Shown: in pieces, positions 1 through 64,000 of the stretch | Position numbering within the stretch: position 1 is the first letter of the stretch | How the letters are laid out: every line of letters starts with the position of its first letter | From: Halopenitus persicus | GTDB lineage: Archaea > Halobacteriota > Halobacteria > Halobacteriales > Haloferacaceae | Assembly (NCBI RefSeq): GCF_002355635.1 | Contig: NZ_AP017558.1 | Coordinates: forward strand, 2,542,001-2,606,000 | Direction: 5' to 3' | DNA length: 64,000 bases | Made by a program: the position numbers and the translations under genes | The notes under the pieces: model-generated | Database searches by the model: none | Told to the model about the DNA's origin: nothing | Seen by the model: the letters and a program-made list of their open reading frames with translations, nothing else

Positions 1-379
1 CACCGGCATCGCCATCGCCGGCGGATCCCTCCGTCGTTCCGATCTCGACGCAGTGGCCGTCGGGGTCGTCCACGTACAGCGACCGGTAGGATCCGAACGT
101 CCGCTCGACGGGGTCGAGGTCCCCACAGCGCGCGAGCCAGTCGTCGTAGGCGTCGGCGGTCGTCGAGAACGCGAAGTGGGTGTGAACGCCGCCCCGCGGA
201 ACCGCCCGTGGGCGACGGCACACGAGACGCGACCCGGAACCGCCGACCGCGTAGGCGACCTCCCGGTCGGTGCGACGGACGCGCTCGCGGCCGAGCCCGA
301 GCCGGTTTTCGTAGAACTCGCGTGCGCGATCCAGCGATCGGACCTCGAGCGCGAGGTGTGTGAGTCCGGTGACGGTCAT
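1..379 (-). CDS. VOC (glyoxalase/bleomycin-resistance) family protein, 3' end cut by window
   Basis: The minus-strand frame opens at an ATG (MTVTGLTHLALEVRS) and runs off the left edge after 126 codons, so the C-terminus is missing. It has the VOC beta-alpha-beta-beta-beta layout, with likely metal ligands at His8, His68 and Glu112 (in VDDPDGHCVEIG). The family includes glyoxalase I, extradiol dioxygenases and many uncharacterised lyases; the exact reaction cannot be told from this. It lies 64 nt downstream of the squalene synthase gene on the same strand and could be cotranscribed with it. Confidence 0.75.
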   Translation of the reverse strand, partial: MTVTGLTHLALEVRSLDRAREFYENRLGLGRERVRRTDREVAYAVGGSGSRLVCRRPRAVPRGGVHTHFAFSTTADAYDDWLARCGDLDPVERTFGSYRSLYVDDPDGHCVEIGTTEGSAGDGDAG

Positions 380-443
380 CGGTGGGGAGTCCGGGTCGGC
401 AGGCGGTCGTGGACAGTCATCGGGGACCGGACCGGCGTGCCGG

Positions 444-1556
444 CTATTCGCCCGTTCCGGTCGCGCGGTGGAACGGCTTGTTCGCGATCGTCTCCCGGAG
501 GTCGGCCAGGGAGTCGCGGCCCGCGTCGCCGGCGGCCGACATCACGGCGAAGACCTCCTTCCGGGAGACCTTCACGCCGGTCTCGGTGAGCGCGTCCTCC
601 GGACGCGACCGAAGCTCCCGCAGCGTGCCGACCGCCAGGAGGTACGGGACGCTCCAGGCGGCCATCGTATTGCCGTGTTTCAGCGGCATCGTCTCCAGGT
701 ACGCCTGCGCGTCGTCGAGGAACGAGTGGGCGTACTCGGCCGTCCGGTCGACGACGCGCGCGGAGGACGCGTGGTTCTCGGGGTCGACGATCGACTCCTG
801 GTCGACGCCCTCCGCGGCGAGCCACTCGGCGGGAATGTAGACGTTGTTCTCGGCCGTGTAGTCGTCGTAGACGTCCTTGGAGACGTTGACGAGCTGGAGG
901 AGGAGGCCGAACTCCTCGGCGGTGTCGTAGAGCCGCCGGACGCGCTCGTCGTCGACGTCCGCCCGGGTCAGGAGGTTGGTGATCAGCGTGCCGACGGTGC
1001 CGGCGGCGTAATAGCAGTACTGCTCGAGTTCGTCCCGGTCGTCGATCCGGAGGCCGCCCGCCTCGGCGTGCCGGTCGAGGAACATCGCCATCCCGTCGAC
1101 CATCTCGCGCACCGGCGGCACGATGGCGTCCCGGACGTCCTCGGGGAACTCCTCGAAGGTGGCGACGATCGTCGGCGACCGGGCGACGACCTCCCAGTCG
1201 GCGTTGCGCTCCTCCTCGGGCGGGACCCACTCGTCGACGGCGGCGCGGAACTCGACGACGTCGGTGTCGTCGTCGGGGTCGAGGACGGCGTCGTACGTCT
1301 CGAGCACGTCGGTCTGTGCGGCCGGCGGGATGTGTCCGGCGTCCTCGACGGTGTCGGCGACCCGGCAGAGGAGATAGCCGAGACAGATGTGGCTCGCCAT
1401 CGGTTCATCGAGAACGTCGACGGTCAGCGCGAAGGTGCGTGACACGCCCTGCACCGCCTCGTGACACCAGTCGAGGTCCGCTCGGGCGGCCTCGGGGTCG
1501 CCGCCGACGGCCGACTCGAGGTCGGACTCGCCGGCGGATATGTTACGTCCGCTCAT
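444..1556 (-). CDS. squalene/phytoene synthase family protein, probably squalene synthase
   Basis: The 370-residue protein is a head-to-head isoprenyl diphosphate synthase acting on two farnesyl (or geranylgeranyl) diphosphates. The two Asp-rich Mg-diphosphate motifs are DTVED (residues 68-72) and NVSKDVYDD (224-232), and YCYYAAGTVG (180-189) lies between them. The DTVED form is typical of squalene synthases; phytoene synthases usually carry DELVD-like and DVGED-like versions. Squalene feeds the squalenes and menaquinone-like neutral lipids of haloarchaeal membranes. The start codon at 1556 gives a short acidic N-terminus of normal length. Squalene is preferred over phytoene on motif grounds only. 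Confidence 0.85.
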   Translation of the reverse strand: MSGRNISAGESDLESAVGGDPEAARADLDWCHEAVQGVSRTFALTVDVLDEPMASHICLGYLLCRVADTVEDAGHIPPAAQTDVLETYDAVLDPDDDTDVVEFRAAVDEWVPPEEERNADWEVVARSPTIVATFEEFPEDVRDAIVPPVREMVDGMAMFLDRHAEAGGLRIDDRDELEQYCYYAAGTVGTLITNLLTRADVDDERVRRLYDTAEEFGLLLQLVNVSKDVYDDYTAENNVYIPAEWLAAEGVDQESIVDPENHASSARVVDRTAEYAHSFLDDAQAYLETMPLKHGNTMAAWSVPYLLAVGTLRELRSRPEDALTETGVKVSRKEVFAVMSAAGDAGRDSLADLRETIANKPFHRATGTGE

Positions 1557-1983
1557 TCAGATATCGATCGGTAGGGCGCGAGGGGTAAAAAGTCTCGTGG
1601 GGACGGCCGACCTCCCCGCGGCGTCGTCTCGGCGGACGGCAAGCACGTTCGGATCTCGGTGGAAGTTAAAAACGAACTATAAATATAGGATATAATATGG
1701 TATTAAATATATATCTGATTAGTTGTATGTTCGGCCATCGTCAACAAATCGGCGACGTTCCGTCGGATATCTCGTTCATATCCCGGCTCGAGGCTGATCG
1801 GTGGGTGTTCGGGCATCTTTGACGTACCGTACTGTGAGGGAATATTAAAACCCGTATTCAGACACCATTATGGGTTATGAGAGGAATATCGTTCCCGAAT
1901 CAGCCCGTCATCCGTTTCAAGGCCCGACCCAACGTATTTGATCAAGAGTAATATATTTTTATATATGTGTTGTTTATAAGTTA
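1557..1983. other. AT-rich intergenic stretch
   Basis: This is the upstream region of the squalene synthase gene. From about 1660 to 1980 it is strikingly AT-rich for this genome. Apart from TATA-like patches (for example around 1680-1710 and 1950-1975) I see no gene. The open minus frame continuing from the permease remnant to about 1873 has no recognisable content beyond 1984. Confidence 0.5.
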
Positions 1984-2158
1984 CTTTTGGGAAGAGCAGC
2001 TCAACGACGAGCACGATCGACACCGAAACGACGAGGATCACGGTTCCGACGGCGTTGATGGTTCCGACGGCGTTGATGGTTCCGACGGCGTTGATGGTTC
2101 CGGCGGCGTTGATGGCGGAATTAGCCCCGTTCGGATCAGCGAGTGCATCGTTTCGCAG
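1984..2158 (-). pseudogene. remnant of a PotC-type ABC permease C-terminus
   Basis: No intact gene is present, but one minus-strand frame reads LRNDALADPNGANS, then INAAGT, INAVGT repeats, then VILVVSVSIVLVVELLFPK. This matches the end of spermidine/putrescine-type PotC permeases, where a conserved INAIGT/INAISA segment precedes the last membrane helix; the intact copies here read VINAISAMVLLF and EMNAIGAMLLLS. A TGA lies just upstream in the frame and no start is available, so it is a decayed fragment. The INAVGT segment has been expanded in frame by an 18-bp tandem repeat. Confidence 0.6.
2042..2113. repeat. 18-bp tandem repeat, 4 copies
   Basis: Four head-to-tail copies of an 18-bp unit (ggttccgacggcgttgat; the last copy has one change) lie inside the permease remnant. 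The unit length keeps the minus frame, adding Ile-Asn-Ala-Val-Gly-Thr each time. Confidence 0.95.
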
Positions 2159-2266
2159 TCACGTCGATGTGAATATGGGTTCCAGCCGTGGAACTGGGCC
2201 GAGGGCGCTGCGACCGAGCGGTGAGTCGACGAAGCGGGACGCTACTTCGAGCCCCGAGCGGGAACG

Positions 2267-2755
2267 CTACTCCTCGAGGATCGCGTCGACGAGCGTCTCG
2301 TGGTCGAAGTCGTTGATCGGATGGCTCTCGTTTTTGACCGTCGTGATCACGAACTTCGAACTCGTGCGGCGGATCTCGTCGATCGACTCGTAGGACTCGA
2401 CCAGGTCCTCGACCATCCGCCGGTCGGTGACGTGGGCGATGACGATGAAGTCGGTGTCGCCCATCGTGAAGTACACCTGGTTGACGCCCTCGATCTCGCC
2501 GATCCGCTCACCCACGGACTCGTGGTAGTCCTCCTCGTATTCTGCGTATACCTCGCTTATCAACACGATGGAGAGTCCCACCTTCGAGAGGTCCATCTCG
2601 TAGAGGTCGTTCAGGATGACGCCCTTCTCGCGCAGCTGTTCGATCCGGTAGTGAACGGTCGATTTGGGGATCCCGGTGTGTTCGTGGATCCGCTCCGGGC
2701 TGTTGATCCGTTCCGAGGCGATCGTCTCGAGGATGCGTAGGTCTTTCTCGTCCAT
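2267..2755 (-). CDS. Lrp/AsnC-family transcriptional regulator
   Basis: The 162-residue protein has an N-terminal winged helix-turn-helix (MDEKDLRILETIA through PKSTVHYRIEQLREKGVI, about residues 1-55) and a C-terminal RAM/AsnC ligand-binding and oligomerisation domain (FTMGDTDFIVIAHV). Haloarchaeal Lrp proteins control amino acid and nitrogen genes. The start at 2755 is chosen because the HTH begins immediately; an in-frame GTG at 2827 would add 24 Arg/Ser-rich residues outside the fold. It sits beside the permease remnant and upstream of the catabolic region, so control of amine or amino acid uptake is plausible but unproven. Confidence 0.9.
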   Translation of the reverse strand: MDEKDLRILETIASERINSPERIHEHTGIPKSTVHYRIEQLREKGVILNDLYEMDLSKVGLSIVLISEVYAEYEEDYHESVGERIGEIEGVNQVYFTMGDTDFIVIAHVTDRRMVEDLVESYESIDEIRRTSSKFVITTVKNESHPINDFDHETLVDAILEE

Positions 2756-3139
2756 GGTGATCGTGGCGGGCTCGAACGTGGATCGAAGCCGCCGAGCAGA
2801 CCGTGAATTCGCTCGTGTTCGAACCACGTTCAGTTATTCCCCTTTAGTTCGACTTACGTATTAACACTTTCCCATCACCACGCTTTTTCCGATACCTCGC
2901 CCTCCGGATCGCCGTTTCTCCTCTGACCGGCGCGTGCCACCGTGTGACTGCTTGATCACTCCCGACCGTTATTACACGCTTACCGTTGTAAGTTCATTTC
3001 GAACGCCGAAGATAGTGAATAAAAGTTCAAAATATTCCGAGACTCGGTACAGCGTCCTGGTTTATCCGTGACTTTTGGATAGAAATTCAGGACGTTCTCG
3101 TGGCCGGTCACGTTCGCGCCCGGATCGCCGACCCGAGCA
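2756..3139. other. intergenic region, no gene seen
   Basis: About 380 nt between the Lrp gene and the end of the deacetylase gene. It holds a TATA-like minus-strand element near 2855-2862 that could serve the regulator, and an AT-rich patch at 3010-3090. No convincing reading frame or RNA was found. Confidence 0.4.
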
Positions 3140-3188
3140 CATCTCGACCGCCGATCACGGCACTGGCGCATCTCGACCGCCGATCACG
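3140..3188. repeat. 20-bp direct repeat spanning the stop codon of the deacetylase gene
   Basis: Two identical 20-bp copies lie at 3140-3159 and 3169-3188 with a 29-bp period. The inner copy contains the TGA stop (3184-3186, minus strand), so the unit duplicates the 3' end of the gene. Confidence 0.9.
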
Positions 3189-4299
3189 CGAGCGTCGGCC
3201 AGTACTCCGCGTGGTGGTCGACGGCGTCCGCTACGGCGCGGCGCGTGGACTCGACGTCCTCGTCGATCCAGGCGAGCGGATCCGCCACGTCGGAGTCGAT
3301 CCCGAGCACGCCCTCGAGCACGCCGAGGGTCGCGTACGCGAGGTGGCTCACCTGATAGCCGCCCTCCTGGACGATCGCCAGGTTCCCGTCGGCGTGGGCC
3401 GCCGCCAGCGCGGCGATCCGCGCACCGAGGGTCTCGAACCCGGCCTTGGTGACCACGTTCCGGCCGAGCGGGTCGACCGTTCCCGGGTCCTGGCCGGCGC
3501 TGACGAGCAGGAGGTCGGGATCGTACGCCTCGAGGACGGGGTCGACGATCCGGTCGAGAACGAGCTCGTACCCCTCGTCGCCGGCTCCGGGCGGGAGCGG
3601 CACGTTCACGTTGTACCCCGTTCCCGTCCCGGTGCCGACCTCGTCGAGGTTCCCCGTCTGCGGGTGGTGTTCGGGATCCCACGACTGGTGGTCGTTGTGG
3701 ATCCCGACCACGCAGACGTCCTCGCGGTCGTAGAAACACTCCTGGGTTCCGTTGCCGTGGTGGACGTCCCAGTCGACGACCGCCACCCGGTCGACGTCGC
3801 GCGTGGCCAGCACGTGGTCGGCCGCGACGGCGACGTTGTTGAGATAACAGAACCCGTCGGCGCGGTCGGGCTGGGCGTGGTGCCCGCTCGGCCGCACCAG
3901 GGCGTACGGGACCTCGTCGTCCGACGTCGAGAGGGCGTGCTCGGCGGCGCTGCGGGCGGCGCCGGCCGCGTGGCGCGCGGCCCGGTAGGTGTGCTCGTTC
4001 GCGCCCGTCTCGGCCGTGAGCCGGCCACCGCCCTGCTCGCAGAACGCCTGCAGCTCCTCGAGGTAGGACGGCTCGTGCGTTCGGGTGAGCTGGTCGCGGG
4101 TCGCCGGGTCGGGCTCCACCCACTCGATCCGCTCGGGGATCTCCGTCCGGAGGATCCGGTTCACGTTCCGCATCCGCTCGGGTCGGTCCGGGTGGGGCTC
4201 GCGGTAGGCCAGCCGTCCCGTCCACTCGGCCTCGTTCTCGCCGGCGGGGTGGTCGTGTGCGAGGAAGCTGTCGTGCCAGAATGCGGTCACGGTGCGCAT
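3184..4299 (-). CDS. histone deacetylase/acetylpolyamine amidohydrolase family hydrolase
   Basis: This 371-residue zinc amidohydrolase belongs to the arginase-deacetylase fold (HDAC, AcuC, acetylpolyamine amidohydrolase). Visible motifs are RPSGHHA (136-142, paired active-site His), DGFCYLNN (148-155), DWDVHHGNGTQ (176-186, Zn ligands Asp178 and His180), SAGQD (267-271, third Zn ligand Asp271) and QEGGY near 317. The SAGQD form, instead of the SAGFDAH of AcuC and HDACs, marks a divergent subgroup. It follows the ornithine cyclodeaminase gene by 81 nt on the same strand and faces amine catabolism genes, so N-acetylated amine or polyamine deacetylation is more likely than histone deacetylation. 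The substrate is inferred. Confidence 0.85.
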   Translation of the reverse strand: MRTVTAFWHDSFLAHDHPAGENEAEWTGRLAYREPHPDRPERMRNVNRILRTEIPERIEWVEPDPATRDQLTRTHEPSYLEELQAFCEQGGGRLTAETGANEHTYRAARHAAGAARSAAEHALSTSDDEVPYALVRPSGHHAQPDRADGFCYLNNVAVAADHVLATRDVDRVAVVDWDVHHGNGTQECFYDREDVCVVGIHNDHQSWDPEHHPQTGNLDEVGTGTGTGYNVNVPLPPGAGDEGYELVLDRIVDPVLEAYDPDLLLVSAGQDPGTVDPLGRNVVTKAGFETLGARIAALAAAHADGNLAIVQEGGYQVSHLAYATLGVLEGVLGIDSDVADPLAWIDEDVESTRRAVADAVDHHAEYWPTLA

Positions 4300-4380
4300 C
4301 AGTTCGGCGTCACGGCCGGCGGTTTCCTCAATCTTTCGACCGGTGAACCGGCGAGCGCGCCGACCGCCTCGTTCCCCGGA

Positions 4381-5370
4381 TCAGGACGTGTCGATCAGGT
4401 CGAACGCCGTCCCTGCGTCCGCGTCGTTGGCCGCCTCGTAGGTGACGCGCGCGGCGGCGACGTCCTGGATCGCCAGGCCGGTGGAGTCGAAGACCGTGAT
4501 CCCGTCGTCGTCGGTCCGGCCGGCTTTCGTGCCGGTGACGATCTCGCCGATCTCCGCGTAGATGTCGGGGTCCGTGATCTCCCCGCGTCCGTACGGGACG
4601 TTGATCTCCCCCGAGTGGGTGGTCTGGTCGTGGTCGTCGATCGTGAGCTTCGCGGCCGAAAGCACCGCCGTCTCGAGCTCCTGTTTGCCGGCGGCGTCGG
4701 CGCCCATCGCGTTGATGTGGGTGTGATCGCCCACGTCCGCGAGGCTCACGATCGGGTCGCGGACCGGCGTGACCGTCGAGAGGACGTCACAGGAGGCGGC
4801 CTCGGCGATCGACCCCTCGCGGACGTCGAACTCGCCGGAGAAGTGGTCGATGAAGCGCCGGACGCGCTCCTCGTCGAGGTCGCTGATGACGATCTCGGTG
4901 ATCGGCCGCACCTCGGCAATGGCCTCGACCTGCGTGTACGACTGGATTCCTGCGCCAACGATGCCGAGCGTCGACGCGTCCTCGACCGCCAGGTGGTCTG
5001 TCGCGACCGCCGCCGCGGCGCCGGTACGCTGCATCGTCAGCATCGTCCCGTCCATGATCGACAGCGGGAGCGCCGTCTCCGGGTCCGAGTAGATCATCGT
5101 CCCCATCACCGTGGGAAGACCGTGCTCCTTGGGGTTGTCGGGATGGACGTTGACCCACTTGATCCCGGCGGCGTCCCAGTCGCCGGCGTCCATATACGCC
5201 GGCATCGACCGGAAGTCGCCGTTGTACCGTTCCAGCTCGACGTAGGACTTGGCCGGCATCTGGACGCTGCCGCGCTCGTAGGCCGCGAAGGCCTCCTCGA
5301 CGGCGGGGATGACGTCGGTCATCCGGGCGTACGTTTCGACGTCCTCGCTGGACAGCAACAGGACGGACAT
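4381..5370 (-). CDS. ornithine cyclodeaminase/mu-crystallin family oxidoreductase
   Basis: The 329-residue NAD(P)-dependent protein has the family Rossmann motif GIVGAGIQSYTQ (about 130-141), followed by VISDLDEERV for dinucleotide binding, plus the conserved HINAMGADAAGKQEL and STGLAIQDVAAA segments. Members convert ornithine to proline plus ammonia, act as alanine dehydrogenases, or reduce cyclic ketimines; the sequence alone does not decide. The start at 5370 is supported by a TATA box about 26 nt upstream, giving a leaderless transcript. An ATG farther upstream would add a 25-residue extension that is not needed. It is probably first in an operon with the deacetylase gene. Confidence 0.88.
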   Translation of the reverse strand: MSVLLLSSEDVETYARMTDVIPAVEEAFAAYERGSVQMPAKSYVELERYNGDFRSMPAYMDAGDWDAAGIKWVNVHPDNPKEHGLPTVMGTMIYSDPETALPLSIMDGTMLTMQRTGAAAAVATDHLAVEDASTLGIVGAGIQSYTQVEAIAEVRPITEIVISDLDEERVRRFIDHFSGEFDVREGSIAEAASCDVLSTVTPVRDPIVSLADVGDHTHINAMGADAAGKQELETAVLSAAKLTIDDHDQTTHSGEINVPYGRGEITDPDIYAEIGEIVTGTKAGRTDDDGITVFDSTGLAIQDVAAARVTYEAANDADAGTAFDLIDTS

Positions 5371-5390
5371 ACCACCGGGTCTCGAGTCTA

Positions 5391-5401
5391 GGATAATAAA
5401 A
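5391..5401 (-). promoter_or_regulatory. TATA box of the ornithine cyclodeaminase gene
   Basis: On the minus strand it reads TTTTATTATCC, centred about 26 nt upstream of the ATG at 5370. This is the expected spacing for a leaderless archaeal transcript. Confidence 0.65.
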
Positions 5402-5676
5402 CCAATTATTTCGGAAACGTTGGCTTCCGTTTCATCGACGATCATCTCGTTAGATCTCATCCGATTCGATCGGCAGTGGATTCGTGGTCGTTCGACCACC
5501 GGGGCCAACCGTCGACTGATCCGATGGCGACGGACGTCGATCAGTCGGATATTGGGACAACGATCGGTCCGGCAGTGGACGACGACCGGTCGGACGCCCG
5601 GGTCGGCGAACCCGCATACGCGTGCTCGCGGCCGGCACACGGCGCTATGGCGCCGTTCCGAGACTGTCGGCACAAC

Positions 5677-5685
5677 TAATATATA
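5677..5685 (+). promoter_or_regulatory. TATA box of the class III aminotransferase gene
   Basis: The sequence taatatata is centred about 30 nt upstream of the ATG at 5711, consistent with a leaderless or nearly leaderless mRNA. Confidence 0.6.
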
Positions 5686-5710
5686 GTATGACCGTGAAGG
5701 ATTTACTCGG

Positions 5711-7039
5711 ATGAGCTCCGATCAAACCGCACGACAGTTGGCTCACGATCCAGATTGGATCCCCCACTGGTACGATCCGGACGGCGACAGCGCCCCGATA
5801 ACCGACGGCGAGGGCGCGCGCATCATCGACGACGAGGGCGAGTCGTACCTCGATTTCATCGCCTCGCTCTACTGCGTCAACGCCGGCCACGACAACCAGG
5901 CGATCATCGACGCGGTCAAAGAGCAACTCGACCACATTCCGTACGTCTCCTCGGGCAAGGAGAACGACACGCGGACGGAGCTTGCCCGCCGGCTGGCGGA
6001 GGTCTCCCCGGACCCGCTCACCGACGTCGTCTTCTCGGTGTCGGGCAGCGAGGCGAACGAGCTGGCCGTCCAGTACGCCCGCGAGTACCGCGACGCCCCG
6101 AAGGTCCTGACCCGGTGGCAGTCCTACCACGGCAGCACCTACGGGACCGCCGCTCTGACCGCCGACCCGAGCACGCGAAACACCGTCAGCTCCCACGCCG
6201 CCGTGACCGGCTCGGGCAAGTTCCTGCCGCCCCTCCCGTCGGTCTTCGACGCCGAGGGCGAGGAGCTCGCCGAGCAGGCGGCCAACCACGTCGAGTACGT
6301 CATCCGCAACGAGGGCCCCGACTCCGTGGCCGCGATCCTGATGGAGCCGGTGGCCGGCTCCAGCGGCGCCTACCCAGCCCCGGAGGGGTACTTCGAGCGT
6401 CTGCGGGAGATCTGTGATGAATACGGGATCCTGCTCATCGCCGACGAGGTGATCGCGGGATTCGGTCGCTGCGGGGAGATGTTCGCGATGCAGGACGAGG
6501 GCGTCGACCCGGACATGATCTCGTTCGCGAAGGGCGTCACGAGCGCGTACGTCCCCCTCGCCGGCGTCCTGATGCGCAAGGAGATCGCCGACGAGATCCG
6601 CGAGGACGGCACCGAGGTCGGACAGACCTTCGCGGGGCACCCGCTTGGCTGTGCCGCCGGGCTCGCGGCGATCGACGAGTACGAGAGCCACCTCATCGAG
6701 AACGGCCGGGAGATGGGTGCGCTGTTGGAGGACGGCCTCCACGACCTCGTCGAGCGGTACGACGAGATCTCGCACGTCCACGGCAAGGGGCTCCTGTGGG
6801 GCATCGTGGTCGAGAACCCCGAGACCGGCGAGGAGTTCGCGAACTCCTGGGTCGACGACGGCGACGTCGACAACCCCGTCAGCGAGATCGTCGGCGAGGC
6901 AAAGGACCGCGGCGTCCTCGTCGGGCTCGGTCGTCCCGACTACCAGATCACCCTCTCCCCGCCGCTGTGCATCGACGAGGACGACGTCCAGGAGGCGCTC
7001 GACGCGCTCGACGAGTCGTTCGCGGCCGTCTTCGAATAG
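5711..7039 (+). CDS. class III (omega) aminotransferase, 4-aminobutyrate-type
   Basis: The 442-residue PLP enzyme has all core features: the cofactor phosphate loop SVSGSEAN (109-116), DEVIAGFGRCG (245-255; Asp245 contacts the PLP nitrogen), the Schiff-base lysine Lys274 in SFAKGVTSAY, and GQTFAGHPLG. Class III enzymes deaminate terminal amines such as GABA, putrescine, beta-alanine or ornithine. Next to glutamine-synthetase-like and amidotransferase genes, a PuuE/GabT-like role is a reasonable inference. Taurine- or beta-alanine:pyruvate aminotransferase remain alternatives. The stop codon lies inside a 21-bp repeat array that continues downstream. Confidence 0.88.
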   Translation: MSSDQTARQLAHDPDWIPHWYDPDGDSAPITDGEGARIIDDEGESYLDFIASLYCVNAGHDNQAIIDAVKEQLDHIPYVSSGKENDTRTELARRLAEVSPDPLTDVVFSVSGSEANELAVQYAREYRDAPKVLTRWQSYHGSTYGTAALTADPSTRNTVSSHAAVTGSGKFLPPLPSVFDAEGEELAEQAANHVEYVIRNEGPDSVAAILMEPVAGSSGAYPAPEGYFERLREICDEYGILLIADEVIAGFGRCGEMFAMQDEGVDPDMISFAKGVTSAYVPLAGVLMRKEIADEIREDGTEVGQTFAGHPLGCAAGLAAIDEYESHLIENGREMGALLEDGLHDLVERYDEISHVHGKGLLWGIVVENPETGEEFANSWVDDGDVDNPVSEIVGEAKDRGVLVGLGRPDYQITLSPPLCIDEDDVQEALDALDESFAAVFE

Positions 7040-7109
7040 TTCGGTCGCCGCCGTCTTCGCACAGTCGGCCGCCGTCTTCGCACAGTCGGCCGCCGTCTTC
7101 GCGCAGTTC
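7022..7109. repeat. 21-bp degenerate tandem repeats covering the aminotransferase stop codon
   Basis: Four related 21-mers occur at 7022-7042, 7047-7067, 7068-7088 and 7089-7109. The first is the last coding codons plus the TAG stop (7037-7039). The second and third are identical, and the fourth has small changes. The array fills the gap to the convergent amidotransferase gene. Confidence 0.9.
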
Positions 7110-7133
7110 GGTCGACTCGACCTCGTTTTCCCG

Positions 7134-7763
7134 CTACGATTCGCAGTACGCGGCGAAGTTCTCCAGCACCCGCGTAGCGTTACACTCCGCGAAGGTGTGG
7201 TCGCCGTCCTCCCAGTCGCTTGGCCGGTCACGCACGCGCTCGGTGAACTCCGGGTGGAACTGCACCGTCCAGATCGGCGCGTCGGTGTGCCGGGTGCAGA
7301 AGTAGTCGTTGTACTCGGTCTCGGCGATCGGCTCCATCCCCTCGCCGGGCTCGACGACGAGGTCGGAGTGGAGGACGGGAACGATCGGGTTCACGCCCTC
7401 CAGGATCGGATCGTCCGCGTCGAGCGTGCGCATCTCGACGAAGGTCGCCCGACGGCGGTCCTCGACCACGTCGCCGCCGAGCGCGTAGTTGACAAGCTGG
7501 TGGCCGAAACAGACGCCCAGAAGCGGGATCGATTCCTCGAGACAGCGCCGCACCAGGTCCATCTGCGTCTCGAACCACGGGTAGCCGTCCTCGTAGACGC
7601 TCGCGGTGCTGCCGCTCACGATCACGCCGTCGAACGCCGAGAGCGGGGGCGTCTCGGGGTCCTCGGCGTAGACGTGGTACTCGCTGTCGGGGGTGAACTC
7701 GGCGATCTCCGGGCCGAGATACCGATACTCCGGGTTCACTTCGTCGTCGAGGACGAGGATCAT
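7134..7763 (-). CDS. class I glutamine amidotransferase domain protein
   Basis: The 209-residue stand-alone GATase1 domain has the nucleophile in GVCFGHQ (Cys85) and the His-Glu pair of the triad in FHPEF (His170, Glu172). Related stand-alone domains include GuaA-type subunits and gamma-glutamyl hydrolases such as PuuD, although PuuD itself is from the C26 peptidase branch. It is divergent from the glutamine-synthetase-like gene 160 nt away. If that enzyme makes a gamma-glutamyl amide, this one is a good candidate to hydrolyse the product. A TATA-like element about 30 nt upstream suggests a leaderless transcript. Confidence 0.85.
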   Translation of the reverse strand: MILVLDDEVNPEYRYLGPEIAEFTPDSEYHVYAEDPETPPLSAFDGVIVSGSTASVYEDGYPWFETQMDLVRRCLEESIPLLGVCFGHQLVNYALGGDVVEDRRRATFVEMRTLDADDPILEGVNPIVPVLHSDLVVEPGEGMEPIAETEYNDYFCTRHTDAPIWTVQFHPEFTERVRDRPSDWEDGDHTFAECNATRVLENFAAYCES

Positions 7764-7787
7764 CGACCGAACCTCTCATCCGGAGAA

Positions 7788-7800
7788 AGATAAATTATTG
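7788..7800. promoter_or_regulatory. TATA element in the divergent amidotransferase / ligase spacer
   Basis: An AT-rich element (ataaattattg) sits about 27-35 nt upstream of the minus-strand ATG at 7763. It could also act toward the plus strand, but its spacing to the ATG at 7843 (about 48 nt) is not that of a leaderless start. Confidence 0.5.
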
Positions 7801-7842
7801 TACCTCGACCGCAACCCACATCCAGACGGTGGCACATACGCA

Positions 7843-7926
7843 ATGAGACAAGCGACCACACAGTTAGCGATCCGCCAGGGGCTCGTCAGTCAGGGACCGA
7901 TCCGCAGGGGGGCGATGGCCGAATGA
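7843..7926 (+). CDS. possible 27-codon upstream ORF overlapping the ligase start
   Basis: The ATG at 7843 opens a short frame (MRQATTQLAIRQGLV...) ending in a TGA that overlaps the next start codon as ATGA (7923-7926). A G-rich stretch (aggggggcgatgg) just before 7923 could be a Shine-Dalgarno site for reinitiation, and ggtgg at 7829 may serve the short frame. Genes that begin ATGA create such an overlap automatically, so chance is a real alternative. Confidence 0.25.
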   Translation: MRQATTQLAIRQGLVSQGPIRRGAMAE

Positions 7927-9239
7927 GCGAGGCGGCCGACCGGATGGTCGAGACGATCGAGGATCCGGCGATCGACCACGTCTTCGTCGAGTTCGCCGAC
8001 GTCAACGGGATCTCCCGGTCGAAGCAGCTCACCGCGGACGCCTTCCTCGAGAAGTGGGCGGACGGATTCGCGATGAACCTCGTGCTGCTGGCCCAGACGC
8101 CGCGCAACCACGTCCCGGAGGGATCCGGACTCGGCGCGGAGATCGGACACGCCGACGGCACCGTCCATCCGATCCCGGAGACGACGATGCGGCTCCCTTG
8201 GCGCGAGAACGCCGTCCGGGTCCTGTGTCGGTTCTTCCACGAGGACGAGCGGCTGGCGTGCTCGCCCCGGGCGGTCCTCGAGTCGGTGCTTGCGGCCAAC
8301 GACTTCGGGTTCGACTTCTATGCTGGCAGCGAGCTCGAGTTCTACCTCCTCGAGGAGGGCCCGGATGGCGAGTACCTCCCCGCGACGGACGACAACCACG
8401 AGTGCGTCTCGTGGGCCACCGAGGAGGTCGCCGACTTCTACGACCGGCTCGTCGAGTGGGCCGGCGGGTACGGGATCGACCTCACCGCGCTCCACCACGA
8501 GCACGGGGCCGGCCAGCTCGAGGTGCTGTTCGACTACGGCCGCCCGCTCGAGCAGGCGGACACGACCTTCGATTTCAAGCGGCTCGTCAAGCAGGTCGGC
8601 CGCAGCTTCGACCAGTGGCCGACGTTCATGGCCAAGCCCTTCGCCGACCGGTCCGGAAGCGGCTACCACCTCCACGTGAGCGCGTTCGACGACGAAAAGA
8701 ACGTTTTCGCGGCCGTCGCGGATGACTCCGACGGAACCCTCTCCGAGCGCGGTCGACACTTCGTCGGTGGGCTGATGGAACACGCCGACGCGCTGGCCGC
8801 GCTCGGCACGCCGAGCATCAACGGATTCAAACGGTTCGAACCGAACTCGTTCGCGCCCTACACCGCCTCCTGGGGGTACGACAACCGGATGACCGCGGTT
8901 CGCGTTCCGCCGGGGGTCATTCGTCCCGAAACCCGGATCGCCAGCGCCGACGCCAACCCCTACCTCGTCATCGCGGGGACCATCGCCGCCGGCCTCGACG
9001 GGCTCCGACGCGAACTGGAGCCGCCGGCGCCGACCGAGGGCGATCCGACCGGCGACCGGCCGGATCTCCCGCGCTCGCCCGAACTCGCCCTGCGCGCGCT
9101 CGAGACCGACGACGCGATGGTCGATCTGCTCGGCGAGGACGTCGTTCGCGTCTATGCGGCCTCCAAACGGCGCGAACTGCAGGCGTTCCGGGACCACGTC
9201 ACCGACTGGGAGCGCGACCAGTACGTGAAGACGGTCTAG
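7923..9239 (+). CDS. glutamine synthetase family ligase (gamma-glutamylamine synthetase-like)
   Basis: The 438-residue GlnA-fold enzyme contains ELEFYLLEE (137-145), GAGQLEVLF (195-203, the counterpart of PGQ(H/W)E in GS), FMAKPF..GSGYHLHVS (235-253, ATP and glutamate region) and a basic active-site segment YDNRMTAVRVPPGV. It differs from bona fide archaeal GS in these loops and in its surroundings; gamma-glutamylputrescine, gamma-glutamylethanolamide and gamma-glutamylanilide synthetases have the same general form. Beside aminotransferases and an amidotransferase, ATP-dependent gamma-glutamylation of an amine (PuuA-like first step) is the best inference. The amine itself is unknown. Confidence 0.85.
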   Translation: MSEAADRMVETIEDPAIDHVFVEFADVNGISRSKQLTADAFLEKWADGFAMNLVLLAQTPRNHVPEGSGLGAEIGHADGTVHPIPETTMRLPWRENAVRVLCRFFHEDERLACSPRAVLESVLAANDFGFDFYAGSELEFYLLEEGPDGEYLPATDDNHECVSWATEEVADFYDRLVEWAGGYGIDLTALHHEHGAGQLEVLFDYGRPLEQADTTFDFKRLVKQVGRSFDQWPTFMAKPFADRSGSGYHLHVSAFDDEKNVFAAVADDSDGTLSERGRHFVGGLMEHADALAALGTPSINGFKRFEPNSFAPYTASWGYDNRMTAVRVPPGVIRPETRIASADANPYLVIAGTIAAGLDGLRRELEPPAPTEGDPTGDRPDLPRSPELALRALETDDAMVDLLGEDVVRVYAASKRRELQAFRDHVTDWERDQYVKTV

Positions 9240-9272
9240 GGGTCCCGCCGGGGACACGGGGAAACATTCAGT

Positions 9273-9311
9273 ATGGTTCCATCTGTTGGAACGCATAGAG
9301 AAGACTCATGA
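9273..9311 (+). CDS. possible 12-codon upstream ORF before the fusion gene
   Basis: The short frame MVPSVGTHREDS ends in a TGA overlapping the start codon of the next gene as ATGA (9308-9311). No TATA box stands at the spacing expected for a start at 9273 and no clear Shine-Dalgarno precedes it, so support is weak. Confidence 0.18.
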   Translation: MVPSVGTHREDS

Positions 9312-11644
9312 CGGATGCAGCCACCTTGTTAGAGCCATTTGTCGTACGCCCCCCGACCATGGATGAGCGGCGGGCGGCACGGATCGCCGAACGCGAGTTC
9401 GGCAAGCCGGGAACCGCGACCGAACTCGGCGGCGAGCGGGATCAGAACTTTCGGATCGACGTCGCCGACGGCGAGGCGTACGTCCTGAAGATATCCAGCC
9501 CGGCCGATGACGAAGCATCGCTCGATCTGCAGACGGAGGCGCTGCGTCACATCCAACGGGCCGATCCCGACCTCCCGGTGATGGAACCGGTGCCGACGAC
9601 CGATGGATCGCTATGGACGACGATCGAGGACGACGAGACGTATCACGTGCGGCTGTTCACCCACGTTCCGGGCCGACCCGTCCCGGGGCAGGACCTCGAC
9701 GCGGAGGCGCTCTTCGAATACGGGGCGGTCGTGGCACGGCTCGGAAAAGCACTCCGCGGTTTCTTCCATCCCGACGCCGATTACGACGTCCTGTGGGATC
9801 TGCGGCACGTCCCCGAGCTTCGGTCGCTGCTCGACAGCGTCACCGACGCCGAGCGACGCGAGCTGGCCGAACGCATCCTCGACCGGTTCGAGAACCGGGT
9901 GGAACCGGGCTTCGAGTCGCTCCGTGCGCAGGTGATCCACAACGACCTCACGCTCGATAACGTCCTGCTTGACGACTCCGACCGCGTCAGCGGCGTCGTG
10001 GATTTCGGCGACCTCACCCACACGGCCCTCGTGAGTGACCTGGTGATGGCGGTGGCGAGCGTGATGTACCGGCGCGACGACCCGATCGAGGCGGCCCAGG
10101 ACGTGATCCGGGGATACGTCAGCGTCACGCCCCTCGAGGACGAGGAGGCGGAACTGCTGGCGGATCTGGTTGCCGCACGACATCTCACCTGGGGCGTCAC
10201 CGTCGCGTGGCGGCTCGAGGAACATCCCGAGAAGACGGACGCCCACAGCGTCGCCGGCGTCGACGACGGGTGGAACCTCCTGCAGTCGCTCGATGAACGG
10301 GGGCTTGACGTCGTCAATCATCGCCTCCGAACCGCCGCAACGTCCGGCGCCCTTCCGTATTCCCGGACCGGCACGTCGGAAGTACTGTCTCGGCGACGGG
10401 CGGTGCTCGGATCGTCGCCGCTCTCGTACGACGATCCCGTTCACTTCGTCGACGGCGATGGGGTGTGGTTGTACGACCCGACCGGCCGACGCTACCTCGA
10501 CGCGTACAACAACGTCCAGGTCGTCGGGCACGCGAACCCGGCGGTCGCGGACGCCATCGCGGGACAGGCACACACGCTCGCCACCAACACGCGGTACCTC
10601 CACGAAGCGCCGGTGGAGCTGGCCGAACGGATCCTGGCGACGATGCCCGACGAGCTGGACCGCGTCCTGTTCGTCAACTCCGGCAGCGAGGCGACGGATA
10701 TCGCGTGGCGACTGGCCACCGCCGCGACCGGAAACGAGGGCGCGATCGTCTCGGAGAACGCGTATCACGGCATCACGGAGGCGATGACCGCACAGTCCCC
10801 GACGATCTGGCCCGAGGGGATGGATCCGGACCACGTCGAGACGGTCACCCCACCGATCGACGACGCACACCACGGGGACCGACCGGCCGCGGATCCGGTC
10901 CAGGGGATGACCGAATCGCTGGCCGCCCTCGAGAAACGGGGAACGGGGACCGCGGCGTGGATGTTCGATCCGCTGTTCACGAGCGACGGCATCCACTCCC
11001 CCGACGAGGCGCGAGCGGGATCGATGGCCGAGCGCGTCCGCGAGGCGGGCGGACTCGTCATCGCGGACGAGGTGCAGGCCGGGTTCGGCCGCTCCGGGGA
11101 TGCCCTCTGGGGCTTCCGGAACGCGGACGTCGTTCCCGACGTCGTCACGCTCGGCAAGCCGATGGGCAACGGACATCCCGTCGCCGCCGTCGTGACGCGG
11201 TCGGACGTCGCCTCGGCCCTGTACGACGGGACCGGCTTTTTCAGCACGTTCGGCGGGAATCCCGTGTCCTGTGCGGCCGCGCTGGCGGTGCTGGACGAGA
11301 TCGAGAGGCGCGACCTGCTGCCGCACGTCGTCGACGTCGGCACCTACCTGCGGGACGGACTCGCGGAACTGGCCGCGGAACACGAACGCATCGGTGACGT
11401 TCGTCAGCAGGGACTGATGGTCGGCGTCGAGCTCGTCACGGACCACGAAACCCGGGAGCCGGCATCGAGCGAGGCGACCGCGGTCGTCAACGGACTGCGT
11501 CAGCGCCGGGTGCTCATCGGGTCGACCGGCGCGGACGGGAACGTGCTGAAGATCCGGCCGCCGCTGGTGTTCGAACGGACACACGCGGACCGGCTCCTTG
11601 CGGCGTTGGACGACGTCCTCTCGGAGCTATCACGTCACGACTGA
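9308..11644 (+). CDS. kinase-aminotransferase fusion (APH-type kinase + class III aminotransferase/phospho-lyase)
   Basis: The 778-residue two-domain protein starts with an aminoglycoside-phosphotransferase-fold kinase: Lys61 in VLKIS, Glu77, catalytic HNDLTLDN (211-218) and metal-binding VDFGD (231-235). After a linker at about 335-365 comes a full class III PLP domain: NSGSEAT (457-463), DEVQAGFGRSG (587-597) and Schiff-base Lys617 in TLGKPMGNG. In animals the same two activities are separate (hydroxylysine kinase and 5-phosphohydroxylysine or ethanolamine-phosphate phospho-lyase). Bacterial fusions usually carry an M23 peptidase-like module between them, which is absent here. A phosphorylate-then-eliminate reaction on a hydroxyamine is inferred. 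Confidence 0.85.
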   Translation: MTDAATLLEPFVVRPPTMDERRAARIAEREFGKPGTATELGGERDQNFRIDVADGEAYVLKISSPADDEASLDLQTEALRHIQRADPDLPVMEPVPTTDGSLWTTIEDDETYHVRLFTHVPGRPVPGQDLDAEALFEYGAVVARLGKALRGFFHPDADYDVLWDLRHVPELRSLLDSVTDAERRELAERILDRFENRVEPGFESLRAQVIHNDLTLDNVLLDDSDRVSGVVDFGDLTHTALVSDLVMAVASVMYRRDDPIEAAQDVIRGYVSVTPLEDEEAELLADLVAARHLTWGVTVAWRLEEHPEKTDAHSVAGVDDGWNLLQSLDERGLDVVNHRLRTAATSGALPYSRTGTSEVLSRRRAVLGSSPLSYDDPVHFVDGDGVWLYDPTGRRYLDAYNNVQVVGHANPAVADAIAGQAHTLATNTRYLHEAPVELAERILATMPDELDRVLFVNSGSEATDIAWRLATAATGNEGAIVSENAYHGITEAMTAQSPTIWPEGMDPDHVETVTPPIDDAHHGDRPAADPVQGMTESLAALEKRGTGTAAWMFDPLFTSDGIHSPDEARAGSMAERVREAGGLVIADEVQAGFGRSGDALWGFRNADVVPDVVTLGKPMGNGHPVAAVVTRSDVASALYDGTGFFSTFGGNPVSCAAALAVLDEIERRDLLPHVVDVGTYLRDGLAELAAEHERIGDVRQQGLMVGVELVTDHETREPASSEATAVVNGLRQRRVLIGSTGADGNVLKIRPPLVFERTHADRLLAALDDVLSELSRHD

Positions 11645-11682
11645 AAGCGAATCGGTTCGACCACGCCAACCGGAGTGTACGT

Positions 11683-11759
11683 GTGAGCAGGCTCCGTGTA
11701 AGTCGGCTTTGCGTGAGCAGGCTCCGTGTAAGTCGGCTTTGCGTGAGCAGGCTCCGTGT
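11683..11759. repeat. 30-bp tandem repeat, about 2.6 copies
   Basis: Head-to-tail units begin at 11683, 11713 and 11743 (last one partial) in the convergent gap between the fusion gene and the permease gene. No hairpin-plus-T-run terminator is visible. Confidence 0.9.
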
Positions 11760-11840
11760 GGACTGGCCGCGTTCACGCACCGTGTTGGAAAACCGTCGAC
11801 CGCGTCGCCGAAGCGAACGGCGTTCGAACCGGGAGCGCCC

Positions 11841-12686
11841 CTACCGCTGGCGGAGCAGTTCGCTGATGACGATGAGCGAGATGCTGAACAGCAGCACCAT
11901 CGCGCTGATCGCGTTGATCACCGGGTCGGTCCCGTGTTGGACCTTCGACCAGATGTAGATCGGGAGCGTGTTCTCGACGCCGCTGGTAAAGAAGGCGATC
12001 AGGAAGTCGTCGAAGGAAAGCGTGAACGCGAACAGTGCCCCGCTGATGATCCCGGGCATCAGGATGGGCAGGGTCACCCGGCGATAGGTCTGCCACTTGC
12101 TGGCGCCCAGGTCGCGGGCTGCCTCCTCGAGCTCGGGATCGAACCCGCGCAGGCGCGCGCTCACGGTAATGAGGACGAACGGGGTCACGAAGACGAGCTG
12201 GCCGAGCATCACGGTGCGAAGCGACGTGTTGAACCCGATCATGTTGAACCAGAGCAGCAACGCGATCCCGAGGATGAGCCCGGGAATCGTCATCGGCGCG
12301 ATGACGAGCGCGCGGAACAGCCCCTTCCGCCGGAAGCTGCCGCGGACCAGAGCGATCGCCCCGAGCGTGCCGAGGATCGTCGCACCGGTGGTGACGAACG
12401 CGCCCACGTAGAGGCTGTTGAGCGTTGATTGGATGAGCCGGTCGTCGTTGACCATCTGGACGTACCACTGCATCGTGAACCCGTCCCACGGGAAGCCGGA
12501 GAAGGTCCCCTGCTCGAAGGAGAAGAGGATCAGGACGGCGATCGGCGCGTAGAGGAATCCGAAGACGAGCACGGCCCAGACCGGCATCCAGTATCCCCCA
12601 ACGGCGTTCAGCAGGGTGTCGATCGGTGACTGGCCCGAGGACTCTTCGGCGGCGGTCCCGTCGGACGTCGCGGCGTCGACGCTCAT
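11841..12686 (-). CDS. potC: ABC transporter permease, PotC type (transporter 1)
   Basis: The 281-residue inner-membrane protein has about six transmembrane helices and the EAA loop (EEAARDLGASKWQTYRRVTLP, near 190-210) that docks onto the ATPase. The C-terminus carries the PotC signature VINAISAMVLLF. It starts one base after the stop of the PotB gene, so the two are translationally coupled. With the divergent PotD and PotA genes it makes a spermidine/putrescine-class importer. This class also moves other organic amines and amino acids, so the substrate is not fixed by sequence. Confidence 0.9.
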   Translation of the reverse strand: MSVDAATSDGTAAEESSGQSPIDTLLNAVGGYWMPVWAVLVFGFLYAPIAVLILFSFEQGTFSGFPWDGFTMQWYVQMVNDDRLIQSTLNSLYVGAFVTTGATILGTLGAIALVRGSFRRKGLFRALVIAPMTIPGLILGIALLLWFNMIGFNTSLRTVMLGQLVFVTPFVLITVSARLRGFDPELEEAARDLGASKWQTYRRVTLPILMPGIISGALFAFTLSFDDFLIAFFTSGVENTLPIYIWSKVQHGTDPVINAISAMVLLFSISLIVISELLRQR

Positions 12687-12687
12687 T

Positions 12688-13584
12688 TCAGAACATCTCC
12701 TCCACGTCGGTGTAGCCCATCAGTCCCCAGAGGACGCCGCCGACTACAAGCATCAGGACGCTGCCGAGGGCTGCCCCGAGCGGCCAGTCGCTCCCGATAC
12801 CGAAGGCGTACGCGATCCGGGTTCCAACGAACAGCTCTCCCCCGCCGATCATCGCTGGCACGATGTACGCACCCATGCTGAAGATGAACACGAAGATGAT
12901 TCCGCCGACCAACCCGGGGATCGAGAGCGGGAGAACGATCCGCTTGAACACCTCGCGGCGACTCGCTCCCAGGTCATAGGCGGCCTCGATCAGCGATTCG
13001 TCGAGCTTCTCGAGGCTCGTGTACAGCGGGAGGATCATGAAGGGCAACCAGAGGTAGGTCAGCCCGAGCCAGATCGAGAACTTGGTGTTGAGGAGCCAGC
13101 CGATCGGCTCGTTGATGATCCCGATCCAGACCAGCAGCCCGTTGAGCACGCCTTCGGTGCCGAGAATGATCTGCCAGCCGTACACGCGCACGATGTAGTT
13201 CGTCCAGAAGGGGATCATCACGAGCACGAGCAGGACGTTCTTGTACTGCCCGCCGAACCGGGCGATGTAGTAGGCGAACGGATACGCGACGACGATCGCC
13301 GTCGCGGTCGTCACCAGCGCGATCAGCGTCGTGTTGACGAACGCCACCCGGTTGGCGGATCTCGTGAACACCGCGGTGTAGTTACTGAGGCTGAAGTCCA
13401 ACGTTAACGCGAGGCTTTCCATTCCGGTCGTGGCGATGTAGAACATGATCACCACGGGGGCCAGGAAGAAGAGGACCTCGAGGATCAGGATCGGCCCGCC
13501 GGTCACGAGAAAGCTGTTCGACTCGCGGACGCGATCGAGTATGGTTCGAAGTATGGTATCTGTTCTACTGTGAGTCTCCACCAT
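12688..13584 (-). CDS. potB: ABC transporter permease, PotB type (transporter 1)
   Basis: The 298-residue permease has six predicted helices, the PotB-typical PFWTNYIVRVYGWQIILG segment, and an EAA loop (IEAAYDLGASRREVFKRI). The start at 13584 (MVETHSRT) is preferred over an upstream in-frame TTG because the TATA box at 13608-13618 is centred 28 nt upstream, giving a leaderless mRNA. It is the first gene of the potBC operon, divergent from potD-potA across a 226-nt control region. Confidence 0.9.
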   Translation of the reverse strand: MVETHSRTDTILRTILDRVRESNSFLVTGGPILILEVLFFLAPVVIMFYIATTGMESLALTLDFSLSNYTAVFTRSANRVAFVNTTLIALVTTATAIVVAYPFAYYIARFGGQYKNVLLVLVMIPFWTNYIVRVYGWQIILGTEGVLNGLLVWIGIINEPIGWLLNTKFSIWLGLTYLWLPFMILPLYTSLEKLDESLIEAAYDLGASRREVFKRIVLPLSIPGLVGGIIFVFIFSMGAYIVPAMIGGGELFVGTRIAYAFGIGSDWPLGAALGSVLMLVVGGVLWGLMGYTDVEEMF

Positions 13585-13607
13585 ACTCCCCTTTGATCGA
13601 ACTCTAT

Positions 13608-13618
13608 CCAATATATCT
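13608..13618 (-). promoter_or_regulatory. TATA box of the potBC operon (transporter 1)
   Basis: The minus-strand sequence AGATATATTGG is centred about 28 nt upstream of the ATG at 13584. Confidence 0.6.
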
Positions 13619-13770
13619 TCCGATCGCGAAACCGCGCTCGCGGACGAACCGGCGCCGAAACGGCGGATCGCCGTCCGGGGAACGATGATATCGAACTAAA
13701 ATCCAAGAAAGTGCCACTGAGTTGGACGCGATGGGATAATACCTGCTCAATGATGAACGATTAGGAAAGA

Positions 13771-13778
13771 TTTATGTA
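13771..13778 (+). promoter_or_regulatory. TATA box of the potD-potA unit (transporter 1)
   Basis: The sequence tttatgta lies about 36 nt upstream of the ATG at 13811. It excludes the earlier in-frame ATG at 13778, which overlaps the box. Confidence 0.55.
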
Positions 13779-13810
13779 TGAGAGCACGACATGCTACTGT
13801 AGACCTCACG

Positions 13811-14968
13811 ATGACTTCCCACACACCCGAATCGAGCGATACGTCCGGAACGGGACGGTCGATGGCCTCTCGCCGTCGGTTCGTCCAGGCGGCCGGCGCG
13901 GTCGGTACCGCGGCGGTGGCCGGCTGTCTCGGCGGCGGCGGCACGACCGAACTGAACGTCCTCACCTGGGAGGGCTACGGCACGGACGCGATCGTTGACG
14001 CGTTCGAGTCGGAGCACGACGCGACGGTCAACATCAGCCTCCTCTCGAGCGACCCCGAGGGGCTGAACATCCTCGAGAGCGGCGGAACGGAGGATTACGA
14101 CCTGCTCACGCTCAACAACACGTGGGCGGCCCGCCACGCGGAGGCGGGGACGATCGAACCGCTTTCGCCGGACGATTTCCCGGCGATGGATAACTTCCTG
14201 AGCGAGTTCCAGTGGCCGTTCAGCTCCTTCGAGTACGACGACGAGATGTACGCGCTCCCGACCCGGTGGGGGTGGGACACGCTCACCGTCAACACGAACC
14301 AGGTCGAGGAAGGCCACTACGACTCCTACGAGGTCCTCTGGACGGGCGGTCCGGACGGACAGTACTCGAACCGGATGGGGATCATGGACTGGCCGACCTG
14401 GAACATCCCCAAGATCGCCCAGACGCTCGGGTACCCGCCGTTCGAGCAGACCGACGAGCAGCTGGACGACGTCTTCGACCACCTGGTGCAGATGTTCAAC
14501 CAGTTCACCGCGATCTACAGCGGGACCAGCGCCATCCGGCAGGCGTTCCTCCAGGAGGACATCGTCATCTCGCCGGTCGGGAACTTCACGATGTCTGAGC
14601 TGCGCGCGGAGGGGAACGACTGGGTCAACGTCGTCCTGCCCGAGCAGGGCGGGATGCAGTGGACGGAGGGGATGTGTCTGGTGAAGGACCCCTCGGATCG
14701 CGAGCTCGCGATCGAGTTTATGAACACGGTCATCTCACCGGAGGGCCAGCGAAGCATCGCCTGGGAGCCCGCGGCGAAGAGCCCGCCGGTCAACACGGAG
14801 TCGTTCGACCTCTTCAGCGCCGACGAGCAGGAGGCGCTGATGTTCACCGACGAGGGCTTCGCCGCCGCCGAGGAGATCGCCAACCGAACCACGCCCTACG
14901 AGTTCTCCCCCATGACCGATCAGTGGACGGATATGTGGGAGGAAGCGAAGGCCGAAAGCAGCATCTAG
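13811..14968 (+). CDS. potD: PotD-type extracellular solute-binding lipoprotein (transporter 1)
   Basis: The 385-residue substrate-binding protein has a Tat signal (ASRRRFVQAAGAVG, about residues 18-31) followed by a lipobox (AAVAGC), the usual haloarchaeal route to a lipid-anchored protein on the outer face of the membrane. The mature part begins LNVLTWEGY, as in PotD/PotF proteins, and keeps the two-lobed family pattern. The start at 13811 fits the upstream TATA box. It is followed 51 nt later by the ATPase gene. Confidence 0.9.
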   Translation: MTSHTPESSDTSGTGRSMASRRRFVQAAGAVGTAAVAGCLGGGGTTELNVLTWEGYGTDAIVDAFESEHDATVNISLLSSDPEGLNILESGGTEDYDLLTLNNTWAARHAEAGTIEPLSPDDFPAMDNFLSEFQWPFSSFEYDDEMYALPTRWGWDTLTVNTNQVEEGHYDSYEVLWTGGPDGQYSNRMGIMDWPTWNIPKIAQTLGYPPFEQTDEQLDDVFDHLVQMFNQFTAIYSGTSAIRQAFLQEDIVISPVGNFTMSELRAEGNDWVNVVLPEQGGMQWTEGMCLVKDPSDRELAIEFMNTVISPEGQRSIAWEPAAKSPPVNTESFDLFSADEQEALMFTDEGFAAAEEIANRTTPYEFSPMTDQWTDMWEEAKAESSI

Positions 14969-15019
14969 ACGCCCGCAGCAGCCTTCAACACCCCGGCGTT
15001 CATTACCCGGGAGATCATT

Positions 15020-16204
15020 ATGAGCACCAAAATGGATACACACGACCCCGAGGAATCGGCCGACACGGACCACGACGAGGCGACGGACCGGGACGGGGGG
15101 ACGGCCCTGGCCACGAACCGCGCCGCCGCGACGTCGACGCGGGGCACCGTGCAGCTGGACGCGCTCAGAAAGGAGTTCGACGACGTCGTCGCGGTCGACG
15201 GCGTGAACCTCGAGATCGAAGCCGGGGAGTTCCTCACGCTGTTGGGGCCCTCCGGGTGCGGGAAGTCGACCACGTTGCGGATGATAAGCGGCCTCGAGAC
15301 CCCGACCGACGGGACGGTGTCGATAAGCGGCGAGGACGTGACGAACCTGCCAGCCAACGCGCGCAACACCAGTATGGTGTTCCAGGAGTGGGCGCTGTTC
15401 CCCCATATGACCGTCGAGGAGAACATCTCCTTCGGCCTCGAGATGGACGGCGTTCCCGAGGACGAGCGCGAGACGCGCGTCACGGAGGCGCTGGAGATGG
15501 TCGAGCTGCCGGGCTATCACGAGCGCCCGGCAACGGAGCTGTCGGGCGGCCAGAAACAGCGCGTCGCGATGGCACGCGCGATCGTCCGTGAACCAGACGT
15601 TCTCCTGCTCGACGAGCCGCTGGCGAGCCTCGACCGGAAGCTGCGTCAGCACATGCAGGTCGAGCTCAAGGAGATCCAGGAGCAGCTGGGGATCACGTTC
15701 ATCTACGTGACCCACGACCAGGAGGAGGCGCTGACGATGTCCGACCGGATCGCGGTGATGAACGACGGGCGGATCGAGCAGGTCGGCCCGACCGACTCGC
15801 TGTATAAGTCGCCGGAGACGCAGTTCGTCGCCACGTTCATCGGCGAGACGAACCTGTTCGAGGGGACGATCGACGGCGGCGGCACCGCCCTCGAGACCGA
15901 CGACGGACCGAACGTCGCCATCGGCGAGTATCCCGACCACGCGGGCCGCTCCGTCGGGGTCTCGATCCGACCCGAGGAGGTCGTCCTCACGCCGCCCGGC
16001 GAGAGCCGCGGCTACGCCAACGAGTGGGCCGGCACCGTCACCGACGCCATTTATAAGGGGTCGCTGAAGGTGTATCAGGTCGACGTCGACGGCCACGCCT
16101 TCCAGGTCGAGCGGCAGGTCAACGAGGAGGTCGACGAGTTCGAGGCCGGCGACGACGTCACGGTGAGCTTCCCGGTCGGCGCCTGTGAAGTGATCCTCGA
16201 GTAG
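15020..16204 (+). CDS. potA: ABC transporter ATPase, PotA type (transporter 1)
   Basis: The 394-residue ATPase has Walker A GPSGCGKST (76-84), Q-loop VFQEWALF, signature LSGGQKQRVAMARA, Walker B VLLLDEP and the switch His in YVTHDQEEA. The C-terminal third is a TOBE/regulatory domain (VSIRPEEVVL). An acidic, low-complexity N-terminal extension of about 40 residues precedes the ABC domain. A GGGAGATCAT sequence 5-15 nt before the ATG is a fair Shine-Dalgarno site, as expected for the second gene of an operon. T-rich sequence follows the stop. Confidence 0.92.
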   Translation: MSTKMDTHDPEESADTDHDEATDRDGGTALATNRAAATSTRGTVQLDALRKEFDDVVAVDGVNLEIEAGEFLTLLGPSGCGKSTTLRMISGLETPTDGTVSISGEDVTNLPANARNTSMVFQEWALFPHMTVEENISFGLEMDGVPEDERETRVTEALEMVELPGYHERPATELSGGQKQRVAMARAIVREPDVLLLDEPLASLDRKLRQHMQVELKEIQEQLGITFIYVTHDQEEALTMSDRIAVMNDGRIEQVGPTDSLYKSPETQFVATFIGETNLFEGTIDGGGTALETDDGPNVAIGEYPDHAGRSVGVSIRPEEVVLTPPGESRGYANEWAGTVTDAIYKGSLKVYQVDVDGHAFQVERQVNEEVDEFEAGDDVTVSFPVGACEVILE

Positions 16205-16221
16205 GGGCGATCGGCCGGTCC

Positions 16222-16226
16222 TTTTT
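16222..16226 (+). terminator. T-run terminator after potA
   Basis: A TTTTT run 18 nt after the stop codon at 16204 is typical of archaeal intrinsic termination. Confidence 0.45.
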
Positions 16227-16257
16227 AAATAGTGTGCCAATAGTGTGCCGATCGAAG

Positions 16258-16301
16258 CGGCCGAACGGGTCGCCGTCAGCGGCCGAACGGGTCGCCGTCA
16301 G
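16258..16301. repeat. 22-bp tandem repeat spanning the amidase stop codon
   Basis: Two perfect 22-bp copies lie at 16258-16279 and 16280-16301, with a partial third reading into the gene. The second copy contains the TGA stop (16298-16300 on the minus strand). Confidence 0.92.
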
Positions 16302-17815
16302 CGGCCGATCGCTTCGACGTCCGGATACGTCTCGGCCCATGGATTCCGGCGTTCGGCGGCCGCGCTGGCGGCCAGGATCGTTTCCTCGTCGAACCGTGAC
16401 CCCACGAGCTGGGCGCCGATCGGGAGCCCCGACTCGGAGAGTCCGGCCGGCACCGACGCGGCGGGATGGCCGCTGAGGTTCATCGGCCAGGTGAGCAGCC
16501 AGTCGATGTACGGGTCGATCGGCTGCCCGTCGATCGTCTCGGGCCCCATCGTTCCGGCCTCGAAGGGCGGACACGCCAGCGTCGGGGTGAGAAGCAGGTC
16601 GTACTCGTCGAGGACGTCCTGCAGCCCGTCGTACACCGTGGTTCGAACGACGTCGGCCTGTTTGAACGCGACCGCGTCGTGGGCGTAGCCGTTCTCGAGG
16701 CGGTCGGCGAACGTGGGGGTGAGCTCCTCACGGTGGTCGCCGAGGAGGTCGATACCCTGCCGACGCCGGATGCTCTCCGCCATCGAGGCCAACGTCGATT
16801 CGAAGAGCGTGATCTCCGCGCCGCGCATCGTTGCAAGCGAGACGTCGAAGTCGGGATCGACTCGGTCGACGGTGGCACCGCCCGATCGGAGCACGTCGGC
16901 GAAGTCGTCGACCGTTTCGGTCACCTCGGGTTCGGTCTCGAAGACCCCCAAGTCGGGGCTATACGCGACCGACAGGTCGTCGATCGGGCGACGCGTCGCG
17001 GCCACATAGTCCGCCCCCTCGTCGGAGACGCTGATCGGGTCCCGCGGGTGCATTCCGGCGATGACGTCGAGCAGGAGCGCGCTGTCGCCGACGGTTCGGG
17101 TGAGCCCGCCGAGGGACATGAACGGGGCTGCCGAGACGAGGGCATCGGGCCGTGACGCTTCCGGAACGAGACCAGTGGTGGGTTTGAGGCCGTAGACGCC
17201 ACACGCGCTCGCGGGGATCCGGATCGATCCGGCGGCGTCGGACCCGAGCGCGATCGGGACCGTCCCGGCGGCGACGGCGGCGGCGCTTCCTCCGGACGAC
17301 CCGCCGGCCGTACGGGTCGGATCGAAGGGGTTTCCGGTCGTTCCGAACAGCGGGTTGGAGGTGTCACCGAGGTGGCCGAACTCCGGGGAGTTCGTCGACC
17401 CGACGACGATCGCACCGGCGTCCTGCAGGCGCCGGACGATGACGGACGTCGTCTCGGGAACGGCGTCCTCGAAGACCGCCGAGCCGTACGTGCACGGCAG
17501 TCCCTCGATGAACGAGTCGAGGTCCTTGAGCGCGATCGGGACGCCGTGGAGCCGGCCGAGCGGGTCGCCCGTTTCGACGGCTTCGGTCGCCGCGGCGGCC
17601 TCCTCGCGCGCCTCCTCCTCGCGGAGCTGGACGAAGGCGTTGATCGCGTCGTTCGTCGCCGCGATGCGGTCGTAGGCGGCGTCGACGGCCGCGGCCGGCG
17701 TGACCTCGCCGTCCTCGATCGCGGCCGCGAGCCGCCGGGCGGAGCGTGGCGTCGGCTCGGTCGTGGGGTCGGTAGCGTCGGTCATATCCTCGTCCGTGGC
17801 GTTGGTGTCGGTCAT
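16298..17815 (-). CDS. amidase signature family amidohydrolase
   Basis: The 505-residue serine amidase has the Gly/Ser-rich signature GGSSGGSAAAVAAG (171-184) and the Ser-cisSer-Lys triad: Lys97 in ALKD, Ser173/174, and nucleophile Ser197 in AAGSIRIP. The family hydrolyses amides ranging from simple carboxamides and aryl acylamides to Glu-tRNA intermediates. No GatB neighbour is present and the long acidic N-terminus differs from GatA, so it is taken as a catabolic amidase. In this setting an acyl-amine or gamma-glutamyl amide substrate is conceivable, but that is inference. Confidence 0.85.
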   Translation of the reverse strand: MTDTNATDEDMTDATDPTTEPTPRSARRLAAAIEDGEVTPAAAVDAAYDRIAATNDAINAFVQLREEEAREEAAAATEAVETGDPLGRLHGVPIALKDLDSFIEGLPCTYGSAVFEDAVPETTSVIVRRLQDAGAIVVGSTNSPEFGHLGDTSNPLFGTTGNPFDPTRTAGGSSGGSAAAVAAGTVPIALGSDAAGSIRIPASACGVYGLKPTTGLVPEASRPDALVSAAPFMSLGGLTRTVGDSALLLDVIAGMHPRDPISVSDEGADYVAATRRPIDDLSVAYSPDLGVFETEPEVTETVDDFADVLRSGGATVDRVDPDFDVSLATMRGAEITLFESTLASMAESIRRRQGIDLLGDHREELTPTFADRLENGYAHDAVAFKQADVVRTTVYDGLQDVLDEYDLLLTPTLACPPFEAGTMGPETIDGQPIDPYIDWLLTWPMNLSGHPAASVPAGLSESGLPIGAQLVGSRFDEETILAASAAAERRNPWAETYPDVEAIGR

Positions 17816-17868
17816 CGTGTCGATGGTGTCGATGTCGGTAGCGTGGATGTCGGTAGCGTCTCTCTCAT
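17812..17868 (-). CDS. possible 18-codon upstream ORF overlapping the amidase start
   Basis: The minus-strand frame MRETLPTSTLPTSTPSTR ends in a TGA overlapping the amidase start as ATGA (17812-17815). Its body is largely a 15-bp tandem repeat. No TATA box or Shine-Dalgarno supports its own start, so chance overlap is likely. Confidence 0.15.
   Translation of the reverse strand: MRETLPTSTLPTSTPSTR
17831..17860. repeat. 15-bp tandem repeat, 2 copies
   Basis: Two adjacent copies of gatgtcggtagcgtg, the second ending in c, lie just upstream of the amidase start. Confidence 0.85.
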
Positions 17869-17911
17869 CTCGTGACGATCGCCTCTCACGACGTCGGCAT
17901 CGGAACCGGAT

Positions 17912-19459
17912 TCAGTCGTCCTCCGCCGGCGCGATCGGGTCGTACCGGTCGAGAACCTGCTGTCGACTCTCGAGGTCGAGCGATTCGCCGTCGTACTCGG
18001 CCACCTCGGCGAACAGCTCGTCGACGTACTCCACGTCGGTGCCGACGTACGCGCCGATCACGTAGATGGCGACGTTCAGCGGCAGGCCGATGATCGCACC
18101 GGTGAAGCCGGCCAACTCGGCGATCGGGCCGCCGACGCTCGGCGCGAGCAGGAAGTTGATCCCGTAGGTGGTGGTGAGTCCGACGACGATCCCGGCCAGC
18201 GCCGCGGTCGCGTTTCCGCGCTTCCAGATGAGCCCGAGCGCGATCGGCGGGAACAGGTGGACGATTCCCTCGTAGGTCCAGATGGCGATCCGGGCCAAAA
18301 GCGGCAGGTCGAGCGTCGCCAGGTAGTAGGCCACGAGGACCCACGCCACGATGACCACCCGGGAGACGTTGACCGCCTTCCCGGTCGAGATGTCGGGTTT
18401 GAGCTCCTTGACGACGTTCCAGGAGACGACCACGCCCATCGTGGCGAGCTGGGAGTCGATGCTCGACATCCCGGCGGCCAGTACGATGATGCCGACGCCC
18501 GCGAGCAGTAGGGGACCGCCGGCGGCCTCGGCCATCACGAAGAACGCGCTTTGGCCGGCTTCCGCGGCCTCGGGAACGAGCCCGACGCCAAGCCCGAGCA
18601 CGAGCACCATGAAGGAGGTGACGGTGACGAGGATCGGCGCGCCGACCGCGACCTTCTTGACCTCCGTGACGTCCTTCGCGAGGAAGATCCGATTGAAGAT
18701 CTCGAGCCAGGCGTACCCGCCGATCGTCCCGGTGAGGATGATCGACGCCCAGTAGCCCGTCGATCCCTGGACGGTGAGCAGCTCGGACTGTTGGGTCGCG
18801 ACCTGATCGAGCAGCGGGCCGAAGCCGCCGAAGAGGGCGTTCGAGATCCACACCAGCGCGATGAAGACGATCACCGTCGAGATGATCCCCTGCACGAAGT
18901 CGGTGACGACGACGCTGCGCATCCCCGAGAACACGATGTATCCGAGGACGACCGCGGTGATGATCCCCATCCCGACGTCGAAGGAGATGGTCCCGTTCGT
19001 CGCCTCGTACATCAACATTCCGAAGGTCTTGATCGAAAGGACCTGCCAGGGCGCGCCGATGACGATCGCGCCGATCGCGACGAGGACGGCCAGCGTCGGG
19101 GAATCGAACCGGAGGCGGATGAAGTCCGGCATGTTGTAGAGGTCGTGGAGCTTGCCCCACTTCCAGATCCGCGGCGCGATCGCGTAGTAGACCACCAGTC
19201 CGGCGATCGTGTACAGGACGATGTAGAAGGCGATGGCGCCGCTTGTGCCCGCCATCGCGAACCAACTCGTGTAGAAGCTCGCGATGATCCACGTCGCGAG
19301 GACGGTGAACAGCATCATCCACCACGGGTACGAGCGTCCGGCGACGGCGTACTCCTCCATCGTCTGGTCCCGGAGGCGGCCGTACACGAGCACGACCGCC
19401 GCCAGAAGTCCCAGGTACGCGAACAACAGGATGGCCGGAAGGACGTCCGAGATCGCCAT
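17912..19459 (-). CDS. sodium:solute symporter (SSS) family transporter
   Basis: The 515-residue polytopic protein has about 13 hydrophobic helices. Family features include the N-terminal YAVAGRSYPWWMMLFTVLATW region and the conserved AAGMSSIDSQLATMG segment near 325. The SSS family moves proline, pantothenate, choline, urea or sugars with sodium. It is coupled to the small membrane protein upstream (start overlaps stop as TGATG), an arrangement known for DUF3311-SSS pairs. The substrate is not predictable; an organic nitrogen compound would suit the surroundings. Confidence 0.88.
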   Translation of the reverse strand: MAISDVLPAILLFAYLGLLAAVVLVYGRLRDQTMEEYAVAGRSYPWWMMLFTVLATWIIASFYTSWFAMAGTSGAIAFYIVLYTIAGLVVYYAIAPRIWKWGKLHDLYNMPDFIRLRFDSPTLAVLVAIGAIVIGAPWQVLSIKTFGMLMYEATNGTISFDVGMGIITAVVLGYIVFSGMRSVVVTDFVQGIISTVIVFIALVWISNALFGGFGPLLDQVATQQSELLTVQGSTGYWASIILTGTIGGYAWLEIFNRIFLAKDVTEVKKVAVGAPILVTVTSFMVLVLGLGVGLVPEAAEAGQSAFFVMAEAAGGPLLLAGVGIIVLAAGMSSIDSQLATMGVVVSWNVVKELKPDISTGKAVNVSRVVIVAWVLVAYYLATLDLPLLARIAIWTYEGIVHLFPPIALGLIWKRGNATAALAGIVVGLTTTYGINFLLAPSVGGPIAELAGFTGAIIGLPLNVAIYVIGAYVGTDVEYVDELFAEVAEYDGESLDLESRQQVLDRYDPIAPAEDD

Positions 19460-19728
19460 CAGACGAGCTCACCCCGCTTGGCTTCGACCCAGTACAGTGT
19501 CGCGAGGCCGAGCGCGATCAACACGCTCACCAGGAACACCCAGAACAGCACGAACGAGAGGCCGAACACGAACGGTTCCATCCGGTTGAAGAAGCTGAAG
19601 AACGGCGGCATCACGGTCGCGAACAGGACGACGAAATACACCCCGAAGGCGAATACCACGGTTCGACGATCGAGGCTCGTGATGAATCCGGTTATCGGTC
19701 CGTTCGACGTGTTGCGTGTCGTTGACAT
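19459..19728 (-). CDS. small two-helix membrane protein, DUF3311-like symporter partner
   Basis: The 89-residue protein has two strong transmembrane segments (about residues 23-45 and 55-78), PPFFSFFNRMEPFVFG between them and a short basic tail. It matches the DUF3311/YhdT type of small proteins encoded immediately upstream of SSS symporters. Its stop overlaps the symporter ATG by one base, implying coupled, probably stoichiometric synthesis. The start at 19728 is supported by a TATA box about 33 nt upstream. The biochemical role is unknown. Confidence 0.75.
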   Translation of the reverse strand: MSTTRNTSNGPITGFITSLDRRTVVFAFGVYFVVLFATVMPPFFSFFNRMEPFVFGLSFVLFWVFLVSVLIALGLATLYWVEAKRGELV

Positions 19729-19757
19729 GCTTCGAAACGTCCGATCCGAAAGCAGGG

Positions 19758-19766
19758 TTATAAATC
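19758..19766 (-). promoter_or_regulatory. TATA box of the DUF3311-symporter operon
   Basis: The minus-strand element ATTTATAAC lies about 33 nt upstream of the ATG at 19728, in a locally AT-rich patch. Confidence 0.55.
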
Positions 19767-19941
19767 TATTTGGTAATTGAACAGGATTCGAACTGAGCGG
19801 ATAGAGCGACTCACAGACCGAACACTTCGAACGATATACAGATCGTAGCTCACAGTTCCGGCCGTCCGGAGCCGGCGACTCCCGACACAACCGATGTCAG
19901 ATGCTGGAACAGTTTCCAGTCGTCGGAGACCGGTCGATGAA

Positions 19942-19950
19942 GGTTTATTA
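19942..19950 (+). promoter_or_regulatory. TATA box of the aldehyde:ferredoxin oxidoreductase gene
   Basis: The sequence ggtttatta is centred 22-27 nt upstream of the ATG codons at 19968 and 19974, consistent with a leaderless transcript. Confidence 0.5.
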
Positions 19951-19967
19951 CCATTGACTCACGACCT

Positions 19968-21632
19968 ATGGGTATGCTCCACAACCGCGGTCCGCTACTC
20001 ACGATCGACGTCGGAGACAGGGAGACCTCAGAGGAGGACATCGCCGAGATCAACGAACGGTACATCGGGGGGCGGGGCGTCGGGACCCGGCTCGCGCACG
20101 AGCGGATCCCGTTCGACGCCGACCCCCTGGGTCCGGAAAACCGGCTCGTGTTCACGACGGGGCCGATGCAGTCGTCGACGATGAGCTTCACCGGGCGGAT
20201 GAACGTCACCGGCGTCTCGCCGCTGACCGACGGTCTGCTCTCGAGCAACGCCGGCGGCTTCATGTCCCGCAACTTCGCCGACACGGGATACAGCGCGGTC
20301 GAAATCACCGGCGAGAGCGACGAGCTGATCGCCGTTCACGTCCGCGACGACGGGATCGAGTTCGAGGCCGTCCCCGAGCTGGCCGGCGAGACGGTCGGCG
20401 ACACCGTCGCCCATCTCGAGGCGGAACGCGGCATCACCGCCGACCAGACCGCCATCATCGGCCCGGCCGGCGAGAACGGGGTCCGGTTCGCCTCCATCAT
20501 GACCTCCGAGGAGCGCGCGTTCGGCCGCGGCGGGCTCGGGGCGGTCCTCGGGGCGAAGAACGTCAAGGCGATCACCTTCGAGGGCGACTCGGCGCCCGAG
20601 ATCGAGATCCCCGCCACCCAGATGGAGGTCCACCGCGAGGCCGCCACCGACGACAACATCATGAAGCGGCAGGGGACGGTGGCCGTGATGGACCTGGCCA
20701 ACGCGATGGAGGGGCTCCCCTCCTACTACTTCTCCGAGCGCGAGTTCGCGGGCGTCGAGGGGATCAACGGCTCGGCCGTCGAGGAGAAGAAGTACAAGAA
20801 GGGCACCTGTTCACAGTGTGCCTTCGCGTGCAAGCTTCCGACGCGGGACGAGGAGCGCGGGGTCGAGACCGAGGGTCCCGAATTTGAGGTCGCGATGGCG
20901 TTCGGATCGAACTCCGGCGTCGACGACATCGTCGACGTGATGCAGTCGAACGAGCTGTGTGACCAGTACGGCCTCGACGCGATCTCCGCCGGCAACACCG
21001 TCGCTGCCTACCTCGCCAGCGAGGACGAGTTCGGGAACGTCGACCTCATCCACGAGACCGTCGAGAAGATCGCCCGCCGTGAGGGCGTCGGCGACCTCCT
21101 CGCGGAGGGCATCGCGAGGTGCCACGACGAGCTCGGGGTCGGGAACTGGTCGGTCAAGGGAATGGACTTCGCGGCCCACGAGGGACGCGTCCTCCACGGA
21201 CAGGGGCTCTCGTACGCCGTTTCCAACCGCGGCGCGGACCACATGTACGCGACCTTCTACTCCGTCGAGTATCCCCTCGTTCCCGAGGAGGACGCCCTCG
21301 ATCCCGAGGGAACGCTCGGCAAGGCCGACCGCCTGGTCGAGCGCGAGAACATGATGGCGCTCAACGACGCGGGCGTCGTCTGCAAGTTCTCCCGGGACTA
21401 CATGAGCCCCGACCGCTACGAGGCGCTCTTCGGCGCGGACTTCGAGGACCTCCTCGCGGTCGGCGGCCGGATCGTCACCCTCGAGCGCCACTTCAACAAC
21501 CAGCGCGGCGTCGACCGCGAGGACGACACGCTCCCGTACGACCTGCCGGACCTCGAGGAGGCCCTCGGGGAGTACTACGACGCCCGCGGCTGGGAGGACG
21601 GCGTCGTTCCCGACTCGGCCGTGCCGGCCTGA
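19968..21632 (+). CDS. tungsten-containing aldehyde:ferredoxin oxidoreductase family protein
   Basis: The 554-residue AOR-family enzyme oxidises aldehydes to acids with ferredoxin as acceptor, using tungstopterin and one 4Fe-4S cluster. Cluster cysteines are C281, C284 and C288 (CSQCAFAC) and C472 (GVVCKF). The N-terminal pterin-binding domain shows GGRGVGTRLAHE and NAGGFMSRNFADTGY, and CDQYGLDAIS (331-340) is the conserved DxxGxD-like region. A second ATG two codons in (19974) is an equally possible start. Among amine deamination genes it could dispose of aldehydes alongside the NAD-dependent dehydrogenase; that is inferred. Confidence 0.88.
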   Translation: MGMLHNRGPLLTIDVGDRETSEEDIAEINERYIGGRGVGTRLAHERIPFDADPLGPENRLVFTTGPMQSSTMSFTGRMNVTGVSPLTDGLLSSNAGGFMSRNFADTGYSAVEITGESDELIAVHVRDDGIEFEAVPELAGETVGDTVAHLEAERGITADQTAIIGPAGENGVRFASIMTSEERAFGRGGLGAVLGAKNVKAITFEGDSAPEIEIPATQMEVHREAATDDNIMKRQGTVAVMDLANAMEGLPSYYFSEREFAGVEGINGSAVEEKKYKKGTCSQCAFACKLPTRDEERGVETEGPEFEVAMAFGSNSGVDDIVDVMQSNELCDQYGLDAISAGNTVAAYLASEDEFGNVDLIHETVEKIARREGVGDLLAEGIARCHDELGVGNWSVKGMDFAAHEGRVLHGQGLSYAVSNRGADHMYATFYSVEYPLVPEEDALDPEGTLGKADRLVERENMMALNDAGVVCKFSRDYMSPDRYEALFGADFEDLLAVGGRIVTLERHFNNQRGVDREDDTLPYDLPDLEEALGEYYDARGWEDGVVPDSAVPA

Positions 21633-21650
21633 CGCGGCGCCTCCGAATTC

Positions 21651-22946
21651 CTACGTCTCCTCGGCGACGCCGCACCAGTCCATCGCCGTGAGCGCGATCG
21701 CCTGTGCGGTCTCGACGAGCGAGTCGATCTCGACGTGTTCGTCGGCGCCGTGTGCGTTCGCCCCGCGCGGGCCGAGCGAGATCGCCGGGACGTCGTAGTA
21801 GAGCTGGTAGAACCGCTCATCGAGGCCGCCGAGCCCGCCGACGTACTCGGTCGTTCCGCCGGTGACCGCCTCGGCATGGTCGGTCGCCAGTCGAACGATC
21901 GCCTCCTCCGTGTCGACCTCGTGCGGGTCGGCGTTCCAGCCGAACCACTCGATCTCGGGCGGGTGCTCGCTGAGCCAGGGATCCTCGTCGGCGACCGCGG
22001 ACACCGTCTCGACGATCTCGGCGCGAACCTCCTCGCTCGTCTCGCCGGGCGGCCAGCCGACGCGGCCGGTGAGGACCGCCTCGCCGGGGACCTTCGAGAT
22101 CCAGTCGCCCGCCTCCATCACGCTGACGCTCAGGTTGGTCACGCTCCCCTCCGCCCGGGGGTCCTGGTTGACCGCCGGCTGGTACTCGGTCCGCTCCCGG
22201 CGCCGTTCGTCCAGGGCCTCGAGAGCCTGATAGACGCGAGTCGCGTGGCCGAGCGCGTTCTCGCCGGCGTACTTGAACGCGGTGTGTGCCGCCTCGCCGG
22301 GAACCGTAACCCGGAAGTAGGAGACGCCGGCGCCGGCGATCCCCACGTTGGGGATCCCGAACGGTTCGGCGATGATCGCGGCGTCGGGGCGGTACCCGCG
22401 CTCGAGCGCCGACAGCACCCCGCCGGTGCCGCCGGACTCCTCCTCGATCGTCGTCTGGAGGTGCAGGTCGCCCTCGAGGTCGACGTCGAGCTCCTCCAGG
22501 ACCTCGAACGCGTGAACGAACGCCGCGATCCCGCCCTTCATGTCCAGGGTACCCCGTCCATAGACCCGCCCGTCCGCCACGGTCGTCTCCCAGGGGTCGT
22601 ACTCCCAGTCGGCGACCGGGTTCGGGTTGACGACGTCGACGTGGCCGCTCAGCGTCAGCGAGCGTCCGTCGCCGCGTCCCTCCCGGGTCGCGACGAGGTT
22701 CTCGCGCCCCTCGTAGCCGTACTCCTCGTAGGAGACCGTCTCGAAGAAGCCCGGGTGATCGCGCAACCGCTCGATCGACGGCTCCCACGTGTCGATCTCG
22801 AGGTCGTGGTCGGCCAGACGGTCACGGATGACGGCCTGTGCCGGTCCTTCGCGCCCCGACACCGACTCCGCCGCCACGAGTTCCCCCAGAAAATCGAGCA
22901 GTCTATCCTGCGTTTCGGCTATCCGTTCGCGAACCTCCGTGTGCAT
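21651..22946 (-). CDS. M20-family metallo-amidohydrolase (ArgE/DapE/aminoacylase-like)
   Basis: The 431-residue dizinc hydrolase has SGHVDVV (100-106; His102 ligand, Asp104), GTLDMKGG (132-139; bridging Asp135) and IEEESGGTGG (167-176; catalytic Glu), plus a lid domain with PGEAAHTAF. Members deacylate N-acyl amino acids or cleave small peptides. The start at 22946 is preferred because the fold begins there and a TATA-like element lies at 22972-22979. An upstream in-frame ATG at 23207 would add 87 low-complexity residues (PTVPEP repeats), and it too has an AT-rich element about 27 nt upstream. It is convergent with the AOR gene. Confidence 0.85.
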   Translation of the reverse strand: MHTEVRERIAETQDRLLDFLGELVAAESVSGREGPAQAVIRDRLADHDLEIDTWEPSIERLRDHPGFFETVSYEEYGYEGRENLVATREGRGDGRSLTLSGHVDVVNPNPVADWEYDPWETTVADGRVYGRGTLDMKGGIAAFVHAFEVLEELDVDLEGDLHLQTTIEEESGGTGGVLSALERGYRPDAAIIAEPFGIPNVGIAGAGVSYFRVTVPGEAAHTAFKYAGENALGHATRVYQALEALDERRRERTEYQPAVNQDPRAEGSVTNLSVSVMEAGDWISKVPGEAVLTGRVGWPPGETSEEVRAEIVETVSAVADEDPWLSEHPPEIEWFGWNADPHEVDTEEAIVRLATDHAEAVTGGTTEYVGGLGGLDERFYQLYYDVPAISLGPRGANAHGADEHVEIDSLVETAQAIALTAMDWCGVAEET

Positions 22947-22971
22947 ACGATCGCCGTCCGTGTCGCGTGGG

Positions 22972-22979
22972 CATATACC
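22972..22979 (-). promoter_or_regulatory. TATA-like element of the M20 hydrolase gene
   Basis: The minus-strand sequence GGTATATG is centred about 29 nt upstream of the ATG at 22946 and supports that start. Confidence 0.5.
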
Positions 22980-23070
22980 TTGGTGCATCGGGACACGCAA
23001 CCGGAACCGCTCGTCAGTTTCCACTCGCGTTCGATCACGGTCGGCCGCAGCGTTCGGTTCAGCTGCGCTC

Positions 23071-23140
23071 GGTTCGGGGACGGTCGGTTCGAGGACGGTC
23101 GGTTCGGGGACGGTCGGTTCGGGGACGGTCGGTTCGGTCG
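23071..23140. repeat. 15-bp tandem repeat, 4 copies plus a partial
   Basis: Units of ggttcggggacggtc begin at 23071, 23086 (one change), 23101 and 23116; a partial copy follows. Read on the minus strand they would encode a Pro-Glu-Pro-Thr-Val repeat if the hydrolase began at 23207. Confidence 0.93.
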
Positions 23141-23225
23141 TCGGAATCGATTCGGCTGCCGGGATCTCGATGACCGAGGCTATCCGCTCCTCGTCTCCGA
23201 TCCACATTTCCTTTCCGTCTGTCGT

Positions 23226-23256
23226 TCATATAAATTATATAAAGTAAACGTTTATC
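23226..23256. promoter_or_regulatory. AT-rich divergent promoter between hydrolase and peroxiredoxin genes
   Basis: The sequence tcatataaattatata (from about 23226) and tttatctc (23250-23257) are TATA-like. The latter is centred about 28 nt upstream of the peroxiredoxin ATG at 23282. The former is 27 nt from the alternative minus-strand start at 23207. Confidence 0.5.
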
Positions 23257-23281
23257 TCTACGCCGTGTTTTATATCGGACG

Positions 23282-23848
23282 ATGTCCAAGGACTTTCCGC
23301 TTCCGGACGACTTGCCGGTTCCGGAGGACGACGGTGCGGCCGACCATCTGCCGGGAATGACCGTGCCCGACGTCTCGCTTCCGGCGACCGACGACGCGAC
23401 GGTCGCCCTTCGTGAACTGCCTCCCCGAACGGTCATCTACGTCTATCCGCTGACCGGACGGCCGGACGAGGACGTGATCCCGGAGGGATGGGAGGACGTC
23501 CCGGGTGCCCGCGGCTGTACGCCTGAGTCACGCGGGTTTCGCAGCCATTACGACGAGCTCCGGGAGGCCGGCGTTGGCGACGTGTTCGGACTGTCGACGC
23601 AGTCGACCGCGTACCAGCGCGAGGCCCGCGACCGGCTCCATCTTCCCTTCGAGCTGCTGAGCGATGCCGACCGGGAGCTTGCGGACGCCCTCGACCTCCC
23701 GACGTTCACCATCGCAGGGGACGACTATCTGAAGCGATTGACGATGGTCGTCACCGATGGCCGCATCGAACACGTCTTCTATCCGATCTTCCCGCCGGAC
23801 GAACACGCGGACGAGGTGCTGGAGTGGGCCGCAAGCGACTCCCGGTAA
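23282..23848 (+). CDS. peroxiredoxin (AhpC/TSA family, single-cysteine)
   Basis: The 188-residue thioredoxin-fold peroxidase has the active-site segment YVYPLTGRP...GARGCTPES, with peroxidatic Cys79 and Arg/Thr neighbours, as in PrxQ/BCP-like proteins. It contains no second cysteine, so the resolving thiol must come from a partner (1-Cys mechanism). Haloarchaeal homologues of this branch have an insert between the Pro-rich loop and the Cys, as seen here (residues 60-77). It is probably leaderless and stands alone. It could protect against peroxide from the FAD amine oxidase, but it is equally a general stress gene. Confidence 0.85.
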   Translation: MSKDFPLPDDLPVPEDDGAADHLPGMTVPDVSLPATDDATVALRELPPRTVIYVYPLTGRPDEDVIPEGWEDVPGARGCTPESRGFRSHYDELREAGVGDVFGLSTQSTAYQREARDRLHLPFELLSDADRELADALDLPTFTIAGDDYLKRLTMVVTDGRIEHVFYPIFPPDEHADEVLEWAASDSR

Positions 23849-24381
23849 CTGCTCCGATCGTCGCCGAACGGACGCCCGATCACCGGCGAGCCCTTCCTCA
23901 CGCTCGCCGTCGTTCCGTGGACGCGTTCGATCTGCCCGCCGAGTAGTCGCCGTCCACCCATCCCTCATCGTCTTTCGAAACTGACCGGTATGTGAATTCA
24001 TATGAATAACTATGATAGATTATGTCCCGCAACCGATCCGTCGCACGATACGGTCCGAGCGCGACCGGTCATCCGGCGAACGGTACCTCGACAGATATTG
24101 GTGATTCAAGGCCATATATCGTCATCCGTGACGGGTTCGTTCATCTCCTGCGGGCCGTTCATCCGAACCATCTCAGCGTTCGATCGGGAGTCGCTCCACT
24201 TCTCGACGATGTTATCATATTTTTATACTATATTAAAATAGGAGACGTTCTGCCGATGGAGGCGGAGTACGGACGACCGCATCGTGCCGAACGGCGACCC
24301 GTCTGCTTCCGCCCGCTCGGGACGAACGGCGCGCCCGGACGGTCCGAACCGGCCGGGTCGACGGGTCCGGATTTCGACAGC
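23849..24381. other. intergenic region with AT-rich patch, no clear gene
   Basis: About 530 nt without a supported gene. A very AT-rich patch lies at 24208-24242. The plus frame in phase with the mutase gene is open from 24022, but its 130 residues do not look like a fold. On the minus strand a frame ending at 24105 reads NIVEKWSDSRSNAEM then VRMNGPQEMNEPVTDDDIWP. It has no proper start and may be a gene fragment or chance. Confidence 0.35.
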
Positions 24382-24388
24382 GTTTATG
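24382..24388 (+). promoter_or_regulatory. TATA box of the phosphohexomutase gene
   Basis: The sequence gtttatg is centred 27 nt upstream of the ATG at 24412, arguing for a leaderless start there. Confidence 0.6.
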
Positions 24389-24411
24389 ACCTATGTTCAC
24401 TACTGGCGCCC

Positions 24412-25827
24412 ATGGACGGGATAACCTTCGGCACCGGCGGTTGGCGGGCGGCGGGAGACGAGTTCACGGACGAGCGCGTACGGGCGGTTGGGCAGGCCGT
24501 CGCGACGTATCTCCGGGAGACCGAATCGGATTCGGGCGGCACGGTCGCGGTGGGCTACGACGCCCGAGCCACCTCGGAGGACGCCGCCGAGAGCCTCGCG
24601 GACGTCCTGTCGGGCAACGGGTTCGATGTGCTTCTCACTGACCGGGACCGCCCGACGCCGGTGCTCGCGTACGCCGTCGCCGACCGCGGTCTCGACGGCG
24701 GGGTGATGGTGACCGCCTCACACAACCCGCCGGAGTACAACGGCGTGAAGTTCATCCCGTCGGACGCGAACTCCGCGATGCCGGCGGTCACCGAGGCCAT
24801 CGAGGCGCGCCTCGAGCCGCCGCGCAGCCTCCCGAAGGCGGATCACGGCTCGGTCGAGCGGTTCGACCCCGTTTCGGCCCACGCCACCCACGCGAGGGAC
24901 CTCGTCGCCGACTACCTCGATATCGATCTCTCGGGGTTGACGGTGGTGTACGACGCGATCCACGGCAGCGGGCGCGGGGTCACGGACGCGCTGCTGGAGG
25001 ACGCGGGGGCGACCGTGATCCGCCGGCGGTGTGACCGGGACCCGACCTTCGGCGGCCAGGCACCGGAGCCGGGCCCGGAGACGCTCGCGGGCCTCCCCGA
25101 GGCGGTGGCCGACCACGACGCCGACCTCGGGATCGCCAACGACGGCGACGCCGACCGGATCTCGATCTGCACGCCCGAACGGGGCGTGCTGAACGGCCAC
25201 CTCCTCTTTGCGGGGGTCTTCGACGCGCTGCTCGAGGACGCGGGAGCGAGGGGGCCGGCGGTCCGCACCGTCTCGACGACGTTCCTGATCGACCGGATCG
25301 CCGCGGCCCACGACGTCGCCGTCCACGAGGTGCCCGTCGGGTTCAAGTGGGTCGCCGACGGGATGGTCGCCCACGACGGGCTCTTCGGCGGCGAGGAGTC
25401 CGGCGGGTACACGGTCCGGGGCCACATCGGCACGAAGGACGGCGTGCTGATCGCCCTCCTCGCCGCTGCTGCGGCCGCCGCGGAGCCCTTCGACGACCGG
25501 ATCGACCGTCTCTTCGAGACCCACGGCCGGATCTACGCGGACAAGCGGAGCGTGGCGTGTGAGGAGGCGGCGAAACCCCGGCTCGTCGAGGCGCTCGAGG
25601 CCGACGTTCCCGACCTGATCGCGGGCGAGCCGGTCGCCGAGACCGTCACCGTCGACGGGTTCAAGTTCCTGCTCGATGACGGCTCGTGGATCCTCCTCCG
25701 CCCGAGCGGAACCGAGCCGAAGATCCGCGTGTACGCGGAGACCACCGATCCGGACCGGCTCGAGCCGCTCCTCGAGGCCGGCAGCGACCTGGTCGCCGCC
25801 AGGCTCGGCGGGACGAAAGAGGACTGA
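24412..25827 (+). CDS. phosphoglucomutase/phosphomannomutase family protein
   Basis: The 471-residue alpha-D-phosphohexomutase has four domains: N-terminal FGTGGWR, phosphoserine loop TASHNPPEYNG (Ser103), metal loop NDGDADR (near 244-250), sugar loop GGEESGG, and the C-terminal phosphate loop RPSGTEPKIRVY. It interconverts hexose 1- and 6-phosphates (or glucosamine/mannose phosphates). Together with the ROK kinase and the UDP-sugar-type glycosyltransferase nearby, it could supply activated sugar, though no nucleotidyltransferase is seen. The start is chosen from the TATA spacing and the family N-terminus. Confidence 0.9.
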   Translation: MDGITFGTGGWRAAGDEFTDERVRAVGQAVATYLRETESDSGGTVAVGYDARATSEDAAESLADVLSGNGFDVLLTDRDRPTPVLAYAVADRGLDGGVMVTASHNPPEYNGVKFIPSDANSAMPAVTEAIEARLEPPRSLPKADHGSVERFDPVSAHATHARDLVADYLDIDLSGLTVVYDAIHGSGRGVTDALLEDAGATVIRRRCDRDPTFGGQAPEPGPETLAGLPEAVADHDADLGIANDGDADRISICTPERGVLNGHLLFAGVFDALLEDAGARGPAVRTVSTTFLIDRIAAAHDVAVHEVPVGFKWVADGMVAHDGLFGGEESGGYTVRGHIGTKDGVLIALLAAAAAAAEPFDDRIDRLFETHGRIYADKRSVACEEAAKPRLVEALEADVPDLIAGEPVAETVTVDGFKFLLDDGSWILLRPSGTEPKIRVYAETTDPDRLEPLLEAGSDLVAARLGGTKED

Positions 25828-25952
25828 TCGGACCCGGCGGGGCGGGCGCGGACTGACCGAACGCACGTCCCGCGGGGCCGACCGAACGCGATATTCCGAG
25901 GCGTCGACCGAACGCGACGGGACGCTCCCCGCCGGTCGGCTCCCGAAACATC

Positions 25953-25960
25953 CTTATAGG
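25953..25960 (+). promoter_or_regulatory. TATA box of the second potA gene
   Basis: The sequence cttatagg is centred about 25 nt upstream of the ATG at 25981. The preceding 80 nt contain three spaced copies of gaccgaacgc. Confidence 0.6.
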
Positions 25961-25980
25961 TCGTGTTAGTATCACGTTCT

Positions 25981-27012
25981 ATGGCTGCGGCTCTCACGGT
26001 AGACGGTGTCATGAAGCGGTTCGGGGACGTGGTCGCCTGCGACGACGTGTCCTTCGAGCTGGAACGGGGGGAGTTCTTCTCGCTGCTCGGCCCGAGCGGC
26101 AGCGGCAAGACCACGACGCTCCGGATCGTCTCGGGGTTCGAGACGCAGAACGACGGCACCGTCCACATCGACGGCCAGGTCGTCAACGACGTGCCGCCGA
26201 ACGAGCGGGACGTCAACCTGGTCTTCCAGGAGCTCGCGCTGTTCTCGCACCTGACGGTCCGTGAGAACCTGGCGTTCGGATTGAAACGCGACGGCGTCGA
26301 CGCGGAGACGATCGACGCCCGCGTCGCCGAGTACCTCGAACTGGTCGACCTCGAGGGGTACGAGGACCGCGACGTCCGGGACATGTCCGGCGGCCAGCAG
26401 CAGCGCGTCGCGCTCGCCCGCGCGCTCATCAAGGAGCCGCCGATCGTGCTGCTCGACGAGCCGCTGGCGAGCCTCGACCGAAAGCTTCGCAAGGAGCTGC
26501 GGGTCGAGCTGGCCCGGATCCAGTCGGAGACCGGGGTCACGTTCTTTTACGTCACACACGACCAGGAGAGCGCGATGAGCATGTCGGACCGGCTCGCGAT
26601 CATGCGCGACGGGACGATCCAGCAGATCGGAACGCCGGAGGAGGTGTACGACGAGCCGGCCAATCCGTTCGTCGCCGACTTCATCGGTGACGCGAACGTT
26701 TTCTCCGGCCGGATCGGCGTCGAGGACGGGGTCGCGACCCTCACGGACGGCGACCTCTCGGTTCCGCTTCCGGGCGTCGACGCGGTCGGCAAGGCGACCG
26801 TCGTCGTTCGTCCCGAACAGGTCCGCCTGCGCGGGCCGGACGCGGACGGCCTCCCGGTTCGGATCACGAACAAGGAGTACCACGGCTCCTACACGCAATA
26901 CATCGCGGCGACCGCGGACGACCGTCAGATCCAGATCGAGTCCACCGGGACCGACTTCGAAATCGACGACGAGGCGTCGGTGACGGTCGCGGACGCACGG
27001 GTGTTTCAGTGA
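25981..27012 (+). CDS. potA: ABC transporter ATPase, PotA type (transporter 2)
   Basis: The 343-residue ATPase has Walker A GPSGSGKTT (near 37-45), VFQELALF, signature MSGGQQQRVALARA, Walker B IVLLDEP, switch His in YVTHDQESA and a C-terminal TOBE domain (VVVRPEQVRL). It is monocistronic and lies 4.6 kb from the potC-potB-potD cluster at 31623-34588, which lacks its own ATPase, so the two probably form one transporter. The start at 25981 agrees with the TATA box; an earlier in-frame ATG at 25963 would precede the expected transcription start. Confidence 0.9.
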   Translation: MAAALTVDGVMKRFGDVVACDDVSFELERGEFFSLLGPSGSGKTTTLRIVSGFETQNDGTVHIDGQVVNDVPPNERDVNLVFQELALFSHLTVRENLAFGLKRDGVDAETIDARVAEYLELVDLEGYEDRDVRDMSGGQQQRVALARALIKEPPIVLLDEPLASLDRKLRKELRVELARIQSETGVTFFYVTHDQESAMSMSDRLAIMRDGTIQQIGTPEEVYDEPANPFVADFIGDANVFSGRIGVEDGVATLTDGDLSVPLPGVDAVGKATVVVRPEQVRLRGPDADGLPVRITNKEYHGSYTQYIAATADDRQIQIESTGTDFEIDDEASVTVADARVFQ

Positions 27013-27121
27013 CTCGTGAATCGGCGCCCGGACACGTTCCGGTGGTCGTCCAGACCCAAATCGAACGGACTCGATCGCGAACGAGAAGCCACCGATAAGT
27101 GGGACTGGGTTTTCCATACCG

Positions 27122-28084
27122 ATGATGGACTTCGTGGGCGTCGACCTCGGGGCAAGCAACGTTCGTGCGGCCGTCGGGGATCGGACCGGCGAAATCCACG
27201 CCACTGCACGTGCACGAACGCCGGCCGGTCCGACCGGCGAGGCGGTCACCGACGCGGTTCTGGAAGTCGCCACGGCGGCGTGTGCGGCCGCCGACGTCGA
27301 TCCGACCGACGTGGCGGGCGCCGGCGTCGCATCGATGGGGCGACTCGACCTCGCGGTCGGCGCGGTCGCGAGCGCGCCGAACGTCGACGCGGACGTGGGG
27401 CCGATCCAGCTCGTCGGTCCGCTCGCGTCGCTGCTCGATCTCGACCGGGACGCCGTCACCCTGCGCAGCGACACGCAGGCGGGCGCGGTCGGGGAGCGGT
27501 TCCACGCCCACCCGGACGTCGCGAATCTGGTCTACCTGACCATCTCCTCGGGAATCGGTGCGGGCGTGATCGCTGACGGCGAGCCCCTCTCGGGACGGGA
27601 CGCCAACGCCGGCGAGGTCGGCCATATTACGATCGCCCCCGAGGGCGTGATGACCTGCGGCTGCGGCCGCGAGGGGCACTGGGAGGCGTACTGTTCGGGG
27701 AACAACGTTCCCCGGTTCGCCCGGGCGCTACACGAGCGCGACCCCGTCGACACGGCGGTCCCGATCGCGGACGAGGGGTTCGACGCGGCGGACGTCTACG
27801 CACACGCGGGCACGGACGCGTTCGCGGACCGCGTCCTCGAGCGCGTGACGGCGCTGAACGTCCGCGGGGTCGCGGCCGTCGTTCACGCGTACGCGCCGCA
27901 GGTCCTCGTGCTCGGCGGCGCGGTGGCGACCAACAACCCCGAGACCGTCGTGGACCCGATTCGCCGGCGCCTTCCCGGGGAGCTCGTGGTCGATATGCCC
28001 GAGGTCGCGCTCGCGGAGCTCGGCGACGACGCCGCCCTCGCAGGCGCGCTCGCGCTGGCGATTCCGGAATCGGAACCGTCGTGA
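27122..28084 (+). CDS. ROK-family sugar kinase (glucokinase-like)
   Basis: The 320-residue ASKHA-fold kinase has the N-terminal phosphate loop GVDLGASNVRAAVGD and second phosphate motif LVYLTISSGIGAGVI. The ROK zinc signature appears as CGCGREGHWEAYCSG, with the metal His in GEVGHITI. ROK kinases phosphorylate glucose, N-acetylmannosamine or fructose. The second Met (27125) may be the true start; a TATA-like gataagtg lies 24-28 nt upstream. The stop codon is the first base triplet of a 23-bp tandem duplication. Confidence 0.88.
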   Translation: MMDFVGVDLGASNVRAAVGDRTGEIHATARARTPAGPTGEAVTDAVLEVATAACAAADVDPTDVAGAGVASMGRLDLAVGAVASAPNVDADVGPIQLVGPLASLLDLDRDAVTLRSDTQAGAVGERFHAHPDVANLVYLTISSGIGAGVIADGEPLSGRDANAGEVGHITIAPEGVMTCGCGREGHWEAYCSGNNVPRFARALHERDPVDTAVPIADEGFDAADVYAHAGTDAFADRVLERVTALNVRGVAAVVHAYAPQVLVLGGAVATNNPETVVDPIRRRLPGELVVDMPEVALAELGDDAALAGALALAIPESEPS

Positions 28085-28130
28085 TCCCCGATGCGGGACG
28101 GCCGTGATCCCCGATGCGGGACGGCCGTGA
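28082..28130. repeat. 23-bp tandem repeat beginning at the ROK kinase stop codon
   Basis: Two perfect copies lie at 28082-28104 and 28105-28127, each opening with TGA; a third TGA follows at 28128. The first TGA is the stop of the kinase gene. Confidence 0.92.
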
Positions 28131-28170
28131 CCTCGAAACTGACGGCCGGTGAACGACCGGCTCGCGCCGG

Positions 28171-28202
28171 CCTCAGAACCGCTTGCCCTCAGAACCGCTC
28201 GC
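28171..28202. repeat. 16-bp tandem repeat spanning the aldehyde dehydrogenase stop codon
   Basis: Two copies, 28171-28186 and 28187-28202, differ at one base. The stop (28189-28191, minus strand) lies in the gene-proximal copy and is duplicated in the distal one. Confidence 0.9.
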
Positions 28203-29700
28203 CGCCGCTGCTGTAGAACCAATCGTCGGGATAGGGGTACCACCACTCCTGCAGCGACGGGTTCCAGTCGATGACTCCCATCTTCGTCCGGCGGAACGCG
28301 TTCAGGCCCTCGCTGCCGAGCTCCCGGCCGATCCCGGAGTGCTTCCACCCGCCGAAGGGGATCGCGTCGTTGTCGATCATCGGGTTGTTGACCCAGACCA
28401 TTCCCGCCTCGAGTTCCTCGTAGGAGCGCATCGCCTCCTCGAGGTCGGTGGTGAACACCGAGGCGCCGAGGCCGAACTCGGTGTCGTTCGCGAGCTCGAG
28501 CGCCTCCTCGAACGAGGAGACCGAGCAGATCGGCGCCACCGGACCGAACGTCTCCGCCTTCATGACCTCCATCTCCGGCGTCACGTCGGTCAGCACGGTC
28601 GGCTCGTAGAACCAGCCGACGTCCCGGTCCGGCGGGACGCGCCCGCCGTGTTCGACGGTGGCGCCGGCCTCGACCGCCGACCGGACCTGCCGGTCGACCT
28701 CGTCACGGGCGCGCTCGTCGACCAGTGGGCCGATCTCGGCGTCCTCCAGGCCGTTGCCGATCCGGAGACCGCTCGCCATCTCGACGAGCCCGTCGACGAA
28801 CTCGTCGTGAACGGCCTCGTGGACGAAGAACCGCTCGGAGGAGGTGCAGACCTGCCCGGAGAGGTGAAACGCCGCGGTCGCGGAGCCGGCGATCGCGACC
28901 TCCATCGGGGCGTGCTCGGAGACGATCATCGGGTCGTTCCCGCCCGCCTCGATGACGCTCGGCTTGATCCCCTCGGCGGCCGCCGCATTCACCTTCCGGC
29001 CGGTCTCGACGCCGCCGGTGAAGGCGATCGCGTCGGTGTCGGCCGACCGGATCAGCGACTGGGCGGTCTCTCCGTCGCCGGTGACACACGAGACCAGCCC
29101 CGCGGGAAGCTCGCTGAAGTGACGCATGAATCGCAGCGTCGACAGCGGCGTCCGCTCCGAGGGCTTGACGATCGCGGCGTTGCCGGCCGCCAGCGAGGCT
29201 GCGACCGTCCAGGCCGTCAGCAGGACCGGGAAGTTCGAGGGGACGATGTGGACGCTGACGCCGTAGGGGAAATACCGGTGAAACTGGAACGACTCCGGCT
29301 GCGTGGTGCCCGGGATCGACCCCTGGTCGTCGCGCGCCAGCTCGGCGTAATAGCGGAAGACCGGACCGACGTTGGCGATCTCGCCCTCCGCCTCCGGGTA
29401 CGGCTTCCCGTGTTCCCGCGTCATCAGTTTCGCGTCCGTCTCGTGGTCGGCCGATTCGATCGCGTCGGCGACGTCGTGGAGCGCGGCGGCCCGGGTCGTC
29501 TGGTCCGTCCGTTCCCAGTCGGCCTGCGCCCGGACGGCACGGTCGACCACCGACTCGACCTCCGCCGGGTCACAGACGGCGATCTCGCCGACCGGCTCCT
29601 CGGTGGCGGGATCGATCACGTCCAGGCTGCCGTCCGACCGGCTCTCGCGGAACTCGTTTTCGCGAAAGACCTGCCGGCCGAAGGGGTCGAACCCGGTCAT
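28189..29700 (-). CDS. NAD(P)-dependent aldehyde dehydrogenase
   Basis: The 503-residue ALDH-superfamily enzyme has PSNFPVLLTAW (154-164, catalytic Asn), KPSERTP (179-185, cofactor Lys), FTGGVETGR, general base Glu251 in EAGGNDP and nucleophile Cys285 in GQVCTSSERF. These match broad-specificity aldehyde or semialdehyde dehydrogenases (gamma-aminobutyraldehyde, succinate semialdehyde, glycolaldehyde). It is the last gene of a three-gene operon: its ATG overlaps the cupin stop as ATGA. In the proposed amine route it would oxidise the aldehyde left after oxidation or transamination. Confidence 0.9.
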   Translation of the reverse strand: MTGFDPFGRQVFRENEFRESRSDGSLDVIDPATEEPVGEIAVCDPAEVESVVDRAVRAQADWERTDQTTRAAALHDVADAIESADHETDAKLMTREHGKPYPEAEGEIANVGPVFRYYAELARDDQGSIPGTTQPESFQFHRYFPYGVSVHIVPSNFPVLLTAWTVAASLAAGNAAIVKPSERTPLSTLRFMRHFSELPAGLVSCVTGDGETAQSLIRSADTDAIAFTGGVETGRKVNAAAAEGIKPSVIEAGGNDPMIVSEHAPMEVAIAGSATAAFHLSGQVCTSSERFFVHEAVHDEFVDGLVEMASGLRIGNGLEDAEIGPLVDERARDEVDRQVRSAVEAGATVEHGGRVPPDRDVGWFYEPTVLTDVTPEMEVMKAETFGPVAPICSVSSFEEALELANDTEFGLGASVFTTDLEEAMRSYEELEAGMVWVNNPMIDNDAIPFGGWKHSGIGRELGSEGLNAFRRTKMGVIDWNPSLQEWWYPYPDDWFYSSGGERF

Positions 29701-30146
29701 CGGATCATATACACCTTCCGAACCGTCTCCTCGACGCGACAGGTGCCGCTCCAGCCGGCCGGGAACAGGACCGTGGTCCCGGGTTCGATATCGATCACGG
29801 TGCCGTCCTCGTGGGTGTACGTCGCCCGCCCCTCGAGGAAATAACAGAACTCGTCGCGGTCGACCTTGCACCGCCACGTGCCGGGGGTGCAGGTCCACAC
29901 GCCGCTTTCGGAGCGACCGTCCGGGCCCTTGTGGATGACCGTGCCGGCGGTGCGCGACTCGCCCTCGATCGGCTCGTCGACGACGCCCCAGTCATCGAGA
30001 TCCGCGTCCGCGAGGGCGGCCGGATCCTGGAGGACGCTCGCGGACGGCGCCCCGCCGTCAGCCACCGCCGACGCCTCGTCGTCAGCCGTTCCCGCCGCCG
30101 ACGCCTCGTCGTCAGCCGTTCCCGCCGCCACGTCGTCGTCAGCCAT
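29697..30146 (-). CDS. small cupin-domain protein (DUF861/EutQ-like)
   Basis: The 149-residue protein has an acidic N-terminal half (1-45) containing an in-frame 10-residue duplication (AAGTADDEAS), then a single cupin barrel: VIHKGPDGRSESGVWTC, FCYFLEGRATYTHEDG, IEPGTTVLFPAGWSGTC. The pattern resembles the DUF861 cupins of ureidoglycine aminohydrolase and EutQ types; few metal-ligand histidines are visible, so catalysis is uncertain. The gene overlaps both neighbours (8 bp with the glycosyltransferase, 4 bp with the dehydrogenase), so it is firmly part of that operon. Confidence 0.8.
   Translation of the reverse strand: MADDDVAAGTADDEASAAGTADDEASAVADGGAPSASVLQDPAALADADLDDWGVVDEPIEGESRTAGTVIHKGPDGRSESGVWTCTPGTWRCKVDRDEFCYFLEGRATYTHEDGTVIDIEPGTTVLFPAGWSGTCRVEETVRKVYMIR
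30067..30126. repeat. 30-bp in-frame tandem duplication inside the cupin gene
   Basis: Two identical 30-bp units (30067-30096 and 30097-30126) encode repeated 10-residue acidic segments in the disordered N-terminus. Confidence 0.92.
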
Positions 30147-31425
30147 GGGTCTCCAGGACGTCCTCGAGCAGCGTCGCTGCCTTCTTCCGGCCGTCGCTGG
30201 ACTGCATGTCCTCGGCGGTACGGTCAACGTTCTCCCGGATCGTCTCGTCGGTGAGACACGTCCCGATCGCTCCCGCGAGCTCGTCGTCGGTCCAGTCCGA
30301 CCGATGCAGCTTGATCCCGTGGTCGGTCTCGTCGACGCGCGTGGCGTTGTCGTGGCCGTCCCAGACGTACGGCATCACGATCGCCGGCGTTCCGTAGTAG
30401 AGACACTCGTTGAACGTGTTGTTGCCGCCGTGGTGGATCACCACGTCGGCCCGTTCGATGACCGTCTGCTGGGGGAACCAGCTCTCGATCGCCACGTTGC
30501 CGGGGACCTCGACGTCGTCGTAGGCGTCCTCGTAGTCGCCGACGTTGACGAGACAGCGGTACTCCTGCGTCCCGAGGAACTCGATCAGCCGCTTCATCAG
30601 GTCCGTGTCGCCGGCGCCGAGGCTGCCGAAGCTGAGGTACAGCAAGGGTGCATCGTCGTCGGCTTCGAGATCCGGGACCTCGTAGGACTCGTTCTCCTCG
30701 CGGATGCACCCGTTGAGGTACGCAAAGCGGTCCGGATCGAGCTCGTTCCAGCGGTCCCAGCGGAGCCGCTCGGGGTACTTCAGGAGGTTCAGGTACGGCG
30801 ACGTCTCGTAGAACAGTCCCCGCGGGTACGGGTCCTCGCCGTGATCGGCCAGGAACTCGTTGAACCGCTCGTGGACGTCCCCGATGACCTCCTCGTAGCG
30901 CTGTTGGAACTCGTGGTAGTGCTCGACGTCGTCCGCGCGGGCGCCGGACAGGTGCGGCGGAATGTTCGGGTCGGGGATCTCGTTCTCCGAACACGACGTG
31001 ATCCGGACCCAGGGGACGCCGTACTGCTTGGTGGAGGGGAAGAGGATCACGTTGTCGACCACGATCAGGTCCGGATCGATCTCCTCGAGGACCTCGGGAA
31101 GCTCCGTCTCGGCCCACTCCGCGGAGGCCACGATCGCCTCGTAGGTCTCCTCGACGTAGTTGTCGAGCTGGTCGATCGGGGCCTTGTCGAAGTTCGGGAT
31201 GTGGGTGTTGATGAACTCCTCCCACCCCGCGTCGGCGTCCGGGTCGGACATCGGCACGTAGTGCTCCTCGAAGCCGTACTCCTCGAAGACGCCCTCCATG
31301 CTCGGGTCGCAGATGAACACCGGCTCGTGGCCGCGCTCGCGACACACTTGAGCGATCCCGACCGAGTTGAGCGCTGGACCGTACGCCGCCTCCGTGAAGA
31401 AGGCGATCGTGGCGCCGTCGCTCAT
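30139..31425 (-). CDS. UDP-glycosyltransferase-like (GT1/MGT-type) enzyme
   Basis: The 428-residue GT-B-fold protein has an acceptor-binding N-terminal half and a C-terminal donor-binding half: LYLSFGSLG, WFPQQTVIERADVVIHHGGNNTFNE (two segments), then YYGTPAIVMPYVWDGHDNATRV. The FPQQ and HHGG motifs are those of UDP-glucosyl/glucuronosyltransferases and macrolide glycosyltransferases, which glycosylate small lipophilic acceptors. A Shine-Dalgarno GGAGGTG (31430-31436) lies 4 nt before the ATG. Upstream is a 26-codon ORF whose TGA overlaps this start. Cupin and aldehyde dehydrogenase genes follow with overlaps. Its acceptor is unknown; cell-wall or protein glycosylation is less likely for this family. 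Confidence 0.85.
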   Translation of the reverse strand: MSDGATIAFFTEAAYGPALNSVGIAQVCRERGHEPVFICDPSMEGVFEEYGFEEHYVPMSDPDADAGWEEFINTHIPNFDKAPIDQLDNYVEETYEAIVASAEWAETELPEVLEEIDPDLIVVDNVILFPSTKQYGVPWVRITSCSENEIPDPNIPPHLSGARADDVEHYHEFQQRYEEVIGDVHERFNEFLADHGEDPYPRGLFYETSPYLNLLKYPERLRWDRWNELDPDRFAYLNGCIREENESYEVPDLEADDDAPLLYLSFGSLGAGDTDLMKRLIEFLGTQEYRCLVNVGDYEDAYDDVEVPGNVAIESWFPQQTVIERADVVIHHGGNNTFNECLYYGTPAIVMPYVWDGHDNATRVDETDHGIKLHRSDWTDDELAGAIGTCLTDETIRENVDRTAEDMQSSDGRKKAATLLEDVLETHG

Positions 31426-31502
31426 CGGCCACCTCCCCGTTCGGATACGGCCGTGGAATCGCGTCGAGTGCCTCGATCTGGGTGCGTGTTGCTAACGCCC
31501 AT
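31422..31502 (-). CDS. 26-codon leaderless upstream ORF of the glycosyltransferase operon
   Basis: The ATG at 31502 lies about 28 nt downstream of a strong TATA box (31525-31534), so transcription should begin at this codon. The frame (MGVSNTHPDRGTRRD then STAVSERGGGR) ends in a TGA that overlaps the glycosyltransferase ATG as ATGA, and the Shine-Dalgarno of the large gene lies inside it. The peptide has no recognisable fold. It may be a regulatory leader or a device for coupled initiation. The large gene might simply have a short 5' UTR that happens to be open. Confidence 0.5.
   Translation of the reverse strand: MGVSNTHPDRGTRRDSTAVSERGGGR
31430..31436 (-). promoter_or_regulatory. Shine-Dalgarno site of the glycosyltransferase gene
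   Basis: GGAGGTG on the minus strand, 4 nt before the ATG at 31425, matches the 16S rRNA anti-SD. It is one of the few strong sites in the window and shows that this gene is read from a leadered mRNA. Confidence 0.7.
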
Positions 31503-31524
31503 GGTTCGAGGGGACAGACCGATA

Positions 31525-31534
31525 GGATATAAAA
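31525..31534 (-). promoter_or_regulatory. TATA box of the glycosyltransferase-cupin-dehydrogenase operon
   Basis: The minus-strand sequence TTTTATATCC is centred about 28 nt upstream of the ATG of the upstream ORF at 31502 and about 105 nt from the glycosyltransferase ATG. Confidence 0.65.
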
Positions 31535-31622
31535 CTCACGTTACACCGGAGCGTTCCGGCGCCACGACGTCCGTCATCGAACGGACGTCGAACCACGATC
31601 GCGGCGGTCGCGGCCGTTCCGG

Positions 31623-32462
31623 TCAGTCGATCCGGGGATCGAACCGGGCCGCGAACACCGCCACGAGCAGCCCCGACAGCAGCAACATCGCGCCGATGGC
31701 GTTCATCTCCGGCGTCAGGTGGCGGCGAAGCCGGTCGAAGATCAAAAGCGGCATCGTGAACGTGTCCGGACCGCTCACCATGAACGTGATGATGAACTCG
31801 TTGAGCGAGAGCAGCATCGCGAAGATGAACCCCGAGACGACCGACGGGAAGATCTGCGGGAGGACGACGAGGACGAACGTCTCGGCGCGGGTCGCGCCGA
31901 GATCGCGCCCCGCCTCGGTGATCGCCGGCGGGAAGGACCGCACTGCGGCGTAGATGATCAGGAACGTGTAGGGGAACACGTAGATCACGTGGCCGACGAG
32001 CACGGAGAGGAACCCGAAGTCGATACCGATGACCGAGAGGTACAACAGCAGCGCGATCCCGATGAAGATGACCGGGATGAACATCGGCAACAACAGCGAT
32101 CCGATGAGCCACCGGATCCAGTCGCCGGCGTCGTTCGCCTCCAACCGCGAGAATCCGTATGCGGCGGGAAGGGCGAGCAGCGTGGCGACCACCGCGCTGG
32201 CGACCATCAGCCGAACGGACAACCACAGCGCACTCCAGAACTCGGCGTCCGCCGCCAGATCCCGGTACCACTCCAGAGTGAACCCGGTCAGCGGGAAGAA
32301 CCCGAGGTCGTTGGCGTTGAACGACATCACGATCACGAGCGCCATCGGAACGTAGAGGAACGCGATCGTGAACCCGGCCAGCCAGCGGGTGACGTCCAGG
32401 TCCGACGGGACCCGGGCATCGACGGTATCGCCCAGCGTTCCGATCGCGGATTTTCGCGCCAT
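31623..32462 (-). CDS. potC: ABC transporter permease, PotC type (transporter 2)
   Basis: The 279-residue permease has six predicted helices, EAA loop (EAGRDLGATRAETFVLVVLPQIFPS, two halves) and the PotC terminal signature EMNAIGAMLLLSG. The start at 32462 overlaps the potB stop (TGATG). An in-frame ATG 30 nt upstream lies inside potB and is less likely. It is the last gene of the potD-potB-potC unit of transporter 2. Confidence 0.9.
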   Translation of the reverse strand: MARKSAIGTLGDTVDARVPSDLDVTRWLAGFTIAFLYVPMALVIVMSFNANDLGFFPLTGFTLEWYRDLAADAEFWSALWLSVRLMVASAVVATLLALPAAYGFSRLEANDAGDWIRWLIGSLLLPMFIPVIFIGIALLLYLSVIGIDFGFLSVLVGHVIYVFPYTFLIIYAAVRSFPPAITEAGRDLGATRAETFVLVVLPQIFPSVVSGFIFAMLLSLNEFIITFMVSGPDTFTMPLLIFDRLRRHLTPEMNAIGAMLLLSGLLVAVFAARFDPRID

Positions 32463-33340
32463 CAGGTCATCACCTTCCGAAGGGTGAGCCACCGCGAGAG
32501 CCCGGCCAGCACCACGAGGACGAACGCGAACAGGACGACGCTATACGCCGCCCCGAGCGGCCAGTTGAAGCTGTCCTTGAACTGGTTGACGAGGACGTTC
32601 CCGTACCACAACGTCCGGGGGGATCCGACGAGTTCGGGCGTCACGTACGCGCCGATCGCCCGTCCGAAGATGAAGACGAACGACAGGACGATCCCGGGCA
32701 TCGCGAGCGGCAGGATCACGTATCGAAGGACCTCGAACCGGTTCGATCCGAGGTCGTACGCCGCCTCGATCTGCGAGCCCGGGATGGCGTCGACGGACCC
32801 GTACATCGCGAACAGCGAGTACGGGAGGTAGATGTACACCATCGTTGCGATCACCGCGAACTCGGTGTACAGGAGGCTTATCGGCTCCGCGACCGCGCCG
32901 ACCCCGGTCAACACCTCGTTGATGAGCCCCTTGTCGCCGAGCATCAGCATCCACGCCCAGGTCCGGACGATGTAGTTCGTCCAGAACGGGGCGATCGCGA
33001 CGAGGATGAACAGCGCGCCGGCCCGCCCGTCGAGCGTCTGGCCGCCGTACCACGCGACCGGGAACGCCATCGCGGTCGTGACGACCGCGATCACGAGCAC
33101 CTTCGCCAGCGTCTTGGCGAAGATCGCCACCGTCCGCGTCGAGTCGAACAGCGCCTGGTAGTGCTCCAGCGAGAAGCCCGGATTCCAGAGGTTCCCCTCC
33201 ATCGGCCAGAAGCTGAAGTAGATCGCCCACACGAGCGAGAACAGCCCGATCCCGACCATCACGGCGACTGCCGGCGCGGTCAGTGCGAGATCGCGGAGCG
33301 TCCGACCCCGGCCGTGAGAGCGGATTCGCGGGAGCTTCAT
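32462..33340 (-). CDS. potB: ABC transporter permease, PotB type (transporter 2)
   Basis: The 292-residue permease has six helices, the PotB segment APFWTNYIVRTWAWMLMLG and EAA loop IEAAYDLGSNRFEVLRYVILP. It starts 33 nt after the solute-binding protein gene and overlaps potC by one base. It resembles its transporter 1 counterpart in architecture, not closely in sequence, so the two systems are not a recent duplication. Confidence 0.9.
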   Translation of the reverse strand: MKLPRIRSHGRGRTLRDLALTAPAVAVMVGIGLFSLVWAIYFSFWPMEGNLWNPGFSLEHYQALFDSTRTVAIFAKTLAKVLVIAVVTTAMAFPVAWYGGQTLDGRAGALFILVAIAPFWTNYIVRTWAWMLMLGDKGLINEVLTGVGAVAEPISLLYTEFAVIATMVYIYLPYSLFAMYGSVDAIPGSQIEAAYDLGSNRFEVLRYVILPLAMPGIVLSFVFIFGRAIGAYVTPELVGSPRTLWYGNVLVNQFKDSFNWPLGAAYSVVLFAFVLVVLAGLSRWLTLRKVMT

Positions 33341-33373
33341 GTGGCGTGTTCGGTGACTGTGCCGGTCACGGGA

Positions 33374-34588
33374 CTATCCCTTGAGCTCCTGCCACATCTG
33401 CTGGGCGGTTTCGAGCTCCTCGTCGCCGAAGTAGCGGCGCATCCGGAGCCGGTCCTCGTTCTCGAGGACGACCGACCGGTGATCGCGCTCGGTTTCGGTC
33501 ATGTCGTCGCGCGCGTCGAGGTTGATCGGGAGGTTCCCCGCGTTTCGCATCTGCTGGATCGACGCGTCCGGCGAGGAGTAGTGGTCCATGAACTCGACCG
33601 CGAGGTCCGGATTGGGCGCGTCCGCGGCGAGCTGGTGGGCGTCCGCGTAGCCGTCGGTCCCCGCCGGCGGAACGGCCATCTCGACGGGATGGCCCTGGTC
33701 CATCGCCAGGAAGCCGGTGAGGTCCCACCCGTGTTGGACGACGACCTCCTCGTTGGCGATCAGCTTCAGGTGCTGGTCCTGCGTCGACCAGAGCGTGCGG
33801 TAGGAGGGGAAGGCTCCCTCCAGGGCGTCCCGACAGGCCTCGAGGTCGCTCGGCGGGTGTGGATGGTCGTCCCCGAGGTAGTATCCCGCGTTGGCGAAGG
33901 CCGCGATCGGCCAGTCGCGCATCGCGATCCGCCCGTCGAGGTCGTTGGACTCGATCGTTTCCGGGTCGAACAGGTAGTCCCAGGAGAGCTCGTCCGGCTC
34001 CTCGTCGATGACGTCGGTGCGGTACATCGGCCCGGTCATCCCGTACGCGTACGGGATCGCGGTCTGCGTCCCGTCGATGACACACCCCGGGGCGGTCCGT
34101 GCGCGCTCGACCAGGTTCCCGAAGTGGCTCATGTCGTCGGTCGGGATCGGTTCGACGAGGTCGGCGTTCCAGAGCGGCTCGACCCAGTTGTTGGTCACGC
34201 CGATCACGTCGACGTCGCCCTGATACTGCGTCCGCATCAGGCCGACCGCCTCGGAGTTCGTCGTCAGGCTGATCACCTCGACGTCGACGCCGTGTTCCTC
34301 CTCGAACGGCTCGACGATCGAGTCCGGGTAGTAGAAGTTGTACCCGAGGATGGTCAGGGTTTGGTCCCCGGATCCGCTGCTTCCCTGGGTCGCGCCGTTT
34401 CCGCTCCCGTCGCCGTTTCCGTCCCCGTTCCCGTCACCGTTTCCGTTCCCGCCCCCGTTTCCACCGTCTCCCAGGCAGCCGGCGAGTCCCGTTCCCAATC
34501 CGCCAACCGCACCGAGCGTCGCGAGGAATCCACGCCTGTCGTTCGACGGCGTCGGATCTGCGCGACTCGACGATCGCGTTCTTGTCAT
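33374..34588 (-). CDS. potD: PotD-type solute-binding lipoprotein (transporter 2)
   Basis: The 404-residue binding protein has a Tat signal (NDRRGFLATLGAVGG, 16-30), a lipobox (TGLAGC, near 38) and then a Gly/Asn/Asp linker of about 35 residues built from GNGDGNGDG repeats before the mature domain (TLTILGYNFYYPD). The long hydrophilic linker probably spans the S-layer space. It is transcribed from a TATA box about 30 nt upstream, divergent from the IclR gene 171 nt away. Confidence 0.9.
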   Translation of the reverse strand: MTRTRSSSRADPTPSNDRRGFLATLGAVGGLGTGLAGCLGDGGNGGGNGNGDGNGDGNGDGSGNGATQGSSGSGDQTLTILGYNFYYPDSIVEPFEEEHGVDVEVISLTTNSEAVGLMRTQYQGDVDVIGVTNNWVEPLWNADLVEPIPTDDMSHFGNLVERARTAPGCVIDGTQTAIPYAYGMTGPMYRTDVIDEEPDELSWDYLFDPETIESNDLDGRIAMRDWPIAAFANAGYYLGDDHPHPPSDLEACRDALEGAFPSYRTLWSTQDQHLKLIANEEVVVQHGWDLTGFLAMDQGHPVEMAVPPAGTDGYADAHQLAADAPNPDLAVEFMDHYSSPDASIQQMRNAGNLPINLDARDDMTETERDHRSVVLENEDRLRMRRYFGDEELETAQQMWQELKG

Positions 34589-34612
34589 GGTTCGTCACGA
34601 CAAGTGCAAGCA

Positions 34613-34622
34613 TACTATATAA
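34613..34622 (-). promoter_or_regulatory. TATA box of the potDBC operon (transporter 2)
   Basis: The minus-strand sequence GTTATATAGT is centred 29-30 nt upstream of the ATG at 34588. Confidence 0.65.
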
Positions 34623-34728
34623 CCCTTGTGAACGGGTGGCAGTAGACGCCGCGGATGACGAGGCGCCGGGCGGGATCGTGGATGTCGAACGGAAGATGCC
34701 GAGTACGGCCGAGTTTCGTATATCTCAA

Positions 34729-34737
34729 ATCTTATGA
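34729..34737 (+). promoter_or_regulatory. TATA-like element of the IclR gene
   Basis: The sequence atcttatga is centred about 27 nt upstream of the ATG at 34760, supporting that start over earlier in-frame ATGs. Confidence 0.5.
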
Positions 34738-34759
34738 GCACGGGGCCCGATCGACACCT

Positions 34760-35527
34760 ATGGGATCGGATTCCGGCGACGGACGGCGGCTCGAAACGGT
34801 CCGAAACGCCTTCGAGATCGTGGAGTCCCTCAAGCGGCGCGAGGGCGCGAGGCTCACGGACCTGGCGACCGAGTTCGACGTCTCCGACGGAACGATGCAC
34901 GCGTATCTGAACACGCTGCGTGCCGACGGGCTAGTATATAAGGCCGACGGCGAGTACCGTCTCTCGTTGGAGTGGTTCACGCTGGGGACCGAGCTTCGCG
35001 AACGGATGCCGGTCTACCGCCACGGGAAGGGGCCGGCGGACGATCTGGCGCGACGAACGGGTGACCTCGTCTACCTGGCGGTCGAGCAGCGCGGGCGCGT
35101 ATACTACCTCTATCCGACGCGCGGCGACGACGCCCCCGAGCCCGCGACGTCCGTCGGAACGGTTCGACCGCTTCACGCCGTCTCCGCCGGCAAGGTGCTG
35201 TTGGCGGCGATGCCCGACGGGAAGCGAGAGAGCGTCCTCGAGAACCTCACTTTCGAGCCGGTCACCGAGAAGACCATCGTCGACCGCGAGGAGTTCCGCG
35301 AGGAGCTCGACCGCATCACCGACCAGGGATACGCGCTCAACGACGAGGAGGAGTTCCTCGGTTCCCGCACCGTCGCGACGAGCATCGCCCACCCCGACCG
35401 CGGCGTGGCCGGCGCGATCTGCGCCAGCGGGCCGAAGACCCGGTTCGATGACGACTACATCGACGACCTGCTCCCGGCCCTCAAGGAGACGGCCAACCGG
35501 ATCGAGATCAACCTCCAGCGGTCCTGA
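34760..35527 (+). CDS. IclR-family transcriptional regulator
   Basis: The 255-residue regulator has an N-terminal winged HTH (RLETVRNAFEIVESLKRREGA through MHAYLNTLRADGLV, about 10-60) and a C-terminal GAF-like effector domain (VRPLHAVSAGKVLLAAMPD, GYALNDEEEFLGSRTVATSI). IclR proteins usually bind small carboxylates or aromatics and control the adjacent operon. It is divergent from potDBC and upstream of the FAD oxidase, so it is the obvious candidate controller of both. The start is fixed by the TATA spacing. Confidence 0.92.
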   Translation: MGSDSGDGRRLETVRNAFEIVESLKRREGARLTDLATEFDVSDGTMHAYLNTLRADGLVYKADGEYRLSLEWFTLGTELRERMPVYRHGKGPADDLARRTGDLVYLAVEQRGRVYYLYPTRGDDAPEPATSVGTVRPLHAVSAGKVLLAAMPDGKRESVLENLTFEPVTEKTIVDREEFREELDRITDQGYALNDEEEFLGSRTVATSIAHPDRGVAGAICASGPKTRFDDDYIDDLLPALKETANRIEINLQRS

Positions 35528-35772
35528 ATCGTCCACGTTCGCGGGATCGATCGCCGGTGTTCCTGCGAACGCCTACTTCGTCATATACGAATCCAACCCG
35601 TTGGAACGGTTTCCCGTCCCACGGAAGCGTCACGTCGATCCGAATGGTGGTGTTTCCTCGATTTCCGTCGGAATCCCTCCAAACTCCATTACAGAATTAT
35701 GTCTGTAATCACCGCCGCGGAAAACGGAATATTTCGTGATATACGAAGTACGAGGATCCCCGGAAGCAAAAC
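35528..35772. other. intergenic region, no gene seen
   Basis: About 245 nt after the IclR gene, becoming AT-rich toward the oxidase promoter. It contains cattacagaattatgtctgtaat (35688-35709), an imperfect inverted repeat that could be an operator. No reading frame is convincing. Confidence 0.35.
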
Positions 35773-35780
35773 TATTAATA
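35773..35780 (+). promoter_or_regulatory. TATA box of the FAD oxidase unit
   Basis: The sequence tattaata is centred about 28 nt upstream of the 8-codon ORF start at 35805 and about 58 nt from the oxidase ATG at 35835. Confidence 0.6.
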
Positions 35781-35804
35781 TTGGATGTCAATATAGGAGG
35801 TGCA

Positions 35805-35831
35805 ATGACACGTCACTGCGAGGGTTGGTGA
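35805..35831 (+). CDS. 8-codon upstream ORF before the FAD oxidase gene
   Basis: ATG at 35805 opens MTRHCEGW and stops at 35831, three bases before the oxidase ATG. A perfect GGAGGTG lies at 35796-35802, but by TATA spacing the transcript may start at or just before 35805, which would leave the site outside the mRNA. Either way a ribosome would meet this mini-ORF first. It may be a leader peptide; at this length chance is hard to exclude. Confidence 0.4.
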   Translation: MTRHCEGW

Positions 35832-35834
35832 CCG

Positions 35835-37013
35835 ATGCGGATCTGCATCGTTGGAGCGGGGATCGCGGGCTGTCACGCGGCCTTCGATCTCGCCGCCGAC
35901 CACGACGTCACGGTGCTCGACAGGGTCGGGATCGCCGCCGAGGCGACCGGATACTCGGCGGGGCTCGTCGCACCCACGCAGTATTACCCCGACCGCCCCG
36001 CGATCGCGCGCCACGCGAACGGCTTCTTCGCCGACTTCGACGGATCACACGGCTTCGAGTTCACCGAACGGGACCGGCTCGACGTGATGACTGACGAGGA
36101 GGCCGAGACCGCCCGATCGACCGCCGCGAAACTCGCCGACGCCGGCTTCCCCGTGGATTATTTCGAGACTGACGAGATTTCGGACCGGTATCCCCGGATC
36201 CGACCGGACGACTTCGCCGGAGCGGTCCGATACGGGGACACCGGTTGGGTGGACCCGTACACTTACGCGACCGCGCTCAAGGCGGCCGCCGAGGTCGACG
36301 GCGCCGCGTTCGAGATCGGCGTCGAGGTCGAGGACGTTCGGCTCGGACGGAGCGACGACCACGCCGTCCGGACTGACGACCACGCCGTCCGGACTGACGA
36401 CCACGTTATTCGTACCGACGACGGCCGCTACGAGGCCGACGCGATCGTCCTCGCCGCCGGGTGGCGGACTCGGGACCTGCTGCCCGGCGACCTGGAGGTT
36501 CCGATCCGTCCGTATCGGACGCAGTGCGTCGTCCTCGAACCCGAGACGCCGCTGGAGGACTCGACCCCGACCGGCCGGATCGGTAGCGAGCACCTCTACT
36601 TCCGCCCGGAGCACAACGGCGACCTGCTGATCGGCGGCGCACACGACACGATCGCGGACCCGCGAACCGCCTCGACGGACGCCGACGAATCGTTCACCCT
36701 CGATGTCGCCGGATTCGCCCCGACGTTCTTCGAGGGGTTCGACGACGCCGGGTTCCTCAACGGCTGGGCCGGGGTCGACACGGCCTCCCCCGACACCCGC
36801 CCGATCATCGACTCGCCGGTCGGCGCGCCCGATTCCCTGGTCGTCGCGACCGGGTTCAACGGGCTCGGCGTGATGACCTCGCCGGTCGTCGGACCGACCG
36901 TCCGGCAGCGGCTGACCGGGGAGCCGGCACCGTTCCCGGCCGAAACGTTCGCCGCGGATCGCTTCGACGACGTCGGCACTGACTTCGAGTACGTCTCCAC
37001 CTCCGAGGTGTGA
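35835..37013 (+). CDS. FAD-dependent amine/amino acid oxidoreductase (DAO family)
   Basis: The 392-residue flavoprotein has the dinucleotide motif GAGIAGCHAA (7-16), the second FAD strand VVLDR-type segment (VTVLDRVGIAAEATGYSAG), and the C-terminal DAO signature (GWAGVDTASPDTRPIIDSP then VVATGFNGLGVMTSPVVG). DAO-family members include D-amino acid, sarcosine, glycine and gamma-glutamylputrescine (PuuB) oxidases. In this locus a PuuB-like role is possible. Residues 174-196 hold three in-frame copies of DDHAVRT, an insertion between core strands. T6 after the stop suggests termination. Confidence 0.87.
   Translation: MRICIVGAGIAGCHAAFDLAADHDVTVLDRVGIAAEATGYSAGLVAPTQYYPDRPAIARHANGFFADFDGSHGFEFTERDRLDVMTDEEAETARSTAAKLADAGFPVDYFETDEISDRYPRIRPDDFAGAVRYGDTGWVDPYTYATALKAAAEVDGAAFEIGVEVEDVRLGRSDDHAVRTDDHAVRTDDHVIRTDDGRYEADAIVLAAGWRTRDLLPGDLEVPIRPYRTQCVVLEPETPLEDSTPTGRIGSEHLYFRPEHNGDLLIGGAHDTIADPRTASTDADESFTLDVAGFAPTFFEGFDDAGFLNGWAGVDTASPDTRPIIDSPVGAPDSLVVATGFNGLGVMTSPVVGPTVRQRLTGEPAPFPAETFAADRFDDVGTDFEYVSTSEV
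36354..36410. repeat. 21-bp in-frame tandem repeat inside the oxidase gene
   Basis: Two perfect units (36354-36374 and 36375-36395) and a diverged third (from 36396) encode DDHAVRT, DDHAVRT and DDHVIRT. Confidence 0.93.
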
Positions 37014-37058
37014 CCGACTCCGAGCCGCTCCCTACCCTGGATCGCTTCGATAAAGATA

Positions 37059-37064
37059 TTTTTT
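37059..37064 (+). terminator. T-run terminator after the FAD oxidase gene
   Basis: TTTTTT in AT-rich sequence about 46 nt after the stop codon; no strong hairpin is needed for archaeal termination. Confidence 0.4.
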
Positions 37065-37767
37065 CTGAGTGTTCTTATAAATAGTCGAGGTGGTGACCGT
37101 ATTGCTCGGACGATCGACGATCGGTTCCCGTGATCGATCTCCGTGATCGATCCCCGTGGGTTCGTGGAAGCACAAATCTCGTCTCGTCGACCGGATATGG
37201 CACCGACACCGCGTTTTCGCTTCCGTTCGACCCCGTCTCCCGATTCCGGGGATCTTTGCGCGGATCAGTCAACGGACACACCGGATCGTGGGAAGCGAAT
37301 CTATAACCCCGAACGAGGACGAAGCGGAAGGAAGACCGGGCGAAGGCGGACGTAGGGATGAGGCGGACGAGGGATGAGGCGGACGAGGGATGAGGCGGAC
37401 GTAGGAATGAGGCGGACGTAGGAATGAGGCGGACGTAGGAATGAGGCGGACGTAGGAATGAGGCGGACGTAGGAATGAGGCGGAAGGGGGGACGGAGGAA
37501 GAGGGATACGACCGGACATCGTCGGAGCGGGCGATCCCGACGATCAAACCGTTCTCGAAGTCCAACCGAAATTATGTATTCCTTTAATATATTCTTATAT
37601 ATTGGTACTTCTGTGGTCCATTCCGATCCATCGGTACGCGGAGGTTGTGGTTTCGGCGACGAGCCAGTGCCCCGGTTTCCACGCACCGGTGCCCGCGCTC
37701 CGGTGCCCGCGCTCCAGCCCCCTGGCTCCGGGCTCCGGTTTCGAACTGCCGACGGGCATCCAACAAC
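37065..37767. other. large intergenic gap at the accessory/housekeeping boundary
   Basis: About 700 nt with no convincing gene. It contains a minisatellite at 37344-37485, a short repeated ccgtgatcgatc motif (37128-37158) and an AT-rich patch at 37570-37612. Although some frames stay open across the repeats on the minus strand, the 16/17-bp unit shifts frame each copy and the product is compositionally nonsensical. Confidence 0.45.
37344..37485. repeat. 16/17-bp minisatellite, 8 copies plus a partial
   Basis: Head-to-tail units begin at 37344, 37361, 37377, 37393, 37410, 37427, 37444 and 37461, then a partial at 37478. Units 2-3 are 16 bp (aggcggacgagggatg); units 4-8 are identical 17-mers (aggcggacgtaggaatg). 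There are no spacers, so it is not a CRISPR. Confidence 0.95.
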
Positions 37768-37775
37768 ACTTATCC
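37768..37775 (+). promoter_or_regulatory. TATA box of thrS
   Basis: The sequence acttatcc is centred about 28 nt upstream of the ATG at 37799, consistent with a leaderless mRNA. Confidence 0.55.
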
Positions 37776-37798
37776 CGATCCTCCGGCTTCGCGGATAT

Positions 37799-39751
37799 AT
37801 GAGCGAGACCGATGCTCAGGCCGACGTCACGGTCGTCCTCCCGGACGGATCATCCCTCACCGTACCGGCCGGGTCGACAGTCGAGGACGTCGCCTACGAG
37901 ATCGGCCCCGGGCTCGGTCGCGACACCGTCGCCGGGAAGATCGACGGCGAGCTCGTGAGCAAACACGATCCCGTCCACGACGGCGCCGAGATCGAGATCG
38001 TGACCGAGGACTCCGACGCGTACCTCACGGTCCTCCGTCACTCGGCGGCCCACGTGTTCGCCCAGGCGCTACAGCGGCTCCGCCCGGAGGCGAAGCTGAC
38101 GATCGGCCCGCCGACCGACGACGGGTTCTACTACGACGTCACGGACGTCGACCTCGACGAGGACGACCTCGACGAGATCGAGACGGAGATGGAGGCGATC
38201 CTCGAGGCCGATTACGACATCGAGCGCGTCGAGCGCTCCCGCGAGGAGGCGCTGGAGCTCTACGCCGACAACCCGTTCAAACGCGACATCCTCGAGACCG
38301 AGGCGGCCGGCGAGGACCCGGTCAGCTTCTACGTCCAGGACGACTGGCAGGATCTGTGTCAGGGCCCCCACGTCGACTCGACCGGCGAGATCGGCGCCGT
38401 CACGCTGCGCAACATCTCCTCGGCCTACTGGCGCGGCGAGGAGGACAACGAGAGCCTCACGCGCGTGTACGGCACGGCCTTCGAGTCCGAGTCCGACCTC
38501 GAGGAGTTCCTCGAGATGCGCGCGGAGGCGGCGGAGCGTGACCACCGGAAGATCGGCCGCGAGATGGATCTCTTCTCGATCCCGGACCACTCGCCCGGCT
38601 GCGCCCACTACCACCCGAACGGGATGCGGATCCGCCGCGAGCTCGAGGAGTACATCCGCGAGAAGAACGACGAGCTCGGCTACGAGGAGGTCTGGACGCC
38701 CGAGCTGAACAAGGCCGAGCTGTGGAAGCCGACCGGCCACTACGACGCGTTCAAGGAGGCGGGCGAGATGTTCGCCTGGGAGCAGGACGACACCGAGTAC
38801 GGCCTGAAGCCGATGAACTGCGCGAACCACGCGCATATCTTTGACGACGACCAACACTCCTACCGGGACCTCCCGCTGCGCTACTCCGAGTTCGGAACCG
38901 TCTACCGCAACGAGCAGTCCGGCGAGCTGTCGGGACTGCTCCGCGTTCGCGGGCTCACCCAGGACGACGGCCACGCCTTCGTCCGCCCCGACCAGATCGA
39001 GGACGAGATCCGCCGGACGATCGGCGTCATCGAGGAGATCTACGACCAGTTCGACCTCGAGATCATCTATAAGATCGAGACGCAGGGCGAGAACGCCGTC
39101 GGCGGCGACGACATCTGGGAGACCGCCACGGACGCGCTCCGGACCGCCCTGGAGTCGAAGGGGCTCGAGTACGACGTCGAGGCCGGCGAGGCCGCCTTCT
39201 ACGGCCCGAAGATCGGCCTGAACGCCCGGGACGCGATCGGTCGCGAGTGGACGATCGGCACCGTCCAGGTGGACTTCAACATCCCGCGCCGGCTCGATCT
39301 CACCTACACCGGCGAGGACAACGACGAACACCACCCCGTGATGATCCACCGCGCCCTGCTCGGCAGCATCGAGCGGTTCATGGGCGTGACGATCGAGCAC
39401 TTCAAGGGCAACTTCCCGCTGTGGCTGGCCCCCGAGCAGGTCCGCGTCCTGCCCGTCTCCGACGACACGCTCGGGTACGCCCATCGCGTGAAGAACGCCC
39501 TCGCCGACGCCGGCCTCCGGGTCGAGGTCGAGGACCGCGACTGGACCGTCGGCCGCAAGATCCGCCAGGCGCACGACGACCGCCTGCCGTACATGGTGAT
39601 CGTCGGCGGTAACGAGGAGGAGTCGGACACGATCTCCGTGCGCGACCGCTTCGAGAACGAGGCGGACGGGGTCGATCTAGAGGCGTTCGTCGACCACCTC
39701 GTGGCGGAACGCGAGGAGAAGCGGACCGAGCCGGACTTCATCGACCCGTAG
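37799..39751 (+). CDS. thrS: threonyl-tRNA synthetase, bacterial type
   Basis: The 650-residue class II synthetase charges tRNA-Thr in the cytoplasm. Domains in order: TGS (about 1-70, [18 protein letters not shown]), an editing domain with HSAAH (81-85) and [13 protein letters not shown] (near 183-195), the catalytic core with zinc Cys in [13 protein letters not shown], motif 2 region [17 protein letters not shown], motif 3 in [15 protein letters not shown], and the C-terminal anticodon-binding domain ([21 protein letters not shown]). The HxxxH editing domain is the bacterial/eukaryotic kind; most archaea use an unrelated deacylase-like domain, so this gene was probably acquired from bacteria. 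Confidence 0.96.
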
Positions 39752-39820
39752 CCGGAACGCGCCCGCAACGGCCGGTCCCCGGCCGTCGCACTTTTCACGC
39801 GCCGCTCGGTACTCGGGGGT

Positions 39821-40990
39821 ATGTCCGACCGAGCCGAGACGCGAGGGACGGCCGAGGGCGCCCCCGACGTGGGCGAGCTGACGCCGCCCGACCGCACCCT
39901 GATGGGCCCGGGACCGAGCGACGTCCACCCGCGCGTGCTGCGGGCGATGAGCACGCCGCTTGTGGGCCACCTCGACCCGGCGTTCGTCGAGATGATGGAC
40001 GAGGTCCAGGAGCTGTTGCGGTACACCTTCCGAACCGACAATCGGTGGACGATCCCGGTCTCGGGGACCGGGTCGGCCGCGATGGAGGCGGCGATCGGCA
40101 ACCTCGTCGAGCCAGGTGACACGATGTTGGTTCCGACGAACGGCTACTTCGGCGGCCGGATGGCCTCGATGGCCCGCCGGGCCGGCGGCGAGGTCGTCGA
40201 GGTCGACGCGCCGTGGGGCGAGCCGCTCGAGCCGGCCGACGTCGCGGCCGCCTTCGACGAGCACCAGCCCGACGTCTTCGGGTTCGTCCACGCCGAGACG
40301 TCGACCGGCGTCCTGCAGCCCGCGGTGCCGGAGCTGACGTCCATCGCCCACGACCACGACGCGTACGTGATCGCGGACACCGTCACGTCGCTCGGGGGCG
40401 TGGAGCTGCGCGTCGACGAGTGGGACGTCGACGTCGCCTATTCGGGCCCGCAGAAGTGTCTCTCCTGTCCGCCGGGCGCGAGCCCGCTCACGCTGAACGA
40501 CCGCGCGATGGACAAGGTGCTCGACCGCGAGACGGACGCGCGCTCGTGGTACCTCGATCTCTCCCTGCTGGAGGGCTACTGGGGCGACGAGCGGTCGTAC
40601 CATCACACGGCGCCGATCACCAACGTCTACGCGCTTCGGGAGGCCCTCCGGCTCGTCGCCGAGGAGGGGATCGAGGAGCGCTGGGCGCGCCACCGCGCGG
40701 TCGCCGGCGACCTGAAGGCGGGCCTGCAGGAGCTGGGCCTCGAGATGAACGCGCCGGACGACTACTGGCTGCCGAGCCTCAACGCGGTCCGGGTGCCCGA
40801 CGGCGTCGACGACGCCGCGGTGATCGACCACCTGATCGCAGAGTACGACCTCGAGATCGCGGGCGGGCTCGGCGACCTGGCCGGCGACATCTGGCGGATC
40901 GGCTGTATGGGCCACTCCGCGCGCCCGAAGAACGTCGAATACCTGCTTGCCGCCCTCGCGGACGCGCTCGCGGAGCAGGGGGCCGTATAG
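39821..40990 (+). CDS. class V aminotransferase (alanine-glyoxylate / serine-pyruvate type)
   Basis: The 389-residue PLP enzyme has LMGPGPSDVHPRVLRAMSTP near the N-terminus, VSGTGSAAMEA (80-90) binding the cofactor, DTVTSLGG (Asp186) and Schiff-base Lys212 in SGPQKCLSCPPG. This subgroup transfers the amino group from serine or alanine to glyoxylate or pyruvate; some members act on phosphonates or purine breakdown products. A TATA-like cttttcac lies about 28 nt upstream. It follows thrS by 69 nt but probably has its own promoter. Confidence 0.88.
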   Translation: MSDRAETRGTAEGAPDVGELTPPDRTLMGPGPSDVHPRVLRAMSTPLVGHLDPAFVEMMDEVQELLRYTFRTDNRWTIPVSGTGSAAMEAAIGNLVEPGDTMLVPTNGYFGGRMASMARRAGGEVVEVDAPWGEPLEPADVAAAFDEHQPDVFGFVHAETSTGVLQPAVPELTSIAHDHDAYVIADTVTSLGGVELRVDEWDVDVAYSGPQKCLSCPPGASPLTLNDRAMDKVLDRETDARSWYLDLSLLEGYWGDERSYHHTAPITNVYALREALRLVAEEGIEERWARHRAVAGDLKAGLQELGLEMNAPDDYWLPSLNAVRVPDGVDDAAVIDHLIAEYDLEIAGGLGDLAGDIWRIGCMGHSARPKNVEYLLAALADALAEQGAV

Positions 40991-41083
40991 GCGCGGCGAC
41001 CGAGACCGGCGGACGAATCGGTCCGGCTGGTATCGGTGTGAGCCGGAGTCAAACCTAAGCCGGTCGGCGTCGAACCGTCGCGT

Positions 41084-41197
41084 ATGGGCGACCGACCGTG
41101 CGACCGCGTGTTCTGTCCGGCGTGTGACGCACCGGCGACGACACGGGACGCCGAGTGTCCCGACTGCGGCGCGGTGCTCCCGGCCGAGGGGCGGTAG
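41084..41197 (+). CDS. 37-residue zinc-ribbon microprotein
   Basis: A complete frame from ATG 41084 to TAG 41197 encodes a tiny protein with two CxxC knuckles: VFCPACDAPATT and ECPDCGAVLP. The spacing (12 residues between pairs) is that of a rubredoxin-like zinc ribbon. TATA-like sequence (aaacctaag, about 41051) is placed for a near-leaderless start. Such one-ribbon haloarchaeal proteins are common and mostly uncharacterised; some regulate biofilm or stress traits. No function is assigned. Confidence 0.65.
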   Translation: MGDRPCDRVFCPACDAPATTRDAECPDCGAVLPAEGR

Positions 41198-41376
41198 CGC
41201 CGCGGCACCGAACGTCGATCGCGAAGTTCAACGCCCCGTTTGAGCTACCGCCGGCGGTCAGTGCGTTCGGTGCAGCCGTCTTCCGATCGCGGGTCCAGCG
41301 TCAACCGTCTCGCGTCCCTCCTCTCCGGGTCGGTCGGTCGGTTTGATTTTTGTGGCGTCGCAAAAAATACGGATAT

Positions 41377-41619
41377 ATGGCGCCGACAGCCCTCCAACGA
41401 ACGGTTCGACGCTGCACTGCCGTCCTCGCCGTGCCGCTGTCGCTGTATCCGATGGTCTTCGTCGCTCGCCTCGAAACGGACGGCTATCCCGCTATGGATC
41501 TCGTTCTCACTCTGGCGGACGAACTCGCACTCGGCGTGTTCGTCGGCGCAGTACTGTATCTCGGCGGCAGCCTGCTCCACCAACTCGGGCAGCGTGCCGA
41601 CGGAGACGGCGCCGAGTGA
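41377..41619 (+). CDS. small two-helix membrane protein, unknown function
   Basis: The 80-residue protein has two hydrophobic segments (about 14-31 and 48-67) separated by an acidic loop (LETDGYPAMD) and an acidic C-terminal tail. The ATG at 41377 is embedded in ggatatatgg with AT-rich sequence (caaaaaatac) 13-20 nt upstream. No family was recognised; composition and codon choice are typical of the genome. Confidence 0.55.
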   Translation: MAPTALQRTVRRCTAVLAVPLSLYPMVFVARLETDGYPAMDLVLTLADELALGVFVGAVLYLGGSLLHQLGQRADGDGAE

Positions 41620-41759
41620 TCTCCGTCGGGGAGGACGCGCCCGGCCTCGAATCGAACTGACGCCGAAGGCCGAGTCTCCCAACCCGTTACTGGTGCTATC
41701 CACTATGTATGGACGGTTCAGCCGCTACCAGTCTGCTTTCGCATCCGTCTTCGAGAACG

Positions 41760-41836
41760 CGGGCCGGGAGGGATTTGAACCTCACTCACACGTGCCCGGT
41801 TCGCTGCGCGCGTGTTCGCTGATTCAAATCCCTCCA
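41760..41836. repeat. duplicated 3' end of tRNA-Lys with an inverted copy (att-like remnant)
   Basis: Bases 41760-41781 are identical to 22 bp at the 3' end of the tRNA-Lys gene (41878-41899), in the same orientation and 118 bp away. A 12-14 bp inverted copy (attcaaatccctcc, 41823-41836) closes a potential hairpin. Such tRNA 3' copies are what integration of an element at a tRNA gene leaves behind, but no integrase is nearby. Confidence 0.6.
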
Positions 41837-41843
41837 TCGTAAC

Positions 41844-41873
41844 GCCGTCGCTCGCGAGTTTGCTCGCGACGGC
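41844..41873. repeat. inverted repeat near tRNA-Lys
   Basis: The sequence gccgtcgc...gcgacggc forms an 8-bp perfect stem (with further internal pairing) just downstream of the tRNA gene in its transcription direction. It could act in 3' processing or be a by-product of element loss. Confidence 0.6.
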
Positions 41874-41877
41874 AGGA

Positions 41878-41951
41878 CGGGCCGGGAGGGATTTGAACCC
41901 CCGACCGACGGATTAAGAGTCCGTCGCTCTCCCTAACTGAGCTACCGGCCC
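41878..41951 (-). tRNA. tRNA-Lys(CTT)
   Basis: The 74-nt cloverleaf on the minus strand has a 7-bp acceptor stem GGGCCGG/CCGGCCC, D-arm GCTC..GAGC, anticodon arm ACGGA-CTCTTAA-TCCGT with anticodon CUU, and T-arm with TTCAAAT. The discriminator is G; the CCA end is not encoded. A TATA box lies about 28 nt upstream. No intron is present. Confidence 0.96.
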
Positions 41952-41973
41952 TCACGTCCCCCTATCCGGGTCA

Positions 41974-41983
41974 CCATAAAAGG
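41974..41983 (-). promoter_or_regulatory. TATA box of the tRNA-Lys gene
   Basis: The minus-strand sequence CCTTTTATGG is centred about 28 nt upstream of the mature tRNA 5' end. Confidence 0.6.
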
Positions 41984-42044
41984 GCTTTCGTCTTCGCGGC
42001 CCGGTGGGTCCCCGTCCCGCGGTCCGGTCCACCGCACCCGTGCT

Positions 42045-42105
42045 CGATCCCCGCAGCCGACCCACGACCATCGATCCCCGCAGCCGACCCACGACTATCG
42101 ATCCC
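42045..42105. repeat. 27-bp tandem repeat, 2 copies plus a partial
   Basis: Units at 42045-42071 and 42072-42098 differ at one base; a 7-bp partial follows. It lies between tRNA-Lys and the RCK-DHH gene. Confidence 0.9.
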
Positions 42106-42163
42106 GATACCGGGGGACGCAAGCGCGCCAATTAAGTGTCGGGCCATCGGAACCTGCGTACCG

Positions 42164-43624
42164 ATGAGTACAGGGGCGAGCGGGACGGCACGGACGCGTT
42201 ACGCGATCCTCGGCTGTGGAAGCGTCGGCCACGCGGTGGCCGAGTCGCTGACCGACCGCGGCAAGGACGTGTTGATCCTCGACCGGGACGAGAGCCGGGT
42301 CGAGGCACTCCGCGACCAGGACCTCAACGCCCAGGTGCAGGACATCGCCGACCCGAGCGTCGCGGACGTCGTCGACGACCGGGACATCGTCCTCATTCTG
42401 GCCTCCGACGTCGAGGCGAACAAGGACGCGGTCACGGCGCTCCGGGAGCGCAGCGACGACCACTACGTCGTCGTCCGCGCCTCCGACCCCGTCAGCGAGG
42501 ACGAGCTGCGCGAGCTGGGCGCGGACGTGGTGATCAACCCCTCGACGGTGATCGCCGATTCCGCGCTGCGGTCGCTGGAGACCGGCGAGCTCGAGTACAT
42601 GGCCCGCCAACTCGCCGACATCCTCTCCGGGACGGACGGGGAGATGGCGATCCTGACCCACGACAACCCCGACCCCGACTCGATCGCCTCCGCGACCGCG
42701 CTGCAGGCGATCGCCGAGTCGTACGACGTCGAGGCACACATCATCTACCCGGGCGAGGTCGGCCACCAGGAGAACCGCGCGTTCGTCAACCTGCTCGGGA
42801 TCGAGCTGCGCTCGCGTGCGGAGTCCCCGCCGCTTGCCGACTACGAGACGATCGCGCTCGTCGACCACGCCAAATCCGGCGACCCCGAGATCACGATCGA
42901 GGCGGACGTCGACGTCTACATCGACCACTTCGACTCCGACCGCGAGTACGACGCCCGGTTCGTCGACATCCGAACGAACGTCTCCTCGACGTCGACGATC
43001 CTCACCAAGTACCTCCAGGAGTTCGACCTCTCGCCCTCCGAGGCGGTCGCGACCGCCCTCCTGTACGGCATCCGGGCGGAGACGCTGGATTTCAAACGCG
43101 ACACCACGCCCGCGGACCTGACCGCCGCGGCCTACCTCCATCCGTTCGCGAACCACGACACCCTCGAGCAGGTCGAGTCGCCCTCGATGTCGCCGGAGAC
43201 GCTCGACGTGCTCGCGGAGGCGATCCAGAACCGCCAGGTGCAGGGGAGCCACCTCTTCTCGAGCGCCGGCTTCATCCGCGACCGGGACGCCCTCTCGCAG
43301 GCGGCCCAACACCTGCTCAACCTCGAGGGGATCACCACGACCGCGGTGCTCGGCGTCGCCGACGAGCACATCTACCTCGCGGCGCGCTCGAAGGACATCC
43401 GCATCAACATCGGCAACGTCCTCCAGGACGCCTTCGAGGACATGGGCGAGGCGGCCGGCCACTCCACGCAGGGCTCCGTCGAGATCCCGCTCGGCATCTT
43501 CACTGGCATCGAGACGAACGAGGAGAACCGGGACACGCTGTTGCAGCTCACCGAGGAGGCGGTCCGCCGGAAGCTCTTCGACGCGATGGGCGTCGAGGGG
43601 TCCGAGGGATCGAACGGATCCTAG
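42164..43624 (+). CDS. RCK (TrkA-N) - DHH/DHHA1 phosphoesterase fusion protein
   Basis: The 486-residue protein begins with a Rossmann RCK/TrkA-N domain (YAILGCGSVGHAVAESL, about 12-135) and continues as a DHH-family phosphoesterase: LTHDNPDPDSIASATAL (about 164-180, metal Asp motif), VDHAKSG, YIDHFDSDREYDARFVD and ISS-like RTNVSSTST, then a DHHA1 nucleotide-binding domain (GSHLFSSAGFIRD...). DHH proteins hydrolyse cyclic dinucleotides, nanoRNA or pAp. RCK domains sense NAD(H), ATP or c-di-AMP in potassium channels, so the combination suggests ligand-controlled nucleotide hydrolysis. A TATA-like caattaag lies about 35 nt upstream. Confidence 0.88.
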   Translation: MSTGASGTARTRYAILGCGSVGHAVAESLTDRGKDVLILDRDESRVEALRDQDLNAQVQDIADPSVADVVDDRDIVLILASDVEANKDAVTALRERSDDHYVVVRASDPVSEDELRELGADVVINPSTVIADSALRSLETGELEYMARQLADILSGTDGEMAILTHDNPDPDSIASATALQAIAESYDVEAHIIYPGEVGHQENRAFVNLLGIELRSRAESPPLADYETIALVDHAKSGDPEITIEADVDVYIDHFDSDREYDARFVDIRTNVSSTSTILTKYLQEFDLSPSEAVATALLYGIRAETLDFKRDTTPADLTAAAYLHPFANHDTLEQVESPSMSPETLDVLAEAIQNRQVQGSHLFSSAGFIRDRDALSQAAQHLLNLEGITTTAVLGVADEHIYLAARSKDIRINIGNVLQDAFEDMGEAAGHSTQGSVEIPLGIFTGIETNEENRDTLLQLTEEAVRRKLFDAMGVEGSEGSNGS

Positions 43625-43681
43625 TCGAAGCGCCTCGGCGAACGAACCCGGTCGAACGGAACGAGGTCCCGTCGATCGGGA

Positions 43682-43978
43682 TCAGGCCACGGCTTCGTCG
43701 ACGTCCTCGTCGCCCTCGACGTCGAGCCGCTCGATCACGTCGTTGATGAGGATGACGTCGCCGACCGCGCGGACCCAGCGGTACGGAACGATGACGCCCT
43801 GGCCGGGCTGGACGCGCGACCGGAAGAGCTGGCCGTTCAACTCCGCGAGCGCGAGCCCGGTGACCGTCTCGGCGTCGAGGTCGAGGCGGACGTCCTCGAC
43901 CTCGCCGACGAACACTCCGTTGTTCGAGTACACCTCGCGACCGACGAGGCTCGTGATCTCGTCTGGCGTTGGTTCCAT
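43682..43978 (-). CDS. PRC-barrel domain protein
   Basis: The 98-residue protein is one PRC barrel (ITSLVGREVYSNNGVFVGEVEDVRL then LFRSRVQPGQGVIVPYRWVRAVGDVILI) with an acidic tail. PRC barrels occur in the photosynthetic reaction centre H subunit, RimM and archaeal cell-division proteins (CdpB). This single-domain form resembles the haloarchaeal PRC proteins linked to division and rRNA processing, but I cannot say which paralogue it is. It is convergent with the RCK-DHH gene. Confidence 0.85.
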   Translation of the reverse strand: MEPTPDEITSLVGREVYSNNGVFVGEVEDVRLDLDAETVTGLALAELNGQLFRSRVQPGQGVIVPYRWVRAVGDVILINDVIERLDVEGDEDVDEAVA

Positions 43979-44143
43979 ACACGCGTGGTCACCAGCGTGC
44001 CTATTAAGCGTTGGTTGTCCAGCCGACGGGCGTCTGACGACCACCGCCCCGGCGACCACGCACCGCGCTGCGGTCGCCGGAGGCGTCGGGGACGGCGACG
44101 CGAACGGCGAAAGTAACAAGCCGACACGTCGAGACGAACGCGT

Positions 44144-46039
44144 ATGCGACTGGCGGACTACTGGGGTGTCGGCCCGAAGACGAGCGAGCAGCTCACGTCG
44201 GAACTCGGTGCCGAGGCGGCCATCGAAGCGATCGAATCCGCGGACGTTCGCGCGCTCGTGGACGCGGGGATTCCGCGCGGACGCGCGACCAGGATCCTCC
44301 GGCGTGCCGCCGGCGAGGCCGAGATGGACGTGCTCGCGACCGGCGACACGCGGTCGGTCTACGACGACCTCCTCGCGCGCGCCGCCGGCTACGCGCTCAC
44401 CGACCACGCGGCCGACCGGATCCGCGTGCTCACCCCGCTGGCGGACCGCGACCGGATCGAGGACCGCCTCACGGACGTCCTCGCGGCGCGGGACGCCTGG
44501 CGGGACCTGACCGACGCTGACCGCGAGCGGGTACGGGAGGCCTTCGCGGCCTACGACGAGGCCGGCGGATCCGACCGGGCCGCCGTGGAGACCGCGATCA
44601 CGCTCCGGGAGGTCGACGTCGCGGGCGAGCCGTTCGCCCCGCTGGCCGACCTCGATCCCGAGACGCTTCGGGAGGCGGCCGGCGCGCTGGGATACCTTCG
44701 GGAGCCGGCGACGTCGGCCGGACAGGGGGACGAGGCCGGGGACGACGTCGAGGTCCTCGAGGGAGCCGACGCGGAACTCGACCGGCTGCGCGAGCAGCTC
44801 GCCGAGGCGGAGGCGCTCGAGTCGTCCGCCTTCGACGTCATCGACGCCGTCCGTGACGACGCGATCCGTGACTTCGAGTCGTTCAAGGGCGGCGTGATCG
44901 ACCACGTGGCGACGCGGACGTCGATCGAGCCCGGCCGGATACGGGCCGCCGCGCCCGAAGACGCGGTCGACGCGGCCGACTTCGTCTCGGGAACCCTGCG
45001 GACGCTGCGGGAGGAGCTGGCCGAGACGGTTGCCGAACGCGAGGCGACCGTCGCTGCGGACCTCCGCGACCGGATCCACGGGGCCGACGGCGACGTCGAA
45101 ACCGCCGTTGCCGTCGTCTCGGAGGTCGCGTTCCTGCTCTCGCTGGGACGGTTCGCGGCCGCGGAGGACCTCCGACGCCCCGAACTCGTCCCGGACGGGC
45201 TCGCGGTGTATCGCGCCCGAAACCTCTTCATCGAGGGTCCGGTCGAACCGGTCACATACGCAGTCGGGGACCACTCGCTCGATTCCGGATCGAGCGACGG
45301 CGGGTCGAGTGACGGTGGGCGGAGCAACCGTGACTCGAACGATGCCGTGGGGAACGGCGACGCGACGGACGCCGGCCAACCGTCACCCTCGCCCGCCGCG
45401 ACGATCACGCCGCCGACGGGGGACCGCGTGACGGTCCTCACGGGGGCGAACTCGGGCGGGAAGACGACGCTGCTCGAGACGCTGTGTGCGGTTGCACTGC
45501 TCGCCGCGATGGGTCTTCCCGTCCCGGCCGAGCACGCCGAGGTCGGCCGCTTCGACCGGATCGTCTTCCATCGGCGGCACGCCTCCTTCAACGCCGGCGT
45601 GCTCGAGTCGACGCTCAAGTCGGTCGTGCCGCCGCTCGTGGAGTCGGGACGGACGCTGATGCTCGTCGACGAGTTCGAGGCGATCACCGAGCCCGGGCGG
45701 GCTGCCGACCTGTTGAACGGGCTCGTCGACCTGACGGTCGACCGGGGTGCGCTCGGCGTGTACGTCACCCATCTCGCGGACGACCTGAGCCCGCTGCCCG
45801 AGCGTGCGCGGATCGACGGAATCTTCGCAGAGGGGCTGACGCGGGACCTCGCGTTACAGGTGGACTACCAGCCGCGGTTCGGGACCGTGGGCAAATCGAC
45901 GCCGGAGTTCATCGTCTCGCGACTCGTCGCGAACGCCGACGACCGGGCGGTCCGCGGCGGATTCGAACGCCTGGCGGAGGCGATCGGCGAGGAGGCCGTC
46001 CAGCGGACCCTCTCGGACGTTCGGTGGTCGCCGGAGTGA
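44144..46039 (+). CDS. MutS-family ATPase with N-terminal helix-hairpin-helix (MutS2/MutS5-like)
   Basis: The 631-residue protein has an N-terminal HhH-like region (LADYWGVGPKTSEQLTSELG and GIPRGRATRILRRAAGEAEM), a coiled-coil middle (about 200-330) corresponding to the MutS lever/clamp, and a C-terminal MutS ABC ATPase: Walker A LTGANSGGKTTLLET, ASFNAGVLEST signature region and Walker B LMLVDEFEA. The mismatch-reading domain I is absent, so mismatch repair is unlikely; structure-specific or recombination-related DNA binding fits better. A Ser/Gly/Asp-rich repeat insertion (near 385-425) sits just before Walker A. Its start has typical leaderless surroundings. Confidence 0.85.
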   Translation: MRLADYWGVGPKTSEQLTSELGAEAAIEAIESADVRALVDAGIPRGRATRILRRAAGEAEMDVLATGDTRSVYDDLLARAAGYALTDHAADRIRVLTPLADRDRIEDRLTDVLAARDAWRDLTDADRERVREAFAAYDEAGGSDRAAVETAITLREVDVAGEPFAPLADLDPETLREAAGALGYLREPATSAGQGDEAGDDVEVLEGADAELDRLREQLAEAEALESSAFDVIDAVRDDAIRDFESFKGGVIDHVATRTSIEPGRIRAAAPEDAVDAADFVSGTLRTLREELAETVAEREATVAADLRDRIHGADGDVETAVAVVSEVAFLLSLGRFAAAEDLRRPELVPDGLAVYRARNLFIEGPVEPVTYAVGDHSLDSGSSDGGSSDGGRSNRDSNDAVGNGDATDAGQPSPSPAATITPPTGDRVTVLTGANSGGKTTLLETLCAVALLAAMGLPVPAEHAEVGRFDRIVFHRRHASFNAGVLESTLKSVVPPLVESGRTLMLVDEFEAITEPGRAADLLNGLVDLTVDRGALGVYVTHLADDLSPLPERARIDGIFAEGLTRDLALQVDYQPRFGTVGKSTPEFIVSRLVANADDRAVRGGFERLAEAIGEEAVQRTLSDVRWSPE

Positions 46040-46121
46040 TGGGTCCGGGTCCGTTCGACCGATTCGGTTGCAGGCCGGACTCGACTCGGGTCGGGTCCGG
46101 TCTCGGACTGACGCGACCGAC

Positions 46122-46778
46122 TCAGCCCTCGATCGGATGTTCGAGCGAGTCGAGCAACGTCTCGACGTTCGCCCGCTCCTGGTCGGCCAGCTCCTGCGGG
46201 TAGACGCCGACCGGAATGAGGAAGTCCTCCTCGTGTCTGAGCGACCCGGTATGGACGTTCACGTCGACCTCCTGGCCCTGGAAGGTCGCCGTGCCGGCGA
46301 AGATCGCGACCTCGTAGTCGGTGCCGAGCGTCGTGGCGGTGGTCCGTGCCCGCTCGCCGCGCACGCGCAGTCCCTCGTACTGGGAGGCGACCAGGTCGAC
46401 GAGCTCGGCCTCGTCGTACTCGCTGACCGGGTTGAGCGACTGCCCGGCGATCTCGAAGGCGGGCGTCGAGACGACGGCGAACACTCCGGCTCGCGCGTCC
46501 CCGAGGAGCGGGATCTCGAAGGACTTCTCGTACGTCGCGACGGCGTTCGTCGCGATCACCGTCCGTTCCTGACCCGCGATCTCGAAGGTCTCCTCGAGGG
46601 TTTGCTCCTCGATCCCCTGGAACTCGTACCCGGTCGCCTCGGAGACGTTCGCCTGGACGCGCGCCGGACTCGCGCTCTCCTCGAGCGGCTCCGACCCCGT
46701 GAGAAACCCGAGACAGCCGCTCGCGGACGCGAGCGTGGCAGCACCGATCCCCCCGATGATCGACCGTCGCGTTGACAT
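46122..46778 (-). CDS. haloarchaeal lipoprotein of unknown function (DUF6517-like)
   Basis: The 218-residue protein has an N-terminal signal with STRRSI (possible Tat) and lipobox ASASGC (about 17-22), so it is probably exported and lipid-anchored. The mature part is beta-rich with NVSEATGYEFQGIEEQTLEE and repeated FEIAG segments. The family is restricted to haloarchaea as far as I recognise it, and its function is unknown. The promoter is likely in the AT-rich gap upstream. Confidence 0.7.
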   Translation of the reverse strand: MSTRRSIIGGIGAATLASASGCLGFLTGSEPLEESASPARVQANVSEATGYEFQGIEEQTLEETFEIAGQERTVIATNAVATYEKSFEIPLLGDARAGVFAVVSTPAFEIAGQSLNPVSEYDEAELVDLVASQYEGLRVRGERARTTATTLGTDYEVAIFAGTATFQGQEVDVNVHTGSLRHEEDFLIPVGVYPQELADQERANVETLLDSLEHPIEG

Positions 46779-47032
46779 GGGTCCGCTTTACGAGCGTGTA
46801 TATATAAACAGCGCGGCGCGCCGGCATCGCGTCGGACGACCCGGCTGAACGAACGCGGACCCTCCGGTCGAAGGGACCCGCCCGAAATATAAATACCACA
46901 TATGTCCTATTAATCTGATATATACGTATGTTTGTCCGGTTATGGTATCTATTAGGAGATATTTAAGACCTATATTGGGATAAATATGATCTGAACTAAA
47001 ATTATAAGTTGTACAAACGCCAACCGACGGAT
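46779..47032. other. AT-rich divergent promoter region
   Basis: About 250 nt between the lipoprotein and the zinc-finger gene, very AT-rich from 46885 to 47010 (for example ataaatacca, gatatatacg, ataagttgta). It contains several TATA candidates for both directions and no gene. Confidence 0.5.
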
Positions 47033-47227
47033 ATGTCGACCCAACCGTCCACGACGCCCGACCCGACGTGGACCGATCCGACCGACTGTCCCTTCTGTGG
47101 CGCGTCGCTTCCGGACCCCGGTGCCGGGTTCGTCGATCACATTCGCGAGAACGACGCGTGTGAGTCGGGCTTCGACGAGTGGCGGAAGAACGTGGCCGGG
47201 GACATCCGTGGCGAGTGGAGCGGCTGA
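47033..47227 (+). CDS. 64-residue zinc-finger-like protein
   Basis: The small protein contains DCPFCGASLPDPGAGFVDHIRENDAC, shown here as CPFCGASL then FVDHIRENDAC: a C-x2-C...H-x5-6-C arrangement that could bind one zinc. The remainder is acidic. The start at 47033 is the ATG nearest the fold, with ataagttgta 22-30 nt upstream. Similar short proteins are found across haloarchaea with no assigned role; RNA or protein binding is a guess. Confidence 0.65.
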   Translation: MSTQPSTTPDPTWTDPTDCPFCGASLPDPGAGFVDHIRENDACESGFDEWRKNVAGDIRGEWSG

Positions 47228-47267
47228 GCGCGGATCCTTTTAAGTCAGTTCCGACGGACGAGCCGAT

Positions 47268-47660
47268 ATGAAGCTTCACCACGCCGGGATCGCGACTCGG
47301 GACGTCGACGACCTCGCGTCCCTGTTCGCCGACCTGCTGTCGACGCCGGTCGTCCACGAGGAGCGCGTCGACGGGATGCGGGTCGTGTTCTTGGAGGCGG
47401 ACGCGGGCGGGTACCTCGAGCTGCTCGAGCCGGTAGCGGACGGTCCGATCGCGACCTACCTGGACCGACACGGACCGGGGATCCACCACCTCGCGCTGTC
47501 GACGGCCGACGTCCAGGCCAGCATCGACCGTGCGCGCGAGCTCGGCGTGGAGCCGATCGATGACGCCCCACGTCAGGGTGCGTGGGGGCACGAGGTCGCG
47601 TTCCTGCATCCGGGATCGACGGGCGGAGTGCTTCTGGAGTTCGTCGCGGAGTCGCACTGA
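47268..47660 (+). CDS. mce: methylmalonyl-CoA epimerase
   Basis: The 130-residue VOC-fold enzyme interconverts (R)- and (S)-methylmalonyl-CoA in propionate and branched-chain metabolism. Family features: LHHAGIATRDVDD (metal His4), YLELLEP (Glu), GIHHLALSTADVQ (metal His) and the C-terminal FLHPGSTGGVLLEF (Glu). It is probably leaderless from ttttaag at 47238-47244, 27 nt upstream. It is not adjacent to mutase genes in this window. Confidence 0.9.
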   Translation: MKLHHAGIATRDVDDLASLFADLLSTPVVHEERVDGMRVVFLEADAGGYLELLEPVADGPIATYLDRHGPGIHHLALSTADVQASIDRARELGVEPIDDAPRQGAWGHEVAFLHPGSTGGVLLEFVAESH

Positions 47661-47666
47661 CGCGGG

Positions 47667-47674
47667 TTTTTAAG
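47667..47674 (+). promoter_or_regulatory. TATA box of the membrane protein gene at 47699
   Basis: The sequence gtttttaag is centred 28 nt upstream of the ATG at 47699. Confidence 0.55.
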
Positions 47675-47698
47675 TAACGACGCGAGGGATGGGGACGT

Positions 47699-48358
47699 AT
47701 GGTCGCTTTCGAAGCCATCGACGTCGCGTTGGTACTCGCCGGGCTGTTGTTGGCGTTCGTCGGCGCCGCGGTCTCGGTGTATGCCGTGACGCTCACCGGC
47801 TTCCTGGTCGGCGGCGGGATCGGATCCCTGCTTGCCCCGTCGCTGGCCGGGGTGATCGGGCTCGAGGGACTGGCGCTCTCCGCCACTGCCGTTCTCGTCG
47901 GCGGCGTGGCCGGTGCGATCCTCGCGTACGCGGGGCTCTCCGTCGCCGTTCTCGGGATCGGCGCCGTCGTCGGCGCCTTCCTCGGCCGCTTCGCGGTCGG
48001 TCCGTTCTACGTGGACGGGATCCTCCCCCTCGCGGGTGCGACGTTGGCGGGGATGGCCGCCGGCGCGGTCCTCGGATTCGTGCTCACGCGGACGACCCTC
48101 GTGTTCTCGACCGGGTTCATCGGCGCCGCCTTCGCCTCCCGGTCGCTGACGGTCGCCGACTTCGAGGCGGCCGCCGACCCGATCTCGTTCGAGCCGCTGC
48201 TGTTCGACCCGACGACGCCCGCGTTCCTCGCGGTCCTCGGCTTGGGAGTGCTCACCCAGCTCGGGCTGTTCCGGTTCGGCTACGTCACGACGATCGTCGG
48301 GTTCCTCCCCGGCGCGCGCCGGTGGACCGCGAGCGACGACGGCACGGACTCGACGTGA
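47699..48358 (+). CDS. polytopic membrane protein, unknown function
   Basis: The 219-residue protein has about seven hydrophobic, Gly/Ala-rich helices (for example ALVLAGLLLAFVGAAVSVYA and LGIGAVVGAFLGRFAVG) and a short hydrophilic C-terminus. The glycine zippers resemble TMEM198/DUF4203-type membrane proteins. Nothing catalytic is visible. A 16-bp tandem repeat lies 19 nt after its stop (48377-48408). Confidence 0.65.
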   Translation: MVAFEAIDVALVLAGLLLAFVGAAVSVYAVTLTGFLVGGGIGSLLAPSLAGVIGLEGLALSATAVLVGGVAGAILAYAGLSVAVLGIGAVVGAFLGRFAVGPFYVDGILPLAGATLAGMAAGAVLGFVLTRTTLVFSTGFIGAAFASRSLTVADFEAAADPISFEPLLFDPTTPAFLAVLGLGVLTQLGLFRFGYVTTIVGFLPGARRWTASDDGTDST

Positions 48359-48376
48359 GCGCATCATCGTCGAAGT

Positions 48377-48408
48377 CGGCGGCGACACAAGCCGGCGGCG
48401 ACACAAGC
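48377..48408. repeat. 16-bp tandem repeat, 2 copies
   Basis: Two perfect copies of cggcggcgacacaagc lie in the convergent gap. Short ggcatcgatg repeats follow to 48470. Confidence 0.88.
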
Positions 48409-48489
48409 CGGGCTGGACGTGCGGCATCGATGTGTGGCACCGCTGTGGCATCGATGCGGCATCGGTCTCGGCGGCGCGTGCGGGTCGTC

Positions 48490-48954
48490 CTACTCCTCGT
48501 CCTCGGACAGCGGCGAGAGGAACGGGTCGGGATGCTCGTGGATGAACGCCCCGGCCGCCGCGCCGTCGTCGCCGATGAATCGGGTCCGGAACTCCTCGTC
48601 CTCCCGCGCCGCCTCGGCAATGTCAGCGAGGTCGGCAAGCGGGATCGATCCGGCCAGCAGTATCATCCGTTCGTCCGCGGTGGCCCGGAGCTCGGTCACG
48701 ATGTAGAGCGTCTCGTCGGCGGTTGCGACGTACACCGACGAGTCGGTTACCGAGTCGGTCCCGACCTCCTCGATCGCCGTCGCCTCCTCGCCGGGGAGGA
48801 TGTACGTGATCCCGACCGGCGGGCGTTCGATGATCCCCGTCGCCGTGGCGGTGACGGTGACGACGTCCCAGCCGCGCTCGCGATATCCCTCGGCCATCGC
48901 GTCCCGGTCGGCGAGGGTTGCGGCCCACGCGTCGTCGGGGTCGGTCTCGTCCAT
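48490..48954 (-). CDS. conserved haloarchaeal protein of unknown function
   Basis: The acidic 154-residue protein starts MDETDPDDAWAATLADRDAM and contains ITYILPGEEATAIEEV and VTELRATADERMILLAGSI, a mixed alpha/beta pattern. There is no signal peptide, membrane segment or cysteine. The start at 48954 is chosen because the region upstream in frame is Arg/Ser-rich and uncharacteristic. No family function is recognised. Confidence 0.6.
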   Translation of the reverse strand: MDETDPDDAWAATLADRDAMAEGYRERGWDVVTVTATATGIIERPPVGITYILPGEEATAIEEVGTDSVTDSSVYVATADETLYIVTELRATADERMILLAGSIPLADLADIAEAAREDEEFRTRFIGDDGAAAGAFIHEHPDPFLSPLSEDEE

Positions 48955-49144
48955 ACCCCCCGCTCTCGACCACGCGTGGAAAAACCCGGTGGTCGGTCGG
49001 AGACGCGACGGGCGCGAGGCCGTGAACGGCGACGCCGTCGCAACCGGCGATCGGCGTCCGCCGGAGCCAACGAGTCGGCGAATCGACACGCGGAGAAACG
49101 TTGAAGTGTCGGATCGACGAACGGCCGGTATCCGGTGATCGACC

Positions 49145-49903
49145 GTGACTGAGACCACGTCGTCCGACGATGGCCCCGATCCGACCGACCTCCGGTGGGT
49201 CGGCCCCGCGACGGCGGCCGAGCTCGACGCGGCCGGGATCGACGCTGCCGACATCACCGACAAGCGCGTGTCCTACCGGCTGCTCGTCGATGCCGGAGTC
49301 AATCCCGGCGTCGCCGCCAAGATCCGCCGCGAGCACTCGCTGTCGTGGTCCTTCGAGGCGGGCGAGGGCCTCGAGAGCCGGTCGGCGCAGGTCCGCGGAC
49401 TCGGTCGCGAGGAGGCCGACTGGATCGCGGCCTCCGCCGGCGATTGGGCCGATAGTAGGGTCACGGGCGGGAACGGTGCCGAACACGCAACCCACGGCAC
49501 CGACGATGCTGGTGGCACCGACGGCACCGAGGGAAGCGACGCGACCGAACCGACCGACGCGACCGACGACGCGTGGTCCCCCGGCGATTGGCCCCGGATC
49601 GACGGGCAGGACGCCGACCGATCCGGCGTGACGGATCCGGACACCGGACGAACGGAGGCGGAGGCCGACGGCAGCGGCGACCCCGAACTGGCGGAGGCGG
49701 CCTGGCGCAAGCGGTCCCGTCCCACGCCAGTCACCGATCTCGAGGCCGTCGACCCGGCGGGCGCCGACCTGCTGTCCGAGGCCGGGATCACGTCGGTTCG
49801 GAGCCTCGCGACGGCGGACCCGGAACACGTGGCGGACGTGTTGGACGTCGACGCCGATCGGGTGAGCGGCTGGCACGAGGCGGCGCGGGCGGCAAGCGAC
49901 TGA
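49145..49903 (+). CDS. helix-hairpin-helix protein with two HhH modules and an acidic linker
   Basis: The 252-residue protein starts with GTG (49145). Residues 10-70 ([35 protein letters not shown]) and 200-250 ([38 protein letters not shown]) are HhH-like DNA-binding or DUF7409-type modules. Between them lies a Thr/Asp/Gly-rich disordered linker of about 100 residues. A role in DNA or RNA metabolism is likely by fold; the partner is unknown. It is divergent from the unknown gene at 48490. Confidence 0.7.
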
Positions 49904-50025
49904 GACGTCGGCCGTGGACGGTGGGCGACTGGGACGCCGTGGGCGCGACCACGCCGAACCCACCACGATCGCCGCGAGCGACGGTACCGTAGTGTTTTTG
50001 ATGACGGTTGCCGGACGTGTATACG

Positions 50026-50844
50026 ATGATTCACGACGCCGACGACGCCATCACGCGAGACGGCAAGCTCCTGATCCTGGCGTACGACCACGGGCTCGAA
50101 CACGGTCCGGTCGACTTCGAGCCGAACCCGGAAACCGCCGATCCGGAGCGCGTCTTCGAGCTGGCGACCCACGACGCGGTGACCGCGCTGGCCGTCCAGA
50201 AGGGTGTCGCGGAGGCGTATTACCCCGACTACGACGATGCCGTCACCCTCCTGTTGAAGCTCAACGGCACCTCGAACCTCTGGATGGGCGAGCCCGACTC
50301 CGCCGTCAACTGCTCGGTGGAGTACGCCGCCGATCTGGGCGCCGACGCGATCGGCTTTACCCTCTACGGGGGCTCGAACCACGAGATCGAGATGGCCGAG
50401 GAGTTCCGCGACGCACAGGAGGACGCCCGCGAGCACGACATGGGCGTCGTGATGTGGTCGTATCCGCGCGGCCAGGGGCTGAAGAACGACACGAGCTCGG
50501 ACACGATCGCCTACGCGGCCCGTCAGGGCCTCGAGCTCGGCGCGGACGTCGCGAAGGTGAAATACCCCGGTTCCGCCGCGGCGATGGCCGAGGCCGTCCG
50601 GATGGCGGGGCCGACGAAGGTCGTGATGTCGGGCGGCTCGAAGACCGACGACCTCTCGTTCCTCGAGACGGTCGAGTCGGCGATCGACGCCGGCGCGAAG
50701 GGACTGGCGGTCGGCCGGAACGTCTTCCAGCGGGAGAACCCGACCCAACTCCTCGACGCGCTCGAGGGCGTCATCTTCGAGGAGCTCCCGGCGGCGGAGG
50801 CGCTCGAACGGGCCGGCGGGGACCCGGAGACCGCGGCCGAGTGA
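50026..50844 (+). CDS. class I fructose-bisphosphate aldolase (archaeal DhnA type)
   Basis: The 272-residue (beta/alpha)8 Schiff-base aldolase has [10 protein letters not shown] (19-28), the lysine region [10 protein letters not shown] (173-182) and VVMSGGSKT (199-207) for phosphate binding. It cleaves or forms fructose 1,6-bisphosphate. Haloarchaea use it mainly for gluconeogenesis and hexose breakdown. ATG 50026 is preferred over the in-frame TTG (50008) and GTG (50017) as it matches the family N-terminus. Its stop overlaps the phosphatase start (TGATG), so the pair is cotranslated. Confidence 0.9.
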
Positions 50845-51821
50845 TGACGGACGACGACTCCGCAGGTGACGACTCCGCAGGCGACGACTCCGCAGGCGAC
50901 GGTTTCGTGGATGATCGCGTCGCCACCGACGGCAGGACGGGCGAGGGCGGCGCGACCGACCGCTCCGTCCGTGACGTCGTCGAGTCGGTGTTCGACGCGG
51001 TCGCCGAGGCGGCCCCGGAGATCCGCCGCTCGCTGCCGGGTCGACGCGTCGAGAGCGGGACGGCCAACCCCTCCGGCGAGACCGTGATGGCCGCGGACGT
51101 CTACGCCGACGAGCTGCTGGCCGACCGGATCGGCGCGGTCGACGGCGTCGGCGAGTTCGCCAGCGAGGAGCGGGAGTCGGCCGCGGACGTCGGGACCGGC
51201 CTCGCGGTCGCGATCGACCCCCTCGACGGCTCCTCGAACCTCCGGTCGAACAACGCGATGGGGACCGTCGTCGGAGTCTACGACGCCCCGCTTCCCGCCT
51301 CGGGTCGGGACCTGGTTGGGGCGGGATACGTCCTCTACGGACCGATCACCACGATGGTCGTCGCGACCGAGGACGGCGTCCGCGAGGAGGTCGTCGAACC
51401 GGACGACGCCGGCGTTTCCCGGACGGTCGTCGAGGAGTCGGTCGAGCTGCCCGCGGACCCGACCGTCTACGGGTTCGGCGGACGCGTCCCCGACTGGCCG
51501 CCCGCCTTCGAGTCGTACGCCCGCGAGATCGAGGCGGAGCTCAAGCTCCGGTACGGCGGCGCGATGGTCGGCGACGTCAACCAGGTGCTCACCTACGGCG
51601 GGGTGTTCGCCTATCCCGCCCTGCAGAGCGCTCCGAACGGGAAGCTTCGACTCCAGTTCGAGGCGAACCCGATAGCCTACATCGTCGAGCAGGCCGGCGG
51701 TTCCGGATCGGACGGGGAGCGGGACGTCCTCGACGTCACGCCCGAGAACCTCCACCAGCGAGTGCCGCTCCACGTCGGCTCCACACCCCTGATCGACCGG
51801 CTCGAGGACGCGCTGGCGTAG
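50844..51821 (+). CDS. fbp: fructose-1,6-bisphosphatase class I
   Basis: The 325-residue metal-dependent sugar phosphatase has the FBPase/IMPase signature [11 protein letters not shown], the Glu motif FASEERES and a C-terminal [19 protein letters not shown]. It dephosphorylates fructose 1,6-bisphosphate, the committed step of gluconeogenesis, consistent with coupling to the aldolase. The first 40 residues are acidic and contain a threefold 15-bp in-frame repeat (DDSAG). The stop codon lies in a 16-bp tandem duplication (51807-51838). Confidence 0.9.
50853..50897. repeat. 15-bp in-frame tandem repeat, 3 copies, at the 5' end of fbp
   Basis: Units at 50853, 50868 and 50883 encode Asp-Asp-Ser-Ala-Gly three times in the disordered N-terminus. 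Confidence 0.93.
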
Positions 51822-51838
51822 GGACGCGCTGGCGTAGG
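51807..51838. repeat. 16-bp tandem repeat spanning the fbp stop codon
   Basis: Two perfect copies of gacgcgctggcgtagg lie at 51807-51822 and 51823-51838. The first includes the TAG stop (51819-51821), so the last codons and stop are duplicated downstream. Confidence 0.94.
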
Positions 51839-51967
51839 GCGCGCTTCGGGATGGGAGGCTGTCGGAGGGACGCGCCCCGCGGCGTCGGCTGAGGTTCGGG
51901 TCGGTCCCGTCGTCGTTCCTCCTCGCTCGCCGAGAAGCCTTATTACCGCCCGGACGATGGGTCCGGT

Positions 51968-52708
51968 ATGTTCCGCGGGGAGGACCGGGGGGTCAGCGAG
52001 GTGCTCGGGTTCGTGCTCGTCTTCTCGCTGATCGTTGCCTCGGTCGGGATCGTCTTTACCGCCGGCCTGAGCGGCCTCCAGGACGTACGCGATGCCGAGC
52101 GCGTCACCAACGGCGAGCGCGCCCTCGACGTCCTCGCGGAGAACTACGACGACGTCCTGACCGGCGCGCCATCGCGTGCGACGCAGATCCGGCTTGCGGA
52201 CGCCAGCCTGCGGATCGGCGATCCGGTCACGTTCCAGCTGGAATCCCGGACCGCCCCGTTGACCGTGTCCCGGATCACGTTCGCCGTCGACGACGAGGCG
52301 GTCCACTTCGTCGGCGGCGCCCTCATTCGCGAGAGTCCCGGCGGCGCCGTGATGCTACGCGAGCCGAGCGTCGTCAGCGGCCCGGAGACGATCGTCCATC
52401 GAACGCGGCTTCGAACCGGCGACGTTCCCGCGGCGGTCGGCGGCGGAGACCGGACGGTACAGGTGCGACTGGTGCGTCGCGGTCAGCCGAGCGTCCGCGT
52501 CGTCCACGACCCGACGAGCGTGACCCACAACGTCACCACGGAGGCGACCACGATCGGCGCGTGGCGTCGCCACTACGAATCACGAGGCGGGTCGTGTGAC
52601 GTGACCGAGGACGTCGACGGAGAGGGACGGGACCGTCTCTCGTGTACGTTCACGGGCGTCGAGGAGCTTCGGATCGTGGACCACGACGTCGCGGTCGCCG
52701 TCGAGTGA
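51968..52708 (+). CDS. type IV pilin-like / DUF7289-type envelope protein
   Basis: The 246-residue protein has a class III-type N-terminus: charged FRGEDRGVSEV followed by a hydrophobic helix GFVLVFSLIVASVGIVFTAGL, as in archaeal pilins and minor pilins processed by PibD. The rest is beta-rich and extracellular in prediction, with a C-terminal pair of cysteines (GSCDV, LSCTF). It lies on the opposite strand to the pil operon and converges with it. Probably a minor pilin or pseudopilin; its processing site is not certain. Confidence 0.75.
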   Translation: MFRGEDRGVSEVLGFVLVFSLIVASVGIVFTAGLSGLQDVRDAERVTNGERALDVLAENYDDVLTGAPSRATQIRLADASLRIGDPVTFQLESRTAPLTVSRITFAVDDEAVHFVGGALIRESPGGAVMLREPSVVSGPETIVHRTRLRTGDVPAAVGGGDRTVQVRLVRRGQPSVRVVHDPTSVTHNVTTEATTIGAWRRHYESRGGSCDVTEDVDGEGRDRLSCTFTGVEELRIVDHDVAVAVE

Positions 52709-52742
52709 GCAAGCACACTCGACGGCGACCTCGTTTTCGGCC

Positions 52743-52800
52743 ACTCGACGGCCCCGTTTTCAGGCGAACTCGACGGCCCCGTTTTCAGGCGAACTCGACG
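52743..52800. repeat. 25-bp tandem repeat spanning the stop codon of the 52785 gene
   Basis: Two perfect 25-bp copies lie at 52743-52767 and 52768-52792, plus a partial. The gene-proximal copy holds the stop (52785-52787, minus strand), and the distal copy duplicates it. Confidence 0.93.
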
Positions 52801-54272
52801 ATGACTCCGTTCTCGGTGACGTGGAGATAGGTGATGTACCGGCCCTCGCCGCTCGCGTCGTATCTGAGGGTCAACGAGGAGGAGCCGGGGTCGAGCTGGT
52901 TGCCCTGGCCTTCCCCTCCGGTGGCGTACTCGACTTCGAGGTCGAAGGTCGGGCCGAGCTGCGCGGCGTAGTAGCTGACGGGCTCCACCACGGCGATCGA
53001 TTGGCCGTCGTCTCGCGACACGTCGTTGCCGTCCGTGCCCACGATCGTCGCGGTGTCGTTCACGTTCTCCCAGTCGTAGACGGCGTCCTCGACGTCGCCG
53101 GTGCCGGTGTCGTAGGTGAACTCCTCCGTGCTTGCGAAATCGACCGTCAGGTCGCCGTCGCCGCTACAGTCGGCGAACTCGTTGCCCGTCTCGGTGCCGG
53201 TCGAATCGAGGAGCCGCCAGTGATGGGTGTCGGTCCCGTTGCCGTAGAGGATATGCGTATCGAAGGTCGCCTCGCAGACGGGCGTCCCTGCACCCTGCCC
53301 GTTGTCGAACTCGAGCAGGGCTTCGAATCGCCGGTCGCCGTTCTCGGCGTGGAAGCTGACCCACGCGTTGTTCGGATTGGAGATCGACAGCTCCGTCGAG
53401 AAGTCCTCGAGGGCACCCTCGCCGGCCAGTCCCCGAACCGGGACCGACCCGCCGTCGCCGGGCCACTCGAAGACCCCGCCGCCGCCGATCGACTCGAGCT
53501 CGAGGAAGACGGTGCGGCTCGTGTCGACGTCGTCGGTGACGTCAGCGGGGAGATCGGCGGGACTGACGACGCTTCCGGTCGTTCGGCGCTCGAAGTACTC
53601 TCGCCAGCCGTCGTGGTAGTCGCTCTCGACGGCGACGACGACGGAGCCGTTCGTGACGGGGTTGGTGGAGTCCGGATCGTTCGGGTCCGGGAACACCCGC
53701 GTCGTTCCGTTGTCGGTCAGTCGAACCCGCGAGGGGCCGCCGCTCGCCACCGTCTCGCCGGCGGTTACCGAGACGATCGGGAGAGTCAACGTGGCCCCAC
53801 GGTAGTGGAACTGTGGCGGGGAGACCATCCGGGCCGCGTCGCCGTCGGTCCGCCAGACGCCGCCTCCCTGGAAGGCGACGGTGTCGTCACCGTTCCGGTA
53901 GGTCACCGATCCGAGGGACCCGTCCGCGAGCCGCTCGGCCGCTCCCGCCCCGCTTGCGTTCACGTGCCACACCTGCATCCGGCCGGCGTCCTCCACGACC
54001 GTCATCGTTCCCGCCGAATCGCCGGTGGCCATCGTCTGGGTTTCCGTTTCGCCGAGGGCGACCAGCGACGCCTGTGAGGCGAACTTGGTCATCACGTGTT
54101 CGCTGCGCTCGACGTCGGCGGTTTGCTGGATGTCCGCGATCGCGGTCGACCCGAACGTGACCACGGCCAGCGTCCCGACGAGGGTGATCCCGATCAGGAG
54201 CACGACGCCGATCGGCGCGGTGGCCGCTCGGTCCGTTTTCTCCCCTCCACGGATCCCCCCGACGTCCAACAT
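52785..54272 (-). CDS. large pilus-operon envelope protein with one N-terminal helix (DUF7289-like)
   Basis: The 495-residue protein has one N-terminal transmembrane segment (PIGVVLLIGITLVGTLAVVTFG, 20-41) and a large, acidic, beta-rich exterior with two conserved cysteines (TPVCEA, FADCSG). It is last in the pilB operon direction. Such proteins are regularly encoded with haloarchaeal PilB/PilC and are probably pseudopilins or adhesin-like components. The gap to the previous gene is about 100 nt, so a separate promoter is possible. Confidence 0.75.
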   Translation of the reverse strand: MLDVGGIRGGEKTDRAATAPIGVVLLIGITLVGTLAVVTFGSTAIADIQQTADVERSEHVMTKFASQASLVALGETETQTMATGDSAGTMTVVEDAGRMQVWHVNASGAGAAERLADGSLGSVTYRNGDDTVAFQGGGVWRTDGDAARMVSPPQFHYRGATLTLPIVSVTAGETVASGGPSRVRLTDNGTTRVFPDPNDPDSTNPVTNGSVVVAVESDYHDGWREYFERRTTGSVVSPADLPADVTDDVDTSRTVFLELESIGGGGVFEWPGDGGSVPVRGLAGEGALEDFSTELSISNPNNAWVSFHAENGDRRFEALLEFDNGQGAGTPVCEATFDTHILYGNGTDTHHWRLLDSTGTETGNEFADCSGDGDLTVDFASTEEFTYDTGTGDVEDAVYDWENVNDTATIVGTDGNDVSRDDGQSIAVVEPVSYYAAQLGPTFDLEVEYATGGEGQGNQLDPGSSSLTLRYDASGEGRYITYLHVTENGVIVEFA

Positions 54273-54373
54273 ACGGGCGCCGATACGCCGTGACCGTCCT
54301 TAAGGGTACGCACGAAGGGATGGCGCGTTGAAACGTCCCTGGTAGCCCGTCCGATTCCGGGACGCCGGACGAA

Positions 54374-54871
54374 CTACCCGATCGTCCCGCGCTCGAGCTG
54401 GAGTTCACCGCTCCCGTCGCCGTACCGAATCACGATCGGGCCGCCGGCGACGGAGGCGTCGCTGACGGGTGTGTGCGTCACGACTCGGGTCGTGTACGTC
54501 GCCGATCCGTCAGTGTTTTCGAGGTGTATCGTCGCGGTGTACGGCGGATCGCCGCCCGCCGATCCCGTCACGCGGATGGTGTATCCCCCGCCGGCCATCC
54601 GCGACCGGAGCGGAACGGCCACCTCGACCGTCGGTGGTGCGGACGCTCCCGCGGCTTCGACCAGGCGATCGGCGTCGGCGTAGCCCGTGGCCACCCGCTC
54701 GCCGGCCACCTCGAAGCCGGTCGTTGCCGCGGCGGTCTGCTGGTCGTCGAGCACGTTCCCGCCGGCCACGAACAGCCCCGAGACGAGCAACGAGGCGATG
54801 ACCAACCCGAGGACGTAGCCCACCACGGTCGAGACGGCCCGCTCGTCGCCGGCGAGTCGATTACGCGTCAT
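54374..54871 (-). CDS. pilin-like protein (DUF7266-type)
   Basis: The 165-residue protein has the N-terminus LAGDERAVSTVVGYVLGLVIASLLVSGLFVAGG in two parts: an acidic/basic head ending DERAVS, then the hydrophobic helix. This is the archaeal type IV pilin pattern (RAVS-type cleavage context). The remainder is a small beta domain. It overlaps the upstream gene by 11 bp, so it is cotranslated with the envelope proteins of the pilus operon. Confidence 0.75.
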   Translation of the reverse strand: MTRNRLAGDERAVSTVVGYVLGLVIASLLVSGLFVAGGNVLDDQQTAAATTGFEVAGERVATGYADADRLVEAAGASAPPTVEVAVPLRSRMAGGGYTIRVTGSAGGDPPYTATIHLENTDGSATYTTRVVTHTPVSDASVAGGPIVIRYGDGSGELQLERGTIG

Positions 54872-55922
54872 CGTAGGCTGCCTCCTCCGGAGCGATGCGG
54901 ATCGGCGCCTCGTACCGGACGTCCTCGGACCGGTAGCGAACGTCGTAACTCACGTCGTAGACGACCGCCTCGACGGTCGGATCCCCGTCAGCAGGGTCCG
55001 TCGGATCGTCGTAGGCGTCGCTCGGCGTGCTGTCGATCGATCCGGCCGGTTCGTTGACGACGAGCCGGTAGGACCCCTCCACTGCGTCGCCGTTCCGGTA
55101 GGCGATCGAATGGCCCGGTCCAAGCGCCGCGAAGAACGAGGCGTCGAAGGCGGTCGTGGTATCGGGTGCATCGCCGGGTGCGACGGTCCCGTCGGTCACG
55201 TCGACGACGATCGTTCCCGAGGCGACGCAGACCGGGTCGGAGAGATCGTCGTCGTCGATCGTGCCGTCGCCGTCGATCTCCCGTCCGACGAGACAGCTCT
55301 CCGAGCCGTCCTCGTACAGGTGGAGCGCGTGTGCGTCCCCGAACGTGACGAAGAACGAGTCGGTGACGTTGGCCGGGTCGCCGGCGGGGTCGATCGCCGC
55401 GCTCGGGTCGCCCTCGATCGTGTAGTTGCGCACGCGGATTGACTCCGCAAGCGTCCAGTCGTGTCGCGAAACGTTCCCGGCGGGATGGAAGTGGTCGTCC
55501 GTGCCGGCCGTCTCGTCGCTGATCCGGGACCCGTCAGTCGGGGTCACGTTTTCGACGGTCGTCACGTGCCCCCGTCTCGCCGCGTGCTGCGTGGACGCGT
55601 TCTCCCAGGCGGCGAGGCCGTTCTCGACGGTCGCGCTCAGGGTTGCGTGGTCGGCGGTGCCGTCGTGATCGTTCGCCGACGCCAGGAGGGCCGCGCCGAC
55701 GTCGGCGGCCGCCCCGTGGTATTCGATCGTGACGTCGGCGTCGGCGCCGGCGTCGCGGGTCGCGAGGGTTCCCGAGTAGATGACGCTGTTCAAAAGCCCC
55801 GCCAGCGTGACGAAGAGGACGGCGAGGACGATCGCGGCGACGAGGAACAGCTGGGCGCGATCCCGCCGTCCCCTGGGCGTCGAGGCTTCGCTTCCCTCCG
55901 GATCCGGGGTCACATCCGCCAT
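54861..55922 (-). CDS. pilus-operon envelope protein (DUF7261-type)
   Basis: The 353-residue protein has one N-terminal transmembrane helix (AQLFLVAAIVLAVLFVTLAG, 23-42) after a charged head with RDRAQ, then a long acidic extracellular region with two cysteines (ESCLVG, PVCVA). It overlaps both neighbours (13 bp upstream, 11 bp downstream). A pseudopilin-like component of the PilBC machine is inferred from position and topology. Confidence 0.72.
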   Translation of the reverse strand: MADVTPDPEGSEASTPRGRRDRAQLFLVAAIVLAVLFVTLAGLLNSVIYSGTLATRDAGADADVTIEYHGAAADVGAALLASANDHDGTADHATLSATVENGLAAWENASTQHAARRGHVTTVENVTPTDGSRISDETAGTDDHFHPAGNVSRHDWTLAESIRVRNYTIEGDPSAAIDPAGDPANVTDSFFVTFGDAHALHLYEDGSESCLVGREIDGDGTIDDDDLSDPVCVASGTIVVDVTDGTVAPGDAPDTTTAFDASFFAALGPGHSIAYRNGDAVEGSYRLVVNEPAGSIDSTPSDAYDDPTDPADGDPTVEAVVYDVSYDVRYRSEDVRYEAPIRIAPEEAAYDDA

Positions 55923-56542
55923 ACCGTCACCTCCACCTCGACGACGTTGAACACCGGCGAGTTCGTGCCGTCGACGTCACGGTCGACGAAGTAGGTCCCG
56001 TTGCTCGCGGCCTCCGCGACCGTCTCGTCGGTTGGCGTCCCATCGGAACCGAGGATCGCGTCGGCCTCGAACAGCGTCACCCGGTGGGTCGCGGTCGCGG
56101 CGTGGTCGCTCGGCGTCCCCAGCTCGATGAGCGGCTGACGCCGCCGGTCCCCGTCACGGAGATAGTAGAGATCCACGTTGACCGCGGTCCCGCGTTCGAG
56201 GAACGTCTCCGAGAGTGCGGGCCCGAACGCCGGAGCGTCCGGACCGGTCGGGAGCGTCCCGTCGTACTGTCCCCTGCCTCCGGTCGCGCCGTGGAACCCG
56301 TCGTCCTCGGCGGAGGTGTTGTAGTACAGCAGGGTTCGTTTGAGGCTCCCGTTCTCGGCCTCGCCCGCGAGCAGTCCCTGCGCCAGCTCGGCCTGCTGGG
56401 TCTCGATGTGTTGATTCGAGGTGCTGCCCGACAGCGGCGTCACCGCCGTCACCTGCAGTGCGAACAGAATCGCCGAGAGCAACACGATCGCGGCCGCGAC
56501 CGCCTCGAGTGTGTGTGCCTGTCCGCGCGAGTCGCGAGCCAT
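55910..56542 (-). CDS. pilus-operon pseudopilin-like protein (DUF7288-type)
   Basis: The 210-residue protein begins MARDSRGQAHTLEAVAAAIVL, where GQAHTLE-AVAAAIVLLSAILFA resembles the glycine/Glu+5 prepilin pattern with a hydrophobic helix from about 13. The rest is beta-rich. It starts one base before the stop of the upstream gene and overlaps the next, so it is firmly within the operon. Confidence 0.75.
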   Translation of the reverse strand: MARDSRGQAHTLEAVAAAIVLLSAILFALQVTAVTPLSGSTSNQHIETQQAELAQGLLAGEAENGSLKRTLLYYNTSAEDDGFHGATGGRGQYDGTLPTGPDAPAFGPALSETFLERGTAVNVDLYYLRDGDRRRQPLIELGTPSDHAATATHRVTLFEADAILGSDGTPTDETVAEAASNGTYFVDRDVDGTNSPVFNVVEVEVTVWRM

Positions 56543-56543
56543 C

Positions 56544-57104
56544 TCACCACACCCTCACGACCAGCCGGTAGGTTCGCCGCTGGCCGGATCCGTCCTCGAG
56601 CAGGACGATCCGGCGTGCAACGGTCACCGTGTCGCCCCCGTCGGGGACAGGTCCGGCGGCCGGCGTAACGGGCGTACCCCCGTAGGACAGGGACGGCGGG
56701 GATCCGCCGACTGATCGGGCCTCGATCGTCACGTTCACCGCGTGGTCGGTCGCGAGCGCCTCGGCGGGCGTCGTGGCTCCCTCGTCGAATCGACAGTCGT
56801 CGCCCGTCGGGGCGTCCTGGTGCAGCTGCCGGAAGAACGCGGCCGTGCACGTTTCGTTCAGCCGATTGCCGTCGACCGGATGCCCGAGCACGTCGCCGGA
56901 CAGCGAGTCGGCGAACCGGTCGGCGGCCTGGGTCGGATCGACGTCCTCGAAGGGCGCCATCATTCCCGGCAGGAAGGCGACGACGAACGCCACGACGATG
57001 AGGAAGGTGCTCGCACCGATCGCGAAATCGAGCGTGGTCTGTGCGCGTCGGCCGGTCGGTGGGGATGCGCGTCGGCCGGTCGGTGGGGATGCGCGTTGCT
57101 TCAT
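56544..57104 (-). CDS. pilus-operon pseudopilin-like protein (DUF7287-type)
   Basis: The 186-residue protein has a basic head built from a 24-bp tandem duplication (RASPPTGR twice), then RRAQTTLDFAIGASTFLIVVAFVVAFLPG: a Gln-Thr-Thr-Leu-Asp-Phe motif before the hydrophobic helix, reminiscent of TadE-like proteins. Two cysteines (ETCTAAF, DDCRFDE) may pair outside. It begins 5 nt after pilC. Confidence 0.75.
   Translation of the reverse strand: MKQRASPPTGRRASPPTGRRAQTTLDFAIGASTFLIVVAFVVAFLPGMMAPFEDVDPTQAADRFADSLSGDVLGHPVDGNRLNETCTAAFFRQLHQDAPTGDDCRFDEGATTPAEALATDHAVNVTIEARSVGGSPPSLSYGGTPVTPAAGPVPDGGDTVTVARRIVLLEDGSGQRRTYRLVVRVW
57043..57096. repeat. 24-bp in-frame tandem duplication at the 5' end of the DUF7287-type gene
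   Basis: Perfect 24-bp units lie at 57043-57066 and 57067-57090, followed by a 6-bp partial. They encode the repeated RASPPTGR head. Confidence 0.93.
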
Positions 57105-57109
57105 CCGTG

Positions 57110-59149
57110 TCACCCCACGTAGATCCACGTCGCGAGGGCGATGCTCAACAACACGATCACGAACTTGACGCCGGAGATGATGTCGGCGTTGCGGATGTAG
57201 CCGCTGATGAATCCCGAGAGGATCGCCTGGATGGTCACGGCGTGGAAGAACAACAGCGACAGGAGTTCGGGGTTGACGCCGCCGCCGAAGTTCATCTCCC
57301 CGGCTTGGTTGCCGCTCGCTGCGGCGTCGCCGCCGGAGTCGACGAGCTGGGCCATCACGTCGATGAACTGCGTTTGGAGGATCGCCATCACGCCGAGCAG
57401 GGTCACGTAGGTCATCAGGATGATCGCCACCTGCATCCGGGTGCGCGACTTCCGCTCGCGGTCGATGTCGTCCTGGTTTTCGGACGCCTGCGCGGCGGTC
57501 GTCAACACGTCCGTGATCTGTGAGGACGCCTCCTGGGCCTCCGATATCAGCTTGACCGTCCGGGCGAGCCGGGGTATGTGGTACTTGTTGTTGAACTCGA
57601 TGAACGCCTCCCGGAGGCTCATCCCGTAGTTCACCTTGGCGTACATCACGTCGAACTCGTCGGCGAGCTTTCCGGAGGAGGTCTCCGAGACCGTCCGGAT
57701 CGACTCCAACAGGGTCTGGCCCGTGTCGTTGGCCGAGGAGAGCTTCCGGAGGTTCTCCGAGAGCTTCCCGACGATCGCCGACCGCGAGCGCTCGTGCCAC
57801 TCGTGGAAGAACGCCAGCGGAACCAGGGTGAGATACAGCGGAACGTACGCCCAGATGACGGTGCTCCAGACGGGTCGTGCGATCCACGCGTCGACGGTCG
57901 TTGGCGCGATGCCGCTCACGACCGCGTTCGCGACCAGCACCAGAGCGGCGGGAACGGTCAACACCAGGGTGTACAGCGGGTTCCGCTTGAAGAACAGGTG
58001 GGGCTTCGTGAGCAGCTCCAACGTCTTGTGGGTCCCCTCGCGGCCCTTGATACGGTCGAAGACCGCGTGGCGACCGACGAACCCTTCCACGAGACCGAGA
58101 TGGACCAGGCCCTCCTTGCTCGTCGTCTCGAGACGGTCGCTGCCGTCGGCCGGCCGGAGGTAGCCGTCGCCGGGCTCGTCCTGTTTCACCGTCGAGACCA
58201 GCACGAGGAACCCGACGCCGGTCAACGGAATGAGCAGGTAGACGGTCGCATACAGCAGCCGGTCGTCGGAATCGCCCATCATTCCCATGATGACGAGGAG
58301 GATGATGAGCAACAGCGGGAACAGCGAGAGCGTCATGTACATCTCGCCGAACAGCTCGAGCGTCTCGAGGGTCATCTCCTGTTGCTGTTTGGCCGTTCGG
58401 AGGTGCTTCTCCTTTTTATCGCTCAGGAACCGCTCCATATCTCCGCCGGAGTTGACTATCGAGAGCATGTCGGTGAGAAACTGTGAGAGCTCCTCGGAGG
58501 GCGTCTCCATCGACTGCTGCCGGATGGCGTTTCGATAGTCGGTCCCGAAGTACTCGGTCTCGTTGACGATGCTCTGGAACTCCCTTGAGACCTCGCCGTA
58601 GGTGTCCTCGGCGGCCGCCATCGCCCGGAGGATCTCGAGCTGATTGAGCCCCCCGACCGACAGCGCGTACATGAACGACACCGAGTCGGCGAGCAGCATA
58701 TCGATCTCACGCTTCCGTGACGACGACCGCGAGTACGGGATCACCAGCAGACTCCCGAACCCGATCGCGAACCCGATCGTCCCGAAGACGAGCCCGGCGA
58801 TGAACACCGCCGTCGGAACCGCAAGCGATCGGAGGAACGCCGCCAGCTCCGGGTCCGGGACCGGAATGCCGAGCCGAACCGCGCTCGGATCCACGATCCC
58901 GACGGCGAAGGCCGTGTAGCTGGCGAACGTCCCGACCACCCACAGCACGAGCCCGGTCAGGATCCCGATCGCGAGCGCCTTCGAGACGTACAGCTCGACG
59001 GTGTCCGTCATCCGCGCCTCGGTCAGCTTCGTCTCGACGTCCGCGACGAAATCGCCGTCCGGGTCGAAGAGCAGCCGAAAGACGGGATAGAATGCGGTCC
59101 CGAGAAGGTCAGTTCCGGTCGCGGTCCCCTCCGGTCCCGAGACGCTCAT
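57110..59149 (-). CDS. pilC: type IV pilus membrane platform protein PilC (two T2SF domains)
   Basis: The 679-residue inner-membrane protein has two GspF/TadC-type T2SF domains (about 150-300, with LADSVSFMYALSVGGLNQLE; and about 455-600, with LRKLSSANDTGQTLLESI) and about nine transmembrane helices. It is the platform that couples the PilB ATPase to pilin assembly. The tandem-domain, roughly 680-residue form is typical of haloarchaeal PilC, longer than bacterial PilC (about 400). It lies 79 nt downstream of pilB on the same strand. Confidence 0.92.
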   Translation of the reverse strand: MSVSGPEGTATGTDLLGTAFYPVFRLLFDPDGDFVADVETKLTEARMTDTVELYVSKALAIGILTGLVLWVVGTFASYTAFAVGIVDPSAVRLGIPVPDPELAAFLRSLAVPTAVFIAGLVFGTIGFAIGFGSLLVIPYSRSSSRKREIDMLLADSVSFMYALSVGGLNQLEILRAMAAAEDTYGEVSREFQSIVNETEYFGTDYRNAIRQQSMETPSEELSQFLTDMLSIVNSGGDMERFLSDKKEKHLRTAKQQQEMTLETLELFGEMYMTLSLFPLLLIILLVIMGMMGDSDDRLLYATVYLLIPLTGVGFLVLVSTVKQDEPGDGYLRPADGSDRLETTSKEGLVHLGLVEGFVGRHAVFDRIKGREGTHKTLELLTKPHLFFKRNPLYTLVLTVPAALVLVANAVVSGIAPTTVDAWIARPVWSTVIWAYVPLYLTLVPLAFFHEWHERSRSAIVGKLSENLRKLSSANDTGQTLLESIRTVSETSSGKLADEFDVMYAKVNYGMSLREAFIEFNNKYHIPRLARTVKLISEAQEASSQITDVLTTAAQASENQDDIDRERKSRTRMQVAIILMTYVTLLGVMAILQTQFIDVMAQLVDSGGDAAASGNQAGEMNFGGGVNPELLSLLFFHAVTIQAILSGFISGYIRNADIISGVKFVIVLLSIALATWIYVG

Positions 59150-59228
59150 CGGCCCGTCACTCTCCGCCGGCGACTGGTCGTTCCCGTTCGGCGCTCATCC
59201 GGCACGGTGCCTGCGCGCGTGACGACAG

Positions 59229-62153
59229 TCATTCTCGCGACCCGCCGTCCTCGATCGATCCGAATCCCCACTCGTCCATATCGATCTCCGCGTCGCCGGC
59301 GTCGGCCGCATCCTCGGACTCCTCTTCCCCCGCGTCGCCGGCGTCGGCCGCATCCTCGGATTCGTCGCCCTCCGCGTCGCTCGTTTTCCCCCGATCGCTC
59401 GGCTCGTCCGGGTCTCCGGGATTGCCCGGCTCGGCGCCGTCACGGTCACGTTCGTCGGTGGCCTGTGGTTCCATCGGCTGGGTCGGGTTCCGAAGGGTCA
59501 ACGATCCGTCCGGACCATCGTCCGACCTGGAGGCCGCAGCCGCGGCGGGCTCTGCAGGATCGTCGGACGCCGTCGGGCTGCCCGCCCCGGTCACGGATCC
59601 GATCTCTCCGGAGTGGCCCTTCCCGGGTTCGTCATCCCCGGATCGGCCGTCCGTCGACCCGGCTGCGGCGGCGATGGACTGCAGCGTCGACCGGTCGGCG
59701 GCCGGTTCCGCCTCGACGTCGGACGCGGCGGGAACGTCGACGAGTGCGTCCGCGACCGAATCGGGGACGGTGCCGCGATACTCCGCGAACAGGTCCTCCG
59801 CGTCGGCGAGGATCTCCGCGGCCTCCGTCCGCCCGTCCTCGTCCGGATCGGGACGCGGCACCATCGCCTCGGTCTCGGGGTCGACGTTGATCTGAACCGA
59901 CTCCATCTCGCGGAGGTCCTCGAGCGAGCTGCGCAGGCCGTCGGTGGCCATCAATGCGAGGATCGTCTCGGGGTCGTTGATGAACGCCTGAAACGTCGCC
60001 GCCACCTCCGCGTAGGTGTTGAGCCCGCGGTCGATGAGGTACGCAAGCACGACGCGGCGTTTGAACAGCTCCGCGTCCAGCGTCTCCCGGTCCCATCCGC
60101 GGTCGAAGATGATCTCCTCGAGGGTGCTCGATTCCCCCATCCGGAGGAACTCGTCGGTCTCAGCCTGCCACTGGAAGACGTCCTGCACGTTTATCTCGTC
60201 GTTCTCGGCGTCGTAGTGGTTGATCTCGGTGAGCGACTTGTTCCGCCTGACCTTCCGGCCCTTCACGCGCGTCGAGGACTGGACGGAGACCAGATCCAGC
60301 GCCGTGAACATCGTCTTCGAGACGTTGATCGGGTCGGTGGTGAACCGCTTGAGCACCTCACCGACCGAGTCGGCGTGGAAGGTCGTGTAGGTCGTGTGAC
60401 CGGTCGACATCACCTGGAAGGCCGTCCGTCCCTCCTCGCCACGGATCTCGCCCATCACGATGTAGTCGGGGCGCTGCCGGAGCGCGGCCTCGAGCAGGTC
60501 GAATTCGTCGACGTCGCCCTTGTCGTCGTCGCTGAAGGAGGGCCGGGTGACGGAGGCGATCCAGTTGCGCTGGGGCAGCTCGACCTCGCGGGTGTCCTCG
60601 ATCGAGACGATCTTCGAGTTCGAGGGGATGAACAGCGAGACCGCGTTCAGGCTCGTCGTCTTCCCGGAGGCAGTCCCGCCCGCGAAGATGAGCGACTTGT
60701 GGTTCTCGATGCAGAGCCACAGGAAGGCCATCTCCTCCAGCGAGAACGTGTTCCAGTTGACGAGGTCGACCGGCGTGAACGGGACGTCCTTGAACTGCCG
60801 GATGGTGTAGTTCGTCCCGTGGTCGGAGACCTCGGTTCCGAGGGTGAGCTGTGCCCGCGAGCCGTCCGGCAGCGTACAGTCGACCTGCGGCGACCGCTTG
60901 GAGATCCCCTTTCCGGATCGCTGGGCGAGCTTCACGACGAAGTCGTCGAGTTCCGTCGTCCCGTGATGGACGTTCGTGATGAGCTGTTCGTACTCGGAGT
61001 GGTAGACGAACACCGGGGAGTCGTATCCGTCACAGGAGACGTCCTCGACGTTGATGTCGTACTTTATCGGGTCGATCCGCTCGTAGCCGATGAAGTCACG
61101 CTTGAGATAATACAGCAGCTTCTCGACCTGGTACTCGGAGAGCGTTTCGGCGTCCTCCTCGAGAACGGCCGGCTCCGGGCGCGCGGCGATGCCCTCGAGC
61201 GTATCGTAGTCGCCGGAGTCACGGGCGTCGTAGCCGAGCGCCTGCGCGATCCGTCCCGCGATCCCGTCGCTCGGCTCGAATCCGAACCGGTCGAACGCCG
61301 CCCCGACGGGGCTCGCATCCGACTCGCGCGAGTAGAGGTCGTACCGGTCGAGCAGCCGGTAGGTCTCATCGGCGATCACTGCCTTCCGCTCCGCCTCGTC
61401 GCCGCCGGAGATCGCCTCGTCGGCGTACTTGATCGACGTGCGTAGCTTGCCGGTGAGGTAGTCGTTGATCTCCGTCTCGATCTCGGTTCGGTGGGGCTGG
61501 ATCGCGTAGTACTTCTTCTCGTTCTCCTTCGTCGAGTGAAAGAGTATCACGAACGCGTACGGCTTGTTCACCCAGTAGCGCTCGACCTCCCGGAAATGTG
61601 ATTTCTTCGCCGTCGGCACCGCCTTCTCCAGGTCGTACCGGTTGACGAGCGTCGTCGTCCCCTCGTCGGTCGCGAAGAACGCGTCCTCGTCGATGTCGTC
61701 GGCGACGCTCACCGTTCGCTCCTCGACCGCGTTCGAGAGGTGGGCCGCGAGCCCGGCGCCGGCCGACAGAAAGGTCTCGGTCGCGTCGGGGTCGAAGCCG
61801 AGCGCTGCCGCCGAATCGAACGGGTCGGGATCACCGTCCGCGCCGGTCGGCGGCTCGCCGCGGCCGTCATAAACGTATTCGTGCTTGTAGTCCTCCCAGG
61901 TGTAATACCCTTTCGCGACCGGCACCGAATCGAGGTCGTACCGCTCCGCACACCGGTCGCGGAGCGTCTCACCGACGGTGGCCGCGGCCGCGATCCGGTC
62001 CGAGAGGGCCGCGGGGTCGATCCCGGACCCGTTCGCCGGGGCGGAACCGGACTCGTTCGCCGGGGCGGAACCGGAGCCGTCCACCGAACCGAGTTCAGTT
62101 CGATCTCGCTCGGCATCCGGCGGATCCGGTTCGCCGTCGGCGTTCTCAGCCAT
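59229..62153 (-). CDS. pilB: type IV pilus assembly ATPase PilB (VirB11/GspE superfamily)
   Basis: The 974-residue secretion ATPase has a core with Walker A FAGGTASGKTTSLNAV (about residue 490), Asp box VSIEDTREVELPQ, Walker B DYIVMGEIRGEE and His box TGHTTYTTFHAD. It is preceded by a long N-terminal domain unique to archaeal pilus ATPases. Both ends carry acidic low-complexity tails: about 50 residues N-terminal and about 180 residues C-terminal with in-frame repeats (SEDAADAGDA). The start at 62153 is the first ATG after the intergenic region. First gene of the pil operon. Confidence 0.93.
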   Translation of the reverse strand: MAENADGEPDPPDAERDRTELGSVDGSGSAPANESGSAPANGSGIDPAALSDRIAAAATVGETLRDRCAERYDLDSVPVAKGYYTWEDYKHEYVYDGRGEPPTGADGDPDPFDSAAALGFDPDATETFLSAGAGLAAHLSNAVEERTVSVADDIDEDAFFATDEGTTTLVNRYDLEKAVPTAKKSHFREVERYWVNKPYAFVILFHSTKENEKKYYAIQPHRTEIETEINDYLTGKLRTSIKYADEAISGGDEAERKAVIADETYRLLDRYDLYSRESDASPVGAAFDRFGFEPSDGIAGRIAQALGYDARDSGDYDTLEGIAARPEPAVLEEDAETLSEYQVEKLLYYLKRDFIGYERIDPIKYDINVEDVSCDGYDSPVFVYHSEYEQLITNVHHGTTELDDFVVKLAQRSGKGISKRSPQVDCTLPDGSRAQLTLGTEVSDHGTNYTIRQFKDVPFTPVDLVNWNTFSLEEMAFLWLCIENHKSLIFAGGTASGKTTSLNAVSLFIPSNSKIVSIEDTREVELPQRNWIASVTRPSFSDDDKGDVDEFDLLEAALRQRPDYIVMGEIRGEEGRTAFQVMSTGHTTYTTFHADSVGEVLKRFTTDPINVSKTMFTALDLVSVQSSTRVKGRKVRRNKSLTEINHYDAENDEINVQDVFQWQAETDEFLRMGESSTLEEIIFDRGWDRETLDAELFKRRVVLAYLIDRGLNTYAEVAATFQAFINDPETILALMATDGLRSSLEDLREMESVQINVDPETEAMVPRPDPDEDGRTEAAEILADAEDLFAEYRGTVPDSVADALVDVPAASDVEAEPAADRSTLQSIAAAAGSTDGRSGDDEPGKGHSGEIGSVTGAGSPTASDDPAEPAAAAASRSDDGPDGSLTLRNPTQPMEPQATDERDRDGAEPGNPGDPDEPSDRGKTSDAEGDESEDAADAGDAGEEESEDAADAGDAEIDMDEWGFGSIEDGGSRE
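59288..59360. repeat. in-frame imperfect repeat in the pilB C-terminal tail, 42-bp period
   Basis: About 30 bp starting at 59289 recurs at 59331; together they encode two copies of SEDAADAGDA in the acidic tail. Confidence 0.88.
62031..62076. repeat. 24-bp in-frame tandem duplication near the pilB 5' end
   Basis: Units at 62031-62054 and 62055-62076 encode repeated Ser-Gly-Ser-Ala-Pro-Ala-Asn-Glu-type residues of the disordered N-terminus. Confidence 0.9.
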
Positions 62154-62331
62154 TACCCGCACCAATCCCGGGAGAGTCAAAAAGGCTTCCACCAAAAGAG
62201 TCATCCAGACAACCTGTCTCGGCAGTTTTCGGCGGATCGGCCGTTCGCGAGACCGGAGGCGACGCCGTCGACGGGCGCGTCCGACTTCGGGGTCCCGCGA
62301 GCTTTTTCCACCGGGACGCCGGAGCGGGAGT

Positions 62332-63015
62332 GTGAGTCGATCGGACCACACCCTCCTCGCCGCGCTCCGCGACCCGACGGTCCGGCGCCGGATCCGCGAC
62401 CGGGCCGCCGAGGAGTTCCTCGGCGACGCGGGGAGCCTCCTGGCGACGATCGGGATCTGCGCGCTCGGCGTGCTCGTTGGGGGTCGGTTCTACGTCGCGA
62501 CGATGCCCGCGGTGCCGACGCTGCTGTGGCCGCTGTACGCGGATTCGCCGACCGCGCTGGCGCTCGTGCTGCTCGCGCTCGCCGCGCTCCTTCCGACCGT
62601 CGGGTCGGGCCGCCCGGCACGCGAGACGCCGACCAATCGGCCGCTCGCGTACCTGCAGACGCTCGCGTTCGTGTGGCTCGTCAAATACGGGCTCTGGCCG
62701 CTGGCCGCGTTGAACGTCCACGCCGGGCTCTACCTCGGGTCCCCGGACGCGCTGGCGTCATACTGGGGGATCCTGGTCACGCATCTGCTGTTCGTCGCGC
62801 TGGCACTCCTGCTGCCCGCGATCGGTCGAACCACCCGCGGGGCGCTGGGACTCGCGTTGGGGCTCTCGGTGTGTAACGACGTCCTCGATTACGGACTCGG
62901 GTTCCATCCCCCACTTCGATACGATCCCGGCCTCGTGCTGCCGGTCGTGACCGTCGCGATCGGCGTCGTCGCGGTCGCCCTCGCGAACCGGTCGTTCCGC
63001 CGGCTCGGGGAGTAA
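62332..63015 (+). CDS. polytopic membrane protein, DUF1405-like
   Basis: The 227-residue protein starts at GTG 62332 (VSRSDHTLLAALRDP) and has six to seven hydrophobic helices, including LGVLVGGRFYVATMPAVP, VWLVKYGLWPLAALNVH and the C-terminal LVLPVVTVAIGVVAVALA. The KYGLW segment and overall size match DUF1405 (YpjA-like) proteins of unknown function. It is divergent from pilB across 178 nt. The longer upstream frame is out of keeping with a membrane protein, so the GTG was chosen. Confidence 0.7.
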   Translation: MSRSDHTLLAALRDPTVRRRIRDRAAEEFLGDAGSLLATIGICALGVLVGGRFYVATMPAVPTLLWPLYADSPTALALVLLALAALLPTVGSGRPARETPTNRPLAYLQTLAFVWLVKYGLWPLAALNVHAGLYLGSPDALASYWGILVTHLLFVALALLLPAIGRTTRGALGLALGLSVCNDVLDYGLGFHPPLRYDPGLVLPVVTVAIGVVAVALANRSFRRLGE

Positions 63016-63370
63016 GGGATGCTCGCGCCGGACGCGATCCGCGACGTCGACGCGTGCCGAACCCGGATGCCGCCATCCGCCGGCCGGAGGCATATTTAAA
63101 TAATATTTACGGGAAAGTCGTTCACGAGGGCGTCGTTGAGCGAACCCGACCGTCCTCGCCAGTTGGGATGGCATCCGCTGGATACGCGAGGAGAGGATTC
63201 GATTGTGGTCCCACAAACGAACGCATAGCTGAACCAGTGGGCGGACGCGGCTGGAGTCCCGCGAGCGAACGTATGGATGAACCAGTGGGAGGACGCGGCG
63301 GGAGTCCCGCGAGCGAACGACGTGAGCGAGCGGGACTACGCCGCGGCCGCGAGTGAACGCAGTGAACGAG
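63016..63370. other. repeat-rich spacer before tRNA-Arg
   Basis: No gene is supported. The sequence changes from AT-rich (63090-63110) to a series of GC-rich direct repeats resembling tRNA-Arg 3' sequence. A long open plus-strand frame exists only because the 48-bp period keeps phase. Confidence 0.5.
63231..63319. repeat. 48-bp direct repeat with tRNA-Arg-like core
   Basis: Two copies begin at 63231 and 63279 (gaaccagtggg..ggacgcggc..ggagtcccgcgagcgaacg), with a diverged earlier copy near 63206-63230. The core ggacgcggcggga matches the 3' end of the tRNA-Arg gene (63372-63384). Confidence 0.85.
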
Positions 63371-63443
63371 CGGACGCGGCGGGATTCGAACCCGCGATCG
63401 AGAGGTTAGGAACCTCTCGCCCTATCCGCTAGGCCACGCGTCC
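63371..63443 (-). tRNA. tRNA-Arg(CCT)
   Basis: The 73-nt cloverleaf on the minus strand has acceptor stem GGACGCG/CGCGTCC, anticodon arm AGAGG-TTCCTAA-CCTCT with anticodon CCU, and T-arm GCGGG-TTCGAAT-CCCGC. The discriminator is G and CCA is not encoded. It reads AGG codons. No intron is present and no strong TATA is visible upstream. Confidence 0.95.
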
Positions 63444-63511
63444 ACGAGAAACGGTCGTCGATCGTCGGCCCGGTCGTCGGCGATGCGTCGGTTGGGCGCG
63501 GTCGGTCGCGG

Positions 63512-63847
63512 TTATTTCGACGACGATTCGGTTTCGGTCTCGGTCGCGTCGTCCTCGTCGGTCGCGTCCGAGGACGTCGAGTCGGTGCTCGTCTCGTCGG
63601 CGGACGCGTCCGCGCCCGTCGAGCCGGCGGTCGTCGTCTCATCCTCCTCGTCCTCATCGCCCTGCATCTCCTGGAGCTCCTCCTCGATCTCCTCGCGCCC
63701 CTTCTTGAACTCGCCCATCGCCTGGCCGGTCGAGCGGGCGAGCTTCGGGATCTTGTTCGCGCCGAACAGCAGCACGAGGACGAGCAGGATGATGAGGAGT
63801 TCGGGACCGACGGGAAGCGGGCCGAACAGTGGGATCGAAGGTACCAT
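63512..63847 (-). CDS. tatA: Sec-independent (Tat) translocase subunit TatA
   Basis: The 111-residue protein has a short periplasm-side head (VPSIPLFGPLPVG), one transmembrane helix (PELLIILLVLVLLFGANKIPK, in two parts around 15-35), the hinge and an amphipathic helix (LARSTGQAMGEFKKGREEIEEEL), then a long acidic disordered tail. This is the pore-forming Tat component, which serves the Tat-type lipoproteins seen elsewhere in the window. A TATA box lies about 27 nt upstream of 63847, so it is leaderless. Confidence 0.93.
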   Translation of the reverse strand: MVPSIPLFGPLPVGPELLIILLVLVLLFGANKIPKLARSTGQAMGEFKKGREEIEEELQEMQGDEDEEDETTTAGSTGADASADETSTDSTSSDATDEDDATETETESSSK

Positions 63848-63867
63848 CTCACCTCGGAGTAGCCCGG

Positions 63868-63880
63868 TTATTATTATATG
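63868..63880 (-). promoter_or_regulatory. TATA box of tatA
   Basis: The minus-strand sequence CATATAATAATAA is centred about 27 nt upstream of the ATG at 63847. Confidence 0.65.
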
Positions 63881-63923
63881 CCTTTTGCCTTTCGGGCCGT
63901 GACACGGCGCCGGGATGGCCACG

Positions 63924-63956
63924 GAACGCCGTCTGAACGCCGTCTGAACGCCGTCT
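63924..63956. repeat. 11-bp tandem repeat, 3 copies, near the right edge
   Basis: Three perfect copies of gaacgccgtct lie at 63924, 63935 and 63946. A minus-strand frame entering from the right edge (GRQFLGDRSRYRR) ends in a TAG at 63955-63957, right at the repeat. The 3' end of a truncated gene is possible but too short to support. Confidence 0.88.
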
Positions 63957-64000
63957 ACCGGCGATATCGAGAACGATCCCCGAGAAACTGACGGCCTCGG

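Follow-up and report, generated by a model that had tools for sequence, protein, structure and literature searches.

Halopenitus persicus carries, within 34 kb of contig NZ_AP017558.1, a glutamine synthetase (GS)-family ligase, a DAO-family FAD oxidase, an aldehyde dehydrogenase (ALDH), a class I glutamine amidotransferase-like hydrolase (GATase) and a class III aminotransferase, and the question that this locus raises is whether they form an archaeal counterpart of the E. coli gamma-glutamylated putrescine (Puu) pathway (PuuA, B, C, D and E). The window is the whole stretch of 64,000 nucleotides that was analysed (positions 2,542,001 to 2,606,000), and all coordinates given here are window positions. 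The placement of the genes in 3184–37013 by the original prediction is borne out: all are open at their coordinates with haloarchaeal codon use (GC3 0.85–0.94), their soluble proteins are acidic, and Pfam confirms the families (Hist_deacetyl, Aminotran_3, GATase, Gln-synt_C, Aldedh and DAO). The genome is rich in members of the aminotransferase III, ALDH and DAO families (9 matches to one aminotransferase III protein and, as loose first-look candidates, 25 ALDH and 28 DAO), and their presence within 34 kb therefore tells little. GS-like ligases and hydrolases of the 7134–7763 type are rare and remain linked from genome to genome. On balance, the region at approximately 2.3–16.2 kb, perhaps together with an oxidoreductase gene at 20–21.6 kb, appears to be an island by which haloarchaea break down amines through gamma-glutamylation; two of the five enzymes first proposed, the ALDH and the DAO, are doubtful members of its pathway.

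The ligase (7923–9239, plus strand; Pfam Gln-synt_C) is not a glutamine synthetase. It falls below the NCBIfam cut-offs for GS types I and III and for PuuA, and keeps 13 of the 21 GS positions checked, with changes at D50 (to N), S53 (V), Y179 (C), N264 (S) and E327 (F), whereas the single other GS-family gene of the genome, an ordinary GS, keeps 20 of 21, including all three ammonium-site residues D50, Y179 and E327 (Salmonella numbering). In the tree, 17 GS sequences (haloarchaeal ones and E. coli GlnA) lie on one side of a branch with support 99, and the window ligase sits apart from them in a haloarchaea-only clade of 30 sequences (support 100), which forks with PuuA, IpuC and bacterial sequences (support 86). 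Loss of the ammonium site and the position outside GS in the phylogeny, which had been put forward as a check, rule out a type I glutamine synthetase. PuuA proper is also ruled out, by a score of 241 bits with NCBIfam NF045547 (cut-off 650) and by the tree, in which the six PuuA sequences form one clade (support 100) with the window ligase beside, not inside, it. With metal and ATP residues kept, the ammonium site lost and a placement with PuuA and IpuC, the protein has the broad features of a non-GS gamma-glutamylamide ligase and is a candidate gamma-glutamylamine synthetase. The same clade, which lacks the ammonium site, takes in at least seven plasmid genes (H2–H5 and H7–H9) whose annotation reads glutamine synthetase or glutamine synthetase family.

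Several known enzymes are of this kind. PuuA keeps the same 13 of 21 positions, and IpuC, the gamma-glutamylisopropylamide synthetase of Paenarthrobacter aurescens plasmid pTC1, is likewise a GS-like ligase encoded near an annotated glutamine amidotransferase and alanine dehydrogenase, but is 33% identical to the window ligase and lies on another branch. A different haloarchaeal glutamate–putrescine ligase is already known, namely GlnA-2 of Haloferax mediterranei (HFX_1688), for which activity has been reported and which also is a GS-family protein without D50, Y179 and E327 (PMC8394153). Compared by the residue pattern in that paper, outside our tree, GlnA-2 has S, A, G and N at D50, Y179, E327 and H271 (PMC8394153 Table 2) but the window ligase has N, C, F and H, and a place in the GlnA-2 subfamily is hence rejected. 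In the literature searches made, only the first step of gamma-glutamylation was found for Archaea, and the haloarchaeal cluster of ligase, hydrolase, aminotransferase and importer points to specific candidate genes for the steps that follow.

To describe the neighbourhood, genes within 10 kb of the ligase were counted at 27 ligase-homologue loci and in 20 control stretches. The GATase (7134–7763, minus strand) was found at 15 loci, AT3b at 13, and the class III aminotransferase AT3a (5711–7039, plus) at 11, as was each gene of the first importer: the permeases PotC1 (11841–12686, minus) and PotB1 (12688–13611, minus), the solute-binding lipoprotein PotD1 (13778–14968, plus) and the ATPase PotA1 (15020–16204, plus). 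An Lrp/AsnC-type regulator (2267–2827, minus; Pfam AsnC_trans_reg 41 bits, HTH_24 35 bits) follows with 10 loci, an OCD/mu-crystallin family gene (4381–5673, minus) and a class II HDAC-like deacetylase (3184–4299, minus) with 8 each, GabT and a fusion of APH-type kinase and class III aminotransferase folds (9308–11644, plus; from family matches) with 6 each, and an aldehyde ferredoxin oxidoreductase (AOR) family gene (19968–21632, plus; Pfam AFOR_N and AFOR_C), agmatinase and ALDHx with 5 each. The 20 control stretches held no GATase, AT3b, AT3a, first-importer, Lrp, OCD, HDAC, GabT, AOR, agmatinase or ALDHx match. At 60% identity or more, all 5 ligase-bearing genomes have the GATase, compared with 1 of the 141 other Halobacteriales genomes (Fisher 1e-8, uncorrected for kinship); a looser cut-off finds relatives in 39 of 146. 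At five loci (L047, L053, L054, L063 and L067, three of them short stretches), the cut-offs used gave no GATase and no DAO within 10 kb. AT3a, present in 39 of 146 genomes, is more widespread than the ligase, and two of the five genomes with a ligase (G034 and G071) carry AT3a on a different contig from it; genome G100 lacks the ligase but has a GATase, an AOR, an Lrp and an aminotransferase gene. Gene order and content differ between genera, and at least two other modules (a glycosyltransferase–cupin–ALDH and a DAO–aminotransferase one) are interleaved, as might be seen if several nitrogen-compound pathways had gathered in a loose catabolic island without joint function. However, ligase, GATase, AT3a, OCD and the first importer are found as a group in several genera, with none of them in the controls, and the ligase and GATase are together in all five genomes, which makes such a loose island very unlikely.

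Both predicted importers are present, as PotC, B, D and A at 11841–16204 and PotD, B and C at 34588–31623, but the second belongs elsewhere. By gene order, it and the ALDH (28189–29700, minus) form a separate operon common to alphaproteobacterial plasmids: PotD2 lipoprotein (33374–34588), PotB2 (32462–33340) and PotC2 (31623–32492) permeases, a GT1/MGT-type glycosyltransferase (GT; 30139–31425, from family matches), an EutQ-like cupin (29697–30146; Pfam Cupin_3 73.7 bits) and the ALDH last, all on the minus strand. The order recurs on four such plasmids, and the 31 kb read around each of these operons held no GS-like or DAO match. The PotA2 ATPase stands apart in the window (25963–27012, plus), whereas the alphaproteobacterial operon has PotA in line. 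The ALDH start overlaps the cupin stop as ATGA, and the cupin start overlaps the GT end; the ALDH reading frame spans 28189–29898 and homologues fit the ATG at 29700, as first placed. The cupin gene had been overlooked earlier. With 36% identity to PuuC, BADH as best NCBIfam match and membership of this operon, the ALDH is not supported as the PuuC counterpart or as the pathway step it had been taken for. Of 146 genomes 2 have this ALDH, and both also carry the ligase; the GT occurs in 9 of 392 Halobacteriales genomes, 8 of which also have the ligase. This second, cross-domain operon deserves study of its own, and our literature search returned no description of an importer–GT–cupin–ALDH pathway.

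The place of the DAO oxidase (35835–37013, plus; Pfam DAO) in the ligase pathway is uncertain. It is not PuuB-like: its match to E. coli PuuB reaches 24% across 237 aa (E 2e-5), and it fell outside the PuuB clade when the proposed oxidase phylogeny was run. At 9 of the 27 loci a DAO homologue occurs no more than 10 kb from the ligase, and the two genes are next to each other in Natrialba, in genome G034 and at MAG locus L065; a Natronorubrum copy grouping with the window DAO (support 99) has a ligase from the same subclade as the window ligase approximately 3.3 kb away, and the DAO family occurs in 4 of 5 ligase-bearing versus 14 of 141 other genomes (Fisher 8e-4). Given these homologues near the ligase, an analogous oxidase role is possible, and the earlier warning that some components may have been recruited as analogues was justified. 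The same observations, with the occurrence of the ALDH in ligase-bearing genomes, would suit a full Puu counterpart in which ligase, DAO, ALDH and GATase form one pathway and the DAO does the PuuB step, as orthologue or analogue. We consider this unlikely, given that five of the nine DAO loci (L046, L056, L060, L065 and L066) hold a ligase subclade absent from the H. persicus genome, that no ligase lies in the 29 kb read around the closest DAO relative, at 62% identity (one lies approximately 80 kb away on the same plasmid), and that 8 of 12 DAO-centred stretches have an aminotransferase and an arginine-deiminase-like gene as company instead (though only 1 of 4 in the window DAO's subclade, L214 but not L168, L215 or L216). 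The tree position of the DAO and the overlaps tying the ALDH to cupin and GT also count against it. What stands of the predicted glutamylation–oxidation–deamination route is the ligase, GATase, AT3a and one PotABCD importer; the ALDH is not supported and the DAO is doubtful.

The remaining enzymes, and genes in related clusters, suggest how the island could work. The GATase, a candidate gamma-glutamyl-GABA hydrolase, scores higher with Pfam GATase (PF00117, 82.8 bits) than with Peptidase_C26 (42.6 bits), the class of E. coli PuuD, and is above the cut-off of both. Among proteins of solved structure it is closest to GMP-synthase amidotransferases (E 3e-12); gamma-glutamyl peptidase 1 matches at E 2e-8. 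AT3a is 33% identical to PuuE, and its best solved relative is a taurine:2-oxoglutarate aminotransferase. For the OCD gene the best NCBIfam match is archaeal alanine dehydrogenase (361 bits, below the cut-off of 409), and its true start is probably near codon 101, given that homologues align from residue 101–102. Relatives' clusters also hold agmatinase, GabT-, GabD- and PuuC-like genes, and a single stretch of Haloarcula JP-L23 combines PotDA, a GabT-like gene, agmatinase, SSADH-like and PuuC-like ALDHs, OCD, AT3a and an annotated arginine decarboxylase. Against an NCBIfam cut-off of 174.3, the Natronosalvus agmatinase passes with 185.4 and that of Haloarcula is narrowly below with 172.7; H. 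persicus has a 67% match to the former 229 kb off, and no PuuC-like ALDH of the island type was found within the window. The conserved neighbourhood and these genes support glutamate-tagged diamine catabolism. From the gene families we infer that the ligase would use ATP to join glutamate to a diamine, most likely putrescine, which would either come from agmatine through agmatinase or enter the cell, perhaps through the first importer. The free amino end would then be removed, most likely by AT3a with pyruvate as a possible acceptor, and the alanine recycled by the adjacent OCD product; an ALDH elsewhere in the genome or the AOR-family enzyme would oxidise the aldehyde, the GATase would hydrolyse gamma-glutamyl-GABA and return glutamate, and GabT and GabD would take GABA to succinate.

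The amine itself might be of another kind. Among the 13 positions that we take to be the contacts of E. coli PotD, whose letters agreed with the PotD sequence in our alignment, PotD1 keeps 3 (a count from a low-identity alignment) and PotD2 3, compared with 7 in E. coli PotF and 10 in PotDu of the DAO unit. PotF's own contact positions were left aside, as the letter at one of them disagreed with its sequence. The polyamine signature was hence not found in PotD1 or PotD2, and with PotD1, the binding protein of the island's importer, lacking it, the substrate stays putative. Its absence from PotD1 would fit a ligase acting on a monoamine, an amino alcohol or a guanidino compound, with release by the GATase after modification, as in IpuC and ethanolamine routes. 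The adjacent kinase–aminotransferase fusion suggests hydroxylated amines, and the IpuC cluster has the same pairing of GS-like enzyme with annotated amidotransferase and alanine dehydrogenase. However, some of the haloarchaeal ligase clusters also carry agmatinase-, GabT- and GabD-like genes, which speak for putrescine and GABA, and we hold a substrate other than a linear diamine to be improbable. More speculative still, and quite a long shot, is a joint reading in which the locus combines two protecting-group chemistries: a glutamate tag, with PuuB and PuuC replaced by transaminase, pyruvate–alanine recycling and a ferredoxin-linked oxidoreductase, and a sugar tag, which the importer–GT–cupin–ALDH pathway might attach to its substrate.

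The nearest layout for the gamma-glutamylation island is bacterial. The Pseudomonas spu operon runs spuABCDEFGH. At the level of gene families rather than sequence orthology, spu/pau (P. putida PP_2177-80: puuA-I, spuA, spuC-I) likewise has a GATase-type hydrolase, a GS-like ligase, a class III aminotransferase and a Pot-type importer together, with gene roles as given in passages of PMC9397018 and PMC11879879, and this layout is found in the window and several relatives. The archaeal island adds an OCD-type alanine dehydrogenase, an AOR, a class II HDAC and the kinase–aminotransferase fusion. The HDAC-like protein had been described as resembling acetylpolyamine amidohydrolases, but solved members of that group (145 and 135 bits) are not its closest relatives: it scores 224 bits with HDAH, 152 with single-domain HDAC6 and 277, over two stretches, with two-domain HDAC6 chains.

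Every gene named by the original prediction, which read this stretch as an archaeal counterpart of the bacterial Puu pathway (PuuA-PuuE), is present in the window where it had been placed. The window is part of a 3.1-Mb haloarchaeal genome (C1:2542001-2606000) and is mostly collinear in two other genomes of the same genus (L267/L273 and L268/L274); its ligase shares 96% identity with a Halopenitus persicus ligase. The impressive-looking gene set consists mostly of families that are common in this genome: a single class III aminotransferase protein finds nine matches, the aldehyde dehydrogenase (ALDH) family yields 25 loose first-look candidates and the DAO family 28 candidates. The informative parts are the rare glutamine synthetase (GS)-like ligase (7923-9239, plus strand) and the glutamine amidotransferase (GATase; 7134-7763, minus strand).

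Besides the ligase, the genome has one PF00120 match, an ordinary GS at C1:455831. The ligase falls short of the NCBIfam thresholds for GS type I (234 against 429 bits), GS type III (263 against 470) and gamma-glutamylputrescine synthetase (241 against 650). At 13 of the 21 E. coli GlnA positions checked, those for metal, those for ATP and most of those for glutamate, it matches GlnA; the other eight read D50->N, S53->V, Y179->C, E207->T, N264->S, E327->F, K352->G and Y397->T. The identical 13 positions are retained in E. coli PuuA, and 20 of the 21 in the ordinary GS of this genome. A tree was built from 80 of the 159 rows extracted (the remainder being duplicates or surplus). It puts the ligase among 30 haloarchaeal proteins that form a clade with support of 100, separate from the GS rows; this clade adjoins PuuA and IpuC but lies inside neither. 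SH-aLRT is the only support measure for the trees, all of which come from quick IQ-TREE runs. The separate clade, the lost GlnA residues and the sub-cut-off scores place the ligase outside bona fide GS, which was the main point on which the Puu reading hung. Ammonium-site residues are also altered in two more GS-like types of haloarchaea, each with a clade of its own (L132, L138 and L140; L008, L011, L141, L143 and L144).

Homologues of the ligase with at least 50% identity occur in five of 146 Halobacteriales genomes (G000, G034, G055, G071 and G108), the next best listed match being 39%. Outside haloarchaea the best identity is 38% among the best 80 matches of the scan, and likewise 38% in a plasmid search, so a close bacterial source of the subfamily was rejected for the matches listed. 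Across 59 other loci of this non-haloarchaeal kind, some short and some around ordinary GS, a GATase match lay nearby in five and a PuuD match in three. The ligase lies on a 3.0-Mb contig in H. persicus and on a 3.8-Mb contig in G055; nine ligase loci were drawn from a plasmid collection, and their plasmid location reflects that choice. A glutamate-putrescine ligase activity has been reported for GlnA-2 of H. mediterranei, there called the first in Archaea (PMC8394153); its residues in Table 2 of that paper differ from those of the ligase clade, and identity of the two was rejected on this basis.

The neighbourhood of the ligase is conserved. Window proteins were mapped to 27 loci around ligase homologues, within 10 kb and with per-family identity cut-offs set by hand; duplicates were counted once (L048/L052, L049/L059 and the G-handle copies of L043 and L046), and because some loci end at contig ends the counts are undercounts. 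The GATase is found in 15 of the 27 loci, the aminotransferase AT3a (class III; 5711-7039, plus strand) in 11, as is each of PotA1, PotB1, PotC1 and PotD1 of the first importer (Pot1; 11841-16204), the Lrp regulator (2267-2827, minus strand) in 10, DAO (35835-37013, plus strand) in nine, HDAC (3184-4299, minus strand) and OCD (4381-5673, minus strand) in eight each, a kinase-aminotransferase fusion (9308-11644) in six and AOR (19968-21632, plus strand) in five. Genes of the relatives' loci recur as well, namely AT3b (13 loci; no close window copy, best match in the H. persicus genome 39%), GabT (6), ALDHx (5) and agmatinase (5). Collapsed into 19 genus-level groups, the loci give GATase 12, AT3a 10, AT3b 10, Pot1 9 and DAO 7. 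The sole hit in 20 control stretches, which were 20-kb arbitrary places in haloarchaeal genomes unmatched for distance to catabolic genes, was one ROK gene. The fusion joins an APH-type kinase to a class III aminotransferase fold and, by analogy, may be a kinase plus phospholyase acting on a hydroxylated amine. Beside the ligase of Haloarcula sp. JP-L23, the GATase (L045:14147-14768) is a three-piece match missing from the gene table and may be broken or misread. At L223 (G100:C1:1162000-1181999), in a genome without the ligase, the GATase, AOR, Lrp and a GabT-like gene stand together.

Co-occurrence by genome, for which E-value and identity cut-offs were picked once the lists had been seen and Fisher tests ignored kinship, gave the GATase (at least 60% identity) in 5/5 ligase-bearing versus 1/141 other Halobacteriales genomes (1e-8); AT3a in 5/5 versus 34/141 (0.001); HDAC in 4/5 versus 11/141 (4e-4); DAO in 4/5 versus 14/141 (8e-4); and ALDH and PotD1 each in 2/5 versus 0/141 (9e-4). 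At E 1e-30, GATase relatives occur in 39 of 146 genomes. AT3a and the ligase are on different contigs in G034 and G071.

Relatives carry further genes that bear on function. Downstream of the ligase, Haloarcula JP-L23 has PotCB, PotDA, a GabT-like aminotransferase, an agmatinase-family protein, SSADH-like and PuuC-like ALDHs, OCD and AT3a, and the same stretch holds a gene annotated as a pyruvoyl-dependent arginine decarboxylase. PotDA-GabT-agmatinase-ALDHx is present in both Natrinema gelatinilyticum and G055. The Natronosalvus agmatinase clears the cut-off of the NCBIfam agmatinase model, which its Haloarcula counterpart misses by 1.6 bits; 229 kb away, H. persicus has a gene matching the Natronosalvus agmatinase at 67%. 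On the simplest reading, arginine or agmatine would be converted to putrescine, which would be gamma-glutamylated and broken down through GABA to succinate. An island for gamma-glutamylation-based amine catabolism is our best explanation, and we lean modestly towards it. Judged from sequence, it would be a new variant of this catabolism, with a layout closest to the Pseudomonas spu genes. OCD, which adjoins AT3a, scores best as an archaeal alanine dehydrogenase, under the cut-off, and archaeal alanine dehydrogenases can fall in the OCD family (PMC3102087). An adjacent alanine dehydrogenase would fit a pyruvate-dependent aminotransferase such as Pseudomonas SpuC (PMC9397018, PMC11879879). The HDAC gene proves nothing on polyamines, since polyamine deacetylation is not common to all HDAC-family proteins of P. 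aeruginosa (PMC4784309). SAR11 is described as handling putrescine by agmatinase and transamination, without gamma-glutamylation (PMC8437039). Literature searches found no description of the archaeal cluster, a weak negative given that subscription papers fell mostly outside the search, and no relevant paper on haloarchaeal putrescine or agmatinase.

The full Puu counterpart would also have DAO as the pathway oxidase, which we consider unlikely. DAO was rejected as a PuuB orthologue: in the tree it belongs to a haloarchaeal family and stands far from PuuB. This tree used 45 of the 58 rows, leaving out 13 that were duplicates or near-copies, and does not include the L065 DAO, which lies at a contig end. 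Proximity speaks for a role: in the nine loci counted, a DAO homologue lies no more than 10 kb from the ligase, and in Natronorubrum one that groups with the window DAO is about 3.3 kb from a window-subclade ligase, which favours the DAO reading somewhat at the expense of our best explanation. However, five of those nine loci have a ligase subclade missing from the H. persicus genome (Natronorubrum is among the other four), and in eight of 12 chosen DAO-centred stretches (L168-L171, L214-L221) the company is an aminotransferase (ATu) and an arginine-deiminase-like protein. Seven of these eight units have a PotABCD set, and the second DAO copy of H. persicus (L221) has only PotA. Four of the stretches read belong to the subclade of the window DAO (L168, L214, L215 and L216), and of these L214 alone has the unit. 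A haloarchaeal unit of DAO, class III aminotransferase, arginine-deiminase-like protein, PotABCD and ALDH can be listed at L169, L170, L214, L217-L220 and L221 (C1:1706000-1725999), the last with PotA alone of the importer alongside DAO.

Overlapping genes, and an order shared with plasmid stretches in which no ligase or DAO match was found, indicate that the ALDH and the second importer make up a separate module. On the minus strand, PotD2-B2-C2 (34588-31623) are followed by a GT1-type glycosyltransferase (GT; 30139-31425), an EutQ-like cupin (29697-30146), absent from the gene list of the original prediction, and the ALDH (28189-29700), the last three overlapping end to end: the GT stop lies within the cupin start, and ATGA joins cupin and ALDH. 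An aminotransferase identity for open reading frame 30139-31425 was rejected in favour of the glycosyltransferase. Four alphaproteobacterial plasmids (Shinella, Ruegeria, Rhizobium and Pararhizobium; L262-L265) have PotD-B-C-A-GT-cupin-cupin-ALDH in one direction, with identities of 56-59% for GT and 54-58% for ALDH. For each plasmid operon, 31 kb of surrounding sequence were read, with no ligase or DAO match; other annotated FAD-dependent oxidoreductases are present in two of the four stretches. The ALDH was hence misassigned as PuuC of the ligase pathway; with DAO doubtful on present evidence, three of the five enzymes remain plausibly named, and the underlying observation is real. In Halobacteriales the GT module nevertheless keeps company with the ligase: GT occurs in nine of 392 genomes, eight of which, H. 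persicus included, have the ligase, and the sole exception is 61% complete. The operon (28189-34588) is grouped with PotA2 (25963-27012, plus strand), ROK (27122-28084) and PGM (24022-25827). A literature search found no pathway described for the PotD-B-C-GT-cupin-ALDH operon.

Polyamine-binding proteins are among the best solved relatives of both PotD1 and PotD2. In low-identity alignments, each keeps 3 of 13 contact positions of E. coli PotD; PotDu, from the DAO unit, retains 10 of the 13 (two proteins checked). Given the 3 positions kept by PotD1, it is doubtful that Pot1 takes up putrescine or spermidine; its substrate may possibly be agmatine, a different guanidino cation or a hydrophobic one.

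Follow-up and report, generated by a model that had tools for sequence, protein, structure and literature searches.

In Halopenitus persicus, a GT1-type glycosyltransferase (GT), a small cupin, and an aldehyde dehydrogenase (ALDH) are encoded in overlapping frames beside genes for amine uptake and oxidation, which raises the question of what a glycosyltransferase contributes at such a locus. The three genes (hereafter the triplet) lie within a window of 64,000 nucleotides, the whole stretch of DNA analyzed (contig NZ_AP017558.1, positions 2,542,001 to 2,606,000; Table 1). The tentative answer is that these genes provide the core enzymes of an amine-utilization cassette spread by horizontal transfer, with a probability of roughly 0.38 for this explanation taken jointly with all its parts.

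Table 1. Features of the locus, in positions of the window (SBP, solute-binding protein).
Feature	Position	Strand	Remarks
PuuD-like gene	7134-7763		Same window, apart from the triplet
PuuA-like synthetase	7923-9239		Same window, apart from the triplet
Phosphohexomutase (GlmM/PGM-like), cassette-linked copy	24412..25827	+	Profile match
PotA-like ABC transporter ATPase	25963..27012	+	Profile match
ROK-family sugar kinase, glucokinase-like, cassette-linked copy	27122..28084	+	PF00480, 152 bits
ALDH, NAD(P)-dependent, betaine-/amino-aldehyde dehydrogenase-like	28189..29700	-	503 aa; Pfam, alignment
Cupin, Cupin_3 (EutQ-like/DUF861), single-domain	29697..30146	-	149 aa; Pfam
GT, GT1-type (MGT/UGT-like, GT-B)	30139..31425	-	428 aa; Pfam, alignment
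PotC-like ABC permease	31623..32492	-	Profile match
PotB-like ABC permease	32462..33340	-	Profile match
PotD/PotF-like SBP, amine-type binding protein	33374..34588	-	Profile match
IclR-family regulator	34655..35527	+	Profile match
DAO-type FAD amine oxidase, sarcosine/glycine-oxidase-like	35835..37013	+	Profile match

Each frame of the triplet opens with an ATG at the higher of its tabulated coordinates and its stop codon ends at the lower, giving overlaps of 8 bp between GT and cupin and 4 bp between cupin and ALDH, as the first-pass annotation had stated. The 8-bp overlap goes beyond chance, since it recurs in N. magadii, N. aibiense, Shinella, and Rhizobium. A gap of 197 bp separates the GT from the upstream permease gene. 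Within it, between potC and GT on the minus strand at about 31520-31535, a TATA-like sequence (TTTATATC) was spotted by eye and is a possible candidate for a separate promoter of the triplet, which is thus perhaps transcribed separately from potBCD.

At the thresholds used, orthologues of GT, cupin, and ALDH occur in an identical set of 8 of the 391 Halobacteria genomes. The bacterial survey covered 72,556 plasmid records, and the closest matches of all three proteins fall in the same 11 of these, including Rhizobiaceae and Ruegeria, after which identity drops from 56% to 37% for the GT, from 54% to 48% for the ALDH, and from 54% to 41% for the cupin. The nearest matches of the window GT belong to H. 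persicus and H. malekzadehii (95-96% identity). The gene-order search proposed by the first-pass annotation thus found the triplet in other haloarchaea, and the orthologues in other Halobacteria and in plasmid records rule out confinement to this strain; the reading of the three genes as one functional unit is supported, the set being conserved and no local accident. Two further archaeal MAG loci (L014 and L015) carry GT and ALDH with a whole or partial cupin. In the second, from a Haloarculaceae MAG, the cupin match consists of the C-terminal half alone, immediately after the GT (L015:2184-2339), possibly through truncation, frameshift, or an assembly fault.

Rhizobiaceae and Ruegeria carry the genes as SBP-permease-permease-ATPase-GT-cupin-cupin-ALDH, with a PotDBCA-like transporter first. 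These operons also contain a divergent GntR gene and a second GT, which in at least three of them is followed by a second ALDH. More distant GT relatives (35-37% identity) are found in a Streptomyces, behind a Pot-type transporter, and in a Nonomuraea, ahead of an ALDH. Archaeal and bacterial transporter subunits show only remote similarity (about 27% for the SBP), so the substrate of the cassette may differ between hosts. In the GT tree, archaeal GTs form a single clade (99/97) that is sister to the first alphaproteobacterial GT, and the alphaproteobacterial paralogue and the actinobacterial GTs fall outside this grouping. Transfer from bacteria to archaea would be the simplest direction, though this is only suggested by a tree whose root is set by one very distant sequence.

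The surroundings of the triplet agree with the amine locus that had been proposed from the initial reading, as they include a Pot transporter, a DAO oxidase, a gamma-glutamylputrescine-synthetase-like gene, and aminotransferases. Upstream lie the PotB-, PotC-, and PotD-like genes, the divergent IclR regulator, and the DAO oxidase; downstream, in facing orientation, lie the ROK kinase, the PotA-like ATPase, and the phosphohexomutase. An IclR gene is likewise divergent ahead of the GT in Natrialba/Natronorubrum, where DAO relatives with 46-56% identity are found near the cassette.

The GT matches the Pfam profiles EryCIII-like_C (3.5e-18) and UDPGT (5e-10), both over cut-off, and its closest solved structures are the spider-mite enzymes UGT203A2 (E 3.7e-59, residues 8-427) and UGT202A2. 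Its score against the NCBIfam MGT model, 128.1 bits, is under the 260-bit cut-off. The GT1/MGT assignment made at first pass is nevertheless sound, as the best scores are of MGT/UGT type and not of envelope-polysaccharide type. The donor motif is intact (H332-GGNN..E340..W355-D356..D359-N360), with H332, E340, D356, D359, and N360 invariant from archaea to actinobacteria; E12 and D124 are also invariant in archaeal, proteobacterial, and actinobacterial relatives. The N-terminal catalytic histidine of GT1 enzymes, which deprotonates hydroxyls, is absent: Pro17 stands in its place in the window GT, and Pro or Ala in relatives. This histidine is replaced, beside an intact donor motif, in every full-length family member compared except the distant outgroup. 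An AlphaFold model of the GT (pLDDT 50, 7-sequence alignment) was set aside.

Loss of this histidine has a human parallel, with Pro40 at the corresponding position of UGT1A4 and Leu34 in UGT2B10, as Kubota in 2007 and Kerdpin in 2009 are said to have described. Both human enzymes are UGTs that glucuronidate tertiary amines (PMC5075577). The His-to-Pro change fits an amine acceptor because an amine, unlike a hydroxyl, needs no base, and judged from sequence it makes such an acceptor more plausible for the GT. The two pathways put forward at first pass, the masking of an intermediate as a glycoside and the degradation of a glycosylated amine, are conjectural. The loss of the histidine could instead signal another reaction.

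The occurrence of the triplet beside amine importers in a few haloarchaea and in soil and marine bacteria suggests an undescribed breakdown of a sugar-capped amine, for which we infer the sugar, its N-linkage, the order of steps, the role of the cupin, and the removal of the sugar. An amine would be taken up by the polyamine-type ABC transporter, and the GT would use a nucleotide sugar to glycosylate that amine or a product derived from it, most likely at nitrogen. The sugar would act as a reversible cap, comparable to the gamma-glutamyl group of the Puu pathway, where capping stops the amino-aldehyde from cyclizing or reacting. The DAO oxidase or a transaminase would then produce an aldehyde that the linked ALDH would convert to the acid, and the cupin may be the partner of the GT, as a binding or isomerizing subunit. 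In archaea, the glucokinase-like ROK kinase and the phosphohexomutase would convert free hexose to hexose-1-phosphate for donor synthesis or sugar reuse.

Several observations count against this model. No glycosidase is annotated among the neighbor genes examined, so sugar removal is left unexplained, with spontaneous hydrolysis of the glycosylamine as a possible route. In addition, the PuuA-like synthetase of the same window makes an alternative cap available, and in alphaproteobacterial carriers ROK and mutase are absent beside the cassette. It is doubtful that, in archaea and bacteria alike, a His-less GT1 N-glycosylates an amine, the ALDH oxidizes the capped aldehyde, and a dedicated pair of glucokinase-like enzyme and mutase recycles the sugar into donor.

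Alternatively, the GT may O-glycosylate a hydroxylated or aldehyde/hydrate intermediate for detoxification or storage, the ALDH providing a parallel detoxifying route. Most MGT/UGT relatives are detoxifying O-glycosyltransferases, and the two spider-mite UGTs as closest solved structures point the same way; yet the histidine that would deprotonate the hydroxyl is replaced throughout the family, and this explanation is considered somewhat unlikely.

The first-pass annotation had further suggested that the nearby ROK kinase and phosphohexomutase could feed sugar activation. Their membership in the unit stands for archaea, where they are co-duplicated and co-inherited with the triplet, whereas the role in sugar activation is one that we infer. 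The window ROK sequence retains the family motifs (cysteine/ExGH; here EVGH and CGCGREGH). The listed mutase frame comprises 601 aa from 24022 and is conserved only from about residue 130; the preceding part (24022-24411, the N-terminal 130 residues) is unconserved and interrupted by stop codons in a close relative; translation probably begins at the ATG at 24412. ROK kinases are near-universal in the class (358 of 391 genomes), usually as one copy, and two ROK matches at threshold occur in the class sample only in four Natrialba/Natronorubrum carriers. These carriers have a longer cassette, with an extra ROK and an extra mutase beside the GT; only one copy of either gene is present in N. chahannaoensis and in three Natrialba that lack the cassette. 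The cassette-linked copies, those of Halopenitus included, form a single clade in both the ROK tree (SH-aLRT 99) and the mutase tree (SH-aLRT 98). Thus, the duplicate copies and the cassette-linked clades indicate that GT, cupin, ALDH, ROK, and mutase are co-inherited in archaea, and the separate clade and extra copies rule out ROK as a mere ubiquitous neighbor. In Halopenitus itself, the cassette-linked ROK and mutase are the sole matches of their kinds in the genome at the thresholds used.

This co-inheritance suits salvage as well as donor supply. A further alternative is that the transporter imports a glycosylated amine or glycosylamine, which the GT, working in reverse, as GT1 reactions are reversible, splits into NDP-sugar and free amine, with ROK and mutase passing the hexose on and the ALDH finishing the breakdown. 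Such a route is improbable given an SBP that resembles PotD/PotF, unlike sugar-binding proteins, the simpler salvage that a glycosidase would offer, and the alphaproteobacterial cassettes that lack both sugar enzymes.

The cupin belongs to Cupin_3 (PF05899; EutQ-like, formerly DUF861; 9.6e-21, 73.7 bits against a gathering cut-off of 23.5), and by-eye inspection of the sequence alignment did not make the usual His-x-His metal site apparent. It is present as a tandem pair in alphaproteobacteria and is fused to the GT in Natrialba chahannaoensis, where a clean 7-bp deletion at the GT/cupin overlap has placed both in one 557-aa frame (L011:10001-11674); two species records concur on this fusion, perhaps from one assembly. 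The fusion, together with the histidine loss, is consistent with a GT that is no longer catalytic and, together with the cupin, serves the pathway as a subunit for sensing sugar nucleotides or as a chaperone. The invariant donor-site residues and the dedicated ROK and mutase copies that accompany the GT make this highly unlikely. An envelope GT caught by chance in an amine island, a notion to which its presence in only 8 of 391 Halobacteria genomes lends something, is largely refuted by the identical gene order in two domains, matching presence patterns, the GT-cupin fusion, and MGT-type scores, and an envelope enzyme as such is ruled out by profile scores and operon context.

The ALDH matches Aldedh at 5.9e-144, and catalytic Cys285, Glu251, Asn156, and Lys179 are present in all aligned family members. 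Its best profile is BADH (TIGR01804), at 381.2 bits against an equivalog cut-off of 668.6, and it falls under every curated cut-off shown; the best PDB matches are plant BADH/AMADH. It thus resembles betaine- and amino-aldehyde dehydrogenases and differs from them in lying far under the equivalog cut-off and in having close orthologues only alongside the GT. The neighbors of second-tier ALDH relatives gave no pointer to a substrate.

Each protein of the cassette falls within a known family, with the GT lacking the histidine and scoring under the MGT cut-off and the ALDH under that for BADH. The GT shares its C-terminal donor motif and length with UGT203A2, YjiC, OleD, UGT1A4, and UGT2B10, aligns with UGT203A2 across 420 residues, and reportedly shares its His-to-Pro change with UGT1A4. 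It departs from MGT/UGT enzymes in lacking, like its whole subfamily, the catalytic histidine, in scoring under the NCBIfam MGT cut-off, and in being sited in catabolic operons. The small Cupin_3 proteins encoded in amine and taurine operons similarly adjoin FAD oxidases and transporters; in Shinella zoogloeoides, for example, the neighbors are an FAD oxidoreductase gene and Pot-type ABC genes. The cupin of the triplet differs in being paired or fused with a GT. No description of the cassette turned up in a search confined to open-access papers, and its novelty is provisional on that basis.

In logic, the nearest known system is the Puu pathway, with which the cassette shares a Pot-type transporter, a DAO oxidase, an ALDH, and, by analogy, the use of a capping group. 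The Puu pathway employs a gamma-glutamyl ligase where the triplet has a GT; any cap added by the triplet would be a sugar, and the cassette adds a sugar kinase and a mutase. In bacteria, amines are known to receive a gamma-glutamyl cap ahead of oxidation; if the sugar-cap model is true, capping with a glycosyl group would provide a second solution, present in two domains and spread by horizontal transfer, and the GTs would constitute a prokaryotic GT1 set without catalytic base, of use in the study and synthesis of N-glycosides. PuuA- and PuuD-like genes also occur in the window, about 20 kb from the triplet, and adjoin the cassette in N. magadii. A second amine island at 3184-13611 encodes an HDAC-like deacetylase, an ornithine-cyclodeaminase-like protein, a class III aminotransferase, a PuuD-like amidotransferase, a glutamine-synthetase-like (PuuA/GS III) protein, an APH-aminotransferase fusion, and ABC permeases. 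An aldehyde ferredoxin oxidoreductase is encoded at 19968-21632 of the window, and near the cassette of Natronorubrum aibiense lies a distant relative (31%), accompanied by genes for an amidase and for an SSF symporter.
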